Shown here: positions 1 through 53,604 of the stretch, piece by piece
How the letters are laid out: every line of letters begins with the position of its first letter
Numbering within the stretch: the first letter of the stretch is position 1
NCBI GenBank assembly: GCA_018303185.1
Contig: JAGVYR010000002.1
Coordinates: 1 to 53,604, forward strand
Direction of reading: 5' to 3'
DNA length: 53,604 bases
Source of the DNA: Candidatus Woesearchaeota archaeon
GTDB taxonomy: Archaea > Nanobdellota > Nanobdellia > Woesearchaeales > GW2011-AR4
Position numbers and translations under genes: made by a program
The notes under the pieces: generated by a model
The model's database searches: none
Told to the model about the DNA's origin: nothing
Seen by the model: only the letters and a program-made list of their open reading frames with translations

Positions 1-1
1 T

Positions 2-391
2 GACCAGTTCTCAATAGTTTCAAACTGCAGCATAATAATAAACAACACCATAAATAAAACATCCACTTCAATAACGAAGAACACAAGGCTGAACTTCACA
101 ATATACAACTTCAGCGATGGGCACCATTCATGGAGAATTAACTGCACTGATTTCCTTGGAAATGTCAACACAACTCCTTTTAGGATAGCTAAGACAGACA
201 AGACAGCCCCAACAGTGTCATTGAACAAGCCGATAAATTTCCAGAACATCTCCTCATCTACCTTTAAAGTGAATGCTACGGCAACAGATGCAGGCTCAGG
301 AGTAAACAAGACGGTGTTCCAGTACAGGGCACAAGACTCAGGGGCATGGACGCAAATCTGCAACAATCCTATAGGCTTGCAGCCTTTCTGA
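2..391 (+). pseudogene. 5' portion of the giant Ig-like repeat surface protein, in a frame offset from the 453..10496 ORF
   Basis: Frame 2 reads DQFSIVSNCSIIINNTINKTS...DKTAPTVSLNKPINFQNISSSTFKVNATATDAGSGVNKTVFQYRAQDSGAWTQICNNPIGLQPF then TGA at 389-391. Same repeat type as the downstream ORF, whose frame reads ACSLSEGTKYQVKAYAND from about 375. Confidence 0.8.
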
Positions 392-452
392 GGGCACAAA
401 ATATCAGGTAAAGGCATATGCGAATGACACTCTGAACCATACAAGTCTTATT

Positions 453-3400
453 GTGAATGTTACCAATATAACGGTAGACAGAAGCCCGCCAAAAGTTTAT
501 GCTGTAAGCCCTGCCAACAACACACAGGATACTGACGGGAACGTGACGTTCTTCTACAATGTTACGGATGCGCTGCTTGAGGTGAGGAACTGCAGCCTTG
601 TAATTAACGGAACTATCAATGCTACAAATTCGAGAGTCGGGGAAAACAGGAGAAATAATTTCACAACCAGCCTTTTCATTGATGGAGTATACAACTGGAG
701 CGTGGAATGCTATGATTATGCAAACAACCGCAACCAGACAGAAGCATTTAACCTTACTGTCGCCCCTGACAACACGCCTCCGATTATCGCATTGGTAAGC
801 CCTGCAAACAACAGCATATACACTTCCAACAGCGTCCAGTTCAGGTTTAACGCCTCAGACCTGCTTTCGGGCATACACAACTGCTCTGTCATAATTAACA
901 ACAGGACAAACACTACAAACACTTCATTATTATCGGAAATTTCCACAAACACAATCACTGTCAATGATGTCAAAGACGGCAATTATACATGGAGCGTGAA
1001 CTGCACTGACAATTCCCCCCAGAGCAATGTGGGTGCAAGCAGCCCATTTAACCTGACAGTAAGGGAAACAACCAGTATTGCAATAAATGTTTCCGCAAAC
1101 AAAAACACTTATGAGAAAGGAGAAAATGCAGCAATAATGACTACAACTGAAGATATCTTCGGCACTAACATCAACGCTTCTGTCACGACCGACATAGTGA
1201 AAGGCAACACTTCAGTGCCATGGTGGAATTCCAGCTGGAAGAAAAGGGCGCCAATTCTGATTAATAATACAAAGGATGCGAACAGGACTGATGAGCCTAT
1301 AAGAGCGAATATTACGGGGCTGGACAACAATATAGACAGCTGCACTGAATTAAGGATAACTTACTTTGACAATGAGTCCCTGAAGCAATCCCAAATACCG
1401 CATGTGCTGCTGGCAGGAAATGACGCGACATGGTGCTATGTCAAGTTCCTTGTCAGCCTTAATCCAAATGAGACAAGCAGGGATAGATATTATGCCTATT
1501 ACAATAACTCGGGTGCGGGAGCTTCGAGCCTGCCTTACATTGGCACTTACTTCTATGCGCAGTCAAATGCGGAATCCAGCACAGCGCTCACGAGCATGCA
1601 GGACAAGGCAACGCTTAACTTTACCCCTTCCCCGGGATATTACCTCATTCTGGCAACTGCAGAGATAGCATCCTCTGCTGCCGCAAACAGGGCAGAGGCA
1701 CAGCTTACGATTGACGGATCAGTAGAAGCTACTCTGGATGCCACTGCTGATGAGGCTGACGAAGGCGCTATAGACACAACAGAGCACCATTTCGCAACAC
1801 ACAAAGTGGCTTATCTTGACGGCTCAAACCATTCGCTCATTATGCAATATAGGGCAGTCACAGGCACGACAATAATAAAGAATGCCCGCATTGCCGCAAT
1901 CAAAATTCCGCATAACGAGACCAATGAGTCAGCGGCCCAGCAGCCATTATCAACCTCTTATGCCAATATTGTCGAATACGGCCTTAATGTTCCGAGCAGG
2001 GCAACTTATCTTGTGATAGGCTCTGCCGAGTACCAGGCTTCTGTTGCCGGAAGCTCTGTATTCGGAAAGCTGACAGTGGACGGAAAATCTTACGGGGAAT
2101 CCCTTATGGAGGGAGAGGCGACGACAGATTACGAAAGCTTCATGACATTCAGGCTGTTCAATTTCTCTGCAGGCACGCACACTCTCGCAGTCCAGGGGAG
2201 GTCTGAATCCGGTGCAATGAACATGAGGAGGGCAAGAATCTCCGCAATAAGGATAGAAGACCATTTCCAGATTGCGAATGTGAGTGCCGAGGAGAATACC
2301 GTCGCGCCGGCACTCGCTACAGCAGACAAAGTAAGCACAGAATTTAACGTGCAGGAAAGCGATGATTACCTTTTCCTTGGGACAGCGATGTCATTGTCGG
2401 CTGCAGGAAATGGAGATGCAAACCACGGAACGCTGAAATTCCTTGTAGACAATACACAGCATGGGTATATGCACGGCGGAAGAAGCGACGCGAGTGACAG
2501 GCTGACTTTTTTTACAATAAGGAACCTCACTCTTGATCCGGGCCTGCACAGGTTTAATATAACCCACAAGAGCAACGCCACAGCAGCCTTGAATACGAAT
2601 AATTCGAGGATACTTGCCCTAAAGGTGACGCCGGTAGGGATATCTTCCCAAGCTGATAAGACACAAAATTTTGTATTGCAGGCTGCAAACGACACAGGAA
2701 TAGACGGGGCATGGCAGCTTAAATGGAAGACGAACACCACTCTTGGGAATTATTCTGCGGTATCATTCGCCCAGAGCAGGGGGTACAACAATGCAACGGC
2801 CTCAGACACGTTCCTCATAGTTCCGGATACGACTCCTCCTTCAATAAAGCTGCTGACGGCAAACAACACATGGAAGAGGCAGGACATAACACTTGCCTAC
2901 ATTCCAAATGATGCAGCATCCCAGATACTGAACTGCAGCCTCATCCTCAATAATGAGGTGTTTGCTGCAAACAGCACTATAACCAAGGGAGCGAGAAATA
3001 ACTTCACTCTCAGGAGCCTTTCTGAAGGCACATACACATGGACGGTAAACTGCACGGATGATGCGCTGAATAACGGCACTAATTCAAGCCATTACACTTT
3101 CTACATTGACAATACTACGCCCGCAGTCAATCTTAATCTTCCAATAAATCTTGAAAATCTATCTGCCAGCTGGGTTAAGTTCAATTTCACGGCTATTGAT
3201 AATATGGATTTAGGGATGGTATGCAACATAACAATAAACAATAAAATCAACAGGACAAACATCAAGGCACTGAACGGCACTTATGCAAACATAACGGTGA
3301 CAGGATTCAATGACGGCAGCTATCTGTGGAACGTGAGCTGCAAGGACAATTCCACTAACACGAATGTGAGCCTTACGAGGAGGTTTACCATTGATACTAC

Positions 3401-6400
3401 CTTCCCGACGATAGAGCTTAATTATCCTTCCAATGATACGTGGTTCAATGCAGGCACTTTAGAATTCAACTATACGCCGACGGACTCCAATCTTAAGGCA
3501 TGCGAATTGTTCATCAATGTATCAGGAACATGGCAAAAGCAGGCTGAAAAATACAGGCCATTAACAGGCGCAGTAAATAATTTCAGCGGGATGCAGCTGG
3601 GCGACGGGACTTACGCATGGAACATCAACTGCTCCGACTATGCAGGGAACATGAATTTCTCGACGCACAACTACACAGTTAATATAGACACAGTATTCCC
3701 GAGAATGAATTACAGCACAGGAACAGCAAGGAACAACTCCTACTTCAACAGGGACTGGATATTCGTTAATGTGAGCTATGCAGAGGAGAATTTTGCAAAC
3801 ATCACCTTCCACCTCTACAACAGCAGCCTTGGCTTAATTAATGAGACAAACTTCACTTTGAGGACATACAAGATAAACTTCACGAATATTTTCAATACGA
3901 ACCAGGCCTATTACTATAACGTGACACTGAGAGACAAGGCTGGAAACAAAAATACAACCAAGACAAGGAAGATAACCCTTGACTCCGCAAACCCAAGAAT
4001 TGACTATGCAGGCGGAACAGCCGCAAACAATACTTACTTCAACAGGAATTCCATCTTTGTCAATGTATCGGTCAATGAGGCTAACTTCGCGAACATAACA
4101 TTCTACCTCTACAACAGCAGCTTTGCCCTTATCAATGAAACAAATTTTACAACCTCCACTTTTGAAGTAAACTTTACTAACCTTGAGCACCTTAATGCCA
4201 CATACTATTATAATGCCACAGCGAGAGACAGGGCAGGCAACATAAACTCGACAAAAACAAGAAAAATAACACTTGACAATGTAAGGCCCAGGATTGAATA
4301 TTCAGGGGGGACATCGGACAATAATACTTATTTCAACAGGGAATGGATTTTTGTCAATGTAACTCCTTATGACCAGAACCCGATAGCAAACCTTACCTTT
4401 TACCTGTACAACTCAGCCCTGAGCCTTGTCAACCAGACAAGCTATGCCGCCATGAACTCAACAAACAGCAGCATTAATTTCACAAATCTGGCAGATACTG
4501 ATGAAATGTACTATTACAACGCCACTGTGTTTGATGCTGCAGGCAACAGAAATTCAACAAAGACAAGAAGAATAACTCTCGATGCATTCACACCCGCAGT
4601 AACGCTCAACTCGCCGGCAAACAGCTCATGGGATAATGACGGAAGCATATCATTCAGTTACATGGCATCCGACAGCAACATAGGGAGCTGCATATTGTAC
4701 CATAATGAGAGCGGAATTTTTTCAGCGAATGAGACCAACTCAAGCATAAATTCTGGAGTTGCTGACATTGTGCGCATATCACTAAGAAATGGCGGCTTCA
4801 CATGGAATGTGCTGTGCAATGACACTGCGGGAAATTCCGCATGGGCGCAAAATAATTTCACAATCAAAGTTGATACAGTGCCTCCAAGGCTGCAGCTTGT
4901 ATTCCCGACGCCCGCAAATAACTCCAACCAGAGCTCCACTTCCCTTTTGGTGAATGTGACCCATAAGGAGAACAATACAGGATTTATACAGGTATTCCTC
5001 AACGGCACGCTCAGGGAGACAAGGGCATACAACCAGGCGCTTAATTATACAAACTTTACAATAACCGGAATAACTGACGGCAAATACAGGTTTAATGCGA
5101 GAATAAATGACAGCGCAGGAAATGCCAATGTGACTGAGAACAGGACGATAAGGATAGACACGACGCCGCCTTCAGTCTCTCTTGTGAGCCCGGCAAATAG
5201 GACATGGCTCAACAACAGGACAAAAACAAGCGCTTTGATATACACTCCTTCAGACCTGCTGCTGAAAGTGCAGAACTGCAGCCTCATACTGAATAACGGC
5301 GTAACGAGGACAAACAGGACAATCTTCCAGTCCTCAATAAACAATTTCACAGAGACTTTCAGCGAAGGCTTCTACAACTGGAGCATAAACTGCAGCGATG
5401 CTGTAAGCAACGAAGGAAGCAGCAGCACAAGGCTTCTCAAGGCAGACTTGGGATTCCCCAGAATAAGCAACATGAGCATAAACATGAGCACGGTTAATGT
5501 GAGCAATTACGTCTGCATCAATATGACTGCGCAGGACAGCCTTTCAGGAGTCAACAAGACATTTGCAAGGCTCCGCGAGCCCGACGGCACAATAAGGGAT
5601 GTCAGGCTGTTTGATAATGCTACAACAACATGCGATTCTGTAAACGGAAACAATGTTTATTCGGTTGAGTTCCGCATACTTAAAGTCGGCGTGTATAACT
5701 GGACCATTGCAATCGCAAATGACACAGCAGGAAACTTCAACACAACTGCCGCAGGAATACTGCTAAATACGACGAGCGTGGCCACACTGAATGTGACTTT
5801 GTTCTCGCCACAGCAGAATTTTGAGGTGAACGAATCAGAATCTGAGCTAAACTATTCATTTGAGCAAGAATGCAAGGCAGTGTGCAACGGCAATGACGGC
5901 AGGCAGAACTGCACTGACGTGTACATGTATGCTACATACAACCTGACTGCCCTGGGGGCTGACATAACAACTTCTTCCCAGTTCCTTGTGAACAGGAATG
6001 ACAGCTTCTACTGCGGCAACCTTACCGAAGGCGACGGAAATGATGCCTGCGCCTTTAACTTTACAATAAGAACTGCAAGAAATGCAGGCGGAACCGCATG
6101 GGGCATAGCCTGCAGGGCAGAAGGCGAGTTCATTGGCATATACTCCTCACCGCAGCAAACCAACCTGACGGTGAATGACCATCCTAATGCCAGCACTACA
6201 TACCCCAAGGAAGGAGAGTACCTGCACGGAATTGAGGTGCTGAATGCGTCAGCAAGCAGGGATGACAAAAATATAACATGGTACTCATTTGAGCTTGATG
6301 ATTCCATTGCGTTCTCAACTCCCAGCCTGCTGTGCAGCAGCAACCTGTCTAACTGCACATTCAACACACAGGTGCAGGCGCAGTGCGTGCAGGAGACCCT

Positions 6401-9400
6401 TGGCTGCTACATGCGGCTTAATGTGACGGACTCTGACAGCCTTACGAACAGCACTTTGCGGCAGATAGGGATTGACAATACAGCTCCAAGAGTAAACCTA
6501 AACAGCCCTGTGAATGATTCATGGAGCGCGAGCCTTGCAGTGTCCTTCTATTACACGCCTACAGACGTGAATATAGGCAGCTGCACTCTCTACCATAACG
6601 CGAGCGGGGCATGGGCTGCAAACATAACGAATTCAAGCCTGCTGTCGGGAGTGCAGGTGAGGTTCAGGACAGTGCTTGATGCTGACGGAATATTCGCATG
6701 GAACGTGCGGTGCAATGACACTGAAGGGAATTTTGCGTTCAATGCCACGAATTACACCCTTAACACGGACACGCACAGGCCCAGGATAGACTTTGATACA
6801 GGAACAAAAAGGAATAACTCGTATGCAAGGGCAGACTGGATATTTGTGAATGTTTCCGTGCAGGAGCCGAATTTTGCCAATATAACCTATTACCTGTATA
6901 ATTCCAACCTAGTTTTGGTTAATGAGACAAACTATACAAGCACTGTGCTTAAGATTAACTTTACAAAGATGCAGGACAAGAATGAAACCTATTATTACAA
7001 TGCCACTGTACGGGACAAGGCAGGCAACATCAATTCCACGAAGACAAGAGTGATTACACTGGACAATATAGGGCCTGTCACCACAATTACTGCCCCTGTC
7101 AATTTCACGAACATAACTTCCAGCAGCTATCTTGTGAGCGCTTCAGTGTCGGATTTCGGGATTGGGCCAAACGCGACAGTCTTTGAATACAGGGAGAACC
7201 ACACTGAAACGTGGAAGCAGGCGTGCATTGACTACATCCCTGCAGGCGGCTTTTCGTGCACATGGAGCCTTGCATCGCTTCCTGACAGCAACAAATACCA
7301 GGTAAAGGCGTACGCAAACGACAGCCTGGGCAATATCGGCCAGAATGACACACGCTTCAATGTGACTGTTGACAGGGCTCCTCCTCGCATATATATCGTG
7401 TCCCCTTTAAACAATACAAGAGTGCTCTTTGGAAATGTCACGTTTATCTACAATACAACTGACGAGACATCATCTGTTGCGAACTGCAGCATATACTTTG
7501 AAGGCATACTGAATCAGACCAATCACACTATTACTGAAAGTGCCGCAAACAATTTTACTGTCACTAATATCCCTGAAGGAGACTACAACTGGAGAATAGG
7601 ATGCTATGATTCCGTCGGAAACCAAAATAGCTCGCTGACTTACAATATAAGCGTCCATCCTGATACCGATGCGCCCGTAATAGCGCTGATATCTCCTGCG
7701 AATAACTCGATATCTACATCAGAAAATGTGCTGTTTACCTATAATGTTACAGAGCCGCTGTCTCCGATACAGAACTGCAGCATCATGATAAACGGCACGA
7801 TAAATCAGACGGATGCCTCTGTGCTGAGCAACTACACACAATCATTCAGCGTTACAAATATGAATGACGGAAGATATGTATGGCAGGTAAACTGCACTGA
7901 CAACAGCACTGCCCACAATAAAGGAGCGAGCCACGTGTTCAACCTGACAGTCTTCAAGGTCACAAATTTTATTGTAAGCGTTGCCTCTAATGAAAGGTAC
8001 GAGACTGATCCTGACAGGAACAGGGGAGAAAATGCGACCATAAGCGTTGAGCTTACAGACGTGTTCGGGAACAGCATACTTGCAAACCTGACAAATGACC
8101 TCATCTATGCCAATATCACCAATGTTACTTATCCATGGTGGAACATCAGCTATAAGTTCAGGAAGCCCGTAAATGTGACAAACGGCAATGACTACAGCAG
8201 CGGATGGTTTGGCGAGCTTCCGGCCAATTATACTGTGAACTTCACGTTCAATTCCGCGCAGCTCGTGTCCCTGGGAAAGATGCAGGCGGATGGCGATGAC
8301 CTCAGAATAGCATTCTGGAACAACCTTACAGGCAACTGGACAGAGCTTGACAGGCTTGTTACGGGGATGAACAGCGCAGCGACAAGCGTGCTCTTCAAGA
8401 CGAGGCAGAAAATAGGCCTTAACGGCTCAGATATGAGGTACTATCTCTACTATGGAAACGCTGGTGTTGTTGGGCCGCCCATCAACAAGTCCGGAGTGTA
8501 TTATTACTATGACGACTTTTCCATAAACACAACTTCCCTTTACACGCTCGGTGCGGATTACGAGGACCTTACAGAGGATGTAGACGGCATGGTGACATAC
8601 AGCCCTGCAGCAGCGACGCTTAACCACAGCTCTGCTTCATCTGTCGGAAAGAGCGTAAGAAAGAGCCTTCCTGCGGACGGCATGATAGTTGAAGTCTCGC
8701 ACTATTATTCCAGCAGGAACGGCATTTCCAACAGGCTGGAGATAGCAGGCCTCATAGACCCAAGCGCCGAAACATATTATTATTTCTACACATCAAGCAA
8801 CATAGAAGGGACTGCACTGAAGCGAAGGCTCAATGGAGGGGCTCCAGCTACTTTGGCCTCGTCCGGTACTACCTTCCCTTCCACTAATGCATGGTACAAC
8901 CTGAGGCTTGAGGCATACAGCAACAGCTCCACTACAATCCTGAAGGGATTTGTCAACGGAAACCTGCTGCTGGCATACAATGATTCCAGCGCAAGCAGGA
9001 TATCAGGCGCAGGAGGCTTCGGAGTTGGAGAATTCCAGACAAGAGGAAGATGGGACAATCTCACTGTCAGGAAGAAAGTTCCGGTTGAGCCGACACTGGC
9101 TGAAATGGCTGAAGAAGAATGGATAGAGAGGGATTCAAATGTATCCAGCAGCGGCGGCCTTTATTCCTATAACATAAGCACGCAAGGCAAGCAGTTCGGG
9201 AATTATTCGGCAGTAGTATGGGCGAAGGCAAGCAACTATTACCAGAGCTACGGCAGCACAAGATTCGAGATAGGCAGGGATATAACTCCGCCGAACATTA
9301 CTCTGCACAGCCCAATCAACGGACTTAACAGCACAACGCTGCGAATGCATTTCAACTGGACTACGCATGACAGCATTGACAGCAATGTAAGCTGCAACCT

Positions 9401-10496
9401 CACTATAAACGGGCAGGCTGCACTGGAAGCGATACCGAGCCTCGATAGGGCATATACCAATGTGACTGCAATCAATCTTGCCGAAGGGGCAAATGTGTGG
9501 AACCTTACATGCATTGATGACAATAACAATACAGGCTCCAGCGAAACAAGGAACTTTACCGTTGTCAGGGGCGCATCGTCATTCAACGCGACGATTGCAG
9601 ATGACAACGAGAGCATAGTGCTTGACTGGGCAGACATAGGGTATGCAGACTACTACAGCATTTTCATTGCCGATAATTTCACGTCTGAATTCAGCGCTGT
9701 TGCAAACGTGACAAATATACTTGACTCAAACTATACTGACAGCTCTGCAGGCTCAAAATCAGAGAGATTCTATAAAATTGCAGCGGTAAGGGGCGGCGTG
9801 AATACAACCTCTGTATTAATGGCAGGAAAATATGAATTCCGGCTGCTCAATAATTCAGGCTCTTTGTCTGACTGGCAGCTGATAAGCATCCCGCTTAATC
9901 TCACAAATTACAGGCTTGACAACGACAGCAATAGCGGCTTTGACTTCACTGTGAAGCCGAGAGGATGCATAAAGGCGCTGTGGTTCTATAATGCATCAAT
10001 AGGGGAATATTCCAGGACAGTATATAACGGAACTGGATGGAATGCGGCCGCGGGAAGCGAGAATTTCACAGCACTGTCGCCCGGACAGGGATACTGGGCT
10101 GAGATAAACAGGACATGCAACCTCACGTTTGCTGGAGTCGTGCCTGCAAGCAATCTGACCATGGACTTGTCTGTAAAAGGTGACAGGAACTGGAGCATAG
10201 TGCCATGGTTTTCGCCGAATGCCTCGAACCTGCCCATAACTTCCGCTCCATTGTGGCTGCAGCCCGAGCCGCCTTACTGGCCAATCGGTGTGAGCCCTGC
10301 AGGCTCCGTGCAAGCCATTGACCGCTACAATCCTGTTACAGATGAGTTTGAAGTGATTGTGCATTTTGACGGAGACTGGGGATGGTGGCCATCCTTTAAT
10401 AATCCTGACTTCACAAGGCTTGAGCCCGGGCAGGGATATTACTTTGACACTGGCGCAGGGACAACATGGGTGCACGAGCCAAATACAGACAAATGA
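453..10496 (+). CDS. Giant secreted/surface Ig-like repeat protein with two DUF2341-like domains; gene really extends upstream of 453
   Basis: 3347-aa ORF; tandem repeats of the type 'PxVxLxSPANNS...FxYxxxDxxxxxNCSLxxN...YxWxVNCxDxAGN'; very many NxS/T sequons; 'PWWNSSWKKRAPILI...RYYAYYNN' and 'PWWNISYKFRKPVNVTN...RYYLYYGN' resemble DUF2341. Confidence 0.85.
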   Translation: MNVTNITVDRSPPKVYAVSPANNTQDTDGNVTFFYNVTDALLEVRNCSLVINGTINATNSRVGENRRNNFTTSLFIDGVYNWSVECYDYANNRNQTEAFNLTVAPDNTPPIIALVSPANNSIYTSNSVQFRFNASDLLSGIHNCSVIINNRTNTTNTSLLSEISTNTITVNDVKDGNYTWSVNCTDNSPQSNVGASSPFNLTVRETTSIAINVSANKNTYEKGENAAIMTTTEDIFGTNINASVTTDIVKGNTSVPWWNSSWKKRAPILINNTKDANRTDEPIRANITGLDNNIDSCTELRITYFDNESLKQSQIPHVLLAGNDATWCYVKFLVSLNPNETSRDRYYAYYNNSGAGASSLPYIGTYFYAQSNAESSTALTSMQDKATLNFTPSPGYYLILATAEIASSAAANRAEAQLTIDGSVEATLDATADEADEGAIDTTEHHFATHKVAYLDGSNHSLIMQYRAVTGTTIIKNARIAAIKIPHNETNESAAQQPLSTSYANIVEYGLNVPSRATYLVIGSAEYQASVAGSSVFGKLTVDGKSYGESLMEGEATTDYESFMTFRLFNFSAGTHTLAVQGRSESGAMNMRRARISAIRIEDHFQIANVSAEENTVAPALATADKVSTEFNVQESDDYLFLGTAMSLSAAGNGDANHGTLKFLVDNTQHGYMHGGRSDASDRLTFFTIRNLTLDPGLHRFNITHKSNATAALNTNNSRILALKVTPVGISSQADKTQNFVLQAANDTGIDGAWQLKWKTNTTLGNYSAVSFAQSRGYNNATASDTFLIVPDTTPPSIKLLTANNTWKRQDITLAYIPNDAASQILNCSLILNNEVFAANSTITKGARNNFTLRSLSEGTYTWTVNCTDDALNNGTNSSHYTFYIDNTTPAVNLNLPINLENLSASWVKFNFTAIDNMDLGMVCNITINNKINRTNIKALNGTYANITVTGFNDGSYLWNVSCKDNSTNTNVSLTRRFTIDTTFPTIELNYPSNDTWFNAGTLEFNYTPTDSNLKACELFINVSGTWQKQAEKYRPLTGAVNNFSGMQLGDGTYAWNINCSDYAGNMNFSTHNYTVNIDTVFPRMNYSTGTARNNSYFNRDWIFVNVSYAEENFANITFHLYNSSLGLINETNFTLRTYKINFTNIFNTNQAYYYNVTLRDKAGNKNTTKTRKITLDSANPRIDYAGGTAANNTYFNRNSIFVNVSVNEANFANITFYLYNSSFALINETNFTTSTFEVNFTNLEHLNATYYYNATARDRAGNINSTKTRKITLDNVRPRIEYSGGTSDNNTYFNREWIFVNVTPYDQNPIANLTFYLYNSALSLVNQTSYAAMNSTNSSINFTNLADTDEMYYYNATVFDAAGNRNSTKTRRITLDAFTPAVTLNSPANSSWDNDGSISFSYMASDSNIGSCILYHNESGIFSANETNSSINSGVADIVRISLRNGGFTWNVLCNDTAGNSAWAQNNFTIKVDTVPPRLQLVFPTPANNSNQSSTSLLVNVTHKENNTGFIQVFLNGTLRETRAYNQALNYTNFTITGITDGKYRFNARINDSAGNANVTENRTIRIDTTPPSVSLVSPANRTWLNNRTKTSALIYTPSDLLLKVQNCSLILNNGVTRTNRTIFQSSINNFTETFSEGFYNWSINCSDAVSNEGSSSTRLLKADLGFPRISNMSINMSTVNVSNYVCINMTAQDSLSGVNKTFARLREPDGTIRDVRLFDNATTTCDSVNGNNVYSVEFRILKVGVYNWTIAIANDTAGNFNTTAAGILLNTTSVATLNVTLFSPQQNFEVNESESELNYSFEQECKAVCNGNDGRQNCTDVYMYATYNLTALGADITTSSQFLVNRNDSFYCGNLTEGDGNDACAFNFTIRTARNAGGTAWGIACRAEGEFIGIYSSPQQTNLTVNDHPNASTTYPKEGEYLHGIEVLNASASRDDKNITWYSFELDDSIAFSTPSLLCSSNLSNCTFNTQVQAQCVQETLGCYMRLNVTDSDSLTNSTLRQIGIDNTAPRVNLNSPVNDSWSASLAVSFYYTPTDVNIGSCTLYHNASGAWAANITNSSLLSGVQVRFRTVLDADGIFAWNVRCNDTEGNFAFNATNYTLNTDTHRPRIDFDTGTKRNNSYARADWIFVNVSVQEPNFANITYYLYNSNLVLVNETNYTSTVLKINFTKMQDKNETYYYNATVRDKAGNINSTKTRVITLDNIGPVTTITAPVNFTNITSSSYLVSASVSDFGIGPNATVFEYRENHTETWKQACIDYIPAGGFSCTWSLASLPDSNKYQVKAYANDSLGNIGQNDTRFNVTVDRAPPRIYIVSPLNNTRVLFGNVTFIYNTTDETSSVANCSIYFEGILNQTNHTITESAANNFTVTNIPEGDYNWRIGCYDSVGNQNSSLTYNISVHPDTDAPVIALISPANNSISTSENVLFTYNVTEPLSPIQNCSIMINGTINQTDASVLSNYTQSFSVTNMNDGRYVWQVNCTDNSTAHNKGASHVFNLTVFKVTNFIVSVASNERYETDPDRNRGENATISVELTDVFGNSILANLTNDLIYANITNVTYPWWNISYKFRKPVNVTNGNDYSSGWFGELPANYTVNFTFNSAQLVSLGKMQADGDDLRIAFWNNLTGNWTELDRLVTGMNSAATSVLFKTRQKIGLNGSDMRYYLYYGNAGVVGPPINKSGVYYYYDDFSINTTSLYTLGADYEDLTEDVDGMVTYSPAAATLNHSSASSVGKSVRKSLPADGMIVEVSHYYSSRNGISNRLEIAGLIDPSAETYYYFYTSSNIEGTALKRRLNGGAPATLASSGTTFPSTNAWYNLRLEAYSNSSTTILKGFVNGNLLLAYNDSSASRISGAGGFGVGEFQTRGRWDNLTVRKKVPVEPTLAEMAEEEWIERDSNVSSSGGLYSYNISTQGKQFGNYSAVVWAKASNYYQSYGSTRFEIGRDITPPNITLHSPINGLNSTTLRMHFNWTTHDSIDSNVSCNLTINGQAALEAIPSLDRAYTNVTAINLAEGANVWNLTCIDDNNNTGSSETRNFTVVRGASSFNATIADDNESIVLDWADIGYADYYSIFIADNFTSEFSAVANVTNILDSNYTDSSAGSKSERFYKIAAVRGGVNTTSVLMAGKYEFRLLNNSGSLSDWQLISIPLNLTNYRLDNDSNSGFDFTVKPRGCIKALWFYNASIGEYSRTVYNGTGWNAAAGSENFTALSPGQGYWAEINRTCNLTFAGVVPASNLTMDLSVKGDRNWSIVPWFSPNASNLPITSAPLWLQPEPPYWPIGVSPAGSVQAIDRYNPVTDEFEVIVHFDGDWGWWPSFNNPDFTRLEPGQGYYFDTGAGTTWVHEPNTDK

Positions 10497-10547
10497 TGCC
10501 CTGAAAAATTACGCCCCGAAATTTTCCCAATTTCCCGGCTTATTTCT

Positions 10548-10592
10548 GGATAAAAAAAACAAAAAGCGGATAAAAACAGCGTTTATTTATCC
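10548..10592. promoter_or_regulatory. GGATAAA operator-like cluster upstream of the PAS/HK operon
   Basis: GGATAAA at 10548 and 10568 (20-bp phase), TTTATCC at 10586; lies upstream of TATA-like 'TTATTTAAA' near 10616. Confidence 0.6.
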
Positions 10593-10672
10593 CAATATTA
10601 GCCGTCGACAAAAAGTTATTTAAACACCGGCAGGCAGAAATGAACTGATGCACATAAAAAAAGAGGCATACC

Positions 10673-11932
10673 ATGGATAGTGGCACTTCTCATGTTTTTG
10701 GCATTATAAAGGAGATTGGAGATGCCTCCAGAGACGGGTATGCGCTGATTGACAGCAGCTATAGAGTAATGTGGGTGAACAAGGCACTTGAGCTGAAGGG
10801 CTTCAGGCTTGACAATGTCCACGGAGAGCCTTATTTCAGGGCATTTAACGGAAAGGATGAAGCGGATGAGAACTGCTCCACTGCAAAGGCATTCAGGACA
10901 GGAAAGACAGAAACGAAGCTTGAGAAAGGAAGCGACGGGACTGAATATGAAGTTACGTCAATCCCGCTGAAGGTTGACGGGGCTGTGAAATACGTGCTGG
11001 AAATAAGCAGGGCAGCACATGGCGAAGAAAAGCAGAAGGAAGATCTTTTAGGGGATTACGATTTCTTCGAAGATGCCATAAGCAGGCTGCCGGAAGGATT
11101 TGCAGCTGTTGATTCTTCAGGAAAGCAGAGCATAGTGAATGACAAGTTCTGCAGCATGGTCGGCTTCAGCAGGGAAGAGCTTCTGGGGCAAACGGCGCCG
11201 TTCAAATACTGGGCTGAGGAAAATTATGGAGAGATAGAGCACGCCCTGCGGCAAACGCTTGAAGGGATTTCGAGGGGATGGGAGCTTATATTCAAGAAAA
11301 AAAGCGGAGACAGGTTCTGCGCGCTCATTTTTCCGGTTAAGATATCAAAGCCCAACGGAGAGGATGTATTCATTACAACTGTAAAGGACGTGACTGAGGA
11401 AAAAATGGCAGAAGACGAGCTGCTGAAATTCAAGCTGGGCATTGACAGGTCGCATGAGGTTGTTTTCATCACAGACAGGGAAGGGCACATCACTTACGCC
11501 AACCCGCAGTTTGAGAAGTCATACGGCTACCCGAAAGAAGAATATCTGGACAAAACTCCCAGAATCATAAAATCTGGAATCCTGCAGAAGGATGTTTACG
11601 ACAATTTCTGGAAAACCCTGCTGTCTAAGCTGGCTGTATCAGGGGAAATAACCAATAAGGCAAAAGACGGCAGGCTGCTGGTAATGCAGAGTTCTGCCAA
11701 CCCTATACTGGGCAAGGATGGAGAGATAATAGGCTTTTTGGCTATACAGCGTGAGATCACAGAGCGCAAAGCCATGGAAGATAAACTGAAAGCTGAGGGC
11801 GAAACCCTGAGGCAGAAAATCCAGGAGATGGAGAGATTCCACAAGGTTGCAGTTGGAAGGGAGCTGAGAATGATTGAGCTGAAGAGGAAAATAAGGGAAC
11901 TTGAGGGCATGCTTGAAAGGGAAGGGAAATAA
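10673..11932 (+). CDS. Multi-PAS domain sensor protein with C-terminal coiled coil, no kinase domain
   Basis: 419 aa; PAS-type segments ('FAAVDSSGKQSIVNDKFCSMVGFSREELLGQ', 'VVFITDREGHITYANPQFEKSYGYPKEEYL...'), PAC-like ends, terminal 'ERFHKVAVGRELRMIELKRKIRELEGML'. Confidence 0.88.
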   Translation: MDSGTSHVFGIIKEIGDASRDGYALIDSSYRVMWVNKALELKGFRLDNVHGEPYFRAFNGKDEADENCSTAKAFRTGKTETKLEKGSDGTEYEVTSIPLKVDGAVKYVLEISRAAHGEEKQKEDLLGDYDFFEDAISRLPEGFAAVDSSGKQSIVNDKFCSMVGFSREELLGQTAPFKYWAEENYGEIEHALRQTLEGISRGWELIFKKKSGDRFCALIFPVKISKPNGEDVFITTVKDVTEEKMAEDELLKFKLGIDRSHEVVFITDREGHITYANPQFEKSYGYPKEEYLDKTPRIIKSGILQKDVYDNFWKTLLSKLAVSGEITNKAKDGRLLVMQSSANPILGKDGEIIGFLAIQREITERKAMEDKLKAEGETLRQKIQEMERFHKVAVGRELRMIELKRKIRELEGMLEREGK

Positions 11933-14166
11933 TGAGAATAACATATAAGATGCTTCTTGTGTTCTCGCTGGTAGCAATGCTTCTGGCTTTTCTGGGCTAT
12001 ATCTCCTTCAAAACAAGCGAAAACGCGATGAAAGAGTCCATTGGCCAGAGCGTGGTATCGCTGGCGGAAATAATAATGGAGAATATAAATGCAAATATAG
12101 CTGCCAAGCTCCAGGAATTCCGCCTATACTCAAAAAGCCCAATGGTCATAGAGAGCCTGAAGGCGTCCAATGAGGAATTTGGGAAGCTTGAGGATGTACA
12201 GGGCTATATCGGGCAGAAGGACAGGGAGTGGATTTCTGCACGGAAGGATGAAATCACTCCGTTTATGCAGAGCCGCATGAACAACAGCGTGGCAGCTGAC
12301 ATGAAAAGAAGGACGGATTTCTTTGAAAAAGAATATGGCTACAGGGTTTATGGCGAAGTGTTCATTACAAACAAGTATGGCGCGAACATTGCCCAGACAG
12401 GCAGGACTTCCGACTACAGGCAGGATGATGAGGAATGGTGGCGGGCTGCCAGGAAAAGCGAGGTATACCTCAGCGAAGTGAATTATGATGAAAGCTTGGA
12501 TGCTTATTCCCTTGACATAGGGATGAGGATTGATGACAGCGACGGGAATTTTCTTGGTGTTATGAAGATTGTGCTTAACATAGAGGACATCATAAATGCC
12601 ATAGAGTCTTTCAGTCCGGCAGGAACCGGCAAAGAGAACGCAACGAGCTTTTTGCTGCTTACCAAAGACGGGAAGCTTATATATTCGTCGGAACATTATG
12701 AGTTCCTTGAGGACAAATCAGACTTTTTGTCCCATCATGTATCCGATGTATCCGGAAAAGAAAGCCGGAGGTATTTCGTATCCGAAGGCGACGAGCCCGG
12801 AGAGGGAGAGGAGCTCTTTGCGCATGCCCATTCCAAGGGAATAAAAAACATTGCCGATCCTGGGTGGATTTTGATAGTGGAGCGCCGGACAGAAGAGCTT
12901 TTTGCGCCTGTATTCAGGCTGCGGAAGTTCGAGATTATTGCCACTATCGCCCTTGTGGTGTCCGTGCTTGGCGTAGGCTTCATTTTCTCAAGGATGGTCG
13001 CAAAGCCTATCATGGAGCTGCAGAAGGGAACAGCGGTCATAGCGGGAGGGAACCTTGACTTTAAGACTGACATTGCAACCAAGGACGAAATCGGCGAGCT
13101 GGCAAAATCCTTCGACACCATGGTTTCTGAGCTGAAAAGGTCAAGGCTTGCGCTTGAGAGGCACCAGGAAGAGCTTGAAGGGCAGGTTGAAGACAGGACA
13201 AGGCAGCTTCACAGGAAGATTGAGGAAGCGGAGCTGAGCAAGAGGGCGACCATGAATATCCTTGAAGACATGGAGGAGGCTAACAGGAAGCTGATAGAGT
13301 CACAGGAAAAGCTGAAAGGGCACGTTGGAGAATTGAAGAAGCTGGACGCGCAGAAGGACCAGTTCATTTCCATAGCGGCGCATGAGCTGAAAACGCCCCT
13401 GACAAGCATAAAGGGCTTCTCCGACCTGCTTATGAAGAAGGAAATATCCGAAAATGCGGAGCTGAGGGGGAAATACCTTGGCGTCATATTCAAGGACACG
13501 AAAAGGCTGAGCGAACTCATAACGAACATACTTGAATTGTCAAGGATGGACATCGGGACGCTGAAAATAGCATGGCAAAGCATAAAGATAGACGAGCTGA
13601 TAAATGAAGTGAGGGAGCAGATGGATATCATAATACGGAACAAGGGAATAGATTCCGAATACAATGTTGAGGAAGGGCTTCTTGCAATTGCCCTTGACAG
13701 GGACAAGATAATACAGGTGCTTTCCAACATCATCAATAATGCGGTGCATTATACCGAGAAAGGAAAAATTTCCGTGGGTGTAAATAGGCAGGGAGAAGAC
13801 GTGCTGTTCAGCGTTGCCGATACCGGCATTGGAATTCCGGAGGAGCATATTGGCAAGATGTTCCAGAGGTTTTACCAGGTTGACAATCCTTTGACGAGGA
13901 AGATAGGGGGCAGCGGCCTTGGGCTGTCCTTGTGCAAGGGCTTTGTGGAAGCAATGGGGGGCAGAATATGGGTTGAAAGCAAAGTGGGAAAAGGGTCTGT
14001 GTTTTACTTTACAATACCCTTGAACAGAGGAGACGCCAAGAATGAAGAAATAAGTATCTTCAAGGAAGCAGAGGCAGCCAAATCGCCCTATATGCCGGAG
14101 CCCGGCGAAAAAATTGAGTCAGGCATGCCAATTCCAGACACTGCCGTGAAAAACAGCAGGCTGTGA
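11932..14166 (+). CDS. Cache-HAMP sensor histidine kinase
   Basis: 744 aa; N-terminal TM and extracellular sensor, second TM, HAMP, H-box 'ISIAAHELKTPLTSIKGF', N/G boxes 'NIINNAVHYTEKGKI', 'VADTGIGIPEEHIGKMF', 'GGSGLGLSLCKGF'. Start overlaps the stop of the PAS gene (TAATG). Confidence 0.95.
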   Translation: MRITYKMLLVFSLVAMLLAFLGYISFKTSENAMKESIGQSVVSLAEIIMENINANIAAKLQEFRLYSKSPMVIESLKASNEEFGKLEDVQGYIGQKDREWISARKDEITPFMQSRMNNSVAADMKRRTDFFEKEYGYRVYGEVFITNKYGANIAQTGRTSDYRQDDEEWWRAARKSEVYLSEVNYDESLDAYSLDIGMRIDDSDGNFLGVMKIVLNIEDIINAIESFSPAGTGKENATSFLLLTKDGKLIYSSEHYEFLEDKSDFLSHHVSDVSGKESRRYFVSEGDEPGEGEELFAHAHSKGIKNIADPGWILIVERRTEELFAPVFRLRKFEIIATIALVVSVLGVGFIFSRMVAKPIMELQKGTAVIAGGNLDFKTDIATKDEIGELAKSFDTMVSELKRSRLALERHQEELEGQVEDRTRQLHRKIEEAELSKRATMNILEDMEEANRKLIESQEKLKGHVGELKKLDAQKDQFISIAAHELKTPLTSIKGFSDLLMKKEISENAELRGKYLGVIFKDTKRLSELITNILELSRMDIGTLKIAWQSIKIDELINEVREQMDIIIRNKGIDSEYNVEEGLLAIALDRDKIIQVLSNIINNAVHYTEKGKISVGVNRQGEDVLFSVADTGIGIPEEHIGKMFQRFYQVDNPLTRKIGGSGLGLSLCKGFVEAMGGRIWVESKVGKGSVFYFTIPLNRGDAKNEEISIFKEAEAAKSPYMPEPGEKIESGMPIPDTAVKNSRL

Positions 14167-14399
14167 AACCGATCAAAATGACTTTGGATATAAAAGCGGA
14201 AGTGATAAGGATAATGAAGCCTTTGTTCGGCGAGGAGATAGAGAAAACCATCTCCGGCCTATATGACAATGAGCATCCGCAGGAGATATTCAATGCGGCG
14301 CACAGCCTGCTTACGGATTTTATCGGAGAGGAGAGCGCAGACTCGCTGCTGCAGGAAATCCTGGAGAAATTTCCCAGGCTGAATGCCAGGCTGCATTAA
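14163..14399 (+). CDS. Small helical protein, cassette copy A (paralog of 29914..30159)
   Basis: 78 aa; GTG start overlapping the HK stop; 'EVIRIMKPLFGEEIEKTISGLYDNEHPQEIFNAAHSLLTDFIGEESADSLL' matches the paralog through its length. Confidence 0.85.
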   Translation: MKPIKMTLDIKAEVIRIMKPLFGEEIEKTISGLYDNEHPQEIFNAAHSLLTDFIGEESADSLLQEILEKFPRLNARLH

Positions 14400-14415
14400 A
14401 GGAGGAGGATGAAAA

Positions 14416-14826
14416 ATGGGAAAAAAAGCAATTTTATCAGCAGGCATGGCTCTGGCCGTACTGACAGGCTTAAGCGGCACTGCTTCTGCGCAAGGAATCA
14501 AAGCGGATTTAACAGATGCGATACCCGAGCTTGCCATAGCTATGGTGTCGCTTGCGGGCATGGCAGTTCTTATCCCCAAGACCCGCGAAATCGGCGGGGC
14601 CCTGGGAAAGGCATTTAACTTCATAAAGCTCGGGCTGCTGCTTCTTTGCCTGTCTTTTTTGTGGGTGGCAATGGCGGAATTAAAAGGCATAGAGGAAACA
14701 AGGACGGCAGAGCTGGTCTTCGAGGGCTTGTCAATATTGAGCGTGATGTTCGTGGCGATGGGGCCATACTATTTTGCAGAGTTCCTGAAGTCAAGCAAAA
14801 TGGCTGCAAGGGATAAAAAAGGATAA
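14416..14826 (+). CDS. Small multi-pass membrane protein, cassette copy A
   Basis: 136 aa, several hydrophobic helices; GGAGGAGG upstream of the start. Confidence 0.8.
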   Translation: MGKKAILSAGMALAVLTGLSGTASAQGIKADLTDAIPELAIAMVSLAGMAVLIPKTREIGGALGKAFNFIKLGLLLLCLSFLWVAMAELKGIEETRTAELVFEGLSILSVMFVAMGPYYFAEFLKSSKMAARDKKG

Positions 14827-14846
14827 AAAACGCTGAAAATTTATCC
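14812..14846. promoter_or_regulatory. GGATAAA operator-like cluster between convergent genes
   Basis: GGATAAA at 14812 and 14821, TTTATCC at 14840 (GGATAAA-N12-TTTATCC). Confidence 0.45.
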
Positions 14847-14892
14847 TGTATTGGGCGAAGGAAGCAAATAAAAAAGGGGATGAGAAGAGGAG

Positions 14893-15255
14893 CTAAAGAA
14901 GCCTTTTTACCCTTCTTACAAGCTCGTCATTGTCGAAGGGCTTTGTTATGTAGTCAAGCACATCAAGCTTTTCAAGCGCATCCTTTCCTGTCTCTGAAAA
15001 GCGGGCAACAGTGAGGAAGGCTATCTTTAAATTCTTTCCTGCAGGGCTCTGCCTGATCTTTTCTGTTGTTTCCCTGCCTGACATCCCGGGCATCATCATA
15101 TCCATAAGTATGATGTCCGGCTTTTCCCTTTCCAGCATATCAAGGCATTCCTGCCCTGACGAGGCTGCGGTTACATGGTCGCCGCTGCTGCTGAAAATCG
15201 CCGCTACAAGCTCCCTGAGGCTCTCCTCGTCGTCAACAACCATTATATTTGCCAT
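14893..15255 (-). CDS. CheY-like response regulator receiver domain
   Basis: 120 aa; 'MVVDDEESLRELVAAIF', phosphoacceptor in 'DIILMDMMMPGMSG', 'FLTV', 'DYITKPFDNDEL'. Confidence 0.95.
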   Translation of the reverse strand: MANIMVVDDEESLRELVAAIFSSSGDHVTAASSGQECLDMLEREKPDIILMDMMMPGMSGRETTEKIRQSPAGKNLKIAFLTVARFSETGKDALEKLDVLDYITKPFDNDELVRRVKRLL

Positions 15256-15373
15256 TTTTCCTTCCTCTTTTTCCTTTGTTTATTAACTTTTCCCTGCAGC
15301 AGCTGCCGCCCCGCCTATGTTTTGACGAGAGGGGGCGGGGCAGCCATGCCGCGTCTCTGGGAACAGCCAAGCA

Positions 15374-15613
15374 TCATTGCACTGCGTAAAAGCTTCCCTT
15401 CCTTTTCATCCTTATGCTCCATAATTTCCTTCTTTCGTGCCTGTTCGGAGAGTAGACTTTTTTCTTCGATTCCAGTATCCTTATGTACTTGCTTATCGTG
15501 ACTCTGTTTTCCGTCCGTAAATGGAAGCATATCGCCTTCATTGTCGCAGGCTTTCTGCGCTTCCTGAGGAATGCAAGTATCTTTTTCTCGAAATCAGTTC
15601 TTGCCATTTTCAA
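15374..15613 (-). CDS. Small winged-helix DNA-binding protein
   Basis: 79 aa; 'FEKKILAFLRKRRKPATMKAICFHLRTENRVTISKYIRILESKKKVYS' looks like wHTH; start may be the second Met. Overlaps the end of the next minus-strand gene. Confidence 0.7.
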   Translation of the reverse strand: MKMARTDFEKKILAFLRKRRKPATMKAICFHLRTENRVTISKYIRILESKKKVYSPNRHERRKLWSIRMKRKGSFYAVQ

Positions 15614-16148
15614 GGTTTATTGTCCTGTCAGCGAACATTTCAACGTCTTTGATGAGGGAATCGCTGTCGTTCAGGATCATGTCTTCCTTCAGTATTATGA
15701 AAACTTTATTTGTGTTCTGCATGCTTTCCTCCACTGTAAGCTCGTGCGTGAATTTGAGTATGTCGTGGCTCTGCTCGTACATCAATAATGAGGACATTGT
15801 GTCGAAGATTACCGCGCTGCAGCTGTGCTTTGTTATTGACTCGTGAATTGCAGCCCTTATGTCATTGAGCTTTCTCGGCTCTTTGAGGAAGATGCAGTTT
15901 TCAGCCCTTTCCGGGCTCCTGTAATGGGATGTGAGCACGTCAATGAAGAAGAATTTTGAGAAGTTGATGTTCACTTCATCAAGGTATCTTATAACGTCGG
16001 CATACGGGCGGCTGAGGCAGACGTAGCATATCATGGCGCTTTTCTTCTCAACGCTTTTCACAAGCTCCGTAAGCTTTTCCTCGTATTCCTTTTCGCTCAG
16101 CATTACGAGGACGAAGCGGTTTTCAGATATTTCCTTTAAAAGATCCAT
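15594..16148 (-). CDS. KaiC/RecA-like protein lacking a recognisable Walker A motif (copy 1)
   Basis: 184 aa; similar to 30524..31057; Walker-B-like 'SAVIFDTMSSLLMYE'; no GxxxxGK[ST]. GGTGG just upstream of ATG. Confidence 0.75.
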   Translation of the reverse strand: MDLLKEISENRFVLVMLSEKEYEEKLTELVKSVEKKSAMICYVCLSRPYADVIRYLDEVNINFSKFFFIDVLTSHYRSPERAENCIFLKEPRKLNDIRAAIHESITKHSCSAVIFDTMSSLLMYEQSHDILKFTHELTVEESMQNTNKVFIILKEDMILNDSDSLIKDVEMFADRTINLENGKN

Positions 16149-16281
16149 GGTCCACCACTATAGTTGTTATCCGCTGGCTTTCCGCCTGCGTTCTGTTTTC
16201 AGGGCCTTCAAGCGGGATTAATGCACATGATGCAGTGAGCATGAGCAGCAACAGCAGCACAATCAGGCCTTTTTTATCCAT
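16123..16281 (-). CDS. 52-aa predicted lipoprotein (not in the supplied ORF track)
   Basis: Minus strand: MDKKGLIVLLLLLMLTASCALIPLEGPENRTQAESQRITTIVVDHGSFKGNI*; hydrophobic signal with lipobox-like TASC; overlaps the start of the KaiC-like gene by 26 nt (translational coupling). Confidence 0.65.
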   Translation of the reverse strand: MDKKGLIVLLLLLMLTASCALIPLEGPENRTQAESQRITTIVVDHGSFKGNI

Positions 16282-16327
16282 GCAGGATTAATTTCACCAT
16301 TACTTATTAAAGAACACGCTTATTTTG

Positions 16328-16355
16328 GGATAAATTACCTGTTTTTTGGGATAAA
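16328..16355. promoter_or_regulatory. GGATAAA operator-like cluster upstream of the lipoprotein/KaiC-like unit
   Basis: GGGATAAATT twice, half-sites at 16328 and 16349 (21-bp phase). Confidence 0.6.
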
Positions 16356-16582
16356 TTGCAGGTTTTTGCTGTTTCATCTGCTTATGTTTGTGTAAAGTAA
16401 AGTTCTTAATGTCCAAGCGCCGGCTATGGCGGTGCGATGGTTTTCCGCTTCGCTCCAAACTTGCTGCCCCTGTCCTGAAATGCAGCCATCCTGACATGGC
16501 CTTGCCGCCTTTCAAACGCCCCAATCTTACCAAAAAACAGGCAGTTCAATACCAAAAAACAGGCAATAAGAAGCCAGCATAA

Positions 16583-16984
16583 CTATCCTCTCTCCCTTAT
16601 CCACTCCACAAACTTCCAGTCTGCTGTCCTTGTGTGGGAGGAGAGCCATTCTGAGCCGAACCTTGCGACTTCCATGGCAAAGTCCTCCTCATACTCGCCC
16701 ATGTCAAGCCTCTTCTTTATGGCTGCAATCTTCTCAAGGAAGGAAAGGTGCTCGACGCAGTGCCCGTCAAGCCCCGGGTAATTGTTGTCCGCAAAATGAG
16801 CCTCTTCAGCGGCAAAATGCTCCCTGGCATGGTTTTCCATGAAAATGACAAATTCCTCTATCCTTGCTTCCCCCACGCCAATAACGCAGCTGTCGTAGAA
16901 CTCATTGACCTTGCTGAAGAATTCCTTGTGCTGCCTGTCAAGAAGCGGATTGCCCATTGAAAATCTGTCTTCCCAGGTTATCAT
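16583..16984 (-). CDS. Hemerythrin-like metal-binding protein
   Basis: 133 aa; 'MITWEDRFSMGNPLLDRQHKEFF', 'HAREHFAAEEAHF', 'GHCVEHLSF', 'SHTRTADWKF': canonical spaced His/Glu/Asp ligands. Confidence 0.92.
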   Translation of the reverse strand: MITWEDRFSMGNPLLDRQHKEFFSKVNEFYDSCVIGVGEARIEEFVIFMENHAREHFAAEEAHFADNNYPGLDGHCVEHLSFLEKIAAIKKRLDMGEYEEDFAMEVARFGSEWLSSHTRTADWKFVEWIRERG

Positions 16985-17284
16985 TTTGGACAGTGTTTTT
17001 TATTGGGGTTTTGCATATTGAATTTGCGCTGTTCTTTTCTGCATCATTATTGAAAATTCCGCAAGAAATTTGGATTGGGTTTCTTTGCATTTATTTTTTT
17101 CTTTCATCTTTAATGTTTAATTTTTATTGTGTTTTTTCTCGTTGTTTTGCTTTTTATTTTATTCTCTGCCTTCCTTTGTTTTTCGTTTGATTTTTTGCCG
17201 CGTTATCGGCCCGCACTTGATGTTTCCAGCTTTGTTTTATCCTTAACCCGCTCCGCAGTTCCAGCTGCGGCTTTATCGGGTCCG

Positions 17285-17602
17285 CTATGCTTTGCCAAGC
17301 TCCTTCTCCAGCTCCCTTATCCTGTTCTTCAGCTCAACCATCCTCAATTCACGCCCGACAGTCACCTTTTGAAACCTTTCAAGCTCTTCAGTCCTGGCCT
17401 TCACAATCTGTATCTCATTCTGCAGGCTCCTGTTCGCTTCTCCCATCTCTTTTGAGTTCAGCTCAAGGGAGCGCTCCATCAGGGTCCTGTCCTCGTCAAA
17501 ATGGATGTAGGTATCGCTGACTGCATCAAGGAAATCCTTCAATCCCGAAGGCACACCGCTGCCGAAATACTTCCTCAGCTGCCTCTCAAGTATCTTATGC
17601 AT
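17285..17602 (-). CDS. Coiled-coil signalling adaptor-like protein with VGRELRM motif
   Basis: 105 aa; 'ILERQLRKYFG...FLDAVSDTYIHFDEDRTLMERSLELNSKEMGEAN' plus 'ERFQKVTVGRELRMVELKNRIRELEKEL', segments that normally sit between sensor and kinase domains. Confidence 0.75.
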   Translation of the reverse strand: MHKILERQLRKYFGSGVPSGLKDFLDAVSDTYIHFDEDRTLMERSLELNSKEMGEANRSLQNEIQIVKARTEELERFQKVTVGRELRMVELKNRIRELEKELGKA

Positions 17603-18719
17603 CCTCGCTAAGCACCGTTATTGTCATGGTCTGGTTGTGCAGCTGGCACTGCTTCTCCGAAGGCGCAGTAGGGCATATCTCGCCGTAGGAGTAAAAGCCG
17701 GTTATCGCAGCCTTCTCGCCCAGCACATTCCTTACAGCCTCTATCTCCTCTTCAACCCTTTCCTTAAGCACAAGCTTCCTTCCTATGCAGCTTATCAAAA
17801 CAGCAAGCTGGGCTTTTCCGGACTTGATGCTCATGGAAGCTGCGCCGCCTGCACCGTCTATGAGCCTGTCAAAATTTGCCTTCATAAGGGTTGCAATTGT
17901 GCCTTCAGGCATGTCCCCTGCAAAAGTCAGGCTTTGCCCCTTCTCGTCCACTCCCAAAATGGTCCTGACAACCTCGGCCTCCCCATTCTTTGCCTTCAGC
18001 TTCAAAGACAGCGGAAAGAGAAGCCCCGTGCCGGGAAGCCCTGCGGCCTGCTTCCCGAGGTAATCTTTGTAGAGCTTCAGCGCAGGCTTTCCGTCCAGCT
18101 CATACAGAACATTGCCCTTTGATTTCGTGATCTTCCTTTCAACACCGAACGTGTCCCAGCCCCCTAATGAGCCGTAACCAACTTTCAAACTGCCATAAAA
18201 GCCTATGAACACGGCATTGCCCTCCTCGGGTGCCCTGTCCAGCCCAACAAATGTATGCTTAAAGTCAGCACCATCACCGACAAGGCCGCCTGTCACAGAG
18301 ACATCCGGCAGCACTTCAAGGATGCCATTAACAAGGGATGTACCATTAACTTTCAGTCCGTCAGAGAACACCATTGCATGCACCAGCCCCTCTTTCTTAA
18401 TGGAAGAGGCCAGTTTTCTGCCGACATCAAAGCTTTCCTCTGCATTCCCTATGCGGGCAGAAGCAAACTTCATCCCTGCCTTCTCAAACCGGACAGCGGT
18501 GACAGAGATTGTCCCGTCAGAAACCTCTGTCCCGAGAATCTCGCCTGCGGTGGAGCACATCACTATATGTGCAGACGGGTAAAATGCCTTTATCTCATCA
18601 AAATATTTTTTATCGCGAAGCAAAGATGCCGCGCCGAAAGCAAGCACGAGCTGCGCATCAACACCATTGGAAGAAATGTCCTTCCATCCCCTGTCCCATT
18701 TTTTCTGCTCAATCTTCAT
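17595..18719 (-). CDS. FIST domain sensor protein (FIST_N + FIST_C)
   Basis: 374 aa; 'VMCSTAGEILGTEVSDGTISVTAVRF', 'VTGGLVGDGADFKHTFV', C-terminal 'ITGFYSYGEICPT'. Confidence 0.9.
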   Translation of the reverse strand: MKIEQKKWDRGWKDISSNGVDAQLVLAFGAASLLRDKKYFDEIKAFYPSAHIVMCSTAGEILGTEVSDGTISVTAVRFEKAGMKFASARIGNAEESFDVGRKLASSIKKEGLVHAMVFSDGLKVNGTSLVNGILEVLPDVSVTGGLVGDGADFKHTFVGLDRAPEEGNAVFIGFYGSLKVGYGSLGGWDTFGVERKITKSKGNVLYELDGKPALKLYKDYLGKQAAGLPGTGLLFPLSLKLKAKNGEAEVVRTILGVDEKGQSLTFAGDMPEGTIATLMKANFDRLIDGAGGAASMSIKSGKAQLAVLISCIGRKLVLKERVEEEIEAVRNVLGEKAAITGFYSYGEICPTAPSEKQCQLHNQTMTITVLSEDA

Positions 18720-19946
18720 CTATGCACCTCCCTTTTCCTCCAGATCCTTCACCCTTTTCTTCAGCTCAACCATCCTCAATTCACGCCCGACAGCAACCTT
18801 GTTGAACTTCTCCAGCTCCTCGTTCTTGAGCTGCAGCTCCCTTGTCCTTTTCGCAACCTTTTCCTCAAGATCCTTTGTCGATTTCTCAAGGCTCAAAGCC
18901 ATTGAATTGAAGGCGTCAGTCAGTTCCCCGACTTCATCTTCAGTAACAGCTTCAATCTTCTTATAATCTCCCTTGCCAAGCTCCTTTGCAGCATCCTTGA
19001 GCCTCACAATAGGCTTTGACAGCTCCCTTGCAAGGAAAAAGCCGAAAAGCAGGCTGCCCAGCACGGATGCCGAAACTATCGCAACAAGGACAAGCTTCAT
19101 CTGCTTTAAGGGCATGAAAGCCTCCTCGCGGCTCATCTCAGCCAGCAGGCAAACGCTATGCCCGGGAATCCACTTATGGTAGCTTATAACCTCATCACCT
19201 GCATAATTGCTATGCAGCCCGAAATTGCTCAGCCCGGAAACGCACTCCCTTACCGCGCTGGAATCAATTCTTTTAGAATAAAATTCGGAATTGCGCCTTG
19301 ATTCGCTTACCAGCACGCTTTCCTTGCTTACAAGATATGTTTCTCCTGTCTCCCCAAGGCCTGCCCTTTCGGACATGAGGGCCCTTACCTTGCTGAGGCC
19401 TGTTATGCCCACTGCAACTCCCGTCAGATTACCATTTTCGTCCTTTACAGGAAATGAGGCCGATACTGCAATTCCGCCAATCGTCGAATCCATGTAGAAA
19501 TTCTGCACAAAAATCCCCTTTTTTCCATTGATGAAATACTCTTCAGCGCTTTTGTCATCGCCGAAAAAAGACGGGTCTGCGGAGGCTATCACTTTTCCTT
19601 CGGAAGACAGCAGCAATATGGGCCTGAAAGGGCTGCCTTTCTGTATTGCAAAAACCCTGTTGTTTATTACCTCCTGCTCTTCTTCTGAGATTTCAACAGA
19701 AGATGCTGACTTTGAAGCATGCTCAGCTATGACGTCAATTGTTGCAACATGCTCCACTTCACCGGCAAGGCCTGTAAAAAAATCATCCAGCTCACTTTCC
19801 TTGAGGGCAGAAATGCCCCGCATCTGCGCCTGTATCCTCTCGTTAAGAGCATTTTCAAGCACGAAATAGAAGGCAATACCAGATATGGCAGTGCTTATCA
19901 GCGCGACTGCGAGAACGGCAAGGGTAATTTTGTGCCTTATCTTCAT
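18720..19946 (-). CDS. Cache-HAMP membrane receptor with C-terminal VGRELRM coiled coil, no kinase domain
   Basis: 408 aa; N-terminal TM, dCache-like extracellular region, second TM, HAMP ('RELSKPIVRLKDAAKELGKGDY...EDEVGELTDAFNSMALSLE'), terminal 'EKFNKVAVGRELRMVELKKRVKDLEE'. Confidence 0.88.
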   Translation of the reverse strand: MKIRHKITLAVLAVALISTAISGIAFYFVLENALNERIQAQMRGISALKESELDDFFTGLAGEVEHVATIDVIAEHASKSASSVEISEEEQEVINNRVFAIQKGSPFRPILLLSSEGKVIASADPSFFGDDKSAEEYFINGKKGIFVQNFYMDSTIGGIAVSASFPVKDENGNLTGVAVGITGLSKVRALMSERAGLGETGETYLVSKESVLVSESRRNSEFYSKRIDSSAVRECVSGLSNFGLHSNYAGDEVISYHKWIPGHSVCLLAEMSREEAFMPLKQMKLVLVAIVSASVLGSLLFGFFLARELSKPIVRLKDAAKELGKGDYKKIEAVTEDEVGELTDAFNSMALSLEKSTKDLEEKVAKRTRELQLKNEELEKFNKVAVGRELRMVELKKRVKDLEEKGGA

Positions 19947-19992
19947 GCAGCTTCAATCCAAAAAGGGACATAAATACCTTACTTGCATTTCA

Positions 19993-20037
19993 GGATAAAA
20001 AAATGCAGAAAGGGATATTTTCAGCGAAAGTTTATCC
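19993..20037. promoter_or_regulatory. GGATAAA operator-like cluster upstream of the Cache-HAMP/FIST operon
   Basis: GGATAAA 19993, GGATATT 20013, TTTATCC 20031. Confidence 0.6.
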
Positions 20038-21081
20038 TTAAATTTTCCTCTCAACCACAAAATCAGCGAATAATTTCAGCTTCTTTTTCGCTTCAGAATC
20101 CGGAATGACGAAGTCAAGCCTGCTCCATGCCTTCAGAACAAGCTTCCTTGCCTTCATGCGGGCATAATCCAAAGCATTATTCCTCTCAATGATGGAAACG
20201 GCTTCCTTGATCAGCTTCAGGTCGCGGGTCTTCAGGCTTAAAATCTCGAGCAGCCTCCTTCTGTCAGGCTCAGAACCATCTTCAAGGACTTTTATTACCA
20301 TCAGCGACCTTTTTCCCTCGGAGATGTCATCGCCGAATTCCTTGCCAATTTCCGCAGTCAGATTGAGAATATCATCCTGTATCTGGAAAGCCACGCCGAT
20401 AGCCTCTGCAAAGTCGGCAACAGCCCTGCTTTTCCTTGTGCCCGCATCGCCAAGTATGGCGCCTATCTTTGCGCCCAGCCTCACCAAAGTCCCGGTCTTG
20501 TAGGCGCACATCTGCATGTAAAGATCTTCCGTGGCAAAGCCGCTGTTGTTGTGCCAGTAAATGTCAAGGCTTTGGCCAAGGTGCAGCTTTATCATCTCTT
20601 CTGCAATGACTTCATGCAAAAGCAATTTCCTCTTGGCGTCAAGATCGGACTTCTTTATCAGCAAATACGGAAGGTAGTACATCATATTTCCTGCATTGAT
20701 AGCGACATCAACGCCAAAAAGCCTGTGGATGCATTCCTTCCCGCGCCTCTTTTCTGAATTGTCCATTACATCATCCACCATCAAAGTCCCATTGTGGATG
20801 AACTCTATCAGGGGCACAAGGTCCATCACTTTGGAGCCCCCCCCGAGCACATCGCAGCAGAGAAGCATGAATACGGGCCGCCATCTTTTGCCTCCGCGGT
20901 CAAGCAGATCCCAGATAGGCTCTGCAATCATGTTAAACGACTTTTTGTCATAGCCGTAATTCAGGGAGCCAAGATTTTTCTCAATCCAATCATGGCTCAG
21001 TTCCTTAGGGAAGAAGCGAAGCATGCTTTTGTCCACAAACGGCTTCATTGAATCTATGTATTCCATGAACATCTCAGTCAC
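20038..21081 (-). CDS. Polyprenyl (geranylgeranyl/farnesyl-type) diphosphate synthase
   Basis: 347 aa; first Asp-rich motif in 'LMVDDVMDNSEKRRG', second in 'FQIQDDILNLTAEIGKEFGDDISEGKRSLMVIK'. Confidence 0.93.
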   Translation of the reverse strand: MTEMFMEYIDSMKPFVDKSMLRFFPKELSHDWIEKNLGSLNYGYDKKSFNMIAEPIWDLLDRGGKRWRPVFMLLCCDVLGGGSKVMDLVPLIEFIHNGTLMVDDVMDNSEKRRGKECIHRLFGVDVAINAGNMMYYLPYLLIKKSDLDAKRKLLLHEVIAEEMIKLHLGQSLDIYWHNNSGFATEDLYMQMCAYKTGTLVRLGAKIGAILGDAGTRKSRAVADFAEAIGVAFQIQDDILNLTAEIGKEFGDDISEGKRSLMVIKVLEDGSEPDRRRLLEILSLKTRDLKLIKEAVSIIERNNALDYARMKARKLVLKAWSRLDFVIPDSEAKKKLKLFADFVVERKI

Positions 21082-21514
21082 CCATCACTTTTACCATCAC
21101 TTTCCGCTGCCTGTTTACCCCGTCCAAATCCACGTGGAAGATGGACTGCCATTTTCCCAGCAGCATCTCTCCGTTGACAACAGGGACTGTTTCAGAAGCG
21201 CCTAAAAGCAAAGACTTGAGGTGCGAATGCCCGTTGAGAGGCTCATCCTTCGGGCAGTCCCTTTTCTCTATGTCGTCATGGAGGTATCTTGCCGAGGCAG
21301 GCGCAAGCCTTTCAAGAAAAGACTTAAAATCGTACAAGAGCCTTTCTTCATTCTCATTGATGCGGATGCAGGAAGTGGTATGCATCGAGAATATGCACGC
21401 AATCCCTTCGGTAATGCCGGATTTCGAGACAGCTTCCCTGACTTGCGAAGTGATGTCCTCAAAATGCATCCTTTCCCTTGAAAGGATAGAGATAAACTGC
21501 CCGTAATGCTTCAT
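21074..21514 (-). CDS. YjbQ/UPF0047 family protein (secondary thiamine-phosphate-synthase-type)
   Basis: 146 aa; 'GIACIFSMHTTSCIRINENE', 'HDDIEKRD', 'NGHSHLKSLLLGASETVPVVNGEMLLGKWQSIFHVDLDGVNRQRKVMVKV'. Confidence 0.9.
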   Translation of the reverse strand: MKHYGQFISILSRERMHFEDITSQVREAVSKSGITEGIACIFSMHTTSCIRINENEERLLYDFKSFLERLAPASARYLHDDIEKRDCPKDEPLNGHSHLKSLLLGASETVPVVNGEMLLGKWQSIFHVDLDGVNRQRKVMVKVMGD

Positions 21515-21595
21515 GACACACCCCTTTTTGCAGTATAATCAATCAACCAAGATATAAAAATTATTCAAGTTTTGGGATTAATATATCAAAAAACA

Positions 21596-21621
21596 GGATA
21601 AATTTTTACTGAAGTTTATCC
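21596..21621. promoter_or_regulatory. GGATAAA palindrome between divergent YjbQ/IDS and UbiA operons
   Basis: GGATAAA 21596, TTTATCC 21615 (N12 spacer). Confidence 0.6.
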
Positions 21622-21683
21622 CTAAATCTTGATAATTTATTAATACTACTGTAAAGCTTATCTAGCCAAAAAGGGGTGATTTT

Positions 21684-22550
21684 TTGGAAATAGGAGTACT
21701 TCTCAAAGCTACGAGGGCATACAGGACATTAACCCCTTTGATGGTGATGCTCGTTTCAGTGGCTTTTGCGGGAAAGCTGAATATGGGCATAGCAGCCCTT
21801 ATGCTTGCCAACATACTCATCTATTCCGGCGCAAGCATACATAATGCCGTAAGAGACAATGATTTCAGGATGCCGCATTATTCGGGGAAAGTTTCAACGG
21901 CGCTGTTCATAGCGGCGATAGCAATCTCCTTTTCAGATAAAATAATGCTTGCAGCCGCACTGCTGTGGATAGCGCTGGGCTTTTTTTACAACACGCTCTC
22001 AAGAAAAATCCTTTTCGGGGATTCAGCGGTAATATCAGTGACTCATTTCGCAATCCCATCAATGAGCGCTTCGCTTATGGCAGGCGCTTCAATAAAAAGC
22101 TCAGTCCCGCTGGCAGCTTTCTTCATGCTCATAGGCTTTCTGATAACGCAGACAAAGAACCTCAAGGACAGGGAAAGCGACAAAAAAAGGGATTATGCAA
22201 CGCTTGCCACAAGATTCAGCAGCGGAACAAAGATGACAAAAGCCCTCCTTACAGCTTCCTTCGTTGCCATGATGTCCTCTTACTTCATCTTCGGCCTTTC
22301 AGCGAATTATATATTTTACTCGGCAGCGCTGGCTGTAATCCTTTTCTTTTCCCTGTCAAAAATTTCGAAGAATGAGGAGGGTATTGCGCTGATGCTGACA
22401 AGGATGGCGTTGCTCGTATTCATGCTCTCTCTCATCCTTGAAAAAACATCCGACTTCATGGTAATATCGGCGGCGCTGGCGATGTGCTACATCTACATAG
22501 TTGTCATATCCGCCGGAAGGATGAGGGACATGGCGGCGGGTGCAAAATGA
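21684..22550 (+). CDS. UbiA-family prenyltransferase
   Basis: 288 aa polytopic; Asp motifs 'SIHNAVRDNDFRMPHYSGK' and 'TKNLKDRESDKKRDYATLA'; TTG start after GGGGTGAT. Confidence 0.87.
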   Translation: MEIGVLLKATRAYRTLTPLMVMLVSVAFAGKLNMGIAALMLANILIYSGASIHNAVRDNDFRMPHYSGKVSTALFIAAIAISFSDKIMLAAALLWIALGFFYNTLSRKILFGDSAVISVTHFAIPSMSASLMAGASIKSSVPLAAFFMLIGFLITQTKNLKDRESDKKRDYATLATRFSSGTKMTKALLTASFVAMMSSYFIFGLSANYIFYSAALAVILFFSLSKISKNEEGIALMLTRMALLVFMLSLILEKTSDFMVISAALAMCYIYIVVISAGRMRDMAAGAK

Positions 22551-23740
22551 CGGCAGCAAGGGCAAGGGCGCAGCTTGCGGCTGATGTAAGCAGGTTTTTC
22601 GGGCCTTTCAGGAGAAATGAAGAAGCGAAGTACAACCTCGGGCTTGGGGAGATAGAGTGCAGAAATGCCCTGATGGAAGAGGCAATGGGCCAGAAAGAAA
22701 AAATCGCGGGAAAGCTGCTCAGCTCCCTTTCAAAATATCCCGGCTGCCAGGGATACATGCCCCTCAACGAGAAAATTGCAGAGCTGATAAAGGCCGAAAC
22801 GGGAATGGACTTCAATCCCGGGCAGATTGTGCTGACGGCAGGAGCTGCCGATGCAATTTCCCATGCGGTTTTTGTCTATTCGCATGCAGGTGAAAAAGTC
22901 ATGTTCCCGGTGCCGAGCTTCCCGTACTGGTGCAGCGTGGCAAGGAATGAATCATTGATAGAGCCAATAATGTGCATGCCTCAGGATTTCTCAGATAAAC
23001 TTTCAGGAAGGATTGAGGCGAGGGCAAAAAATGTATCAATGCTAATACTCAATGTGCCCCACAACCCCTACGGGTGCTCAATAGAACGGGGAGAGGCAGA
23101 GAAAATCAATGAGACTGCTTCAAGGCATAAGATAAAGGTTGTAATTGACGATGTCTATAGGGCTTTCACGAAAAAGGAATGGATAGGGAACAGCTTTGAC
23201 ATGGAAAATTCAGTAATAGTCGACAGCCTCTCGAAAAGATTCGGCGTTCCGGGATTAAGGCTGGGATTTGCAGCCCTGCCAAAAGTGGAAGTGAAGCACT
23301 TCAGGGCTGCTGTGGCTAACCAGTATGTGGGAGTCAGCATGCCTTCAGCCATAATAGCAGACGCGCTGCTTGAAGCCTACCTGAGCAATAAAAAACTGAA
23401 CACAATACCGAAGGAAATAGAAAAAAGGCAGGAAATCCTTGACAGCTACCTGAAAAAGCTTGAGCCATACGGCATTTTTTCCCAAAAGCCCGAGGGAGGG
23501 ATGTTCAGGGCTGTTTTCTGCAGGGATGCAAACCTGCTTGCTGCGGAGCTTGCCGGAAAAAATGTGATTGTGAAGGGCGGAAGGTCGAATTTTCCATTTT
23601 CATATGCCGGCATGCCTGAATTCATAAGGATTTCCGTCGGAGGAGAGGAAAGGATAAGGGAGGCAGCCGAAATAATAGCCGAAACGGTAAAGGAGATTGA
23701 GATGCCTTTGGAGGGCGAGAAAATTGCAGTCATTAGGTGA
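22547..23740 (+). CDS. PLP-dependent class I/II aminotransferase
   Basis: ORF from 22484, likely start ATG 22547 (overlaps UbiA stop). 'LNVPHNPYGCSI', 'VVIDDVYRAF', 'SLSKRFGVPGLRLGF' contains the PLP-Lys region. Confidence 0.9.
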   Translation: MTAARARAQLAADVSRFFGPFRRNEEAKYNLGLGEIECRNALMEEAMGQKEKIAGKLLSSLSKYPGCQGYMPLNEKIAELIKAETGMDFNPGQIVLTAGAADAISHAVFVYSHAGEKVMFPVPSFPYWCSVARNESLIEPIMCMPQDFSDKLSGRIEARAKNVSMLILNVPHNPYGCSIERGEAEKINETASRHKIKVVIDDVYRAFTKKEWIGNSFDMENSVIVDSLSKRFGVPGLRLGFAALPKVEVKHFRAAVANQYVGVSMPSAIIADALLEAYLSNKKLNTIPKEIEKRQEILDSYLKKLEPYGIFSQKPEGGMFRAVFCRDANLLAAELAGKNVIVKGGRSNFPFSYAGMPEFIRISVGGEERIREAAEIIAETVKEIEMPLEGEKIAVIR

Positions 23741-24566
23741 AAAGAGGCAGCAGGAAAGAGAAAGGGGCAAGATAGACTTCCAGCTTGTGAACGGGAAAGA
23801 AGTGAGGCATTACATAAACATGGCAAGGTATGACAATGCCGCCTCAAGATGGGCCTCCATGGAAGACCTCTTTGCCACTGATTCGGATTTCATAGACCTG
23901 CTGATGCTCAAGCTGACCGGAAAATATCCCGGCTACAGGCAAAAGAAGCTGCTTCTGAGGGCGCTGATGACTGTAAGCATGGGGACTGGATACCACGCGC
24001 CCTCTGTTTTGGCGCCGAGGCTTGCGGCTTCCACCACCAAGAACGGCAATTTTGCAGTGATCAACGGCCTTATTGCGGGGCTTTCAACTGTTGGCACAGA
24101 CCATCTGGGAGCGGTGGCAGGTGTCATGGAGCTTTTTGTTAAGATAAAGGAAGAAGCAGGGCACGGCATAAAGGAATATGCGGAGAATTTCGTTTCGGGA
24201 GAGATTGCAGCAGGCAGGAAAATACCGGGCTTCGGGCATCCTGTTTACGAGAAAGATGAGCGGGCTGAACTGCTGCTGAAGGAAATTGAAAAAGGGTTTG
24301 ATAATGAATACATTGAGGCGTACAGCGCAGTTGCAGGAAAGCTCAGGGATGAAAAGGGGATATTTCCGAACATAGACGCTGCGCTTGCCCTTGCCTACCT
24401 CAGCCTTGGATTTGAGCCTGAGCACGGGATTTACCTTTCGTTTTTGGGAAGGTCGCTGAACATGATGTGCCATATAATGGATGAGCTGCCGAGAAAGCCC
24501 TTTTCATTCCTGAACGAGGCCGTGCCTCTGGAGAAGAATGCGGAATTTGAAAATGGAAAGCTATGA
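23724..24566 (+). CDS. Short citrate-synthase-family protein (citryl-CoA lyase-like)
   Basis: ORF track starts 23697; TTG at 23724 has GGAGGGCGAG at good spacing. 'TDHLGAVAGVMELF', 'IPGFGHPVYEKDERAE', 'FPNIDAALALAYLSLGFEPEHGIYLSFLGRSLNMMCHI'; lacks the N-terminal part of normal citrate synthases. Confidence 0.82.
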   Translation: MQSLGEKRQQERERGKIDFQLVNGKEVRHYINMARYDNAASRWASMEDLFATDSDFIDLLMLKLTGKYPGYRQKKLLLRALMTVSMGTGYHAPSVLAPRLAASTTKNGNFAVINGLIAGLSTVGTDHLGAVAGVMELFVKIKEEAGHGIKEYAENFVSGEIAAGRKIPGFGHPVYEKDERAELLLKEIEKGFDNEYIEAYSAVAGKLRDEKGIFPNIDAALALAYLSLGFEPEHGIYLSFLGRSLNMMCHIMDELPRKPFSFLNEAVPLEKNAEFENGKL

Positions 24567-25641
24567 TGTTGTTATTGTCGGGGCGGGGATTGCCGGGACA
24601 GGATTGGCTTACAACCTGAAGCAGATTTGTCCTGAGATTAAAGTGTTGGTTATTGAACAATATGGAGTAGGGTCACATGCAGGCTATGGATATAGGAACA
24701 CCTATGGGAATGTAATTGAGGGATATAACTTGCCGTATGTAAAAAAATTTAAGGGCCTGATACTACAGGCAAAAAATCATTTGAAAGAAGAAAGCATCAA
24801 ATTAGAAATAAAACTCGATGTGCCTTTTTACTTAGTAAACTACAAGGAAATATGTAAAAGCCTATTTGAGAGATCTGGTGTCAAATATTCCAACGATACT
24901 TGCATAAAGACTTTGGGAAAAAATAAGGTATTAACAAAGAAAGGTATATACCTATTTAAGTTTTTGGTAGATTGCAGCGGCTCTAATTTTTTTATACGCA
25001 GGGAAAAAAGGCTGAAAATGCCCTACTGCTACTGGGTATGCAAAAAAATAGAAAAATTTCCCACAGTCGAGAGTGGCGATTACTTCACGTATATTGTAAC
25101 CAGCGATGGAGGACTTAAGGAACAATACCCTTTAGGAGAAGAAATGATTGTTGCGGAATGGAAATTTGAATCGTGTATAAATCCACATCATAAGAAAATA
25201 CCGGGATTGGTTATACCATGCAACCCTTCTACCCCTATGGTAATGGGTAACATAGCATTTCTTGGTGATTCCTTTGGAAATGCCACTACAAGTGCTGGAG
25301 AAGGTATAAGGCCCATACTGGAAACTTCCAAATTATTGGCGAAGTGTATTAAAGAAGAAAATCTTCAGAAATATCCAAAGTTGTGGAACAAAATTTTCCT
25401 GAAAACTTACCTAAAACACTTGGCAACAAGGCTAAATCAGAAAGATAAGATTAAGCAGCTTGAGATGCTGAAGGAAGACCCACGAAGTATTTTGAAGATA
25501 TTGAGGTGCGAACACGTGGATAAGGAAACCATAAAAAAATTCCCAAAAACAACCCTCTTAATAAATGGTTTGAATTATGCTGCGCTGCTGGCTAAGCATA
25601 AATTGTATGAGAAATCAGAGTTTCTTAAATTTCAGAATTAA
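24553..25641 (+). CDS. FAD-dependent geranylgeranyl-reductase-family oxidoreductase
   Basis: Start ATG 24553; 'YDVVIVGAGIAGTGLAYNLKQ' dinucleotide-binding motif, 'GNIAFLGDSFGNATTSAGEGIRPILETSKLLAKCI' GGR-family C-terminal motif. Confidence 0.85.
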   Translation: MESYDVVIVGAGIAGTGLAYNLKQICPEIKVLVIEQYGVGSHAGYGYRNTYGNVIEGYNLPYVKKFKGLILQAKNHLKEESIKLEIKLDVPFYLVNYKEICKSLFERSGVKYSNDTCIKTLGKNKVLTKKGIYLFKFLVDCSGSNFFIRREKRLKMPYCYWVCKKIEKFPTVESGDYFTYIVTSDGGLKEQYPLGEEMIVAEWKFESCINPHHKKIPGLVIPCNPSTPMVMGNIAFLGDSFGNATTSAGEGIRPILETSKLLAKCIKEENLQKYPKLWNKIFLKTYLKHLATRLNQKDKIKQLEMLKEDPRSILKILRCEHVDKETIKKFPKTTLLINGLNYAALLAKHKLYEKSEFLKFQN

Positions 25642-26727
25642 CTGGTTGGACAAGACATCATCGTTGAAGCTCATAGAGCGTATGCCGTTGTAGATATTTT
25701 GAAGGAATCCGGTTAATAAATACCGCAGGTATGGGCATTCATACCGCGTTCTCGGAGGATACCTGATTTTTGCAGTTATGATACCTTTTTGCTCTGTGAC
25801 ATTGAGGAGACCGCATCCGGTGGCAGAGAATATTGCTCTCGAATAATCCACTTTTTTGGATACTGAATTCAAATCTGAAAAAAGCCCATCAGCAATAGAC
25901 TCAGCCTTTGATGTGATTTGCTTTTTACATAAATCAGAAAGCCCCCTTTTACGCAAATGCATAGCCGCTATGCCAAAAATACCTATTTCACCGGGAATTA
26001 AGGTAAAATTCTTCAATACAAACTTCCCGCTATGGCTCACATCTATAGCTTTAAAATATATTAATTTTTTTGTGGATATGGTTTTGAGCTGAAAGTTATA
26101 CTCAATTCGTGGAAAATTAAGACTTGATAATTCTTTTGTGAGTTCAAGTTCAGAAAGTTCTGGCCTAAAGGGACGATTTGTATATATGCAGGTTTCCAAG
26201 ATACTCTTTCCTTTTTCAACTTTGTATTTTGTTTTTACCTTAAGCCTTAAAAGCATAGAAAAGATACCATCAAGGATGCCTGCAAACAGGGCTTCATTGC
26301 CTGTTTTTCTTGAAACTACAGAGTCATAGCCCCAAGTCCTAAGAATACTCTTTTTTTCGTCATATTGGTAATTATCGCATGCTGAAGCACCCGCAGACTG
26401 CAAGGATTTTATGATAAAATCTAATATGTAAGGGAATTTATTAAGGGAAATTCCTTTTTTATCCCCAAATAACGCATACCTTATGCCGCTGTCGAATCCC
26501 ACCTCGTACCATAGATCAAGAGCTTTTTTCTTGCCAAGAACTTCAATCGTAGCCAGTTCCAAATCAACAATTATATCCTCAAAATAATACAAAACCCTTT
26601 TCCTGCTCCCCTTCCCTCCGTACTTTGAGGATGTCCTGCTCACTATTATCCCCGGCCTGTCTATTGTGACGACTTTCGGGAAAAAAAGCCTGCTGAAAAG
26701 GAAATCCCGGACTTTGTGAGATGACAT
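25615..26727 (-). CDS. Uncharacterised protein
   Basis: 370-aa ORF, same-strand spacing with the SSS gene; no family recognised. 3' end overlaps the GGR-like gene by 27 bp. Confidence 0.7.
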   Translation of the reverse strand: MSSHKVRDFLFSRLFFPKVVTIDRPGIIVSRTSSKYGGKGSRKRVLYYFEDIIVDLELATIEVLGKKKALDLWYEVGFDSGIRYALFGDKKGISLNKFPYILDFIIKSLQSAGASACDNYQYDEKKSILRTWGYDSVVSRKTGNEALFAGILDGIFSMLLRLKVKTKYKVEKGKSILETCIYTNRPFRPELSELELTKELSSLNFPRIEYNFQLKTISTKKLIYFKAIDVSHSGKFVLKNFTLIPGEIGIFGIAAMHLRKRGLSDLCKKQITSKAESIADGLFSDLNSVSKKVDYSRAIFSATGCGLLNVTEQKGIITAKIRYPPRTRYECPYLRYLLTGFLQNIYNGIRSMSFNDDVLSNQLILKFKKL

Positions 26728-26739
26728 GCCGCTTAATAA

Positions 26740-28074
26740 TCAAATCGGCTGTTTAAAAATCTTCTGCCCCAAAAACAGCGCAATGAGGGACACGAAAAAG
26801 GAGACAAGCGAAAGCTCTTCCTTCAGCCCCGTCATGAAGTATACAATAAGCACGGACAGCGGGGTTGCCAGCAGTGAAAAAAACACGGAATTGCTCTTCA
26901 GGGGGCGGAACTGCATCCAGATTATTATAGGGGCAAGTGCGAGCATACACGCAGTGAAGAGGAATGCAAAGGCAATGACACTCTTCACAAGAAGGGAAAT
27001 CAGCACGCCAAGGGAGCATACAATGAAGATTGCAGCCTTGGTGCTCCTGACAGCGTCAAAAGCCCTGCCGAGCCTCGGAAGCAGGTCATTGGAAACGGAC
27101 ATTGCCGCGACAAACACAAGCGTATCCAGGGTGGACATTATGGCTGAAAAAAGAAGCACGAGCGCAAGCCCGGCAAGGAACGGAGAAAGCAATCCGGAAA
27201 AACTTGCGACAAGCGCATTCTCAGGAGTTATTGACGGGTAGAGGCTCCTTGCCATAATTCCAAGAAGCGAGCCAAGAAAGCCGAGGGCAAGCATAAAAAC
27301 AGCCGCAAGCAGGAATCCTTTTCTCATCACCCTGACGGATTTAGCGGCATAGGCACGCTGCCACACATCAGCCGCTATTATGACGAAAAACGCGCCGAAA
27401 ATCATGAAAGACAGGGCCTTGACAGCGCCTATTGAGAATAATTCAGGGCCGGCAGGAAAAAGAGGGACATTTCCCGCAAGGGAGAAAACTATGGCTGCCA
27501 TAAGGACAGCAATTGAAATGAACTGAAATACATCAGTCTTCACAACCGCCTTAAACCCGCCGAGAAGCATGTAGGACATTATGGCTGCGCCGACCAAAAG
27601 GACAGAAATCCCGTAGCTCCAGCCTGAAATCCCGCTAAGAATCAGGCCGCTCGCAATGAACTGCACAGCAATAAAAGCAAGGAAAAACAGGAACACAAAG
27701 GCGCTCAGCAGAAGCCCTGTCTTCCTGTCGTACCTGTCATAAAAATAATCCGCAAGCGTATAAAACTTTTTTTCATCAGCCGCTTCCTTTATCTTCTTTC
27801 CGAACATGGCAAAAAATACCAGCCCCAAGGCCTGCCCTGCCGTGAGCCAGATTGCGGAAAGGCCGAATGTATACGCTATTCCGACGAATAAAACCAGAAA
27901 GCCCCCGCCTATGAAGCCCGCGCAGATTGTTGAAGCAAGCGAAAAATGCCCGAGGCTCCTGTCCCCGATAAGAAACCCTTCCCTGCTCTCGCGCCTTGAG
28001 GAGAGATAGCCGATGATAAAAACTATGATAAAGTATAATGCAACAATGTACACGCTTATAGCTGCCAGTACCAT
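26740..28074 (-). CDS. Sodium:solute symporter (SSS) family transporter
   Basis: 444 aa, about 12 TM helices; 'DRSLGHFSLASTICAGFIGGGFLV', 'SAIMSTLDTLVFVAAMSVSNDLLPRLG'. Confidence 0.88.
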   Translation of the reverse strand: MVLAAISVYIVALYFIIVFIIGYLSSRRESREGFLIGDRSLGHFSLASTICAGFIGGGFLVLFVGIAYTFGLSAIWLTAGQALGLVFFAMFGKKIKEAADEKKFYTLADYFYDRYDRKTGLLLSAFVFLFFLAFIAVQFIASGLILSGISGWSYGISVLLVGAAIMSYMLLGGFKAVVKTDVFQFISIAVLMAAIVFSLAGNVPLFPAGPELFSIGAVKALSFMIFGAFFVIIAADVWQRAYAAKSVRVMRKGFLLAAVFMLALGFLGSLLGIMARSLYPSITPENALVASFSGLLSPFLAGLALVLLFSAIMSTLDTLVFVAAMSVSNDLLPRLGRAFDAVRSTKAAIFIVCSLGVLISLLVKSVIAFAFLFTACMLALAPIIIWMQFRPLKSNSVFFSLLATPLSVLIVYFMTGLKEELSLVSFFVSLIALFLGQKIFKQPI

Positions 28075-28083
28075 TCCGCCATT

Positions 28084-28782
28084 TTACTCCTTCTCTTCAA
28101 AAACCTTTATGCCTTTTCCCGTAATCTCATAGGCTTTGCTTTCCTTGTGCTGGCTTGTCCACCTCATCTTCGGGATGAAGATGCGCCTTTCTATGGTGCC
28201 AAGCTCCAGAAAATCAAGGCTTATGGTGCCGTCAACAAGATAGGGTATATTGTAGTAAAAGCCGTGCCTGCTGTCACGGCTCATCTCAAGTATGAGGATG
28301 GATGTGAGCCCTTTTCTCCTCAGCATGGAGAATGCCTGGTTTATCATCCTCCTTATGTTCACTTCGGACGGTATGGACAAAGCCTCAGGATGCGAGACTG
28401 CAGTGAAGAAGACATTAAAGCTGTCCACCACAAGGCGGTGTATGCTGCTGTCCTCCCTTATCTTCTGCAGAAGGTCGGAATAAATCTTTTCATACTCGGG
28501 ATATGTGAAGCATTTTACCACAATCTTCTCCTGCTTCACGAATTTCATGAATTCATCGGCAAAGGAAAACTGCGAAATCATAGTGTCAATATTCTCGCGC
28601 GGCTCCTCAAGGTTTATGTAGACGCATTTCTGGCCCTTTCTCGCGCCTTCAAGCAGGAAATGAAGCGCAAAGATTGACTTGCCGACTCCGGGGGGCCCCG
28701 AAAGCCCGATTATGCTGCTCTTGGGCAGGCCGCCCTGAACCATGGAATCCACTCCCCTAATCCCCGTCTTTTCCCTTTCCAT
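28084..28782 (-). CDS. KaiC/RadA-like ATPase with intact P-loop
   Basis: 232 aa; 'TGIRGVDSMVQGGLPKSSIIGLSGPPGVGKSIFALHFLLEG', 'YINLEEP', Walker B 'HRLVVDSFNVFF'. Confidence 0.92.
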   Translation of the reverse strand: MEREKTGIRGVDSMVQGGLPKSSIIGLSGPPGVGKSIFALHFLLEGARKGQKCVYINLEEPRENIDTMISQFSFADEFMKFVKQEKIVVKCFTYPEYEKIYSDLLQKIREDSSIHRLVVDSFNVFFTAVSHPEALSIPSEVNIRRMINQAFSMLRRKGLTSILILEMSRDSRHGFYYNIPYLVDGTISLDFLELGTIERRIFIPKMRWTSQHKESKAYEITGKGIKVFEEKE

Positions 28783-28794
28783 GCTGCATCCTTA

Positions 28795-29097
28795 TCATAT
28801 TCTGATCTTGTCAACCACATACACGAATATTATCTTCGTGTTTGTCTCAAGCTTCTGGCATTTCACCTTTTCGTTAAACTTAAGATTGTTGCGCAGCTGC
28901 TTCGGCACAAGGAAATATTTCGTGGCTTCATTTTTGCCCCTTTGGGAGAGGTTTGTCCTTATGTCTGCAGAATCTTCTGAGAATATGTGCACATTCTTTA
29001 TATGCCCTTTCAGCAGAAGCGACTCTTCATAGTCCATTTCAACTTCAACAATTATCTTGTTGTCTTTCACTGATCTTGTGCCGATTATGGTGCCCAT
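28795..29097 (-). CDS. Uncharacterised 100-aa protein, paralog of the divergent 29262..29579 gene
   Basis: Shared pattern 'F/HIKNVHIFSEDSADIRTNLSQRGKNEATKYFLVPKQLRNN...KLETNTKIIFVYVVDK' vs 'SFRNVHLFAAGLCRDEAEVIRRGNEGVTVHFSVPRHLKAK...SMETRSKIFYIYVVDK'. Confidence 0.82.
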   Translation of the reverse strand: MGTIIGTRSVKDNKIIVEVEMDYEESLLLKGHIKNVHIFSEDSADIRTNLSQRGKNEATKYFLVPKQLRNNLKFNEKVKCQKLETNTKIIFVYVVDKIRI

Positions 29098-29180
29098 GCA
29101 TTAGCCCTGCGCTTACACGTATTAAAATCTTTAATACCACTAGTAAGTTATCATGACAATTTATTAATCCGTATAAAAGC

Positions 29181-29221
29181 TTTATCCTGATTATGGGATA
29201 AATTTATTGAATAAGTTATCC
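29181..29221. promoter_or_regulatory. GGATAAA operator-like cluster between divergent paralogs
   Basis: TTTATCC 29181, GGATAAA 29196, GTTATCC 29215 (GGATAAA-N12-GTTATCC). Confidence 0.6.
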
Positions 29222-29261
29222 ATAAACTTCAATTTTTAGTAAAAGTTATCATCAGTACAAT

Positions 29262-29579
29262 ATGGCAACTGTGCTTAATTCCAGGCTGCTGGCCAACGGC
29301 AATATAGTGTATCGGCTGGAGGCAGGCAATGGGGAGATTGCAGTGCTCAAAAACTCGTTCAGGAACGTGCACCTTTTTGCCGCGGGCCTGTGCAGAGATG
29401 AGGCGGAAGTTATAAGGAGGGGCAATGAAGGAGTCACAGTGCATTTTTCGGTCCCGCGCCACCTAAAGGCAAAAAACCCAAAGTCATTTGACAGGATCTC
29501 ATACCAGAGCATGGAAACAAGGTCCAAAATATTCTATATATATGTAGTGGACAAGGAAAATGAACTGATTGCCCTGTAG
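29262..29579 (+). CDS. Uncharacterised 105-aa protein, paralog of 28795..29097
   Basis: See the paired feature; divergent orientation around a shared intergenic region carrying GGATAAA-like sites. Confidence 0.82.
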   Translation: MATVLNSRLLANGNIVYRLEAGNGEIAVLKNSFRNVHLFAAGLCRDEAEVIRRGNEGVTVHFSVPRHLKAKNPKSFDRISYQSMETRSKIFYIYVVDKENELIAL

Positions 29580-29646
29580 ACAGCCATATCCTAACCTAAA
29601 CAAAAACATCTGGCTTGCATTAATCCTGCTTGCCGACCGGACAAAA

Positions 29647-29867
29647 GGCTGCGTTCAAAATCTCGCTTCACCTGAACGCGAGCCTGCCCGAGCTTGCTGC
29701 AAAGGCGAGCGTTCTCGCAGGCAAATCTCGGGTTAGCGGCTTTCGCGCAGGTAATGTTTTATGGAAGGTATCGGTCATGCCCCGTATGGGGCAACCCCCT
29801 GACCTCTTTAGCTGGAATAATAGAATGCGCTCACCTTATGCCGCTAACCTACATTTTGAACGCAGCC
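29647..29867. other. Large inverted-repeat/structured element (ncRNA or MITE-like)
   Basis: Perfect 15-bp outer arms GGCTGCGTTCAAAAT (29647-29661) / ATTTTGAACGCAGCC (29853-29867); perfect 10-bp inner arms GGTTAGCGGC (29731-29740) / GCCGCTAACC (29840-29849); hairpin TGCCCC-GTAT-GGGGCA (29778-29793) closed by GGTCA/TGACC; CTCGCTTC...GAAcGCGAG hairpin (29662-29682). Confidence 0.75.
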
Positions 29868-29913
29868 GAAAATTATAAAAAATTATAAATAGAAGGGGCA
29901 AGTAATCTGATGA

Positions 29914-30159
29914 ATGAGCGCCAAAAGCGAGATTATTGAAATTCTTGCCCCTATTTTCGGAAAATCCATACAGGATACAATAGAGGCATTCTATGATGAA
30001 GGGCATCCGCAGGAGCTTTACAACATGGCGCACCACATGCTTTCTGAGATTATGGGCCCGAAAAACGCGGAAACAATACTATCTAGGCGGCCGAGCCTGA
30101 AAAAACCGGAATCGGGATATGAGGAGGATGGAAAAAATGTCAATACTCATTTATTATGA
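29914..30159 (+). CDS. Small helical protein, cassette copy B (paralog of 14163..14399)
   Basis: 81 aa; 'EIIEILAPIFGKSIQDTIEAFYDEGHPQELYNMAHHMLSEIMGPKNAETIL'. Confidence 0.85.
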   Translation: MSAKSEIIEILAPIFGKSIQDTIEAFYDEGHPQELYNMAHHMLSEIMGPKNAETILSRRPSLKKPESGYEEDGKNVNTHLL

Positions 30160-30484
30160 AGCGCCTTTATTCGCTTTTGTCCTGCTGGCGGCATACACAA
30201 TTTACCAGCTTATTTTAGCAAGAAAGCTCCTGAAGGGCGGCAGCCTCAGCGAGCCGTACAAATGGTTTATACTTGCTGCAATATCCATTATGCTCTGGTC
30301 AATAGACCATATCTATCACGACCTTAAGCCACTGTCCGAGAGTATGCAGCTCTTTTTCCATTACGGGATAAGCCACGGGCTGCTGCTGATCTCGATGCTA
30401 TGCCTCACGATAGCAGCCTTCAGGACAAAGAAAGTTTATGCATCTGTGCTGGCAGTGAATCCCAAGCCGGGGAAAAGAGGATAG
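30137..30484 (+). CDS. Small multi-pass membrane protein, cassette copy B
   Basis: Start ATG 30137 after GAGGAGG (ORF track start 30119); several hydrophobic helices; overlaps the previous gene. Confidence 0.8.
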   Translation: MSILIYYEAPLFAFVLLAAYTIYQLILARKLLKGGSLSEPYKWFILAAISIMLWSIDHIYHDLKPLSESMQLFFHYGISHGLLLISMLCLTIAAFRTKKVYASVLAVNPKPGKRG

Positions 30485-30523
30485 GCTCAAGCCACGCCGA
30501 TACCTGCACAGCCTATCTACAGC

Positions 30524-31057
30524 CTATTTGCCGGCATCAATCGCCTTGTCAACGAACATATGCAGGTCTTTTATGAGCTCAGACTCAAGGTCGTCCCTAA
30601 GCGCGATGAATATAGCCCTTCCGTTCCTGATCTTTATCTTTGTTATCACGTTGTGCACGAACTGTATCAAAGTGTGGCCTTTCTCGTACACAAGGAGGGC
30701 AGAAAGCGCATCAAACAGAATGCCGCTGCAGTGCTGCTCGTTCAGCGCCTTTGAAAGCGCCATGCTTATCTCTGTCAGCGCATTTGGGGATGAGACAAAG
30801 ATGCAGTCCTTTGCCGGGGGAGGCTCCTGAACGTTCCTCGTGATGGTGTCTATAAAGAAAAACTTTCCCGCATCAATGCCGTTCTTCTTCATGTTTTCCA
30901 GCACGAAACTGTACGGCTCGTTGAAGCACACGTAGCATACCTTGTCCATGCTTGCAGCGGCCGCTTTCACCACTTCAATAAGCTCTGCATGGTATTTTTC
31001 CTTTGATGTAACAATCAGCACAAGATTGCTGCCCTTTATCTCTGCCTGCAAATCCAT
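30524..31057 (-). CDS. KaiC/RecA-like protein lacking Walker A (copy 2)
   Basis: 177 aa from ATG 31057 (ORF track 31189); 'MDKVCYVCFNEPYSFVLENMKKNGIDAGKFFFIDTITR', Walker-B-like 'SGILFDALSALLVYEKGH'. Confidence 0.78.
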   Translation of the reverse strand: MDLQAEIKGSNLVLIVTSKEKYHAELIEVVKAAAASMDKVCYVCFNEPYSFVLENMKKNGIDAGKFFFIDTITRNVQEPPPAKDCIFVSSPNALTEISMALSKALNEQHCSGILFDALSALLVYEKGHTLIQFVHNVITKIKIRNGRAIFIALRDDLESELIKDLHMFVDKAIDAGK

Positions 31058-31061
31058 CTTT

Positions 31062-32495
31062 TCACACCTTCGTTTCTTCTGCGTTGTTTTTTCCTGAATC
31101 TTTCCCTGTTCTCTTCCCCAGCAATGACTCAAGCACAGGCAGCTCCTCCTTAATCCTGAGGAGGCGCTCCTGATACTGGTCCACAGCAAGGTTATAGGAC
31201 TCCCTGCTTATGCTCTTTCTTGCAAAGTAATCTGCCTGTGACTTCTTTATCATCTCAATCATTGCCTTCTCCTCTTTTCTCAGCGAGGATATCTTCATGC
31301 GCAGCAGCCTTGCGGACAGAATCCTGTAAATGAATATCCCGGAAACTCCGGCAGCAATGGCAGCCAGCGCAGCGGCCCACCAGTATTTTTTCAGGAATTC
31401 AAGCAGGCTGAATTTAATCCGGCTTTTGCTGACAACGCCGAAAAGAAGGGAGGACGCCTTCACTTCCTGGGCACCCATGGCAGCGCTGCGAGCAAGGCTT
31501 TCGGCCTGCCCGTAATCCTCCAGCAGGAATTTTTCATCAGCCTGAGCGAGCAGCTTTTCCGGCCCGGACGCATCCAGATTCGTGGCATGCAGCTCTCCTA
31601 TCAGTGCTTCTGCGTTTTTCCTTTCCTCCTGGAATGAACCCATAAAACCTCTAAGGTTTGCAGACTCATCAGCGGCCTTTTCCGCGTTCGCATATTGCCC
31701 AAGCTCTATCGAAAGAAACGCCTCATTGTAAAGGTCATTAAACCTCGCATGGGTTATGTTCATGCTTTCCGCATAGCGCACCGATTCCCTGATTGAAACA
31801 AGGCCGTGAACCGAGGAATTCAGGGCAAGGATCCTGCTTTTAAGCACGGAAGTTCCTGTGAAATCTCCGGCTGAGAGTTTTTTGCGGATTTCTTCAGAGG
31901 CAGAGTTGACAGCCGACAATTCAATGCCCTGCCCTGAAGCAAGATTCTGCAGGCTGTCTGCTGCCGGAATGAGAGATTCAAGCTGTTTCCCAAGAAGCGA
32001 GCTTATGCCGGCAAGGCTTTTTTCAATTGAAGGAGAAGAGGCTTCATAGTTCCCTATCTCAAAATCGGCAGTCCCTTGATTAAGAAGCTCTTCAATGCCG
32101 CTTACATTCAGGGAAAGCTTTTTTCCATCTTCAAGAAGCTCGCGAGAATTGCTGATTTTTTTTCTGAGAGACACTGCATCATCCCTCAGCGCCATTATGC
32201 TGCCGCCTGTCTCAATTACGCTGCCATAATCGCCGTTTTCCAGGAAAATATTGGCATCATTGAGCATGTCCCGGGCATAGTCTGTGTTGAGGCCCAGGCC
32301 CTGCATGTAGTTGACTGCGTTTTGCGAATTTTTAATGGACTCTTTCGCCTGAGCCAATGTGTATACAGACGACTGGTTCTGGGCAGATGCAGGGATTATG
32401 GCATAGCCTATCGCAAACAAAAGCACTGAAATCACTGCAGCTTTCTGCAGCAGTCCGGTTCCTTTCATTTTTGCCCTGCCCATCTTTCTTTTCAT
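31062..32495 (-). CDS. Membrane-anchored helical-repeat protein, shares C-terminal module with 32515..37443
   Basis: 477 aa; signal peptide, TPR-like helices, TM, cytoplasmic 'EEKAMIEMIKKSQADYFARKSISRESYNLAVDQYQERLLRIKEEL'. Confidence 0.82.
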   Translation of the reverse strand: MKRKMGRAKMKGTGLLQKAAVISVLLFAIGYAIIPASAQNQSSVYTLAQAKESIKNSQNAVNYMQGLGLNTDYARDMLNDANIFLENGDYGSVIETGGSIMALRDDAVSLRKKISNSRELLEDGKKLSLNVSGIEELLNQGTADFEIGNYEASSPSIEKSLAGISSLLGKQLESLIPAADSLQNLASGQGIELSAVNSASEEIRKKLSAGDFTGTSVLKSRILALNSSVHGLVSIRESVRYAESMNITHARFNDLYNEAFLSIELGQYANAEKAADESANLRGFMGSFQEERKNAEALIGELHATNLDASGPEKLLAQADEKFLLEDYGQAESLARSAAMGAQEVKASSLLFGVVSKSRIKFSLLEFLKKYWWAAALAAIAAGVSGIFIYRILSARLLRMKISSLRKEEKAMIEMIKKSQADYFARKSISRESYNLAVDQYQERLLRIKEELPVLESLLGKRTGKDSGKNNAEETKV

Positions 32496-32514
32496 CTTTC
32501 TTTTTTTGCCGCCA

Positions 32515-35500
32515 TTACCTTATTATCTTCCATTCTCTCAGCTTGTCAAGCTCGCGCTCCAGCGATTCAAGAGCCAAATCAATGCTGTCTTTTTTTGTTG
32601 CTTCATAGCTTTCAGCTGCCATGCTGCTCGCATCACTGCTGCTTTCCGCATCATGGGCTGAATCAGCGTCAGCGTACCTGCTTCCCCATGGCTTTTCATT
32701 TTCATGTTCCTCTGCCATAGGCACTTCCTGACTGCCATCTTGCATATCTTTTTCTGAATCTTCAGCTGCAATATCTTCTGTCTTTATCTCCGGAATTTCC
32801 GGATTTTCTGCTGTGATATCTGCATTGATAATAGGCTCTGACTGGGCTATTTGTTCCTGCTTCTCTTTTTGGTAGCCTGCCCCTTCAGCTTTTATCCCTT
32901 CCAGGCTTGTATCAAGTACGGGAATTTTGCCTTCTTCCGGTTCAGCCGCAACGGGCTTTTCTTCTCTGCTAATCTCATTACCAATAGAACCATCAGAAAC
33001 ATCAGGAATGCCGCCCTGAATATCCTCCCTTTTCTCATTGTCCTTTTGCCTGCGCGCCTTTGCACCCTTACCTTTGTCAGGGCGGAAATTCCCACTGCGT
33101 TTTTTCATTGGGAATTCCGCAGGAATTTTCACATGCGCCGTTGCATTTTCTGCTGCGGCTTCATCATTTCCTTCAGCAACGCCCATGATTTTTTGGACGC
33201 GATGCTTTGCATCCTTCCTTCCTGCACTTTTCTCCTCTGCGGCCTTAAGCGACTGCTCAAGCTCTGCCATCCTTTTCCTGTACTCTGCCATGCTCACCTC
33301 ATAGGCTTCCCTTGTAATCGTCTTGCTTACAAAGTACCTGTACTGCAGTTCCTTCATCAGCACTCCGATTTCGATCTTCTCTTTCGCGATTACCGAGACA
33401 TCGCTCATCTTCTTCAGCAGCCTTATTTTTCTTGAGTTCAGCCTGAGCATCTCCTTCTGCAGCTCTGCCATGTGCCTCACGTGCCCCTTCATTGTGCTGC
33501 CATAGACCCTTTCGCTCATGAGCTTCTCCACAAAATACTGGCTTTGCGCCTTTTTCATCAGCCCTATGATGGACTCTTCCTGCTTCCTGAGCATTTTTAT
33601 CATCTCGGACACTGCCCCGACCGAGCGCCTCTTCATTATCTCCTGCCCTGCCACTGCCGCAACAAAAAGTATTGCAAGAAGCGACAGCCAATTATCAGTG
33701 AAAAAGCGGAGCAGGCTCCTGAGCATGTTAGCCTCCTCTGTCTTCGAGCTGAGCCGCTCCGCAACCAAAGCCCTGTTCACATACTCCTCAGCCTGAAGGA
33801 AATTTCCCGCATTGAATTCCGCCATTGCAAGCCCAAGAAGCTGTTTTGCCTCCCCTACATCAACTCCTCTTGCCTCTGCGCCCTGAATCCTTGATGATGT
33901 CTCGCTTATGGTGCCCGAAACTTCCATTGCCTTTTCCTTTAGGTCAATGATGTTCCTGCTTACCCCTATGGCTTCCTTGTAGTCTTCCTCTTCCAATGAA
34001 GAAACTGCGCCTGCCAGAAGCTGTTCAAGCTTTGCGGTATTGATGCCTGCCTGTTTCAGGGATTCAATGCTCTCCCTCGCAGATGAAACGGATTCCATGG
34101 CAGAATCTTTTGTCGCTTCTATAATGAGCAGGCTCATCACAACTTTTTTCTCAAATGAGCGCCTGTACCTTGTATTGTTGTACCTGTCCAGCTCGGTCAC
34201 ATTTCCCGCAAATGCCAAAATTAGCGTGCGGTTCTGCCTGTTCATGTACTTCGGCACATCAATTGTAAAGTTCACAATAGCGCTTTCCTTGTGCCCTATC
34301 TTCTTTATGAATGCAGGGATTATCTCCATCTTTGTAAGCAGGAAGCCGTTGACAGACACCTTTATGTTTTCAAGGAATGCTCCGGAAACAGCGCCTGAAA
34401 CATTGTTCGTTATCTTAATCCGGAAGGTTTTCTTCTGCTCCGGGAACATCCTTATCTCGCCTGGGGCATCTACCAATATGCCTGTGTCGCTTGCTGCCGG
34501 CAGGCTTCCCCCGCCACCGCTGCTCCCGCTGCCTCCCCCGCCGCTGCCTGACGAGCCAGCAGCTGCGGCTGCAGGGGCTGCAGTTGCATTAGCGGACACT
34601 ACTACTGTCTTTGAAGCCGTATTGTTGGCGCCTTCAGCGCTCACTGCATAAACAGAAATTGCCTTTGTGCCGCCTGCGGCATCTGATGTGATATCCGCTG
34701 AAATGTTATGGTATTCGAACTTGTTCACGGCGATGCTGCCAAGCGTCTTGTTGTCTGCAGGTATGGATGTCCAGCCGCTCGGCAAGGTCCAGTTGGATTC
34801 CACATTCGTTGCGGTCTCATTTCCTATGTTGCTGATTTTAGCTATAAGATCTATGAAGTCGCCGGTTGAAACAGATGCATTATACTGCAGGATTTCTATG
34901 AAAAGATACGGTCCTGAGGAAATTGAAGCAAGGGTTACATTGGCCTGGAGGCTGGCAGGAGAGGCTGTGGCATTCTGGGCATCTATAGTTGCCGTTATGG
35001 TGTATTCAGCTTCTGCAAGAGGCGCGGTCGCATTCAGCCTTATCACTTCATGGCCTCCTGCGGCTATTGTGAATGGCGCTGTCTTGTTGATGCTGGCAAA
35101 GGACTGCGAAAGTGTTATGTCAAACCCAAGCGCGAAATCAGCGGTGTTGTTGATTGTTATATTGCCCAATACGACTTCATTGCCCTTGATCCCGGACATT
35201 GCCCCGAGGCTGGCAGGGGTGCGCGTCCAGCTGTAGTCCAGAGATATGTTCAGCGTCGAATTGGCGCTGAAATTAGCATTGCCAGAGGAATCATTTGCCC
35301 ACAGCCTGTAGGACCAATTTCCGGCGGAAGATGGAGTGAAATTTCCAAAGTAAAGGTTTGCAGAGTTCTGCATGGATGCATTTGTCCAATCCAAATCAGT
35401 GCTGAGCTTGTATTGTAGGGCTGCAGAGCTTACGTTGCCAAAGTCCGTTATTGTTGCTGTCACATTTACAGGGACATCCGGGTCAAGGCCATCTTCTGTG

Positions 35501-37443
35501 CTGGGAGAATTTGAAATGCCGGACATCATAGGAGGGCTTGAATCAGCCACTGTGAAATTGAAAGATGAAGAGATATTCAGGTTGCCCAGCGAGTCATTGA
35601 CGTAAAATGTGTAATTGTTTACTCCCATGACGGAAGCCTGGAAAGTAATGTTGTACCTTGTGCCAGTGTCCAGCACCATTGTGTAATTTGTTCCCCTATT
35701 CAGCTCAAAAATTGCTTTATTGACCGCAGTGGACGCATCGCTTGCATTGACACTTATTATAATATTATTCCCTATCTCAATAAGATCGGACGATTCATTT
35801 ATTCCTGTGAATACCGGAGGCACTGTATCCAAAGTGAAGGAGATTATAGATGAGCCGGCAACCTGGCTGTCAGAATTATTCGCATAGACTGTGAGGTTGT
35901 TTTCCCCTTCCGACACAGTTATTGCTGCCCTGTACCTGTAGAAGTCAAATATCCTGAACAGCAGGTCCCTTGAGGTGTTCTGGAGCGCATATCCGCCTGC
36001 TGATATATTATTGTCGCTCGCTTCCCATTCATAATAGTCTTCCTGGCTGCCATTCGGGCTGAGGAAAAGCCAGTACCTTGTGCCGCCCTGCAGGGTAACT
36101 GTATAATTCAGGGAGATGCCCACCCATGAGAATCCTGCGCTGCTTACAGAGCTGTTGTCTATGGAAAAGTTGGCAAGAACAGTATCGGATGGGCTGTCGC
36201 TTCCCGGCCTTACCTGCAGTGTTGCATTTGGGAGCCCTGTCCTCTTCACCCTTATTGATATGTTTCTTACCTCCATAAGCTGGTTAGGGACAAAGGACTG
36301 CGACAGGTTTGCATGGGATATCAGTGTCTCATTTAATATGCCGTCGGGGTCCGGCATGTCAGAGGATATGTTCAGCCTTTCTGTCAGAGTAATGTTGCTG
36401 TTTTGGTTCAGCTGATAATAAATCCATGTGATGTTCTTAGTGCTGTCTGTGGGAGTTACAGTCACGTTGAGGATTACAGAGCTGTTTTTTGTGAGCTGGC
36501 CTGCAGAAGGAGCATCAATTGTTATGTCTGTTGGAGTGTTTATTGTTATTGTGCGCGTTTCTGTCTGGTTGGAATTCCCGAAAGTGTCATTAAGCCAGAC
36601 ATAGAACGTGTAATCGCCCTGCCGCAGGTTGCTTTTTGTGATTGCAGCATGCGTCCCGGAATAGGATTGGGACTGGTTTGTGCCGTTCCAAAAAAGTATC
36701 AAAGTATCCGGATGCGTCTCATTATAGGTCGCGTTTATTACAACGGTAACAGCTGTCTGGGATGAGCTGTTTTCAGGAGTCGGATTTGCAAAGCCGACTT
36801 CTGGAGCGGGCTGGGCAAGTGCAGTGAATACCATGTCCTCAGTGTCAGAGTATGCAGGAAAATCAGCACCCTCGGAACGGCCGCATGTTATGTTTGAAGG
36901 CTGGTTGAATATGTCAATTACCCTTATGCTGTGCTGCCCTGCCCTCGGAATCGTAAAATTATACTTCATATGGTAATTGGGATCGGCTACACCGAATGCG
37001 GTGCCGAAGATGACAGACCAGTTCATGTTCGAGCTTTCTGACCCGTTGGCATGCGCAAATACAACCCTTTCGCTGTTTGAGCTTGAGGAAAACAATGTCG
37101 CATCTATCTCAATCACATCCCCTTCCCTGAATACTGAGCCGTTCTGGGAAGTTATCTGGACATCTTTCACATAGTTGAGATTGACTATGTTTCCGTCCCT
37201 GCAGCTGTCTATCGTGTTGAAGCATTCTACGGGATTGCTGTCGCAGTATGCCTGGGAATTGCCGAAAAGCTCATTGCCCCCTGAGCAATTGGCGCCGCAG
37301 CTGCACGGAGAGACAGTGCCGCATACCCTGCCGGCGTAAGCCTCTGAATTTTCAGCCATGAGGAGCAATAACGGCACAGATGATGCAATGTACATTAAAA
37401 TCGCCAATATCTGCAGCCTCTTTTTTTTCGCTTCCACTTTCAT
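32515..37443 (-). CDS. Large surface protein with Ig-like/CARDB-like repeats, TM, and long cytoplasmic coiled-coil/acidic tail
   Basis: 1642 aa; signal peptide 'QILAILMYIASSVPLLLLMAENSEA'; Ig-like repeats with N-sequons; Gly/Ser linker; TM 'LSLLAILFVAAVAG'; charged tail. Confidence 0.87.
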   Translation of the reverse strand: MKVEAKKKRLQILAILMYIASSVPLLLLMAENSEAYAGRVCGTVSPCSCGANCSGGNELFGNSQAYCDSNPVECFNTIDSCRDGNIVNLNYVKDVQITSQNGSVFREGDVIEIDATLFSSSSNSERVVFAHANGSESSNMNWSVIFGTAFGVADPNYHMKYNFTIPRAGQHSIRVIDIFNQPSNITCGRSEGADFPAYSDTEDMVFTALAQPAPEVGFANPTPENSSSQTAVTVVINATYNETHPDTLILFWNGTNQSQSYSGTHAAITKSNLRQGDYTFYVWLNDTFGNSNQTETRTITINTPTDITIDAPSAGQLTKNSSVILNVTVTPTDSTKNITWIYYQLNQNSNITLTERLNISSDMPDPDGILNETLISHANLSQSFVPNQLMEVRNISIRVKRTGLPNATLQVRPGSDSPSDTVLANFSIDNSSVSSAGFSWVGISLNYTVTLQGGTRYWLFLSPNGSQEDYYEWEASDNNISAGGYALQNTSRDLLFRIFDFYRYRAAITVSEGENNLTVYANNSDSQVAGSSIISFTLDTVPPVFTGINESSDLIEIGNNIIISVNASDASTAVNKAIFELNRGTNYTMVLDTGTRYNITFQASVMGVNNYTFYVNDSLGNLNISSSFNFTVADSSPPMMSGISNSPSTEDGLDPDVPVNVTATITDFGNVSSAALQYKLSTDLDWTNASMQNSANLYFGNFTPSSAGNWSYRLWANDSSGNANFSANSTLNISLDYSWTRTPASLGAMSGIKGNEVVLGNITINNTADFALGFDITLSQSFASINKTAPFTIAAGGHEVIRLNATAPLAEAEYTITATIDAQNATASPASLQANVTLASISSGPYLFIEILQYNASVSTGDFIDLIAKISNIGNETATNVESNWTLPSGWTSIPADNKTLGSIAVNKFEYHNISADITSDAAGGTKAISVYAVSAEGANNTASKTVVVSANATAAPAAAAAGSSGSGGGGSGSSGGGGSLPAASDTGILVDAPGEIRMFPEQKKTFRIKITNNVSGAVSGAFLENIKVSVNGFLLTKMEIIPAFIKKIGHKESAIVNFTIDVPKYMNRQNRTLILAFAGNVTELDRYNNTRYRRSFEKKVVMSLLIIEATKDSAMESVSSARESIESLKQAGINTAKLEQLLAGAVSSLEEEDYKEAIGVSRNIIDLKEKAMEVSGTISETSSRIQGAEARGVDVGEAKQLLGLAMAEFNAGNFLQAEEYVNRALVAERLSSKTEEANMLRSLLRFFTDNWLSLLAILFVAAVAGQEIMKRRSVGAVSEMIKMLRKQEESIIGLMKKAQSQYFVEKLMSERVYGSTMKGHVRHMAELQKEMLRLNSRKIRLLKKMSDVSVIAKEKIEIGVLMKELQYRYFVSKTITREAYEVSMAEYRKRMAELEQSLKAAEEKSAGRKDAKHRVQKIMGVAEGNDEAAAENATAHVKIPAEFPMKKRSGNFRPDKGKGAKARRQKDNEKREDIQGGIPDVSDGSIGNEISREEKPVAAEPEEGKIPVLDTSLEGIKAEGAGYQKEKQEQIAQSEPIINADITAENPEIPEIKTEDIAAEDSEKDMQDGSQEVPMAEEHENEKPWGSRYADADSAHDAESSSDASSMAAESYEATKKDSIDLALESLERELDKLREWKIIR

Positions 37444-37465
37444 CTGTGCCCTGCAAGGGCAGCGC

Positions 37466-37708
37466 TTACACTTTCTTTTCCTGCACAGCTTTTGCTGTCC
37501 ATAAGTTCATGTTTCCGACCCTGAATCCGTTTATCTTCCCTTCAAGCTGGAGCTTCAGGCACTGCGTATTGACAGAGTGCCAAGCCCTCCTTATGCCGGA
37601 TGCCAGTTCCAATGTCGAAACAGGCTTATCAGAATTTTCCACAATCTCAATTATTTTGCTGCGAATGCTCGCACGAATACCGGAACGATTATTGGCATAG
37701 TTAGCCAT
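37466..37708 (-). CDS. Small winged-helix DNA-binding protein
   Basis: 80 aa; 'IRSKIIEIVENSDKPVSTLELASGIRRAWHSVNTQCLKLQLEGKINGFRVGNMNLW'. Confidence 0.75.
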   Translation of the reverse strand: MANYANNRSGIRASIRSKIIEIVENSDKPVSTLELASGIRRAWHSVNTQCLKLQLEGKINGFRVGNMNLWTAKAVQEKKV

Positions 37709-37755
37709 ACCAAATCTAGTGTGAGACTATGTATTTATACCCCACGCAGGTTATG

Positions 37756-37782
37756 GGATAAAAAAATCAATATATGGATAAA
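37756..37782. promoter_or_regulatory. GGATAAA operator-like cluster between the divergent wHTH and KaiC-like genes
   Basis: GGATAAA at 37756 and 37776 (20-bp phase). Confidence 0.6.
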
Positions 37783-37853
37783 TTTTCATTATATTGATGT
37801 CGGAGACAATAGAAACATTTATTTAGAAACGCCGCCAAGCAATAAAAAAAGAG

Positions 37854-38624
37854 GTGATAGCAATAAAGAAGGCTAAAGATGAATTCATGAAGACCGGCAT
37901 TCCCGGCTTTGACGATCTTATAGACACCGGCGGCGTTCCGAAAGGAACTACGGTGCTTGTTTCAGGAGGGCCCGGGAGCGGCAAGACAACATTTTGCCTG
38001 CAGACTTTAAACCACGGCGCTTCAAACGGCGAGAAATGCATCTATCTTTCTTTTGAAGAGAGCGATGAAAGGCTTAAGAGCCACATGAAGAACTATGGGT
38101 GGAACCCGGAAAAGCTTGAAGAGGAAGGCAGCCTCATAATAAAAAGGATGGACCCTTTTGAGATATCGAGGAGTGTAGAGGCGCTTCTTGCCAAGGCCCG
38201 CGGCGAGCTGCTCATAGAGATAGACGAGATAGGCGACCTCATTCCCAGGGGCTTCAAGCCGGACAGGATAGTATTTGATTCCCTCTCGGCTGTCGCAGCG
38301 GCTTTTGCCGGCAGGGAGGAAGGCTACAGGATATACATAGAGCAGCTTTTCAAGGAACTCGAAAAGATAGGCGCAACATCTTTCCTGATAACAGAAATAA
38401 ACCTTGACATGAATGTGTTCAGCAAGAGCGGCGTCGAAGAATTCCTTTCTGACGGAGTAATTGCGTTCTATAACATAAGGAAAGGAAACACGAGAGTGAG
38501 CGCAACGGAGATAATCAAGCTAAGAGGGGCCGCCCATAAGAAAAAGATAGTTCCTTTCAGCATCACTTCCGGCAAGGGCATTGAAGTGTTCCCTTCCGAG
38601 GAGATATTTGTAGGGGGAGAATAA
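37854..38624 (+). CDS. KaiC/RadA-like ATPase with intact P-loop
   Basis: 256 aa; 'TGIPGFDDLIDTGGVPKGTTVLVSGGPGSGKTTFCLQ', 'CIYLSFEESDERLKSHM', 'DRIVFDSLSAVAAAFAG'. Exact start codon uncertain. Confidence 0.93.
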   Translation: MIAIKKAKDEFMKTGIPGFDDLIDTGGVPKGTTVLVSGGPGSGKTTFCLQTLNHGASNGEKCIYLSFEESDERLKSHMKNYGWNPEKLEEEGSLIIKRMDPFEISRSVEALLAKARGELLIEIDEIGDLIPRGFKPDRIVFDSLSAVAAAFAGREEGYRIYIEQLFKELEKIGATSFLITEINLDMNVFSKSGVEEFLSDGVIAFYNIRKGNTRVSATEIIKLRGAAHKKKIVPFSITSGKGIEVFPSEEIFVGGE

Positions 38625-38690
38625 TCCGCATAAATACATAATGCCTGCTGTGAACTGAAGCTGTTAAATTTCAGGAAGGATGCTTTGGAT

Positions 38691-39419
38691 TCAGGGCGCC
38701 TTCATTTTTTCCCGGCACTCTGAGAAGCGCCTGAAAACCTCTTTCCTGACATTCTCATCAATATCATTGCTGCTGATTTTCCTGTATTCGCCCATTGCAT
38801 GGTCGTACAGCTCCCTGGATTTTGCCATGTCACCGGCTTCTGTTGCTTTTTTTATCTTCTCTTCAATTTCCATCAGCATATCAAGCCCGAACTTCAGGAG
38901 GAATTCATTGTCATGCTGCTTTGCCATCAGGACCTGGGCACGCTCAAGGCCGTTGAGAATGACAGGCGAATATGATATTCCGCAAAAAAAGTAAAGGCTT
39001 ATTCCCTTTATTGCTGAAATGTCTGCAAGGCCTTTCATATAATCCATGACCTCGTTCACGGTGTGGTAAACCATCAGGGAAGACAATGAATCGACTATCA
39101 CGTGCATGAATTCCCCCCGCATTAATCTTTCCTGCACTCCTTTCAATCCGCTTATGACATCCTGTGGGCCCAGATATATGCAGCCCCTGCCGTCCCTGAA
39201 TTCGTCTTCTGGATTGAATGCCTTGCTTGCTACATCCACCACAAGCACAGCCTTTGGGCTGACGCCTGCTTTCTCAAGCAGCCCGCTGAGGTAAGTATAT
39301 GTCTTGTTGAGGCTGATATAGCATACTTTCTCTTCCCCGAATCTTTTCGAGATGCTTATGAGCAAATCCTCAATAGGCATGAAAAATCCGTCATACGGCA
39401 GTATTATGAGCGCTTTCAT
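38691..39419 (-). CDS. KaiC/RecA-like protein lacking Walker A (copy 3), with C-terminal helical extension
   Basis: From ATG 39419 (ORF track 39464): 'EEKVCYISLNKTYTYLSGLLEKAGVSPKAVLVVDVAS', 'MHVIVDSLSSLMVYHTVNEVMDYM'. Confidence 0.75.
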   Translation of the reverse strand: MKALIILPYDGFFMPIEDLLISISKRFGEEKVCYISLNKTYTYLSGLLEKAGVSPKAVLVVDVASKAFNPEDEFRDGRGCIYLGPQDVISGLKGVQERLMRGEFMHVIVDSLSSLMVYHTVNEVMDYMKGLADISAIKGISLYFFCGISYSPVILNGLERAQVLMAKQHDNEFLLKFGLDMLMEIEEKIKKATEAGDMAKSRELYDHAMGEYRKISSNDIDENVRKEVFRRFSECREKMKAP

Positions 39420-39528
39420 CCTGCAAAATCCAGCCTGCTTCTTTTGCAGTCCGTTAATTATCATGCTTATTTTATTATATAACTTGGGATGAGTGGTGAT
39501 TTGTGGAATATATTTTTGTTATCTGACC

Positions 39529-39690
39529 GAGGTTGGTGCGAAATGAAGGTTGCCATCTGATTTGTGAGCACCAGTGAAAAACTCATTAAGTTGACGGAGG
39601 GACGGCTCCTGCGGAGGTGTCAACCAGTATAAAGCACATAAAGTGCGAACGATGGCAACCCGAATAAAATGAGAATTTTGCACTAACCTC
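39529..39690 (+). ncRNA. Candidate structured RNA, multibranch fold, upstream of the RHH/surface operon
   Basis: 16-bp closing helix 39529-39544/39675-39690 with two G-U wobbles; perfect 10-bp helix GGTTGCCATC (39548-39557)/GATGGCAACC (39651-39660); inner helices GTGAG/CTCAT (39564-39568/39582-39586), GTTGAC/GTCAAC (39590-39595/39619-39624), GCAC/GTGC (39634-39637/39643-39646). TATA-like 'ttattatataac' upstream around 39470-39482. Confidence 0.6.
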
Positions 39691-39760
39691 TTTTGACCAA
39701 AACCTTTAAATACCAGAATAATACTTTATCTTACTTAATAATACAAAGTAATACTTTTGC

Positions 39761-39922
39761 ATGAAGGAAAGGATATCTGTCACGCTGGACAGGGAAATCA
39801 TCTCCATACTGAATTCTCTCATCAAGGACAGGAAATACAGGAACAGGTCGCATGCGGTTGAGATGGCAATAGCCGGCCTTGATTATGCTGAGAAGGCGAA
39901 AGCGGAGAAGAAGGGAAAGTGA
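39761..39922 (+). CDS. 53-aa ribbon-helix-helix (CopG/Arc-type) regulator, not in the supplied ORF track
   Basis: MKERISVTLDREIISILNSLIKDRKYRNRSHAVEMAIAGLDYAEKAKAEKKGK*; 'ISVTLDREI...RNRSHAVEMAI' is RHH-type; TATA-like 'CCTTTAAATACC' upstream; stop overlaps the GTG start of the next gene. Confidence 0.85.
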   Translation: MKERISVTLDREIISILNSLIKDRKYRNRSHAVEMAIAGLDYAEKAKAEKKGK

Positions 39923-42309
39923 AAGCGGTTTTTTTAAATGCAAAGAATCGGAAAAGAATGTTTTTTTTAGCCATTGGCTTATTGTTTCTGTCAACCGCTG
40001 CAAATTTTTCCTATGCAATTCCCGTGCCAAAAGGAGTAAGCGGAGCAATATACGAGCTTGATGGGATAACGCAAGTAAGGAAAGGAATTGACTTTTATGT
40101 AACGAACCTTGATAACGGAAAAATAGTGCAGGGAAAGACAGGGATGGGAAGCTCGGGAGGGTATTCTGCAGCCATAACCGGAGATAATGGAGATACTATC
40201 CTGCTAAAGGCATGGAACAAATATCATGAGTCAAATGTCACTTTCGCATTAAGCGGGGTGATGTACGGCATGAATTTAATGCTCAATATGACTTACCCTC
40301 CTTTAGCGCCGAACATAACCTCGATGCCAATTGAGCAGGCAACGGAAGATGAAGGTTATGCCTACCAGGTTGCCGCTTTTGATGAAAACTACGAGGACAT
40401 TATTTCATATTCACTCTCAGAAAATCCGATGGGCATGTCTATAGGCAGTTCAGACGGAAAAATAAGCTGGATGCCTGGCAATGATGATGTCGGGGAGCGC
40501 GCAATCAAAGTTTCTGCCACTGACGAAAATTTTATTACCAATCAAAGCTATATTGTAAAGGTTGAAAATGTGAACGATGCCCCGATAATCATCTCAATCC
40601 CCGTGGGAGAAGCAAGGCAGGACACTGCATACTATTATGATGTGAATGCAGCCGATGACGACAATGATGCCCTTGAATACTCTCTTACGCAGGCCCCCAA
40701 TGGAATGCTGATAAGCAAGGACAGCGGAATCATAACATGGCTACCTTCCAATGCGGATGTAGGCAGCCATATTGTTTCCATAAAGGCAGATGACAGCCAA
40801 TCAGCAGCCCTCCAGAGCTTTACAGTCAATGTTGAAAATGTAAATGACCTTCCTGCTATAACCTCAATTCCAAGCCAGAATGCAAAGCAAGGTGCGGCAT
40901 ATTCATACAATGTTGCGGCAAATGACCCAGACAACGATGCAATGGCATTCTCACTGGTTAAAGGGCCGAATGGAATGAATGTGGACAAAAACAGCGGCAA
41001 AGTTGAGTGGACTCCCTCCAATGCAGATGTAGGCATTGTAAATGTAAGCATTAAAGTTTCTGATGATACTGGATTTGCCCTTCAATCATATTCCATATCT
41101 GTTGAAAATGCCAATGATGCTCCGATGTTCATATCAAGCCCCGCATTGTCCGTTTATTTAGGCTCAGCTTACCACTACAGCGCAAACGCATCAGACCCGG
41201 ACAATGACCCGTTGGAATACACTCCTATAAAAAATCCAGACGGAATGTCTATTGACAGGTACAGCGGAAAGCTTCAGTGGAAGCCTAAAGGAAACCAGAG
41301 AGGCATCCATAATATCAGCATAGCTGCATCGGATGGAATCATTTCTGCAAAGCAGGAGTTTTCCCTGTCGGTAATTGCAAGGGCTGAGCCGGAAATTCCC
41401 AAGGAATTGAGGCCCGCTCCCGTGCCTTCAGCCGGTGGAGGCGGGGGCGGAGGAGGTGGCGGAGGAGCCGGCAAAGGCACGCCACCCAATCAATTCGGGA
41501 ATGATTTTGGGAAAAGTAAAGTAATTGTTGGGCTGCCGCTTGACGATTTCAGGGTTACAGTGCAAGAAATGCCCAGAAGGCCTGATGAAGTTGAAAGCCC
41601 TGGGCGGCTGGTCTACAAATACCTAGTGATAGAAGCGGCCAATCTTGAAAAGCCTGAAAAGGCAATAATAAATTTCACAATTCCAACGGAATGGGTAAAA
41701 AAATTCAGGCTGAAGCCCGGAGATGTCGTGCTTTCAAGGTATCACGATGACGAATGGCATGATCTTCCGACATACGTCATCAGCGAGAAGGAAGATTACA
41801 TACACTACACCTCTGAAACTCCCGGGTTTTCATATTTTGCAATAAGCTCGAGAAAAGGAATTGATATGCAGGATTTCCTCAGCCCTGAAACAACAGGAGT
41901 TAAGGAAACATACAGGATATCAGGAACGGCATATTACTTCGGCGGCCTGAGGCAGCTCAAGGCAGGAACCAGGTTTATTATTGAAAATGCAGCGACCGGA
42001 GAAAAAACAGAAGGGGCCACAGGCGGCAGCAACAGAGAAAACGGAGGCATGATTTACATTCTTGCCAGCGGAAACAAAGGCGACAAGATTAAAATTTCAT
42101 TCCCTGACTACGGCGAAGAATTTGACCTGCTGCTTAAGGACCAGGATACCAAGCTTACGCTGAGCATTGGCTCAGGATTTTTCGGAATAACCGGCAACGC
42201 TGTATTTGGGTATCTGGCCGGAGACGGATATACCGGCGGCCTTGTCGTGCTCACACTGCTGCTGGCAGCGCTGCTTGTGGCAAGATTTAAGTACAGAAAG
42301 AGAGAATGA
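39919..42309 (+). CDS. Surface protein with cadherin/He_PIG-like repeats and a PGF-pre-PGF-like domain, C-terminal TM
   Basis: 796 aa; four-plus repeats 'NVNDAPIIISIP...YYYDVNAADDDNDALEYSLTQAPNGMLISKDSGIITWLPSNADVGSHIVSIKADD'; Gly-rich linker; 'IINFTIPTEWVKKFRLKPGDVVLSRYHDDEWHDLPTYV...YTSETPGFSYFAIS'. Confidence 0.87.
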   Translation: MKAVFLNAKNRKRMFFLAIGLLFLSTAANFSYAIPVPKGVSGAIYELDGITQVRKGIDFYVTNLDNGKIVQGKTGMGSSGGYSAAITGDNGDTILLKAWNKYHESNVTFALSGVMYGMNLMLNMTYPPLAPNITSMPIEQATEDEGYAYQVAAFDENYEDIISYSLSENPMGMSIGSSDGKISWMPGNDDVGERAIKVSATDENFITNQSYIVKVENVNDAPIIISIPVGEARQDTAYYYDVNAADDDNDALEYSLTQAPNGMLISKDSGIITWLPSNADVGSHIVSIKADDSQSAALQSFTVNVENVNDLPAITSIPSQNAKQGAAYSYNVAANDPDNDAMAFSLVKGPNGMNVDKNSGKVEWTPSNADVGIVNVSIKVSDDTGFALQSYSISVENANDAPMFISSPALSVYLGSAYHYSANASDPDNDPLEYTPIKNPDGMSIDRYSGKLQWKPKGNQRGIHNISIAASDGIISAKQEFSLSVIARAEPEIPKELRPAPVPSAGGGGGGGGGGGAGKGTPPNQFGNDFGKSKVIVGLPLDDFRVTVQEMPRRPDEVESPGRLVYKYLVIEAANLEKPEKAIINFTIPTEWVKKFRLKPGDVVLSRYHDDEWHDLPTYVISEKEDYIHYTSETPGFSYFAISSRKGIDMQDFLSPETTGVKETYRISGTAYYFGGLRQLKAGTRFIIENAATGEKTEGATGGSNRENGGMIYILASGNKGDKIKISFPDYGEEFDLLLKDQDTKLTLSIGSGFFGITGNAVFGYLAGDGYTGGLVVLTLLLAALLVARFKYRKRE

Positions 42310-43817
42310 AGATGGGAAAAAAAAGAGGAAGAAGAAAAAGAGGAAGAAGAATAATGCTAAGCATGCTTATACTTTTGGCGGCTTTATTGATATTTTCCAG
42401 CACTGTTGCTGCACCTCCCTCACCGCACAACGTAAGGGGAAAAGTGCTCACTAACAGCTCAAACGGAGTCCAGAACGGAATCCCTGTAACAATAAACACG
42501 ACAGTTACAGGAGACTTTGTGCTCACGTTTGTAAGCGCCCCCCCCTCGCCATCACAAAGAGGGAGCTATTCCGCCACTGTGAGCGGAGAGGACAATGAAT
42601 TCATCATACTGAGGTCATGGAACATAACGCACTGGGGAACCTCCAACACAACTCTTGCGCACTCCACCACTACTATAAACATCAAGCTTAACAGGACAAG
42701 GCCAAGCGAGCCCAATGTCACAATTCTGGCCCCTTCTGACAACGAATTCAGGAACAAGAGCATTTCCTTCAATGTGACTGCCAATATAACAATCCTTGGC
42801 GCCGACGGAACAAAATGCAATGCAACAATTTCGTTTTCAAACGAGAATGTGCTTAACCTGTCATATGGAGGGAACTACACAAACCCTTTCGGCGCCATCC
42901 CTTTTGGAAGCTCCAGAATCACAAAATGGAAAGTGCAGGGCTACTCAGTGGGCAAGTCAAACATTACTGTTACGGCAAGGTGCAGTTCGGACGGAATGAG
43001 GTTTGATGCAGTCCCTTTTGACACTGCCCTTAACATCAATATACAGAACCTTGCGCCTAAAATAGCGAATGTCACAATGAGCCCCATTATAGATTTGCTG
43101 CCGGGAGAAAATCTCACGGTGCTCTGCAATGCCACTGTGAGGGACTTCAATACGGTTTCGGACATATCCCTTGTAAATGCGACTTTCTTCCAGCAGTCTG
43201 TCGGGCATAAAGCTGCTGACGACATGAACAGCCATTACACGAACACAAGCTGCACAAATTCAAGCTCAAGCAGGTTCGAGAGCAACTACAGCTGCGCATT
43301 CAGCGTGGCGTATTTCACAAACAACGGGACATGGCAGTGCAACGTTACTGCAACAGACGGAAGCAATGCCTCTGTTGCGAATGACAGCATGTCCTCCATA
43401 AGCCAGCTGCTCGCGGTAGATATCAGCCCATCTATCATAGATTACGGAGCAATCCTGCCTCTTGGAACATCTTTGCAGGATGTGGAGATAAACATAACAA
43501 ACCTTGGAAATGTCAACTTTAATATATCGGTATTTGGATATGGCAGGCAGGAAGGGGACAGGATAGCAATGAACTGCACAAAGGGAAATGTCAGCATAAC
43601 AAATGAGCGGCATTCGGCCATAAAGGGGCAATCTTTTGATGCCATGACAAATCTTACAGAATTAAGGCGAACAGCCAAAAACATCACTTTTCCCCAAAGA
43701 ACAAATGACCTTGCATACGAAATGGACAGAAACACGACTTACTGGAAGCTTTCATTGCCCGCATCAATCAGCGGAACATGCAACGGAACTGTAGTTTTTG
43801 GGACAGTGCTAGAATGA
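42306..43817 (+). CDS. Secreted N-sequon-rich surface protein
   Basis: 503 aa; signal peptide 'MLSMLILLAALLIFSSTVAAP'; Ig-like beta-rich segments; overlaps the upstream stop. Confidence 0.82.
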   Translation: MKMGKKRGRRKRGRRIMLSMLILLAALLIFSSTVAAPPSPHNVRGKVLTNSSNGVQNGIPVTINTTVTGDFVLTFVSAPPSPSQRGSYSATVSGEDNEFIILRSWNITHWGTSNTTLAHSTTTINIKLNRTRPSEPNVTILAPSDNEFRNKSISFNVTANITILGADGTKCNATISFSNENVLNLSYGGNYTNPFGAIPFGSSRITKWKVQGYSVGKSNITVTARCSSDGMRFDAVPFDTALNINIQNLAPKIANVTMSPIIDLLPGENLTVLCNATVRDFNTVSDISLVNATFFQQSVGHKAADDMNSHYTNTSCTNSSSSRFESNYSCAFSVAYFTNNGTWQCNVTATDGSNASVANDSMSSISQLLAVDISPSIIDYGAILPLGTSLQDVEINITNLGNVNFNISVFGYGRQEGDRIAMNCTKGNVSITNERHSAIKGQSFDAMTNLTELRRTAKNITFPQRTNDLAYEMDRNTTYWKLSLPASISGTCNGTVVFGTVLE

Positions 43818-43821
43818 TAAA

Positions 43822-45054
43822 ATGAAACAGCCAACACAACTTAAAGCAAGGAAGACTGCAGCATTTATAGCATTTATAGCAGCCCTGATAATGCCCTCGC
43901 TTGCGGTAAGCGGTGCCGGAAGCGATTTTTTCGGCATTGAGCCGAAGTGCAGTCAGGAAACGTGCGTGATAGGCAAGCCGGTCACATGGACAGTAACTAT
44001 AACCAACGACGGATTCAGGTCGATAGACTACACCCACGTAAGCATCTATGATGCAATCAACAATTCCAAAATTGCAGAATGGGATTCCAACTTCAATCCG
44101 CTTAATTCAGAGAAAGGGGATTATGTAACCTCTTATCCCACCAAGCCTGCAGTGGTTGAACTTTATGGCAAAGCCCCCCCAGCAAATTACAGAAACCTGT
44201 TTGTCTATTATGCCTGCATAACGAATGCAGTGACTGACAGGTATATCAAGGCAAGATACGACAGCCAGGTCTTTGAGGTATGCTATGACGGCCTAAACTT
44301 CACAATGCCTGTAGTGAGGTGCCTTTCAAACAATAACTGCGCAAAGGACGAGGTATGCAGGTTCAATGAATGCCAGAGCGTAAAGTGCGGCCCGTGCCAA
44401 TACATACTTAATAATTCATGCCGTGACTACAAATGCTGCTCCTCAAGCCAATGCAGCCCTTACGAATACTGCAGCAGCCATCAGTGCAAGCCCCTCAGCT
44501 GCGGCCCTGGCGAATACATAACTAACAACAGCTGCAAGCCCATAATATGCGGGTTTGACGAGTATCTCGAAGATAAGCAATGTATCAAGCTGGACTGCAA
44601 AACAGACGAGTATTCATTCAACCACACTTGCAAGCCGCTCAACTGCCTTGCTGTAGAATATGTCCTTAACCGCACATGCAAGCCGCTCAACTGCAGGGAG
44701 AATGAATTTCCACTTAACCACACATGCGTGCAGTTTACCTGCCTCTTCAATGAAAGATACTACAACCACACATGCGCGCCCCTGGACTGCAGGTTCTACC
44801 AAAAAATCGGAATGAACGCGTGCATAAGCAATAATTGGGTGCTGGCAAAGCTCCTGCTTGAACTGGCTGCAATTGCAGTCATAGCCCTGCTTCTTGCGCT
44901 TGATGCCAGAAAGTTTAATAAAACCGGCAGGGGCGGACAGGATAAGAAAGGCATAAAGGGCCCAATGCCTGTCTTGGCAGAGGAGGCAACAAGCGATAAA
45001 GACGGCGAAGAAAATAGCGAAGAGAAAATAAATGAAGGGAAACAATCAAAATAG
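43822..45054 (+). CDS. Membrane-anchored protein with short Cys-rich tandem repeats
   Basis: 410 aa; repeats such as 'KTDEYSFNHTCKPLNC LAVEYVLNRTCKPLNC RENEFPLNHTCVQFTC LFNERYYNHTCAPLDC'; C-terminal TM 'LLLELAAIAVIALLLAL'. Confidence 0.85.
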   Translation: MKQPTQLKARKTAAFIAFIAALIMPSLAVSGAGSDFFGIEPKCSQETCVIGKPVTWTVTITNDGFRSIDYTHVSIYDAINNSKIAEWDSNFNPLNSEKGDYVTSYPTKPAVVELYGKAPPANYRNLFVYYACITNAVTDRYIKARYDSQVFEVCYDGLNFTMPVVRCLSNNNCAKDEVCRFNECQSVKCGPCQYILNNSCRDYKCCSSSQCSPYEYCSSHQCKPLSCGPGEYITNNSCKPIICGFDEYLEDKQCIKLDCKTDEYSFNHTCKPLNCLAVEYVLNRTCKPLNCRENEFPLNHTCVQFTCLFNERYYNHTCAPLDCRFYQKIGMNACISNNWVLAKLLLELAAIAVIALLLALDARKFNKTGRGGQDKKGIKGPMPVLAEEATSDKDGEENSEEKINEGKQSK

Positions 45055-45064
45055 CAGGAATAAA

Positions 45065-46246
45065 ATGAAAAAAGCAATATGCATTGCACTCATTGTGTTT
45101 GTCCTGCTTGCAGGCTCCGCCAATGCAATCAGCATCGGAATAAGCCCGGGAAGGGTCCAGTACGCAAACCTTCTGCCGGGAGGATATGCCCAGAGGGAAA
45201 TAACCCTTTCCACAAATTCAGAGGATGCCATAAGCGGGCATTTTACCGTGGCAGGCGACATAAAAGAATGGGTCGAATTTGACCCTGATACAAATGAATT
45301 TGAGATTTCGAGAGGGAATCCGCACAGAATCAGGGTTATAGTGAGGCCTCCTTCTGACCTGAGGAATGGAAACTATGCCGGGAGCATAGAGTTCATAACC
45401 GATTCCATAGGGGGCATAGGCGGCAGGGCAGGAAACATAGTCAAGGCTGCTGTAATACTGCTTGTGGATGCACAGGTAGGCGGAGATGAGGTAATTAAGT
45501 GCAGGGCAGGGGGGTTTTTTATCAGGGATGCTGAGATAGGATTTCCGCTTGAATTCGGAGCTTCTGTGATCAATGACGGGAATGTAAGGCTGAATCCTAC
45601 TCTGTCACTCACTATATGGGACCAGCTTCAGGAGAAAATAGTCATGGAGCACACAGCAATCTCAAGGATGATACTGCCGACAACACAGGCGGACCTGACT
45701 GAGAGGGCGGAGAACAAGCTTGATGCAGGCCAGTACTGGGCAGACATGAGCGCTGATGAATGCGACACCAGGAGCACAAGGACTTTCAGTGTAGTGGAGA
45801 AAGGAGGCATAGCTGACAATGGAGACCTTATAGGCATTTTCAACAAGCCGTGGGCCACAGTCGGAGAGACAGTTGAGATAGTGGCAAGGTTCAGAAATAT
45901 GGGCACACGGTCAGTCAATGCAAAATTCAAAGGGAACATAAAGCTGGATGGCAAGATTGTAAAAGTGATTGATACGGATGAAATAATAGTGCTTCCGGGA
46001 GAGGTCGGGGAGTTTTCGGTATTTTTCACGCCGCCTGAATCCGGAAGGTATTCCCTTACGGGAAGGGCAGTTTACAACAACAAGCTGACATTTGAGAAAG
46101 GCGGCATACTCAATGTGGAAGTGCCTCCGGAGGAAGGCAGGAGCAGATTCCAGGCAGCAATACCCCTGGTGCTGTTCCTCGCAATAGCGCTGATAATACT
46201 TTACCTGCTGAGGAAGATCCTTAAGGAGAGGAGGAGAAGGTTTTAG
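45065..46246 (+). CDS. Membrane-anchored surface protein with beta-sandwich repeats
   Basis: Start ATG 45065 (ORF track 45032): signal peptide 'MKKAICIALIVFVLLAGSANA', C-terminal TM 'AAIPLVLFLAIALIILYLLRKIL'. Confidence 0.82.
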   Translation: MKKAICIALIVFVLLAGSANAISIGISPGRVQYANLLPGGYAQREITLSTNSEDAISGHFTVAGDIKEWVEFDPDTNEFEISRGNPHRIRVIVRPPSDLRNGNYAGSIEFITDSIGGIGGRAGNIVKAAVILLVDAQVGGDEVIKCRAGGFFIRDAEIGFPLEFGASVINDGNVRLNPTLSLTIWDQLQEKIVMEHTAISRMILPTTQADLTERAENKLDAGQYWADMSADECDTRSTRTFSVVEKGGIADNGDLIGIFNKPWATVGETVEIVARFRNMGTRSVNAKFKGNIKLDGKIVKVIDTDEIIVLPGEVGEFSVFFTPPESGRYSLTGRAVYNNKLTFEKGGILNVEVPPEEGRSRFQAAIPLVLFLAIALIILYLLRKILKERRRRF

Positions 46247-46562
46247 GCAGAGTTTTTTGTTTTTATTATATCTTTATATTCTGGATTTTAATTTTTTCCA
46301 ATGGTTTTTGTTTTATTATTTTTTAATATTTTTTCCGAGGTTTTTATTTATTTTTTAATTTATTCACATATTGTTTTTATCATTGTTATGCTTTTGAAAA
46401 TACAAAATACAAAAAAATCCAGAGGCAGAATCATCCATATCCAATTATCCTAATTTAACCAATAAACAAAATCAGCAATCATGGCAAAAATCATAACAAA
46501 ATAATCACATCAGTAAAACAGCATTAAAGAGAAAAGACATAAAAAAATAAACCCAAAAACTT

Positions 46563-46976
46563 CTAATCAGCGAACTTCACTTCAACTGCTTTCCTTACTA
46601 TCTCGGTCTTCCACATGCCGCTGATGTCGACAAGAGCCTTCTCGAATTTCTCGGAAATCTTGTATGTCTTGTTGTAAAGGTCGTATTCAATGAGGCCCAT
46701 CGCCCTCAACGGAGTCAGGATGCGGTCATAAAACTGCCTCTTGTTGTAGGAAAGCTTGATGCTCTTCCCCCTGAAAGGCTCCTCGTCAATCTGCGTGATA
46801 ACCTTTCCTTCATTCAGCTTTGTAGCGAACTGCCCGAGCTTTGACTTTGAGACAGAGCCGCCGTTCTTTTTCATGTAGTCTATCAAAACCCTTCCTACAA
46901 TAACCTGCTGTGTTGTTGAAAAAATAACTTCAAATATATTGCCCGGTAAATTATGCTGGTCAAATAAAATAACCAC
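46563..46976 (-). CDS. Uncharacterised protein, probable wHTH
   Basis: 137 aa; 'VLIDYMKKNGGSVSKSKLGQFATKL...LTPLRAMGLIEYDLYNKTYKISEKFEKAL' looks winged-helix-like. Confidence 0.65.
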   Translation of the reverse strand: MVILFDQHNLPGNIFEVIFSTTQQVIVGRVLIDYMKKNGGSVSKSKLGQFATKLNEGKVITQIDEEPFRGKSIKLSYNKRQFYDRILTPLRAMGLIEYDLYNKTYKISEKFEKALVDISGMWKTEIVRKAVEVKFAD

Positions 46977-47244
46977 CGTTTACACCCCCCTACTGAATAA
47001 CGGATAAAACGAGACTAATATATAAAGATTCCGATTTCTTACACAGGGGTGCAATTGCATACACTGATTGCAGATTAGTTCAATCTGTTGTCTTTTTTTA
47101 GTGGAAAGAAAAGTATTTAATGATTATTAAAAAAATTCATAGTTAAGTTAGATATATTTACATATGCTTAGCAGCATAAAAATATTCGAAAAAAGGGGTG
47201 CAAAGTGAAAGGCCGAGTTTTAAGGGCTTTCATTCCATTTTAAG

Positions 47245-48420
47245 ATGAAAGTCCTGATGTTTGGGTGGGAATTTCCGCCGCACAGTTCCGGGGGATTGGG
47301 CACGGCATGCTATGGGCTTACAAAAGCCATGAGCAGGCAGGGCATTGAGATAACATTTGTACTTCCTTACGATGTTGACACTGAAGAGGAATTTCTCAGG
47401 CTGATTTCACCAAACCTTAAGATAAAGAGGATACATTCCGCATTAAGGCCTTATCTCACTTCAGAGAGCTATTCTTCGGCGGCGAGGAAAGGCAGGAAGA
47501 GCATGCCGGCCATATACGGCGCCTCACTTTTCGAAGAGGTTTACAGGTACGGCGAAGAGGCAAGGAAAATTGCCGAGATTGAAGACTTTGACATAATCCA
47601 CTGCCATGACTGGATGACTTTCAAGGCAGGGATAAATGCGAAGGCAGTGAAGGGAAAGCCGCTTGTTGTGCAGGTGCACTCGACGGAATTTGACAGGACG
47701 GGCGGCCATGGAGTCAACCAGTACGTATATGACCTTGAAAAAGAGGGCATGGAAAAGGCGGATGCAGTCATTGCAGTGAGCAATTATACAAAGAAGATGA
47801 TAGTGAAGCATTACGGCATCAATCCCGGAAAGATTTTTGTTGTGCACAACGCTGTCGAGAGGAGAAACGGCGCCTTCAGGATAAAGAGCGAAGATAAGAT
47901 TGTGCTGTTTTTGGGCAGGATTACGCTGCAGAAAGGGCCTGAATACTTCCTTTACGCCGCAAAAAAAGTCCTCGAAAAAGACCCGAATGTGAAGTTCATC
48001 GTTGCGGGCAAAGGAGACATGGAGCGCTTCATAATCTCCAAGGCGGCCGAGCTTGGGATAGGCATGAACGTGCTTTTTGCTGGCTTTCTGAAAGGAGATG
48101 ACATCTACAGGGCATACAGCATGGCTGACCTCTATGTGATGCCCTCTGTCTCGGAGCCTTTCGGGATAACCGCGCTTGAAGCGATAAATGCCGGAACTCC
48201 GGTCCTTATATCAAAGCAGAGCGGCGTCTCGGAAGTGATAAAGCACTGCCTTGTTGCAGACTTCTGGGACATAAATGACCTTGCCAACAAGATACTTGCA
48301 GTGCTGAAATATGGTGCACTGCACCGCACGCTGAAGGAGCACGGGTACATGGAGCTGAACAAGATAAGCTGGGACGATTCGGCAAGGAAGTGCATAGATA
48401 TTTACAGGAGATTTGCCTGA
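47245..48420 (+). CDS. GT4-type glycosyltransferase (glycogen/starch synthase-like)
   Basis: 391 aa; 'MFGWEFPPHSSGGLGTACYGL', 'IIHCHDWMT', 'VLFLGRITLQKGPEYFLYAA', 'MPSVSEPFGITALEAINAGTPVLIS'. Confidence 0.93.
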   Translation: MKVLMFGWEFPPHSSGGLGTACYGLTKAMSRQGIEITFVLPYDVDTEEEFLRLISPNLKIKRIHSALRPYLTSESYSSAARKGRKSMPAIYGASLFEEVYRYGEEARKIAEIEDFDIIHCHDWMTFKAGINAKAVKGKPLVVQVHSTEFDRTGGHGVNQYVYDLEKEGMEKADAVIAVSNYTKKMIVKHYGINPGKIFVVHNAVERRNGAFRIKSEDKIVLFLGRITLQKGPEYFLYAAKKVLEKDPNVKFIVAGKGDMERFIISKAAELGIGMNVLFAGFLKGDDIYRAYSMADLYVMPSVSEPFGITALEAINAGTPVLISKQSGVSEVIKHCLVADFWDINDLANKILAVLKYGALHRTLKEHGYMELNKISWDDSARKCIDIYRRFA

Positions 48421-48667
48421 GGCCGACAATACCAAACACGGTTCACAATAAAAAACTGCGCGAAATGTGAAAAGAGGCACAAAAAGCATTCAAAAAAACA
48501 GCGAAGCAAAGCATCAGTAAAAACGGCAGCCAAAGCCCGGCAAAGCATTCAAAAAACAAATAAAAAATCAGAATAAAATCCAAAAATAAAAACCCAATAA
48601 AAAACAAATGAAAAAGCAAGGCTCAGAACAGCAAATAATCAAAAAACAAAACAACTCTTAAAAGAAG

Positions 48668-48985
48668 GTGATGGATATGGCTAAAATGAACAAGAACCAT
48701 GCGGCGGGAATCCTTGCAGATGTTCCGGGAGACAAGGTATTCTGGAGCAATGACGGGCTTATAATGAGGAATATGAATGACCTTGCTTCCGCACTGCAGA
48801 AGATGAAGGCAACCACGTTTAAGTACCATGCAAATGCGGAGAAGAACGACTTCAGCAACTGGATAAATGACGTAATGCATGACCAGAAGCTTGCAGCGGG
48901 CATAAAGGGCTGCAAAACAAAGGCAGAAGCGACAAAGCTTGCCAGAAAGAGGATTGCAGAACTGGGGAAGATTGCCGGCAAGTAG
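48668..48985 (+). CDS. Small protein of the 'FxYHxNxxxNDFxxWI' family (copy 1; possibly DUF5752-like)
   Basis: 105 aa; 'TTFKYHANAEKNDFSNWINDVMHDQKLAAGI'. Confidence 0.8.
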   Translation: MMDMAKMNKNHAAGILADVPGDKVFWSNDGLIMRNMNDLASALQKMKATTFKYHANAEKNDFSNWINDVMHDQKLAAGIKGCKTKAEATKLARKRIAELGKIAGK

Positions 48986-49006
48986 AGTTCCAAATAGGAG
49001 CTGCTA

Positions 49007-49092
49007 CCTAATCTCTTAGCGCAATAAAACCGCGAGGCGAGCGCAATCCATCAAAGCGAGCCTCGCGGCATGAATTGCGGAGCGGATTAAGG
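49007..49092. other. Nested inverted-repeat hairpin element
   Basis: CCGCGAGGC (49030-49038)/GCCTCGCGG (49060-49068); CGCAAT (49020-49025)/ATTGCG (49074-49079); CCTAATC (49007-49013)/GGATTAAGG (49084-49092). Confidence 0.7.
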
Positions 49093-49338
49093 CACAAATG
49101 GCTTTCAAACAAGCCACAATACAGCAAAAGCAAAACAATATCTCAAGAAAACCAAAAATACAATAAGCAGAAACCAAAAATAAGCTTCAACAAACAAAAA
49201 ATAACAGGCGAAAAGCAATAAACCCAAAATCAGCAAGAGCAATGAAAACCGAGGACAACAATAAATCCCAATAAAAATAATGCAATAAATATCTGGAACA
49301 AAAAATAAACAAAAAATCAAAAAATAAGCGAGGAGGCG

Positions 49339-49629
49339 GTGAAAATGAAAATTGCAGTGCTGGACTGCGGCGATGAGTGCAGCTTTAAGCTTGCGAACGG
49401 AGGAGTAATGAAGAGTGCAGCGGATATGGCAAAGAATTTTGAGAGCATGGATGATTCCACATTTTACCATCATGCAAACGAGTCAAGGAATGATTTTGCG
49501 AACTGGGCCAAGGAGGCGCTGAAAGACGAGGAGCTTGCGGAAGAGCTTCAAAAGGCGAAAGACAGGAAATCAGCGCAGATAGCGGCCATGAAAAGAGTAA
49601 CATTTTTAATAAGCGAGCTTTCAAGGTAG
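49339..49629 (+). CDS. Small protein of the 'FxYHxNxxxNDFxxWI' family (copy 2)
   Basis: 96 aa; 'STFYHHANESRNDFANWAKEALKDEELAEEL'; GGAGGCGGTG before start. Confidence 0.8.
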   Translation: MKMKIAVLDCGDECSFKLANGGVMKSAADMAKNFESMDDSTFYHHANESRNDFANWAKEALKDEELAEELQKAKDRKSAQIAAMKRVTFLISELSR

Positions 49630-49700
49630 CCTAAAGCGGCAAAAAAGCCCTAAGCGGCTGATGGCAGCCGGTTTGAGTGCAGCGACTAAAAGGGGATTTA

Positions 49701-50924
49701 ATGGTAAGCATATGCTTTTATTTTCAGGTTCACCAGCCTTGGAGGCTTAGGAGGTACAGTGTCTTTGACATAGGCAACAATTCTGATTATTTTGACCATA
49801 AGAAGAACAGCGAAGTCATGAAAAAGGTGGCGATGAAGTGCTATCTTCCTGCAAACAAGCTTATCCTCAAGCTTATTGAGAAAACCGGCGGAAAGTTCAA
49901 GGCGACCTACAGCATAACCGGCACGGCCCTGGAGCAGCTTGAGCAGTATGAGCCAAAGGTTTTGGAATCATTCAGGGCGCTTGCAGGCACAGGATGCGTC
50001 GAATTCCTGAATGAAACCTACCACCATTCGCTTTCTTTCCTTTACTCAAAGGATGAGTTCAGGGAGCAGGTTGCGCTGCACAGGAAGAAGATAAAGAGCC
50101 TGTTTAATTTTGAGCCGAAGGTTTTCAGGAACACAGAGCTTATCTACAACAACGAGCTGGGCAATTTCGTTGAAGGCATGGGCTACAGAGGAATACTGGC
50201 AGAGGGCGCGGACCATGTGCTTGGGTGGAGGAGCCCTAATTTTGTCTACAAGGTGCAGGGCAGCAAAAACATGAAGCTTCTGCTGAAGAATTACAAGCTG
50301 AGCGATGACATCGCATTCAGATTTTCCGAGAAAAGCTGGAAAGAATATCCTTTGACTGTTGAGAAGTATGCCCAATGGGTGAACGCAAACAACGGCAACG
50401 GCAATGTAATCAATCTTTTTATGGATTACGAGACTTTCGGAGAGCACCAGTGGTCGCAGTCCGGGATTTTTAGGTTTCTGGAAAGCCTTCCGCCCGAGCT
50501 GCTGAAGCATCCGGACAATGAGTTTGTCACAACAACAGAGTCTGTTGAGAAATACGACCCTGTTTCGGAACTGGATGTGCACCACCCTGTGAGCTGGGCC
50601 GATGTTGAGCGTGACCTGAGCGCATGGCTCGGAAACAGCATGCAGCACGATTCCCTCTACCAGCTGTACCAGATGGAGCGGAAGGTCAAGGAGTCGGGAG
50701 ATGAAGCCCTTCTGGCCGACTGGCGGAAGCTTACCACCTCAGACCATTTCTATTACATGTGCACCAAGTGGTTTGCAGATGGGGACGTGCACAAGTACTT
50801 CAATCCTTACGACAGCCCGTATGAGGGCTTTATAGCTTTCATGAATTCGCTCAATGACCTGTCCAAAAGGACGGAAGCGGCGAATAGAAAACTTTATAAT
50901 AGCCAGGTGCTGAGTGAAGCATAG
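49701..50924 (+). CDS. GH57-family glycoside hydrolase (alpha-amylase-like)
   Basis: Start ATG 49701 (ORF track 49677); 'FYFQVHQPWRL', 'VFRNTELIYNN' (nucleophile region), 'NLFMDYETFGEHQW' (acid/base region). Confidence 0.93.
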   Translation: MVSICFYFQVHQPWRLRRYSVFDIGNNSDYFDHKKNSEVMKKVAMKCYLPANKLILKLIEKTGGKFKATYSITGTALEQLEQYEPKVLESFRALAGTGCVEFLNETYHHSLSFLYSKDEFREQVALHRKKIKSLFNFEPKVFRNTELIYNNELGNFVEGMGYRGILAEGADHVLGWRSPNFVYKVQGSKNMKLLLKNYKLSDDIAFRFSEKSWKEYPLTVEKYAQWVNANNGNGNVINLFMDYETFGEHQWSQSGIFRFLESLPPELLKHPDNEFVTTTESVEKYDPVSELDVHHPVSWADVERDLSAWLGNSMQHDSLYQLYQMERKVKESGDEALLADWRKLTTSDHFYYMCTKWFADGDVHKYFNPYDSPYEGFIAFMNSLNDLSKRTEAANRKLYNSQVLSEA

Positions 50925-51002
50925 CAATGCACAGGGAGAGACAATAATACTGCGAGAAGCATATCATAAAGCAGTCCTGAAAGTCAAAAAAGAGGTGGGT
51001 GG

Positions 51003-51335
51003 ATGGCAAGAAGAAAAAGAGAGAGCAATAACCAATCTAATAATGGCCCTGATAGCAGCGGCAATAGTGGCCCTGAGCCCAGGCAGCTGTCTCCGGAACT
51101 TTATTTTCATGCAATAGACGGCTCTGAGCTGAAAAGCATCCTTGAGCTGGCCGATGCCCTTGATATGATGTCAGATGACACCTTTTATTACCACGTCACG
51201 CATGACAGGAATGATTTTGCCAGCTGGATTGCAGGCGTTTTTGCCGAATCAGAGCTTGCGGATAGCATAAGGAAATGCAATGGCCGCATTGAGACGCAGA
51301 TATGCGTGCTAAAGCACCTGGTAAAAAGCAAATAA
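51003..51335 (+). CDS. Small protein of the 'FxYHxNxxxNDFxxWI' family (copy 3)
   Basis: 110 aa; 'DTFYYHVTHDRNDFASWIAGVFAESELADSI'; low-complexity Asn/Ser N-terminus. Confidence 0.8.
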   Translation: MARRKRESNNQSNNGPDSSGNSGPEPRQLSPELYFHAIDGSELKSILELADALDMMSDDTFYYHVTHDRNDFASWIAGVFAESELADSIRKCNGRIETQICVLKHLVKSK

Positions 51336-51368
51336 TAAAACAAAGGCAAAAGGCATATAACAATATAC

Positions 51369-51517
51369 AATAGGGGCTGTTAATTTTTAATATCAATCAG
51401 CCCCTATTATGTTCGAAAGATCTAACAAATGCTATTAAAAACTTAGGTCTTTCGTTATAATAATGCTCCCTATAACCTATCAGGCATAACAACTAGGGGC
51501 AGCTAAGGTAAACGGCA
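51369..51517 (+). promoter_or_regulatory. Structured leader upstream of 51518..53425
   Basis: Perfect 11-bp stem AATAGGGGCTG (51369-51379)/CAGCCCCTATT (51398-51408); 12-bp stem CGAAAGATCTAA (51414-51425)/TTAGGTCTTTCG (51443-51454) with one U-G wobble; second TAGGGGC copy at 51494-51500 near the start codon. Confidence 0.6.
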
Positions 51518-53425
51518 ATGCAAGCGAAAAGGAAAACCAACGGCTTATTATACTTATTATATATAGTGAACAGGGCATCATTTCTCCTGCTGCTTGTAAT
51601 TCTGGGCTCAATGCCTGCACTTGCACAAGTGGAGGATCCTACAAGGATACTGTCCAATTCTGAAGACTGGAAAGACGTATACAGCGTGATGCAGTATGGC
51701 GTGCTTGCGGGTAAGCAGTCCAATTTTCTTGTAAGCAACAGGCATTCCACCATAATACTGAACAGCATAGGCGCAAATGAGCGCCTTTGGGTAATAAGCT
51801 CGGAAAAAGTGCCTTTCGTCGTCGGATATGAAAGCCTTCTTCGAAGCAGGGGATACAACGCAGAGGAATTTACCTATGAAAACATTAACCTTGAGCTTGC
51901 GAAAAAGCTTGAAAACACTGCCAATTTTATCATACTTGACCCTTCTTACGGGTACAACGCTGTATCTGTGGCGCCATACGCGGCTATAACGAAAAGCTAT
52001 GTGCTGTTTGCCGATGCGGACAATATAGGGGATATAGATGATTTCCTGCAGGACAGGAATCCTGAAAGCCTGATTATCTTCGGCAATACTGACCGGGAAG
52101 TCACAAGCGCCCTCTCCAGATACAATCCGGAAATAATCAATAAGGAAGGCGACCGTTTCCTGAACAACATAGAAATTGTGAAAAAATACAAGGAAAAGAG
52201 CAATGCCCGGCAGGTTATCCTTACAAACGGCGAATTCATAGAGCAGGAACTGATGTCCGGAAGCGAGCCTGTAGTCTTTATAGGGACAAACAATGTTCCT
52301 GTGGCCGTCAGGGATTACATACGCAGCAGCAATATTGATGTAGGCGTTTTGATAGGCAATGAATTGGTCAGCACGGCTACATTCGTGAGAAGGGAATTGG
52401 GCATTTCTGTTTTTGTGAAATTTGCCCAGGGCGCAAGAAACCCGCAGGGAAGCATCGCGCAGGTAGAGGCACTGGATATGTTCTATCTCCCTGTATACAA
52501 CTTAAATCTTGAGATAGAGGGCATAAGGTACAACAGGGCGACAAACCAGCTTGAAGCCACACTAAGGAATACCGTCGACCAGGCGATATACTTCATAGGA
52601 ACTTACTCGCTTACAGGAGCTGACGGAAACAGGCAGACTGTCGGGGATATAGGGGCAAACTTTATTGACGGGAACCAGGTAAAGACGCTTGTATATGATG
52701 TCGATGCGCTCCCTGAAGGAAAGATATCCGCGGATGTGTTCGTGATATACGGCGAGTCTCCCGGCTCTCTGGAAAAAGAGATAAGGCTCAGCATGGATGC
52801 CGAGTCAGTAAGGGTTCTGGATGAGTGCCAAATAGCCATCAATGATGTTTCGTTCAACAAAAGGAGCAGGAATTTTGCAGTTGATGTTGAAAACACAGCG
52901 CAGGTTGACTGCTATGTAGACATTGAAATCGTGAACCTGATGGTTGCAGGGCAGAGGCGCGATGCCGCAATGGACGGGGTTGCCCTGATAAAAAAAGGCG
53001 ATACAAAGGGGCTTAAGGTAAAAGTTGAAGACATGGAGGAAGAAGACCTTGCTGACAATGAGCTTGTAAAAATAAGGGCTTTCTACGGAGAAAGGGAGAC
53101 GGGGCTGATAAAAGTCCTTGAAGGCACATTTGAGCTTTTGATAAAAGCGGGAGACTTCCTGTTCTACACGCTGCTTGTCGTCATATTGATATTCCTTACG
53201 CTGATAATCTGGAAGAGGAGGAAGAAAAAGGAGGATGACAGGGGCAAAGGAGGAGGGATAGTGCATCAGGGGCATGCGGGAACATTCAAGCCTGCACATC
53301 ATGTGCAGCATCCGGCACAGCAGCATAAGCCTGCTGTTGCCACTACCCATAAGCCTGCTCAGGCATCGCCTAAACCACCTGTTCAAAGCAATCTGCAGCC
53401 TTCCCAGCAGCAGAAAAGAGTTTAA
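51518..53425 (+). CDS. Secreted/membrane-anchored surface protein with His/Pro/Gln-rich C-terminal tail
   Basis: 635 aa; N-terminal hydrophobic signal ending near ALAQ; cell-wall-binding-like alpha/beta segments ('VIGNELVSTATFVRRELGISVFV'); TM 'FLFYTLLVVILIFLTLIIW'; low-complexity tail. Confidence 0.82.
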   Translation: MQAKRKTNGLLYLLYIVNRASFLLLLVILGSMPALAQVEDPTRILSNSEDWKDVYSVMQYGVLAGKQSNFLVSNRHSTIILNSIGANERLWVISSEKVPFVVGYESLLRSRGYNAEEFTYENINLELAKKLENTANFIILDPSYGYNAVSVAPYAAITKSYVLFADADNIGDIDDFLQDRNPESLIIFGNTDREVTSALSRYNPEIINKEGDRFLNNIEIVKKYKEKSNARQVILTNGEFIEQELMSGSEPVVFIGTNNVPVAVRDYIRSSNIDVGVLIGNELVSTATFVRRELGISVFVKFAQGARNPQGSIAQVEALDMFYLPVYNLNLEIEGIRYNRATNQLEATLRNTVDQAIYFIGTYSLTGADGNRQTVGDIGANFIDGNQVKTLVYDVDALPEGKISADVFVIYGESPGSLEKEIRLSMDAESVRVLDECQIAINDVSFNKRSRNFAVDVENTAQVDCYVDIEIVNLMVAGQRRDAAMDGVALIKKGDTKGLKVKVEDMEEEDLADNELVKIRAFYGERETGLIKVLEGTFELLIKAGDFLFYTLLVVILIFLTLIIWKRRKKKEDDRGKGGGIVHQGHAGTFKPAHHVQHPAQQHKPAVATTHKPAQASPKPPVQSNLQPSQQQKRV

Positions 53426-53476
53426 TTTTCCGTCGGGAATTTTTATCCTTATTTATCATTGTCCTAGGCAAGGATA

Positions 53477-53582
53477 CTACACACGTTAGTGTGTAGAGGA
53501 ATTGTCTTGCTTAATCCTCCATAAGTTTTTTCTACCATCTTAAATAAAAAATGAGTGCGCAGCGGAATTTCGGCGCACTCAT
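53477..53582. other. Two strong hairpins downstream of 51518..53425
   Basis: CTACACAC-GTTA-GTGTGTAG (53477-53496); ATGAGTGCGC (53551-53560)/GCGCACTCAT (53573-53582). Confidence 0.7.
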
Positions 53583-53604
53583 CAACAATCCGAGTTAGCG
53601 TTAG

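Follow-up and report, generated by a model that had tools for sequence, protein, structure and literature searches.

Paired GGATAAA/TTTATCC sites, predicted to be upstream activating sites, in a signalling and prenyl-lipid gene cluster of a Candidatus Woesearchaeota archaeon

Introduction

Archaeal activator sites located upstream of the BRE are known from EarA (PMC5512572), the ups promoters (PMC5817253) and CsmR (PMC13286277). The fla promoter of Methanococcus maripaludis contains four 6-bp EarA sites just upstream of BRE/TATA, and these are needed for activation (PMC5512572). UV-inducible ups promoters of Sulfolobus acidocaldarius carry the hexanucleotide A(N)TTTC at -44 to -39, the regulator of which was unknown when the motif was described (PMC5817253), and the genome-wide CsmR/CirA(KaiC-like) regulon of Haloferax volcanii has the site TATCA(N4)TGATA and 65 ChIP peaks (PMC13286277). 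Archaeal KaiC-like ATPases have been put forward as signalling hubs from protein-level predictions, in work cited by the archaeal two-component census (PMC5847659).

The locus described here shares features with each of these systems. As with EarA, several copies of a short site lie immediately upstream of BRE/TATA, but here the sites are 7 bp long, come in pairs and recur at eight to nine promoters within a single locus, whereas the 6-bp EarA sites were described as four copies in one promoter (PMC5512572). A semi-palindromic site upstream of BRE/TATA and a tie to a KaiC-like protein recall the CsmR/CirA regulon, from which the present element differs in being a widely spaced pair restricted to one locus (PMC13286277). 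The ups hexanucleotide is similar in being short and in keeping a set position upstream of the BRE; unlike the element described here, it is a single non-palindromic copy, found across the genome and conserved in other Sulfolobus species (PMC5817253). The combination of KaiC, inactive KaiC (DUF835), receiver-only response regulator and histidine kinase is of the kind predicted at the protein level (PMC5847659), to which a promoter link, in a DPANN lineage, is added here. Woesearchaeota-type archaea are mostly uncultured, and a limited literature search found no regulator binding site in them. The promoter grammar reported below (TTTATCC, 16 bp, TATA, with a second half-site 19-21 bp further upstream) supplies DNA for direct in vitro binding and transcription tests.

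Materials and methods

The window, that is, the whole stretch of DNA analysed, covers positions 1 to 53,604 of contig JAGVYR010000002.1 (assembly GCA_018303185.1) of Candidatus Woesearchaeota archaeon, a small, uncultured member of the DPANN. Background was provided by 479 kb of stretches from other contigs and by whole-genome pattern searches. A BRE/TATA model was trained on 230 upstream regions of other contigs. The rule of a fixed gap between motif and TATA box was first spotted by eye and then tested; the TATA model is independent of it.

Results and discussion

Gene content

Sensor, KaiC and prenyl-lipid genes share one 28-kb signalling/membrane-lipid cluster. Its main genes are the following.

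11932-14166, forward strand: dCache-HAMP-HisKA-HATPase histidine kinase; no other sensor kinase match found in the genome comes near it in strength
14893-15255, reverse strand: receiver-only response regulator
15374-15613, reverse strand: HTH79, small basic helix-turn-helix protein and candidate regulator (HTH_11 below cut-off)
20038-21514, reverse strand: UPF0047 protein and polyprenyl synthetase
21684-25641, forward strand: UbiA prenyltransferase, aminotransferase, citrate synthase C-domain protein and GGR-like flavoprotein
28084-28782, reverse strand: KaiC1, KaiC-family ATPase
37466-37708, reverse strand: wHTH80, candidate regulator with orthologs in motif-free relatives
37854-38624, forward strand: KaiC2, KaiC-family ATPase

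Enrichment and spacing of the motif

GGATAAA occurs 25 times in the window against 8.3 expected, a count reached in none of 100 shuffles. The intergenic DNA, 4.2 kb in all, holds 18 of these copies. In coding DNA the motif is less dense here than elsewhere. Dinucleotide shuffles gave 1.2 intergenic copies (maximum 6 in 300), and intergenic density was about 4.2 per kb in the window against 0.39 per kb in the other contigs (479 kb; Fisher p = 7e-12). GGATAAA also ranked first among the 7-mers of the window intergenics, whether these were compared with the rest of the sampled genome (p = 7e-12) or with a Markov model (p = 3e-11). The excess over background that an earlier, sequence-only reading of this DNA had proposed to check is thus seen against shuffles, other contigs and the Markov model alike.

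All seven GGATAAA/TTTATCC clusters claimed in that reading are present. Most of the half-sites it listed are exact; those at 20013 (GGATATT) and 29215 (GTTATCC) have two mismatches and one mismatch, respectively. Its pairs omitted an exact site at 29181, and the variant GGATTAA was found at 21575. Single copies, placed near 17237, 47002 and 53446, begin at 17236, 47002 and 53442. The copy at 16273 falls in ATGGATAAAAAA, with which a 52-aa lipoprotein-like ORF begins. Adjacent exact pairs have offsets of 10, 20, 20 and 21 when direct and 18, 19, 19 and 38 when inverted, and their spacing is helically phased (simulated p = 6e-4), in support of the regular phasing first described. The clusters are listed below, with the TATA boxes and most half-sites on the reverse strand given in descending coordinates.

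10548-10592, forward strand: cluster A, upstream of the PAS sensor/histidine kinase operon (10673-14826); GGATAAA at 10548 and 10568, TTTATCC at 10586, TATA 10617-10624, gap 24
14811-14846, no strand assigned: cluster B, flanked by convergent genes; GGATAAA at 14811 and 14821, TTTATCC at 14840
16304-16355, reverse strand: cluster C, promoter of the lipoprotein-DUF835(iKaiC)-HTH79-response regulator operon; TTTATCC 16349-16355, TTTATCC 16328-16334, 16 bp, TATA 16311-16304
19969-20037, reverse strand: cluster D, promoter of the dCache-HAMP/FIST/coiled-coil operon; GGATAAA 20037-20031, degenerate middle half-site AATATCC 20019-20013, TTTATCC 19999-19993, 16 bp, TATA 19976-19969
21551-21621, reverse strand: cluster E, promoter of UPF0047-polyprenyl synthetase; GGATAAA 21621-21615, TTTATCC 21602-21596, gene-proximal TTAATCC 21581-21575, 16 bp, TATA 21558-21551
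21596-21645, forward strand: cluster E, promoter of the UbiA-aminotransferase-citrate synthase-like-GGR-like operon; GGATAAA at 21596, TTTATCC at 21615, 16 bp, TATA 21638-21645
29172-29221, reverse strand: cluster F, promoter of the 100aa-KaiC1-SSF genes; GGATAAC 29221-29215, TTTATCC 29202-29196, 16 bp, TATA 29179-29172; extra TTTATCC at 29181 on the forward strand
37732-37782, reverse strand: cluster G, promoter of wHTH80-1642aa-477aa-DUF7504; TTTATCC 37782-37776, TTTATCC 37762-37756, 16 bp, TATA 37739-37732
37756-37825, forward strand: cluster G, promoter of KaiC2; GGATAAA at 37756 (gap 55) and 37776 (gap 35), TATA 37818-37825, with no recognisable half-site at gap 16

Fixed distance to the TATA box

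Six promoters have exactly 16 bp between the modelled TATA box and the gene-ward TTTATCC (TTAATCC in one of them), and a second half-site usually lies further upstream, at 19 bp when inverted and at 20-21 bp when direct. Among the 18 exact sites the gap is exactly 16 in five, while every other gap is seen fewer than three times. The probability that at least five sites share any one gap is 0.009, so that the excess taken alone stands at about p = 0.01; the sixth promoter is gained through the TTAATCC variant. A scan for pair, gap and TATA box together returned five promoters here, one weak match in 479 kb and none in reversed sequence, with a mean of 0.013 and a maximum of 1 in 1000 shuffles, and the best other anagram of the motif reached 2. 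A motif-blind scan for the same geometry found one word recurring over several promoters in this contig only. Two features expected of EarA- and ups-type sites, a recurrent short site at a set distance upstream of BRE/TATA (six promoters) and excess copies concentrated in intergenic DNA, are both found. The proposed promoter-proximal position near TATA boxes was borne out at the 16-bp gap in these six promoters; the PAS promoter has gap 24, and the KaiC2 promoter lacks a half-site at gap 16. Cluster B, which had been said (as 14812-14846) not to fit simply, indeed has no TATA box at gap 16 on either strand.

Distribution in the genome and in relatives

Within the genome the motif is nearly confined to this contig. 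Outside it, plausible promoters were found only at C35:23953-24075 and C4:4286-4315, and the paired motif is missing from the genome's other KaiC genes. A genome-wide regulon is thereby rejected in favour of a locus-restricted element. The exact dyad is absent from 60 family- and order-level relatives, save one match each in two. A dyad in the relative G058, sharing 17 bases with 21596, falls within a GAPDH gene, at its 3' end, and is put down to chance; so is a dyad on contig C1 of the relative G049, located upstream of a wHTH paralog, since this genome has five matches against six in the control. An order-level relative that keeps the KaiC/wHTH/histidine kinase/response regulator neighbourhood has no motif there, and no analogous motif of other sequence was found on the syntenic G049 contig. 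Conservation upstream of orthologs, which the sequence-only reading had proposed to check, is not seen at these family- and order-level distances in the orthologs examined, and this speaks against that reading at the distances covered.

Interpretation of the sites

Most promoters of the cluster have the element in common, six of them with exactly 16 bases between it and the TATA box, and this points to a single DNA-binding protein that would switch the entire cluster together. We therefore regard the pairs as predicted upstream activating sites of one locus-dedicated transcription factor, with a probability of about 0.72. Enrichment, phasing and TATA distance strongly support the original idea of operators tying sensor, KaiC and prenyl-lipid operons together; a genome-wide scope, and conservation upstream of the orthologs examined, are not borne out. 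The factor, possibly dimeric, would occupy half-site pairs on one face of the DNA. Its gene-proximal half-site would stop just above the BRE, leaving 16 bp to the TATA box, and from there the bound factor may help TFB and TBP to assemble. Co-regulation would then extend to the sensor-kinase, iKaiC/HTH/response-regulator, Cache/FIST, prenyl-lipid, KaiC1/transporter and wHTH/surface-protein operons, and the PAS and KaiC2 promoters are probably also under its control. The promoter grammar would also show which genes belong to a signalling locus whose histidine kinase, KaiC proteins and prenyl-lipid enzymes are otherwise joined by neighbourhood only.

Activation, which sequence does not separate from repression, is what we infer; the position of the sites upstream of the BRE matches known archaeal activator sites. 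The same sites could serve a repressor or a locus-wide silencer that acts until a signal comes, which we consider unlikely. Restriction to one contiguous locus would agree with this, direct repeats on one DNA face could nucleate oligomers, and each of the two small HTH genes belongs to a motif-driven unit, as with negative autoregulation. However, the sites leave BRE and TATA free, whereas repressors in archaea usually bind over BRE/TATA or over the start site (PMC5512572), and a silencer would have no need of a constant 16-bp gap. The fixed distance, together with a poor BRE at several promoters, e.g., those of the lipoprotein and wHTH80, could also mean that the element belongs to a special type of core promoter, recognised by an alternative general factor such as a TFB variant. 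This is improbable, as half-site pairs in either orientation, 19-21 bp apart, resemble the sites of a dimeric or tandem regulator.

That the inverted pairs act as hairpins in RNA, as terminators or attenuators, is very improbable. The segment 21590-21630 folds well as RNA (z = -3.7) and the minus strand of cluster B has a hairpin followed by six U (z = -2.0), but cluster A is unremarkable (z = -1.3), direct-repeat clusters cannot pair, and most clusters, being upstream of the TATA box, are outside the transcript. We reject this reading, perhaps with the exception of cluster B, the minus strand of which is possibly the terminator of the response regulator operon. Finally, an artefact of AT-rich intergenics and an AT-rich motif, or of a foreign or misbinned contig with another background, is scarcely credible, as shuffles, other contigs, the reversed control and anagrams contradict the former and tetranucleotide and codon usage fit the genome.

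Candidate regulators

The gene of the predicted activator may lie within the locus (HTH79 or wHTH80), and the protein may act downstream of the histidine kinase, response regulator or KaiC proteins. As a variant of the activator model, wHTH80, the regulator named first in the sequence-only reading, might itself read GGATAAA. Its own promoter holds two half-sites, at gaps 16 and 36, and the wHTH80-KaiC2 gene pair is conserved in a relative. Nevertheless, wHTH80 is a doubtful regulator, because its matches in 12 other genomes all occur without the motif, and the ortholog promoters, when examined for GGATAAA, were found to share a different repeated element, GCGAATATT..., of the TAGT..ACTA type. 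The wHTH80 start site here carries TAGTCTCACACTA, a possible relic of this GCGAATATT-type element. A single-sequence structure model of wHTH80 (pLDDT 67) gave no clear winged fold, and PDB sequence searches returned nothing useful.

The lineage-restricted HTH79 is at least as good a candidate. It has no close ortholog among the 60 relatives, and its gene and cluster C appear to belong to one transcription unit. An HTH-like protein encoded at 46563-46976 is a further candidate. We tentatively suggest, though we consider it rather unlikely, a private promoter class with a previously undescribed small HTH activator of its own, HTH79. Under the command of this protein would stand the one clear two-component system of this DPANN archaeon, two of its KaiC-family switches and a prenyl-lipid/prenyltransferase pathway. 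If so, signalling and membrane/prenyl-cofactor chemistry would be switched together.

Enrichment of GGATAAA on a single contig

The seven clusters of GGATAAA and its reverse complement TTTATCC described in the sequence-only reading were located where it had placed them, with small corrections only. In the window, 25 copies of GGATAAA were observed against 8.3 expected. Among 7-mers of the window's intergenic DNA it is by far the most enriched (p = 7e-12; next 7-mer p = 1e-5; GGATAAA under a Markov model p = 3e-11). A draft genome of 1.62 Mb in 76 contigs includes the window as one whole contig, C59. The ~4.2 kb of intergenic DNA on C59 holds 18 copies (4.2 per kb), compared with 29 in the 74 kb of such DNA taken from 14 other contigs (0.39 per kb), and the coding density of the word is lower on C59 than elsewhere (0.14 vs 0.40). 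Genome-wide, exact inverted pairs whose half-sites are separated by 4-34 bp were found in four C59 clusters (10548, 14811, 19969, and 21551-21645) and only on contigs C20 and C35 besides, while exact direct pairs number four on C59 and six elsewhere. Misbinning of C59 was ruled out, since its tetranucleotide signature and arginine codon usage match those of the remaining genome.

Two stretches on other contigs were also seen. C35:23953-24075 (L081 13954-14076) carries five intergenic GGATAAA/TTTATCC copies upstream of a signal-peptide ORF that is truncated where the contig ends, possibly a further target or a continuation of the locus. At C4:4286-4340 (L142), GTTATCC, TTCATCC, and TTTATCC are followed after 16-17 bp by TTAAAAT, 5' of a gene for a 187-aa secreted-type protein, and this may be a target outside the locus.

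Units carrying the element

The element accompanies the following units, whose operons were inferred from gene spacing.

10673-14826 (+), PAS sensor and dCache histidine kinase
16281-14893 (-), lipoprotein, DUF835 iKaiC, HTH79, and response regulator
19946-17285 (-), dCache-HAMP, FIST, and coiled-coil proteins
21514-20038 (-), UPF0047 and polyprenyl synthetase
21684-25641 (+), UbiA, aminotransferase, citrate synthase-like, and GGR-like proteins
29097-26740 (-), 100-aa protein, KaiC1, and SSF transporter
37708-30524 (-), wHTH80, large surface proteins, and DUF7504
37854-38624 (+), KaiC2

Among sensor-kinase matches in the genome, that of the dCache histidine kinase is the strongest by a wide margin; three further HATPase matches are present. 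The closest named relatives of KaiC2 are in Nanoarchaeota/Woesearchaeota assemblies, which makes the host a DPANN archaeon of this type. Genes for polyprenyl synthetase, UPF0047, UbiA, aminotransferase, a citrate synthase-like protein (C-domain), a GGR-like protein, and a 370-aa protein are clustered at 20038-26727, partly conserved in an order-level relative (L073); the product may be a prenylated lipid or cofactor. Codon scores are low in the GGR-like and 370-aa genes (24538-26727), and their GC (0.41 around 24-26 kb) is below that of their neighbours; they were perhaps recently acquired, although their homologs are clustered in the relative G050.

Half-site spacing and distance to the TATA box

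Between neighbouring exact half-sites on C59, the offset is 10, 20, 20, or 21 bp for direct pairs and 18, 19, 19, or 38 bp for inverted ones, a phasing with a simulated p of 6e-4. A BRE/TATA model trained on 230 upstream regions of contigs other than C59 converged on aaAAAaa-TTTATAAA (also written aaAAAaaTTTATAAA), with sites starting at a median of 38 bp upstream of the start codon, which suggests that many genes are leaderless in this DPANN archaeon. Counted from the end of the gene-proximal TTTATCC, the TATA box begins after exactly 16 bp at the dCache, lipoprotein/DUF835, 100aa/KaiC1, UbiA, and wHTH80 promoters, and likewise at the UPF0047/polyprenyl synthetase promoter when counted from a TTAATCC variant. 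At UbiA this TATA ranks second among sites within 200 bp; the wHTH80 promoter has a low score for BRE and TATA combined, owing to a G-rich BRE, and its 8-bp TATA alone scores well. Every gap other than 16 was shared by fewer than three exact sites, and for random positions a maximum of at least five sites at one gap had P = 0.009.

The fixed-gap case becomes strong once the second half-site is included. A combined scan for half-site pair, gap, and TATA gave five promoters on C59 and one weak match in 479 kb elsewhere, with none in the reversed sequence, a mean of 0.013 and a maximum of 1 in 1000 dinucleotide shuffles, and none above 2 for the other 104 anagrams of TTTATCC. The dCache promoter is not among the five, since its second direct half-site is degenerate (AATATCC). 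A geometry scan for any word pair, with the motif unnamed and result lists judged by eye, returned TTTATCC, also in shifted frames, at several promoters of C59; neither the other contigs nor a relative's syntenic contig gave a word common to several promoters. Regular phasing held, and the element is sharper than first described and narrower in its reach, being limited to one locus.

Several sites depart from the rule. The PAS/histidine kinase promoter shares the trio of sites but at gap 24, and in front of KaiC2 GGATAAA stands at gaps 35 and 55, the upstream half-site positions at other promoters, with no clear half-site at gap 16. The cluster between convergent genes 14416-14826 and 14893-15255, rightly singled out earlier as a misfit, has no fitting TATA; its minus strand reads as a hairpin with a run of six U after it, possibly a terminator. 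The copy at 16273 falls at the coding start of a lipoprotein-like ORF. In the stretch 46563-47008, the gene of a 137-aa wHTH-like protein carries one TTTATCC after its TATA box and before the start codon, where a repressor site might lie; this may be due to chance.

Conservation in relatives

As a pattern the motif is absent from the family- and order-level relatives examined, with two isolated matches in 60 genomes, and looser patterns gave few matches without clustering. One G049 contig keeps 1642aa-wHTH-KaiC2 (73% identity) together with histidine kinase, response regulator, and DUF835 proteins, and GGATAAA is missing from its KaiC2/wHTH promoter. G050 retains the UbiA/citrate synthase-like/GGR/370aa/polyprenyl synthetase cluster. 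The element is less widely shared than the genes. Binding sites are often lost or replaced more quickly than genes, and absence at family distance therefore weakens, rather than refutes, a function.

Candidate regulators and proposed mechanism

Two wHTH proteins had been put forward as regulators, or else the response regulator through a partner. wHTH80 (37466-37708, minus strand) was matched in 13 of 60 genomes, its own included, and its ortholog promoters (L034, L035, L036, and L037) carry a different element of tandem GCGAATATT/AGTATTAATATT-like repeats, likely a site through which members of this small wHTH family regulate themselves. The only possible remnant of these repeats in the window (37709-37740) is the palindrome TAGTCTCACACTA, just downstream of the wHTH80 TATA; wHTH80 therefore more likely represses itself via the GCGAATATT-type element. 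HTH79 (15374-15613, minus strand) has weak HTH matches; its best match among the relatives reaches 36%, and none is a close ortholog. Its gene sits in a motif-driven unit; it is a reasonable candidate because it is lineage-restricted, as is the motif.

With its enrichment, contig restriction, phasing, fixed TATA distance, and paired architecture, the GGATAAA element is a real, well-defined, locus-wide predicted regulatory element. Archaeal activators bind upstream of the BRE and recruit TBP or TFB, and repressors act by obstructing either the core promoter or the start site (PMC5512572). The placement here resembles the activator position upstream of the BRE of archaeal sites in PMC5817253 and PMC13286277. 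A single protein would bind the C59 half-sites and, once bound, activate transcription, and the histidine kinase, response regulator, and KaiC proteins may control this regulator. The receiver-only response regulator lacks a DNA-binding domain, and a link from phosphorylation to the element would therefore need a partner. The element would belong to an already known kind of archaeal regulation; a literature search of narrow reach found no described binding site in this lineage.

Shared tails and paralogous proteins in the window

A C-terminal coiled coil, F.KV.VGRELRM.ELK..I.ELE, is common to three sensor-type proteins (10673-11932, 17285-17602, and 18720-19946), and the same tail occurs in a G049 protein adjoining KaiC2 (L072 13308-13436). 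A paralogous pair of ~80-aa proteins lies beside membrane proteins (14163-14399 and 29914-30159). Three DUF5752-like paralogs were found at 48668-48985, 49339-49629, and 51003-51335, and other DPANN contigs repeatedly carry DUF5752 relatives close to KaiC2.
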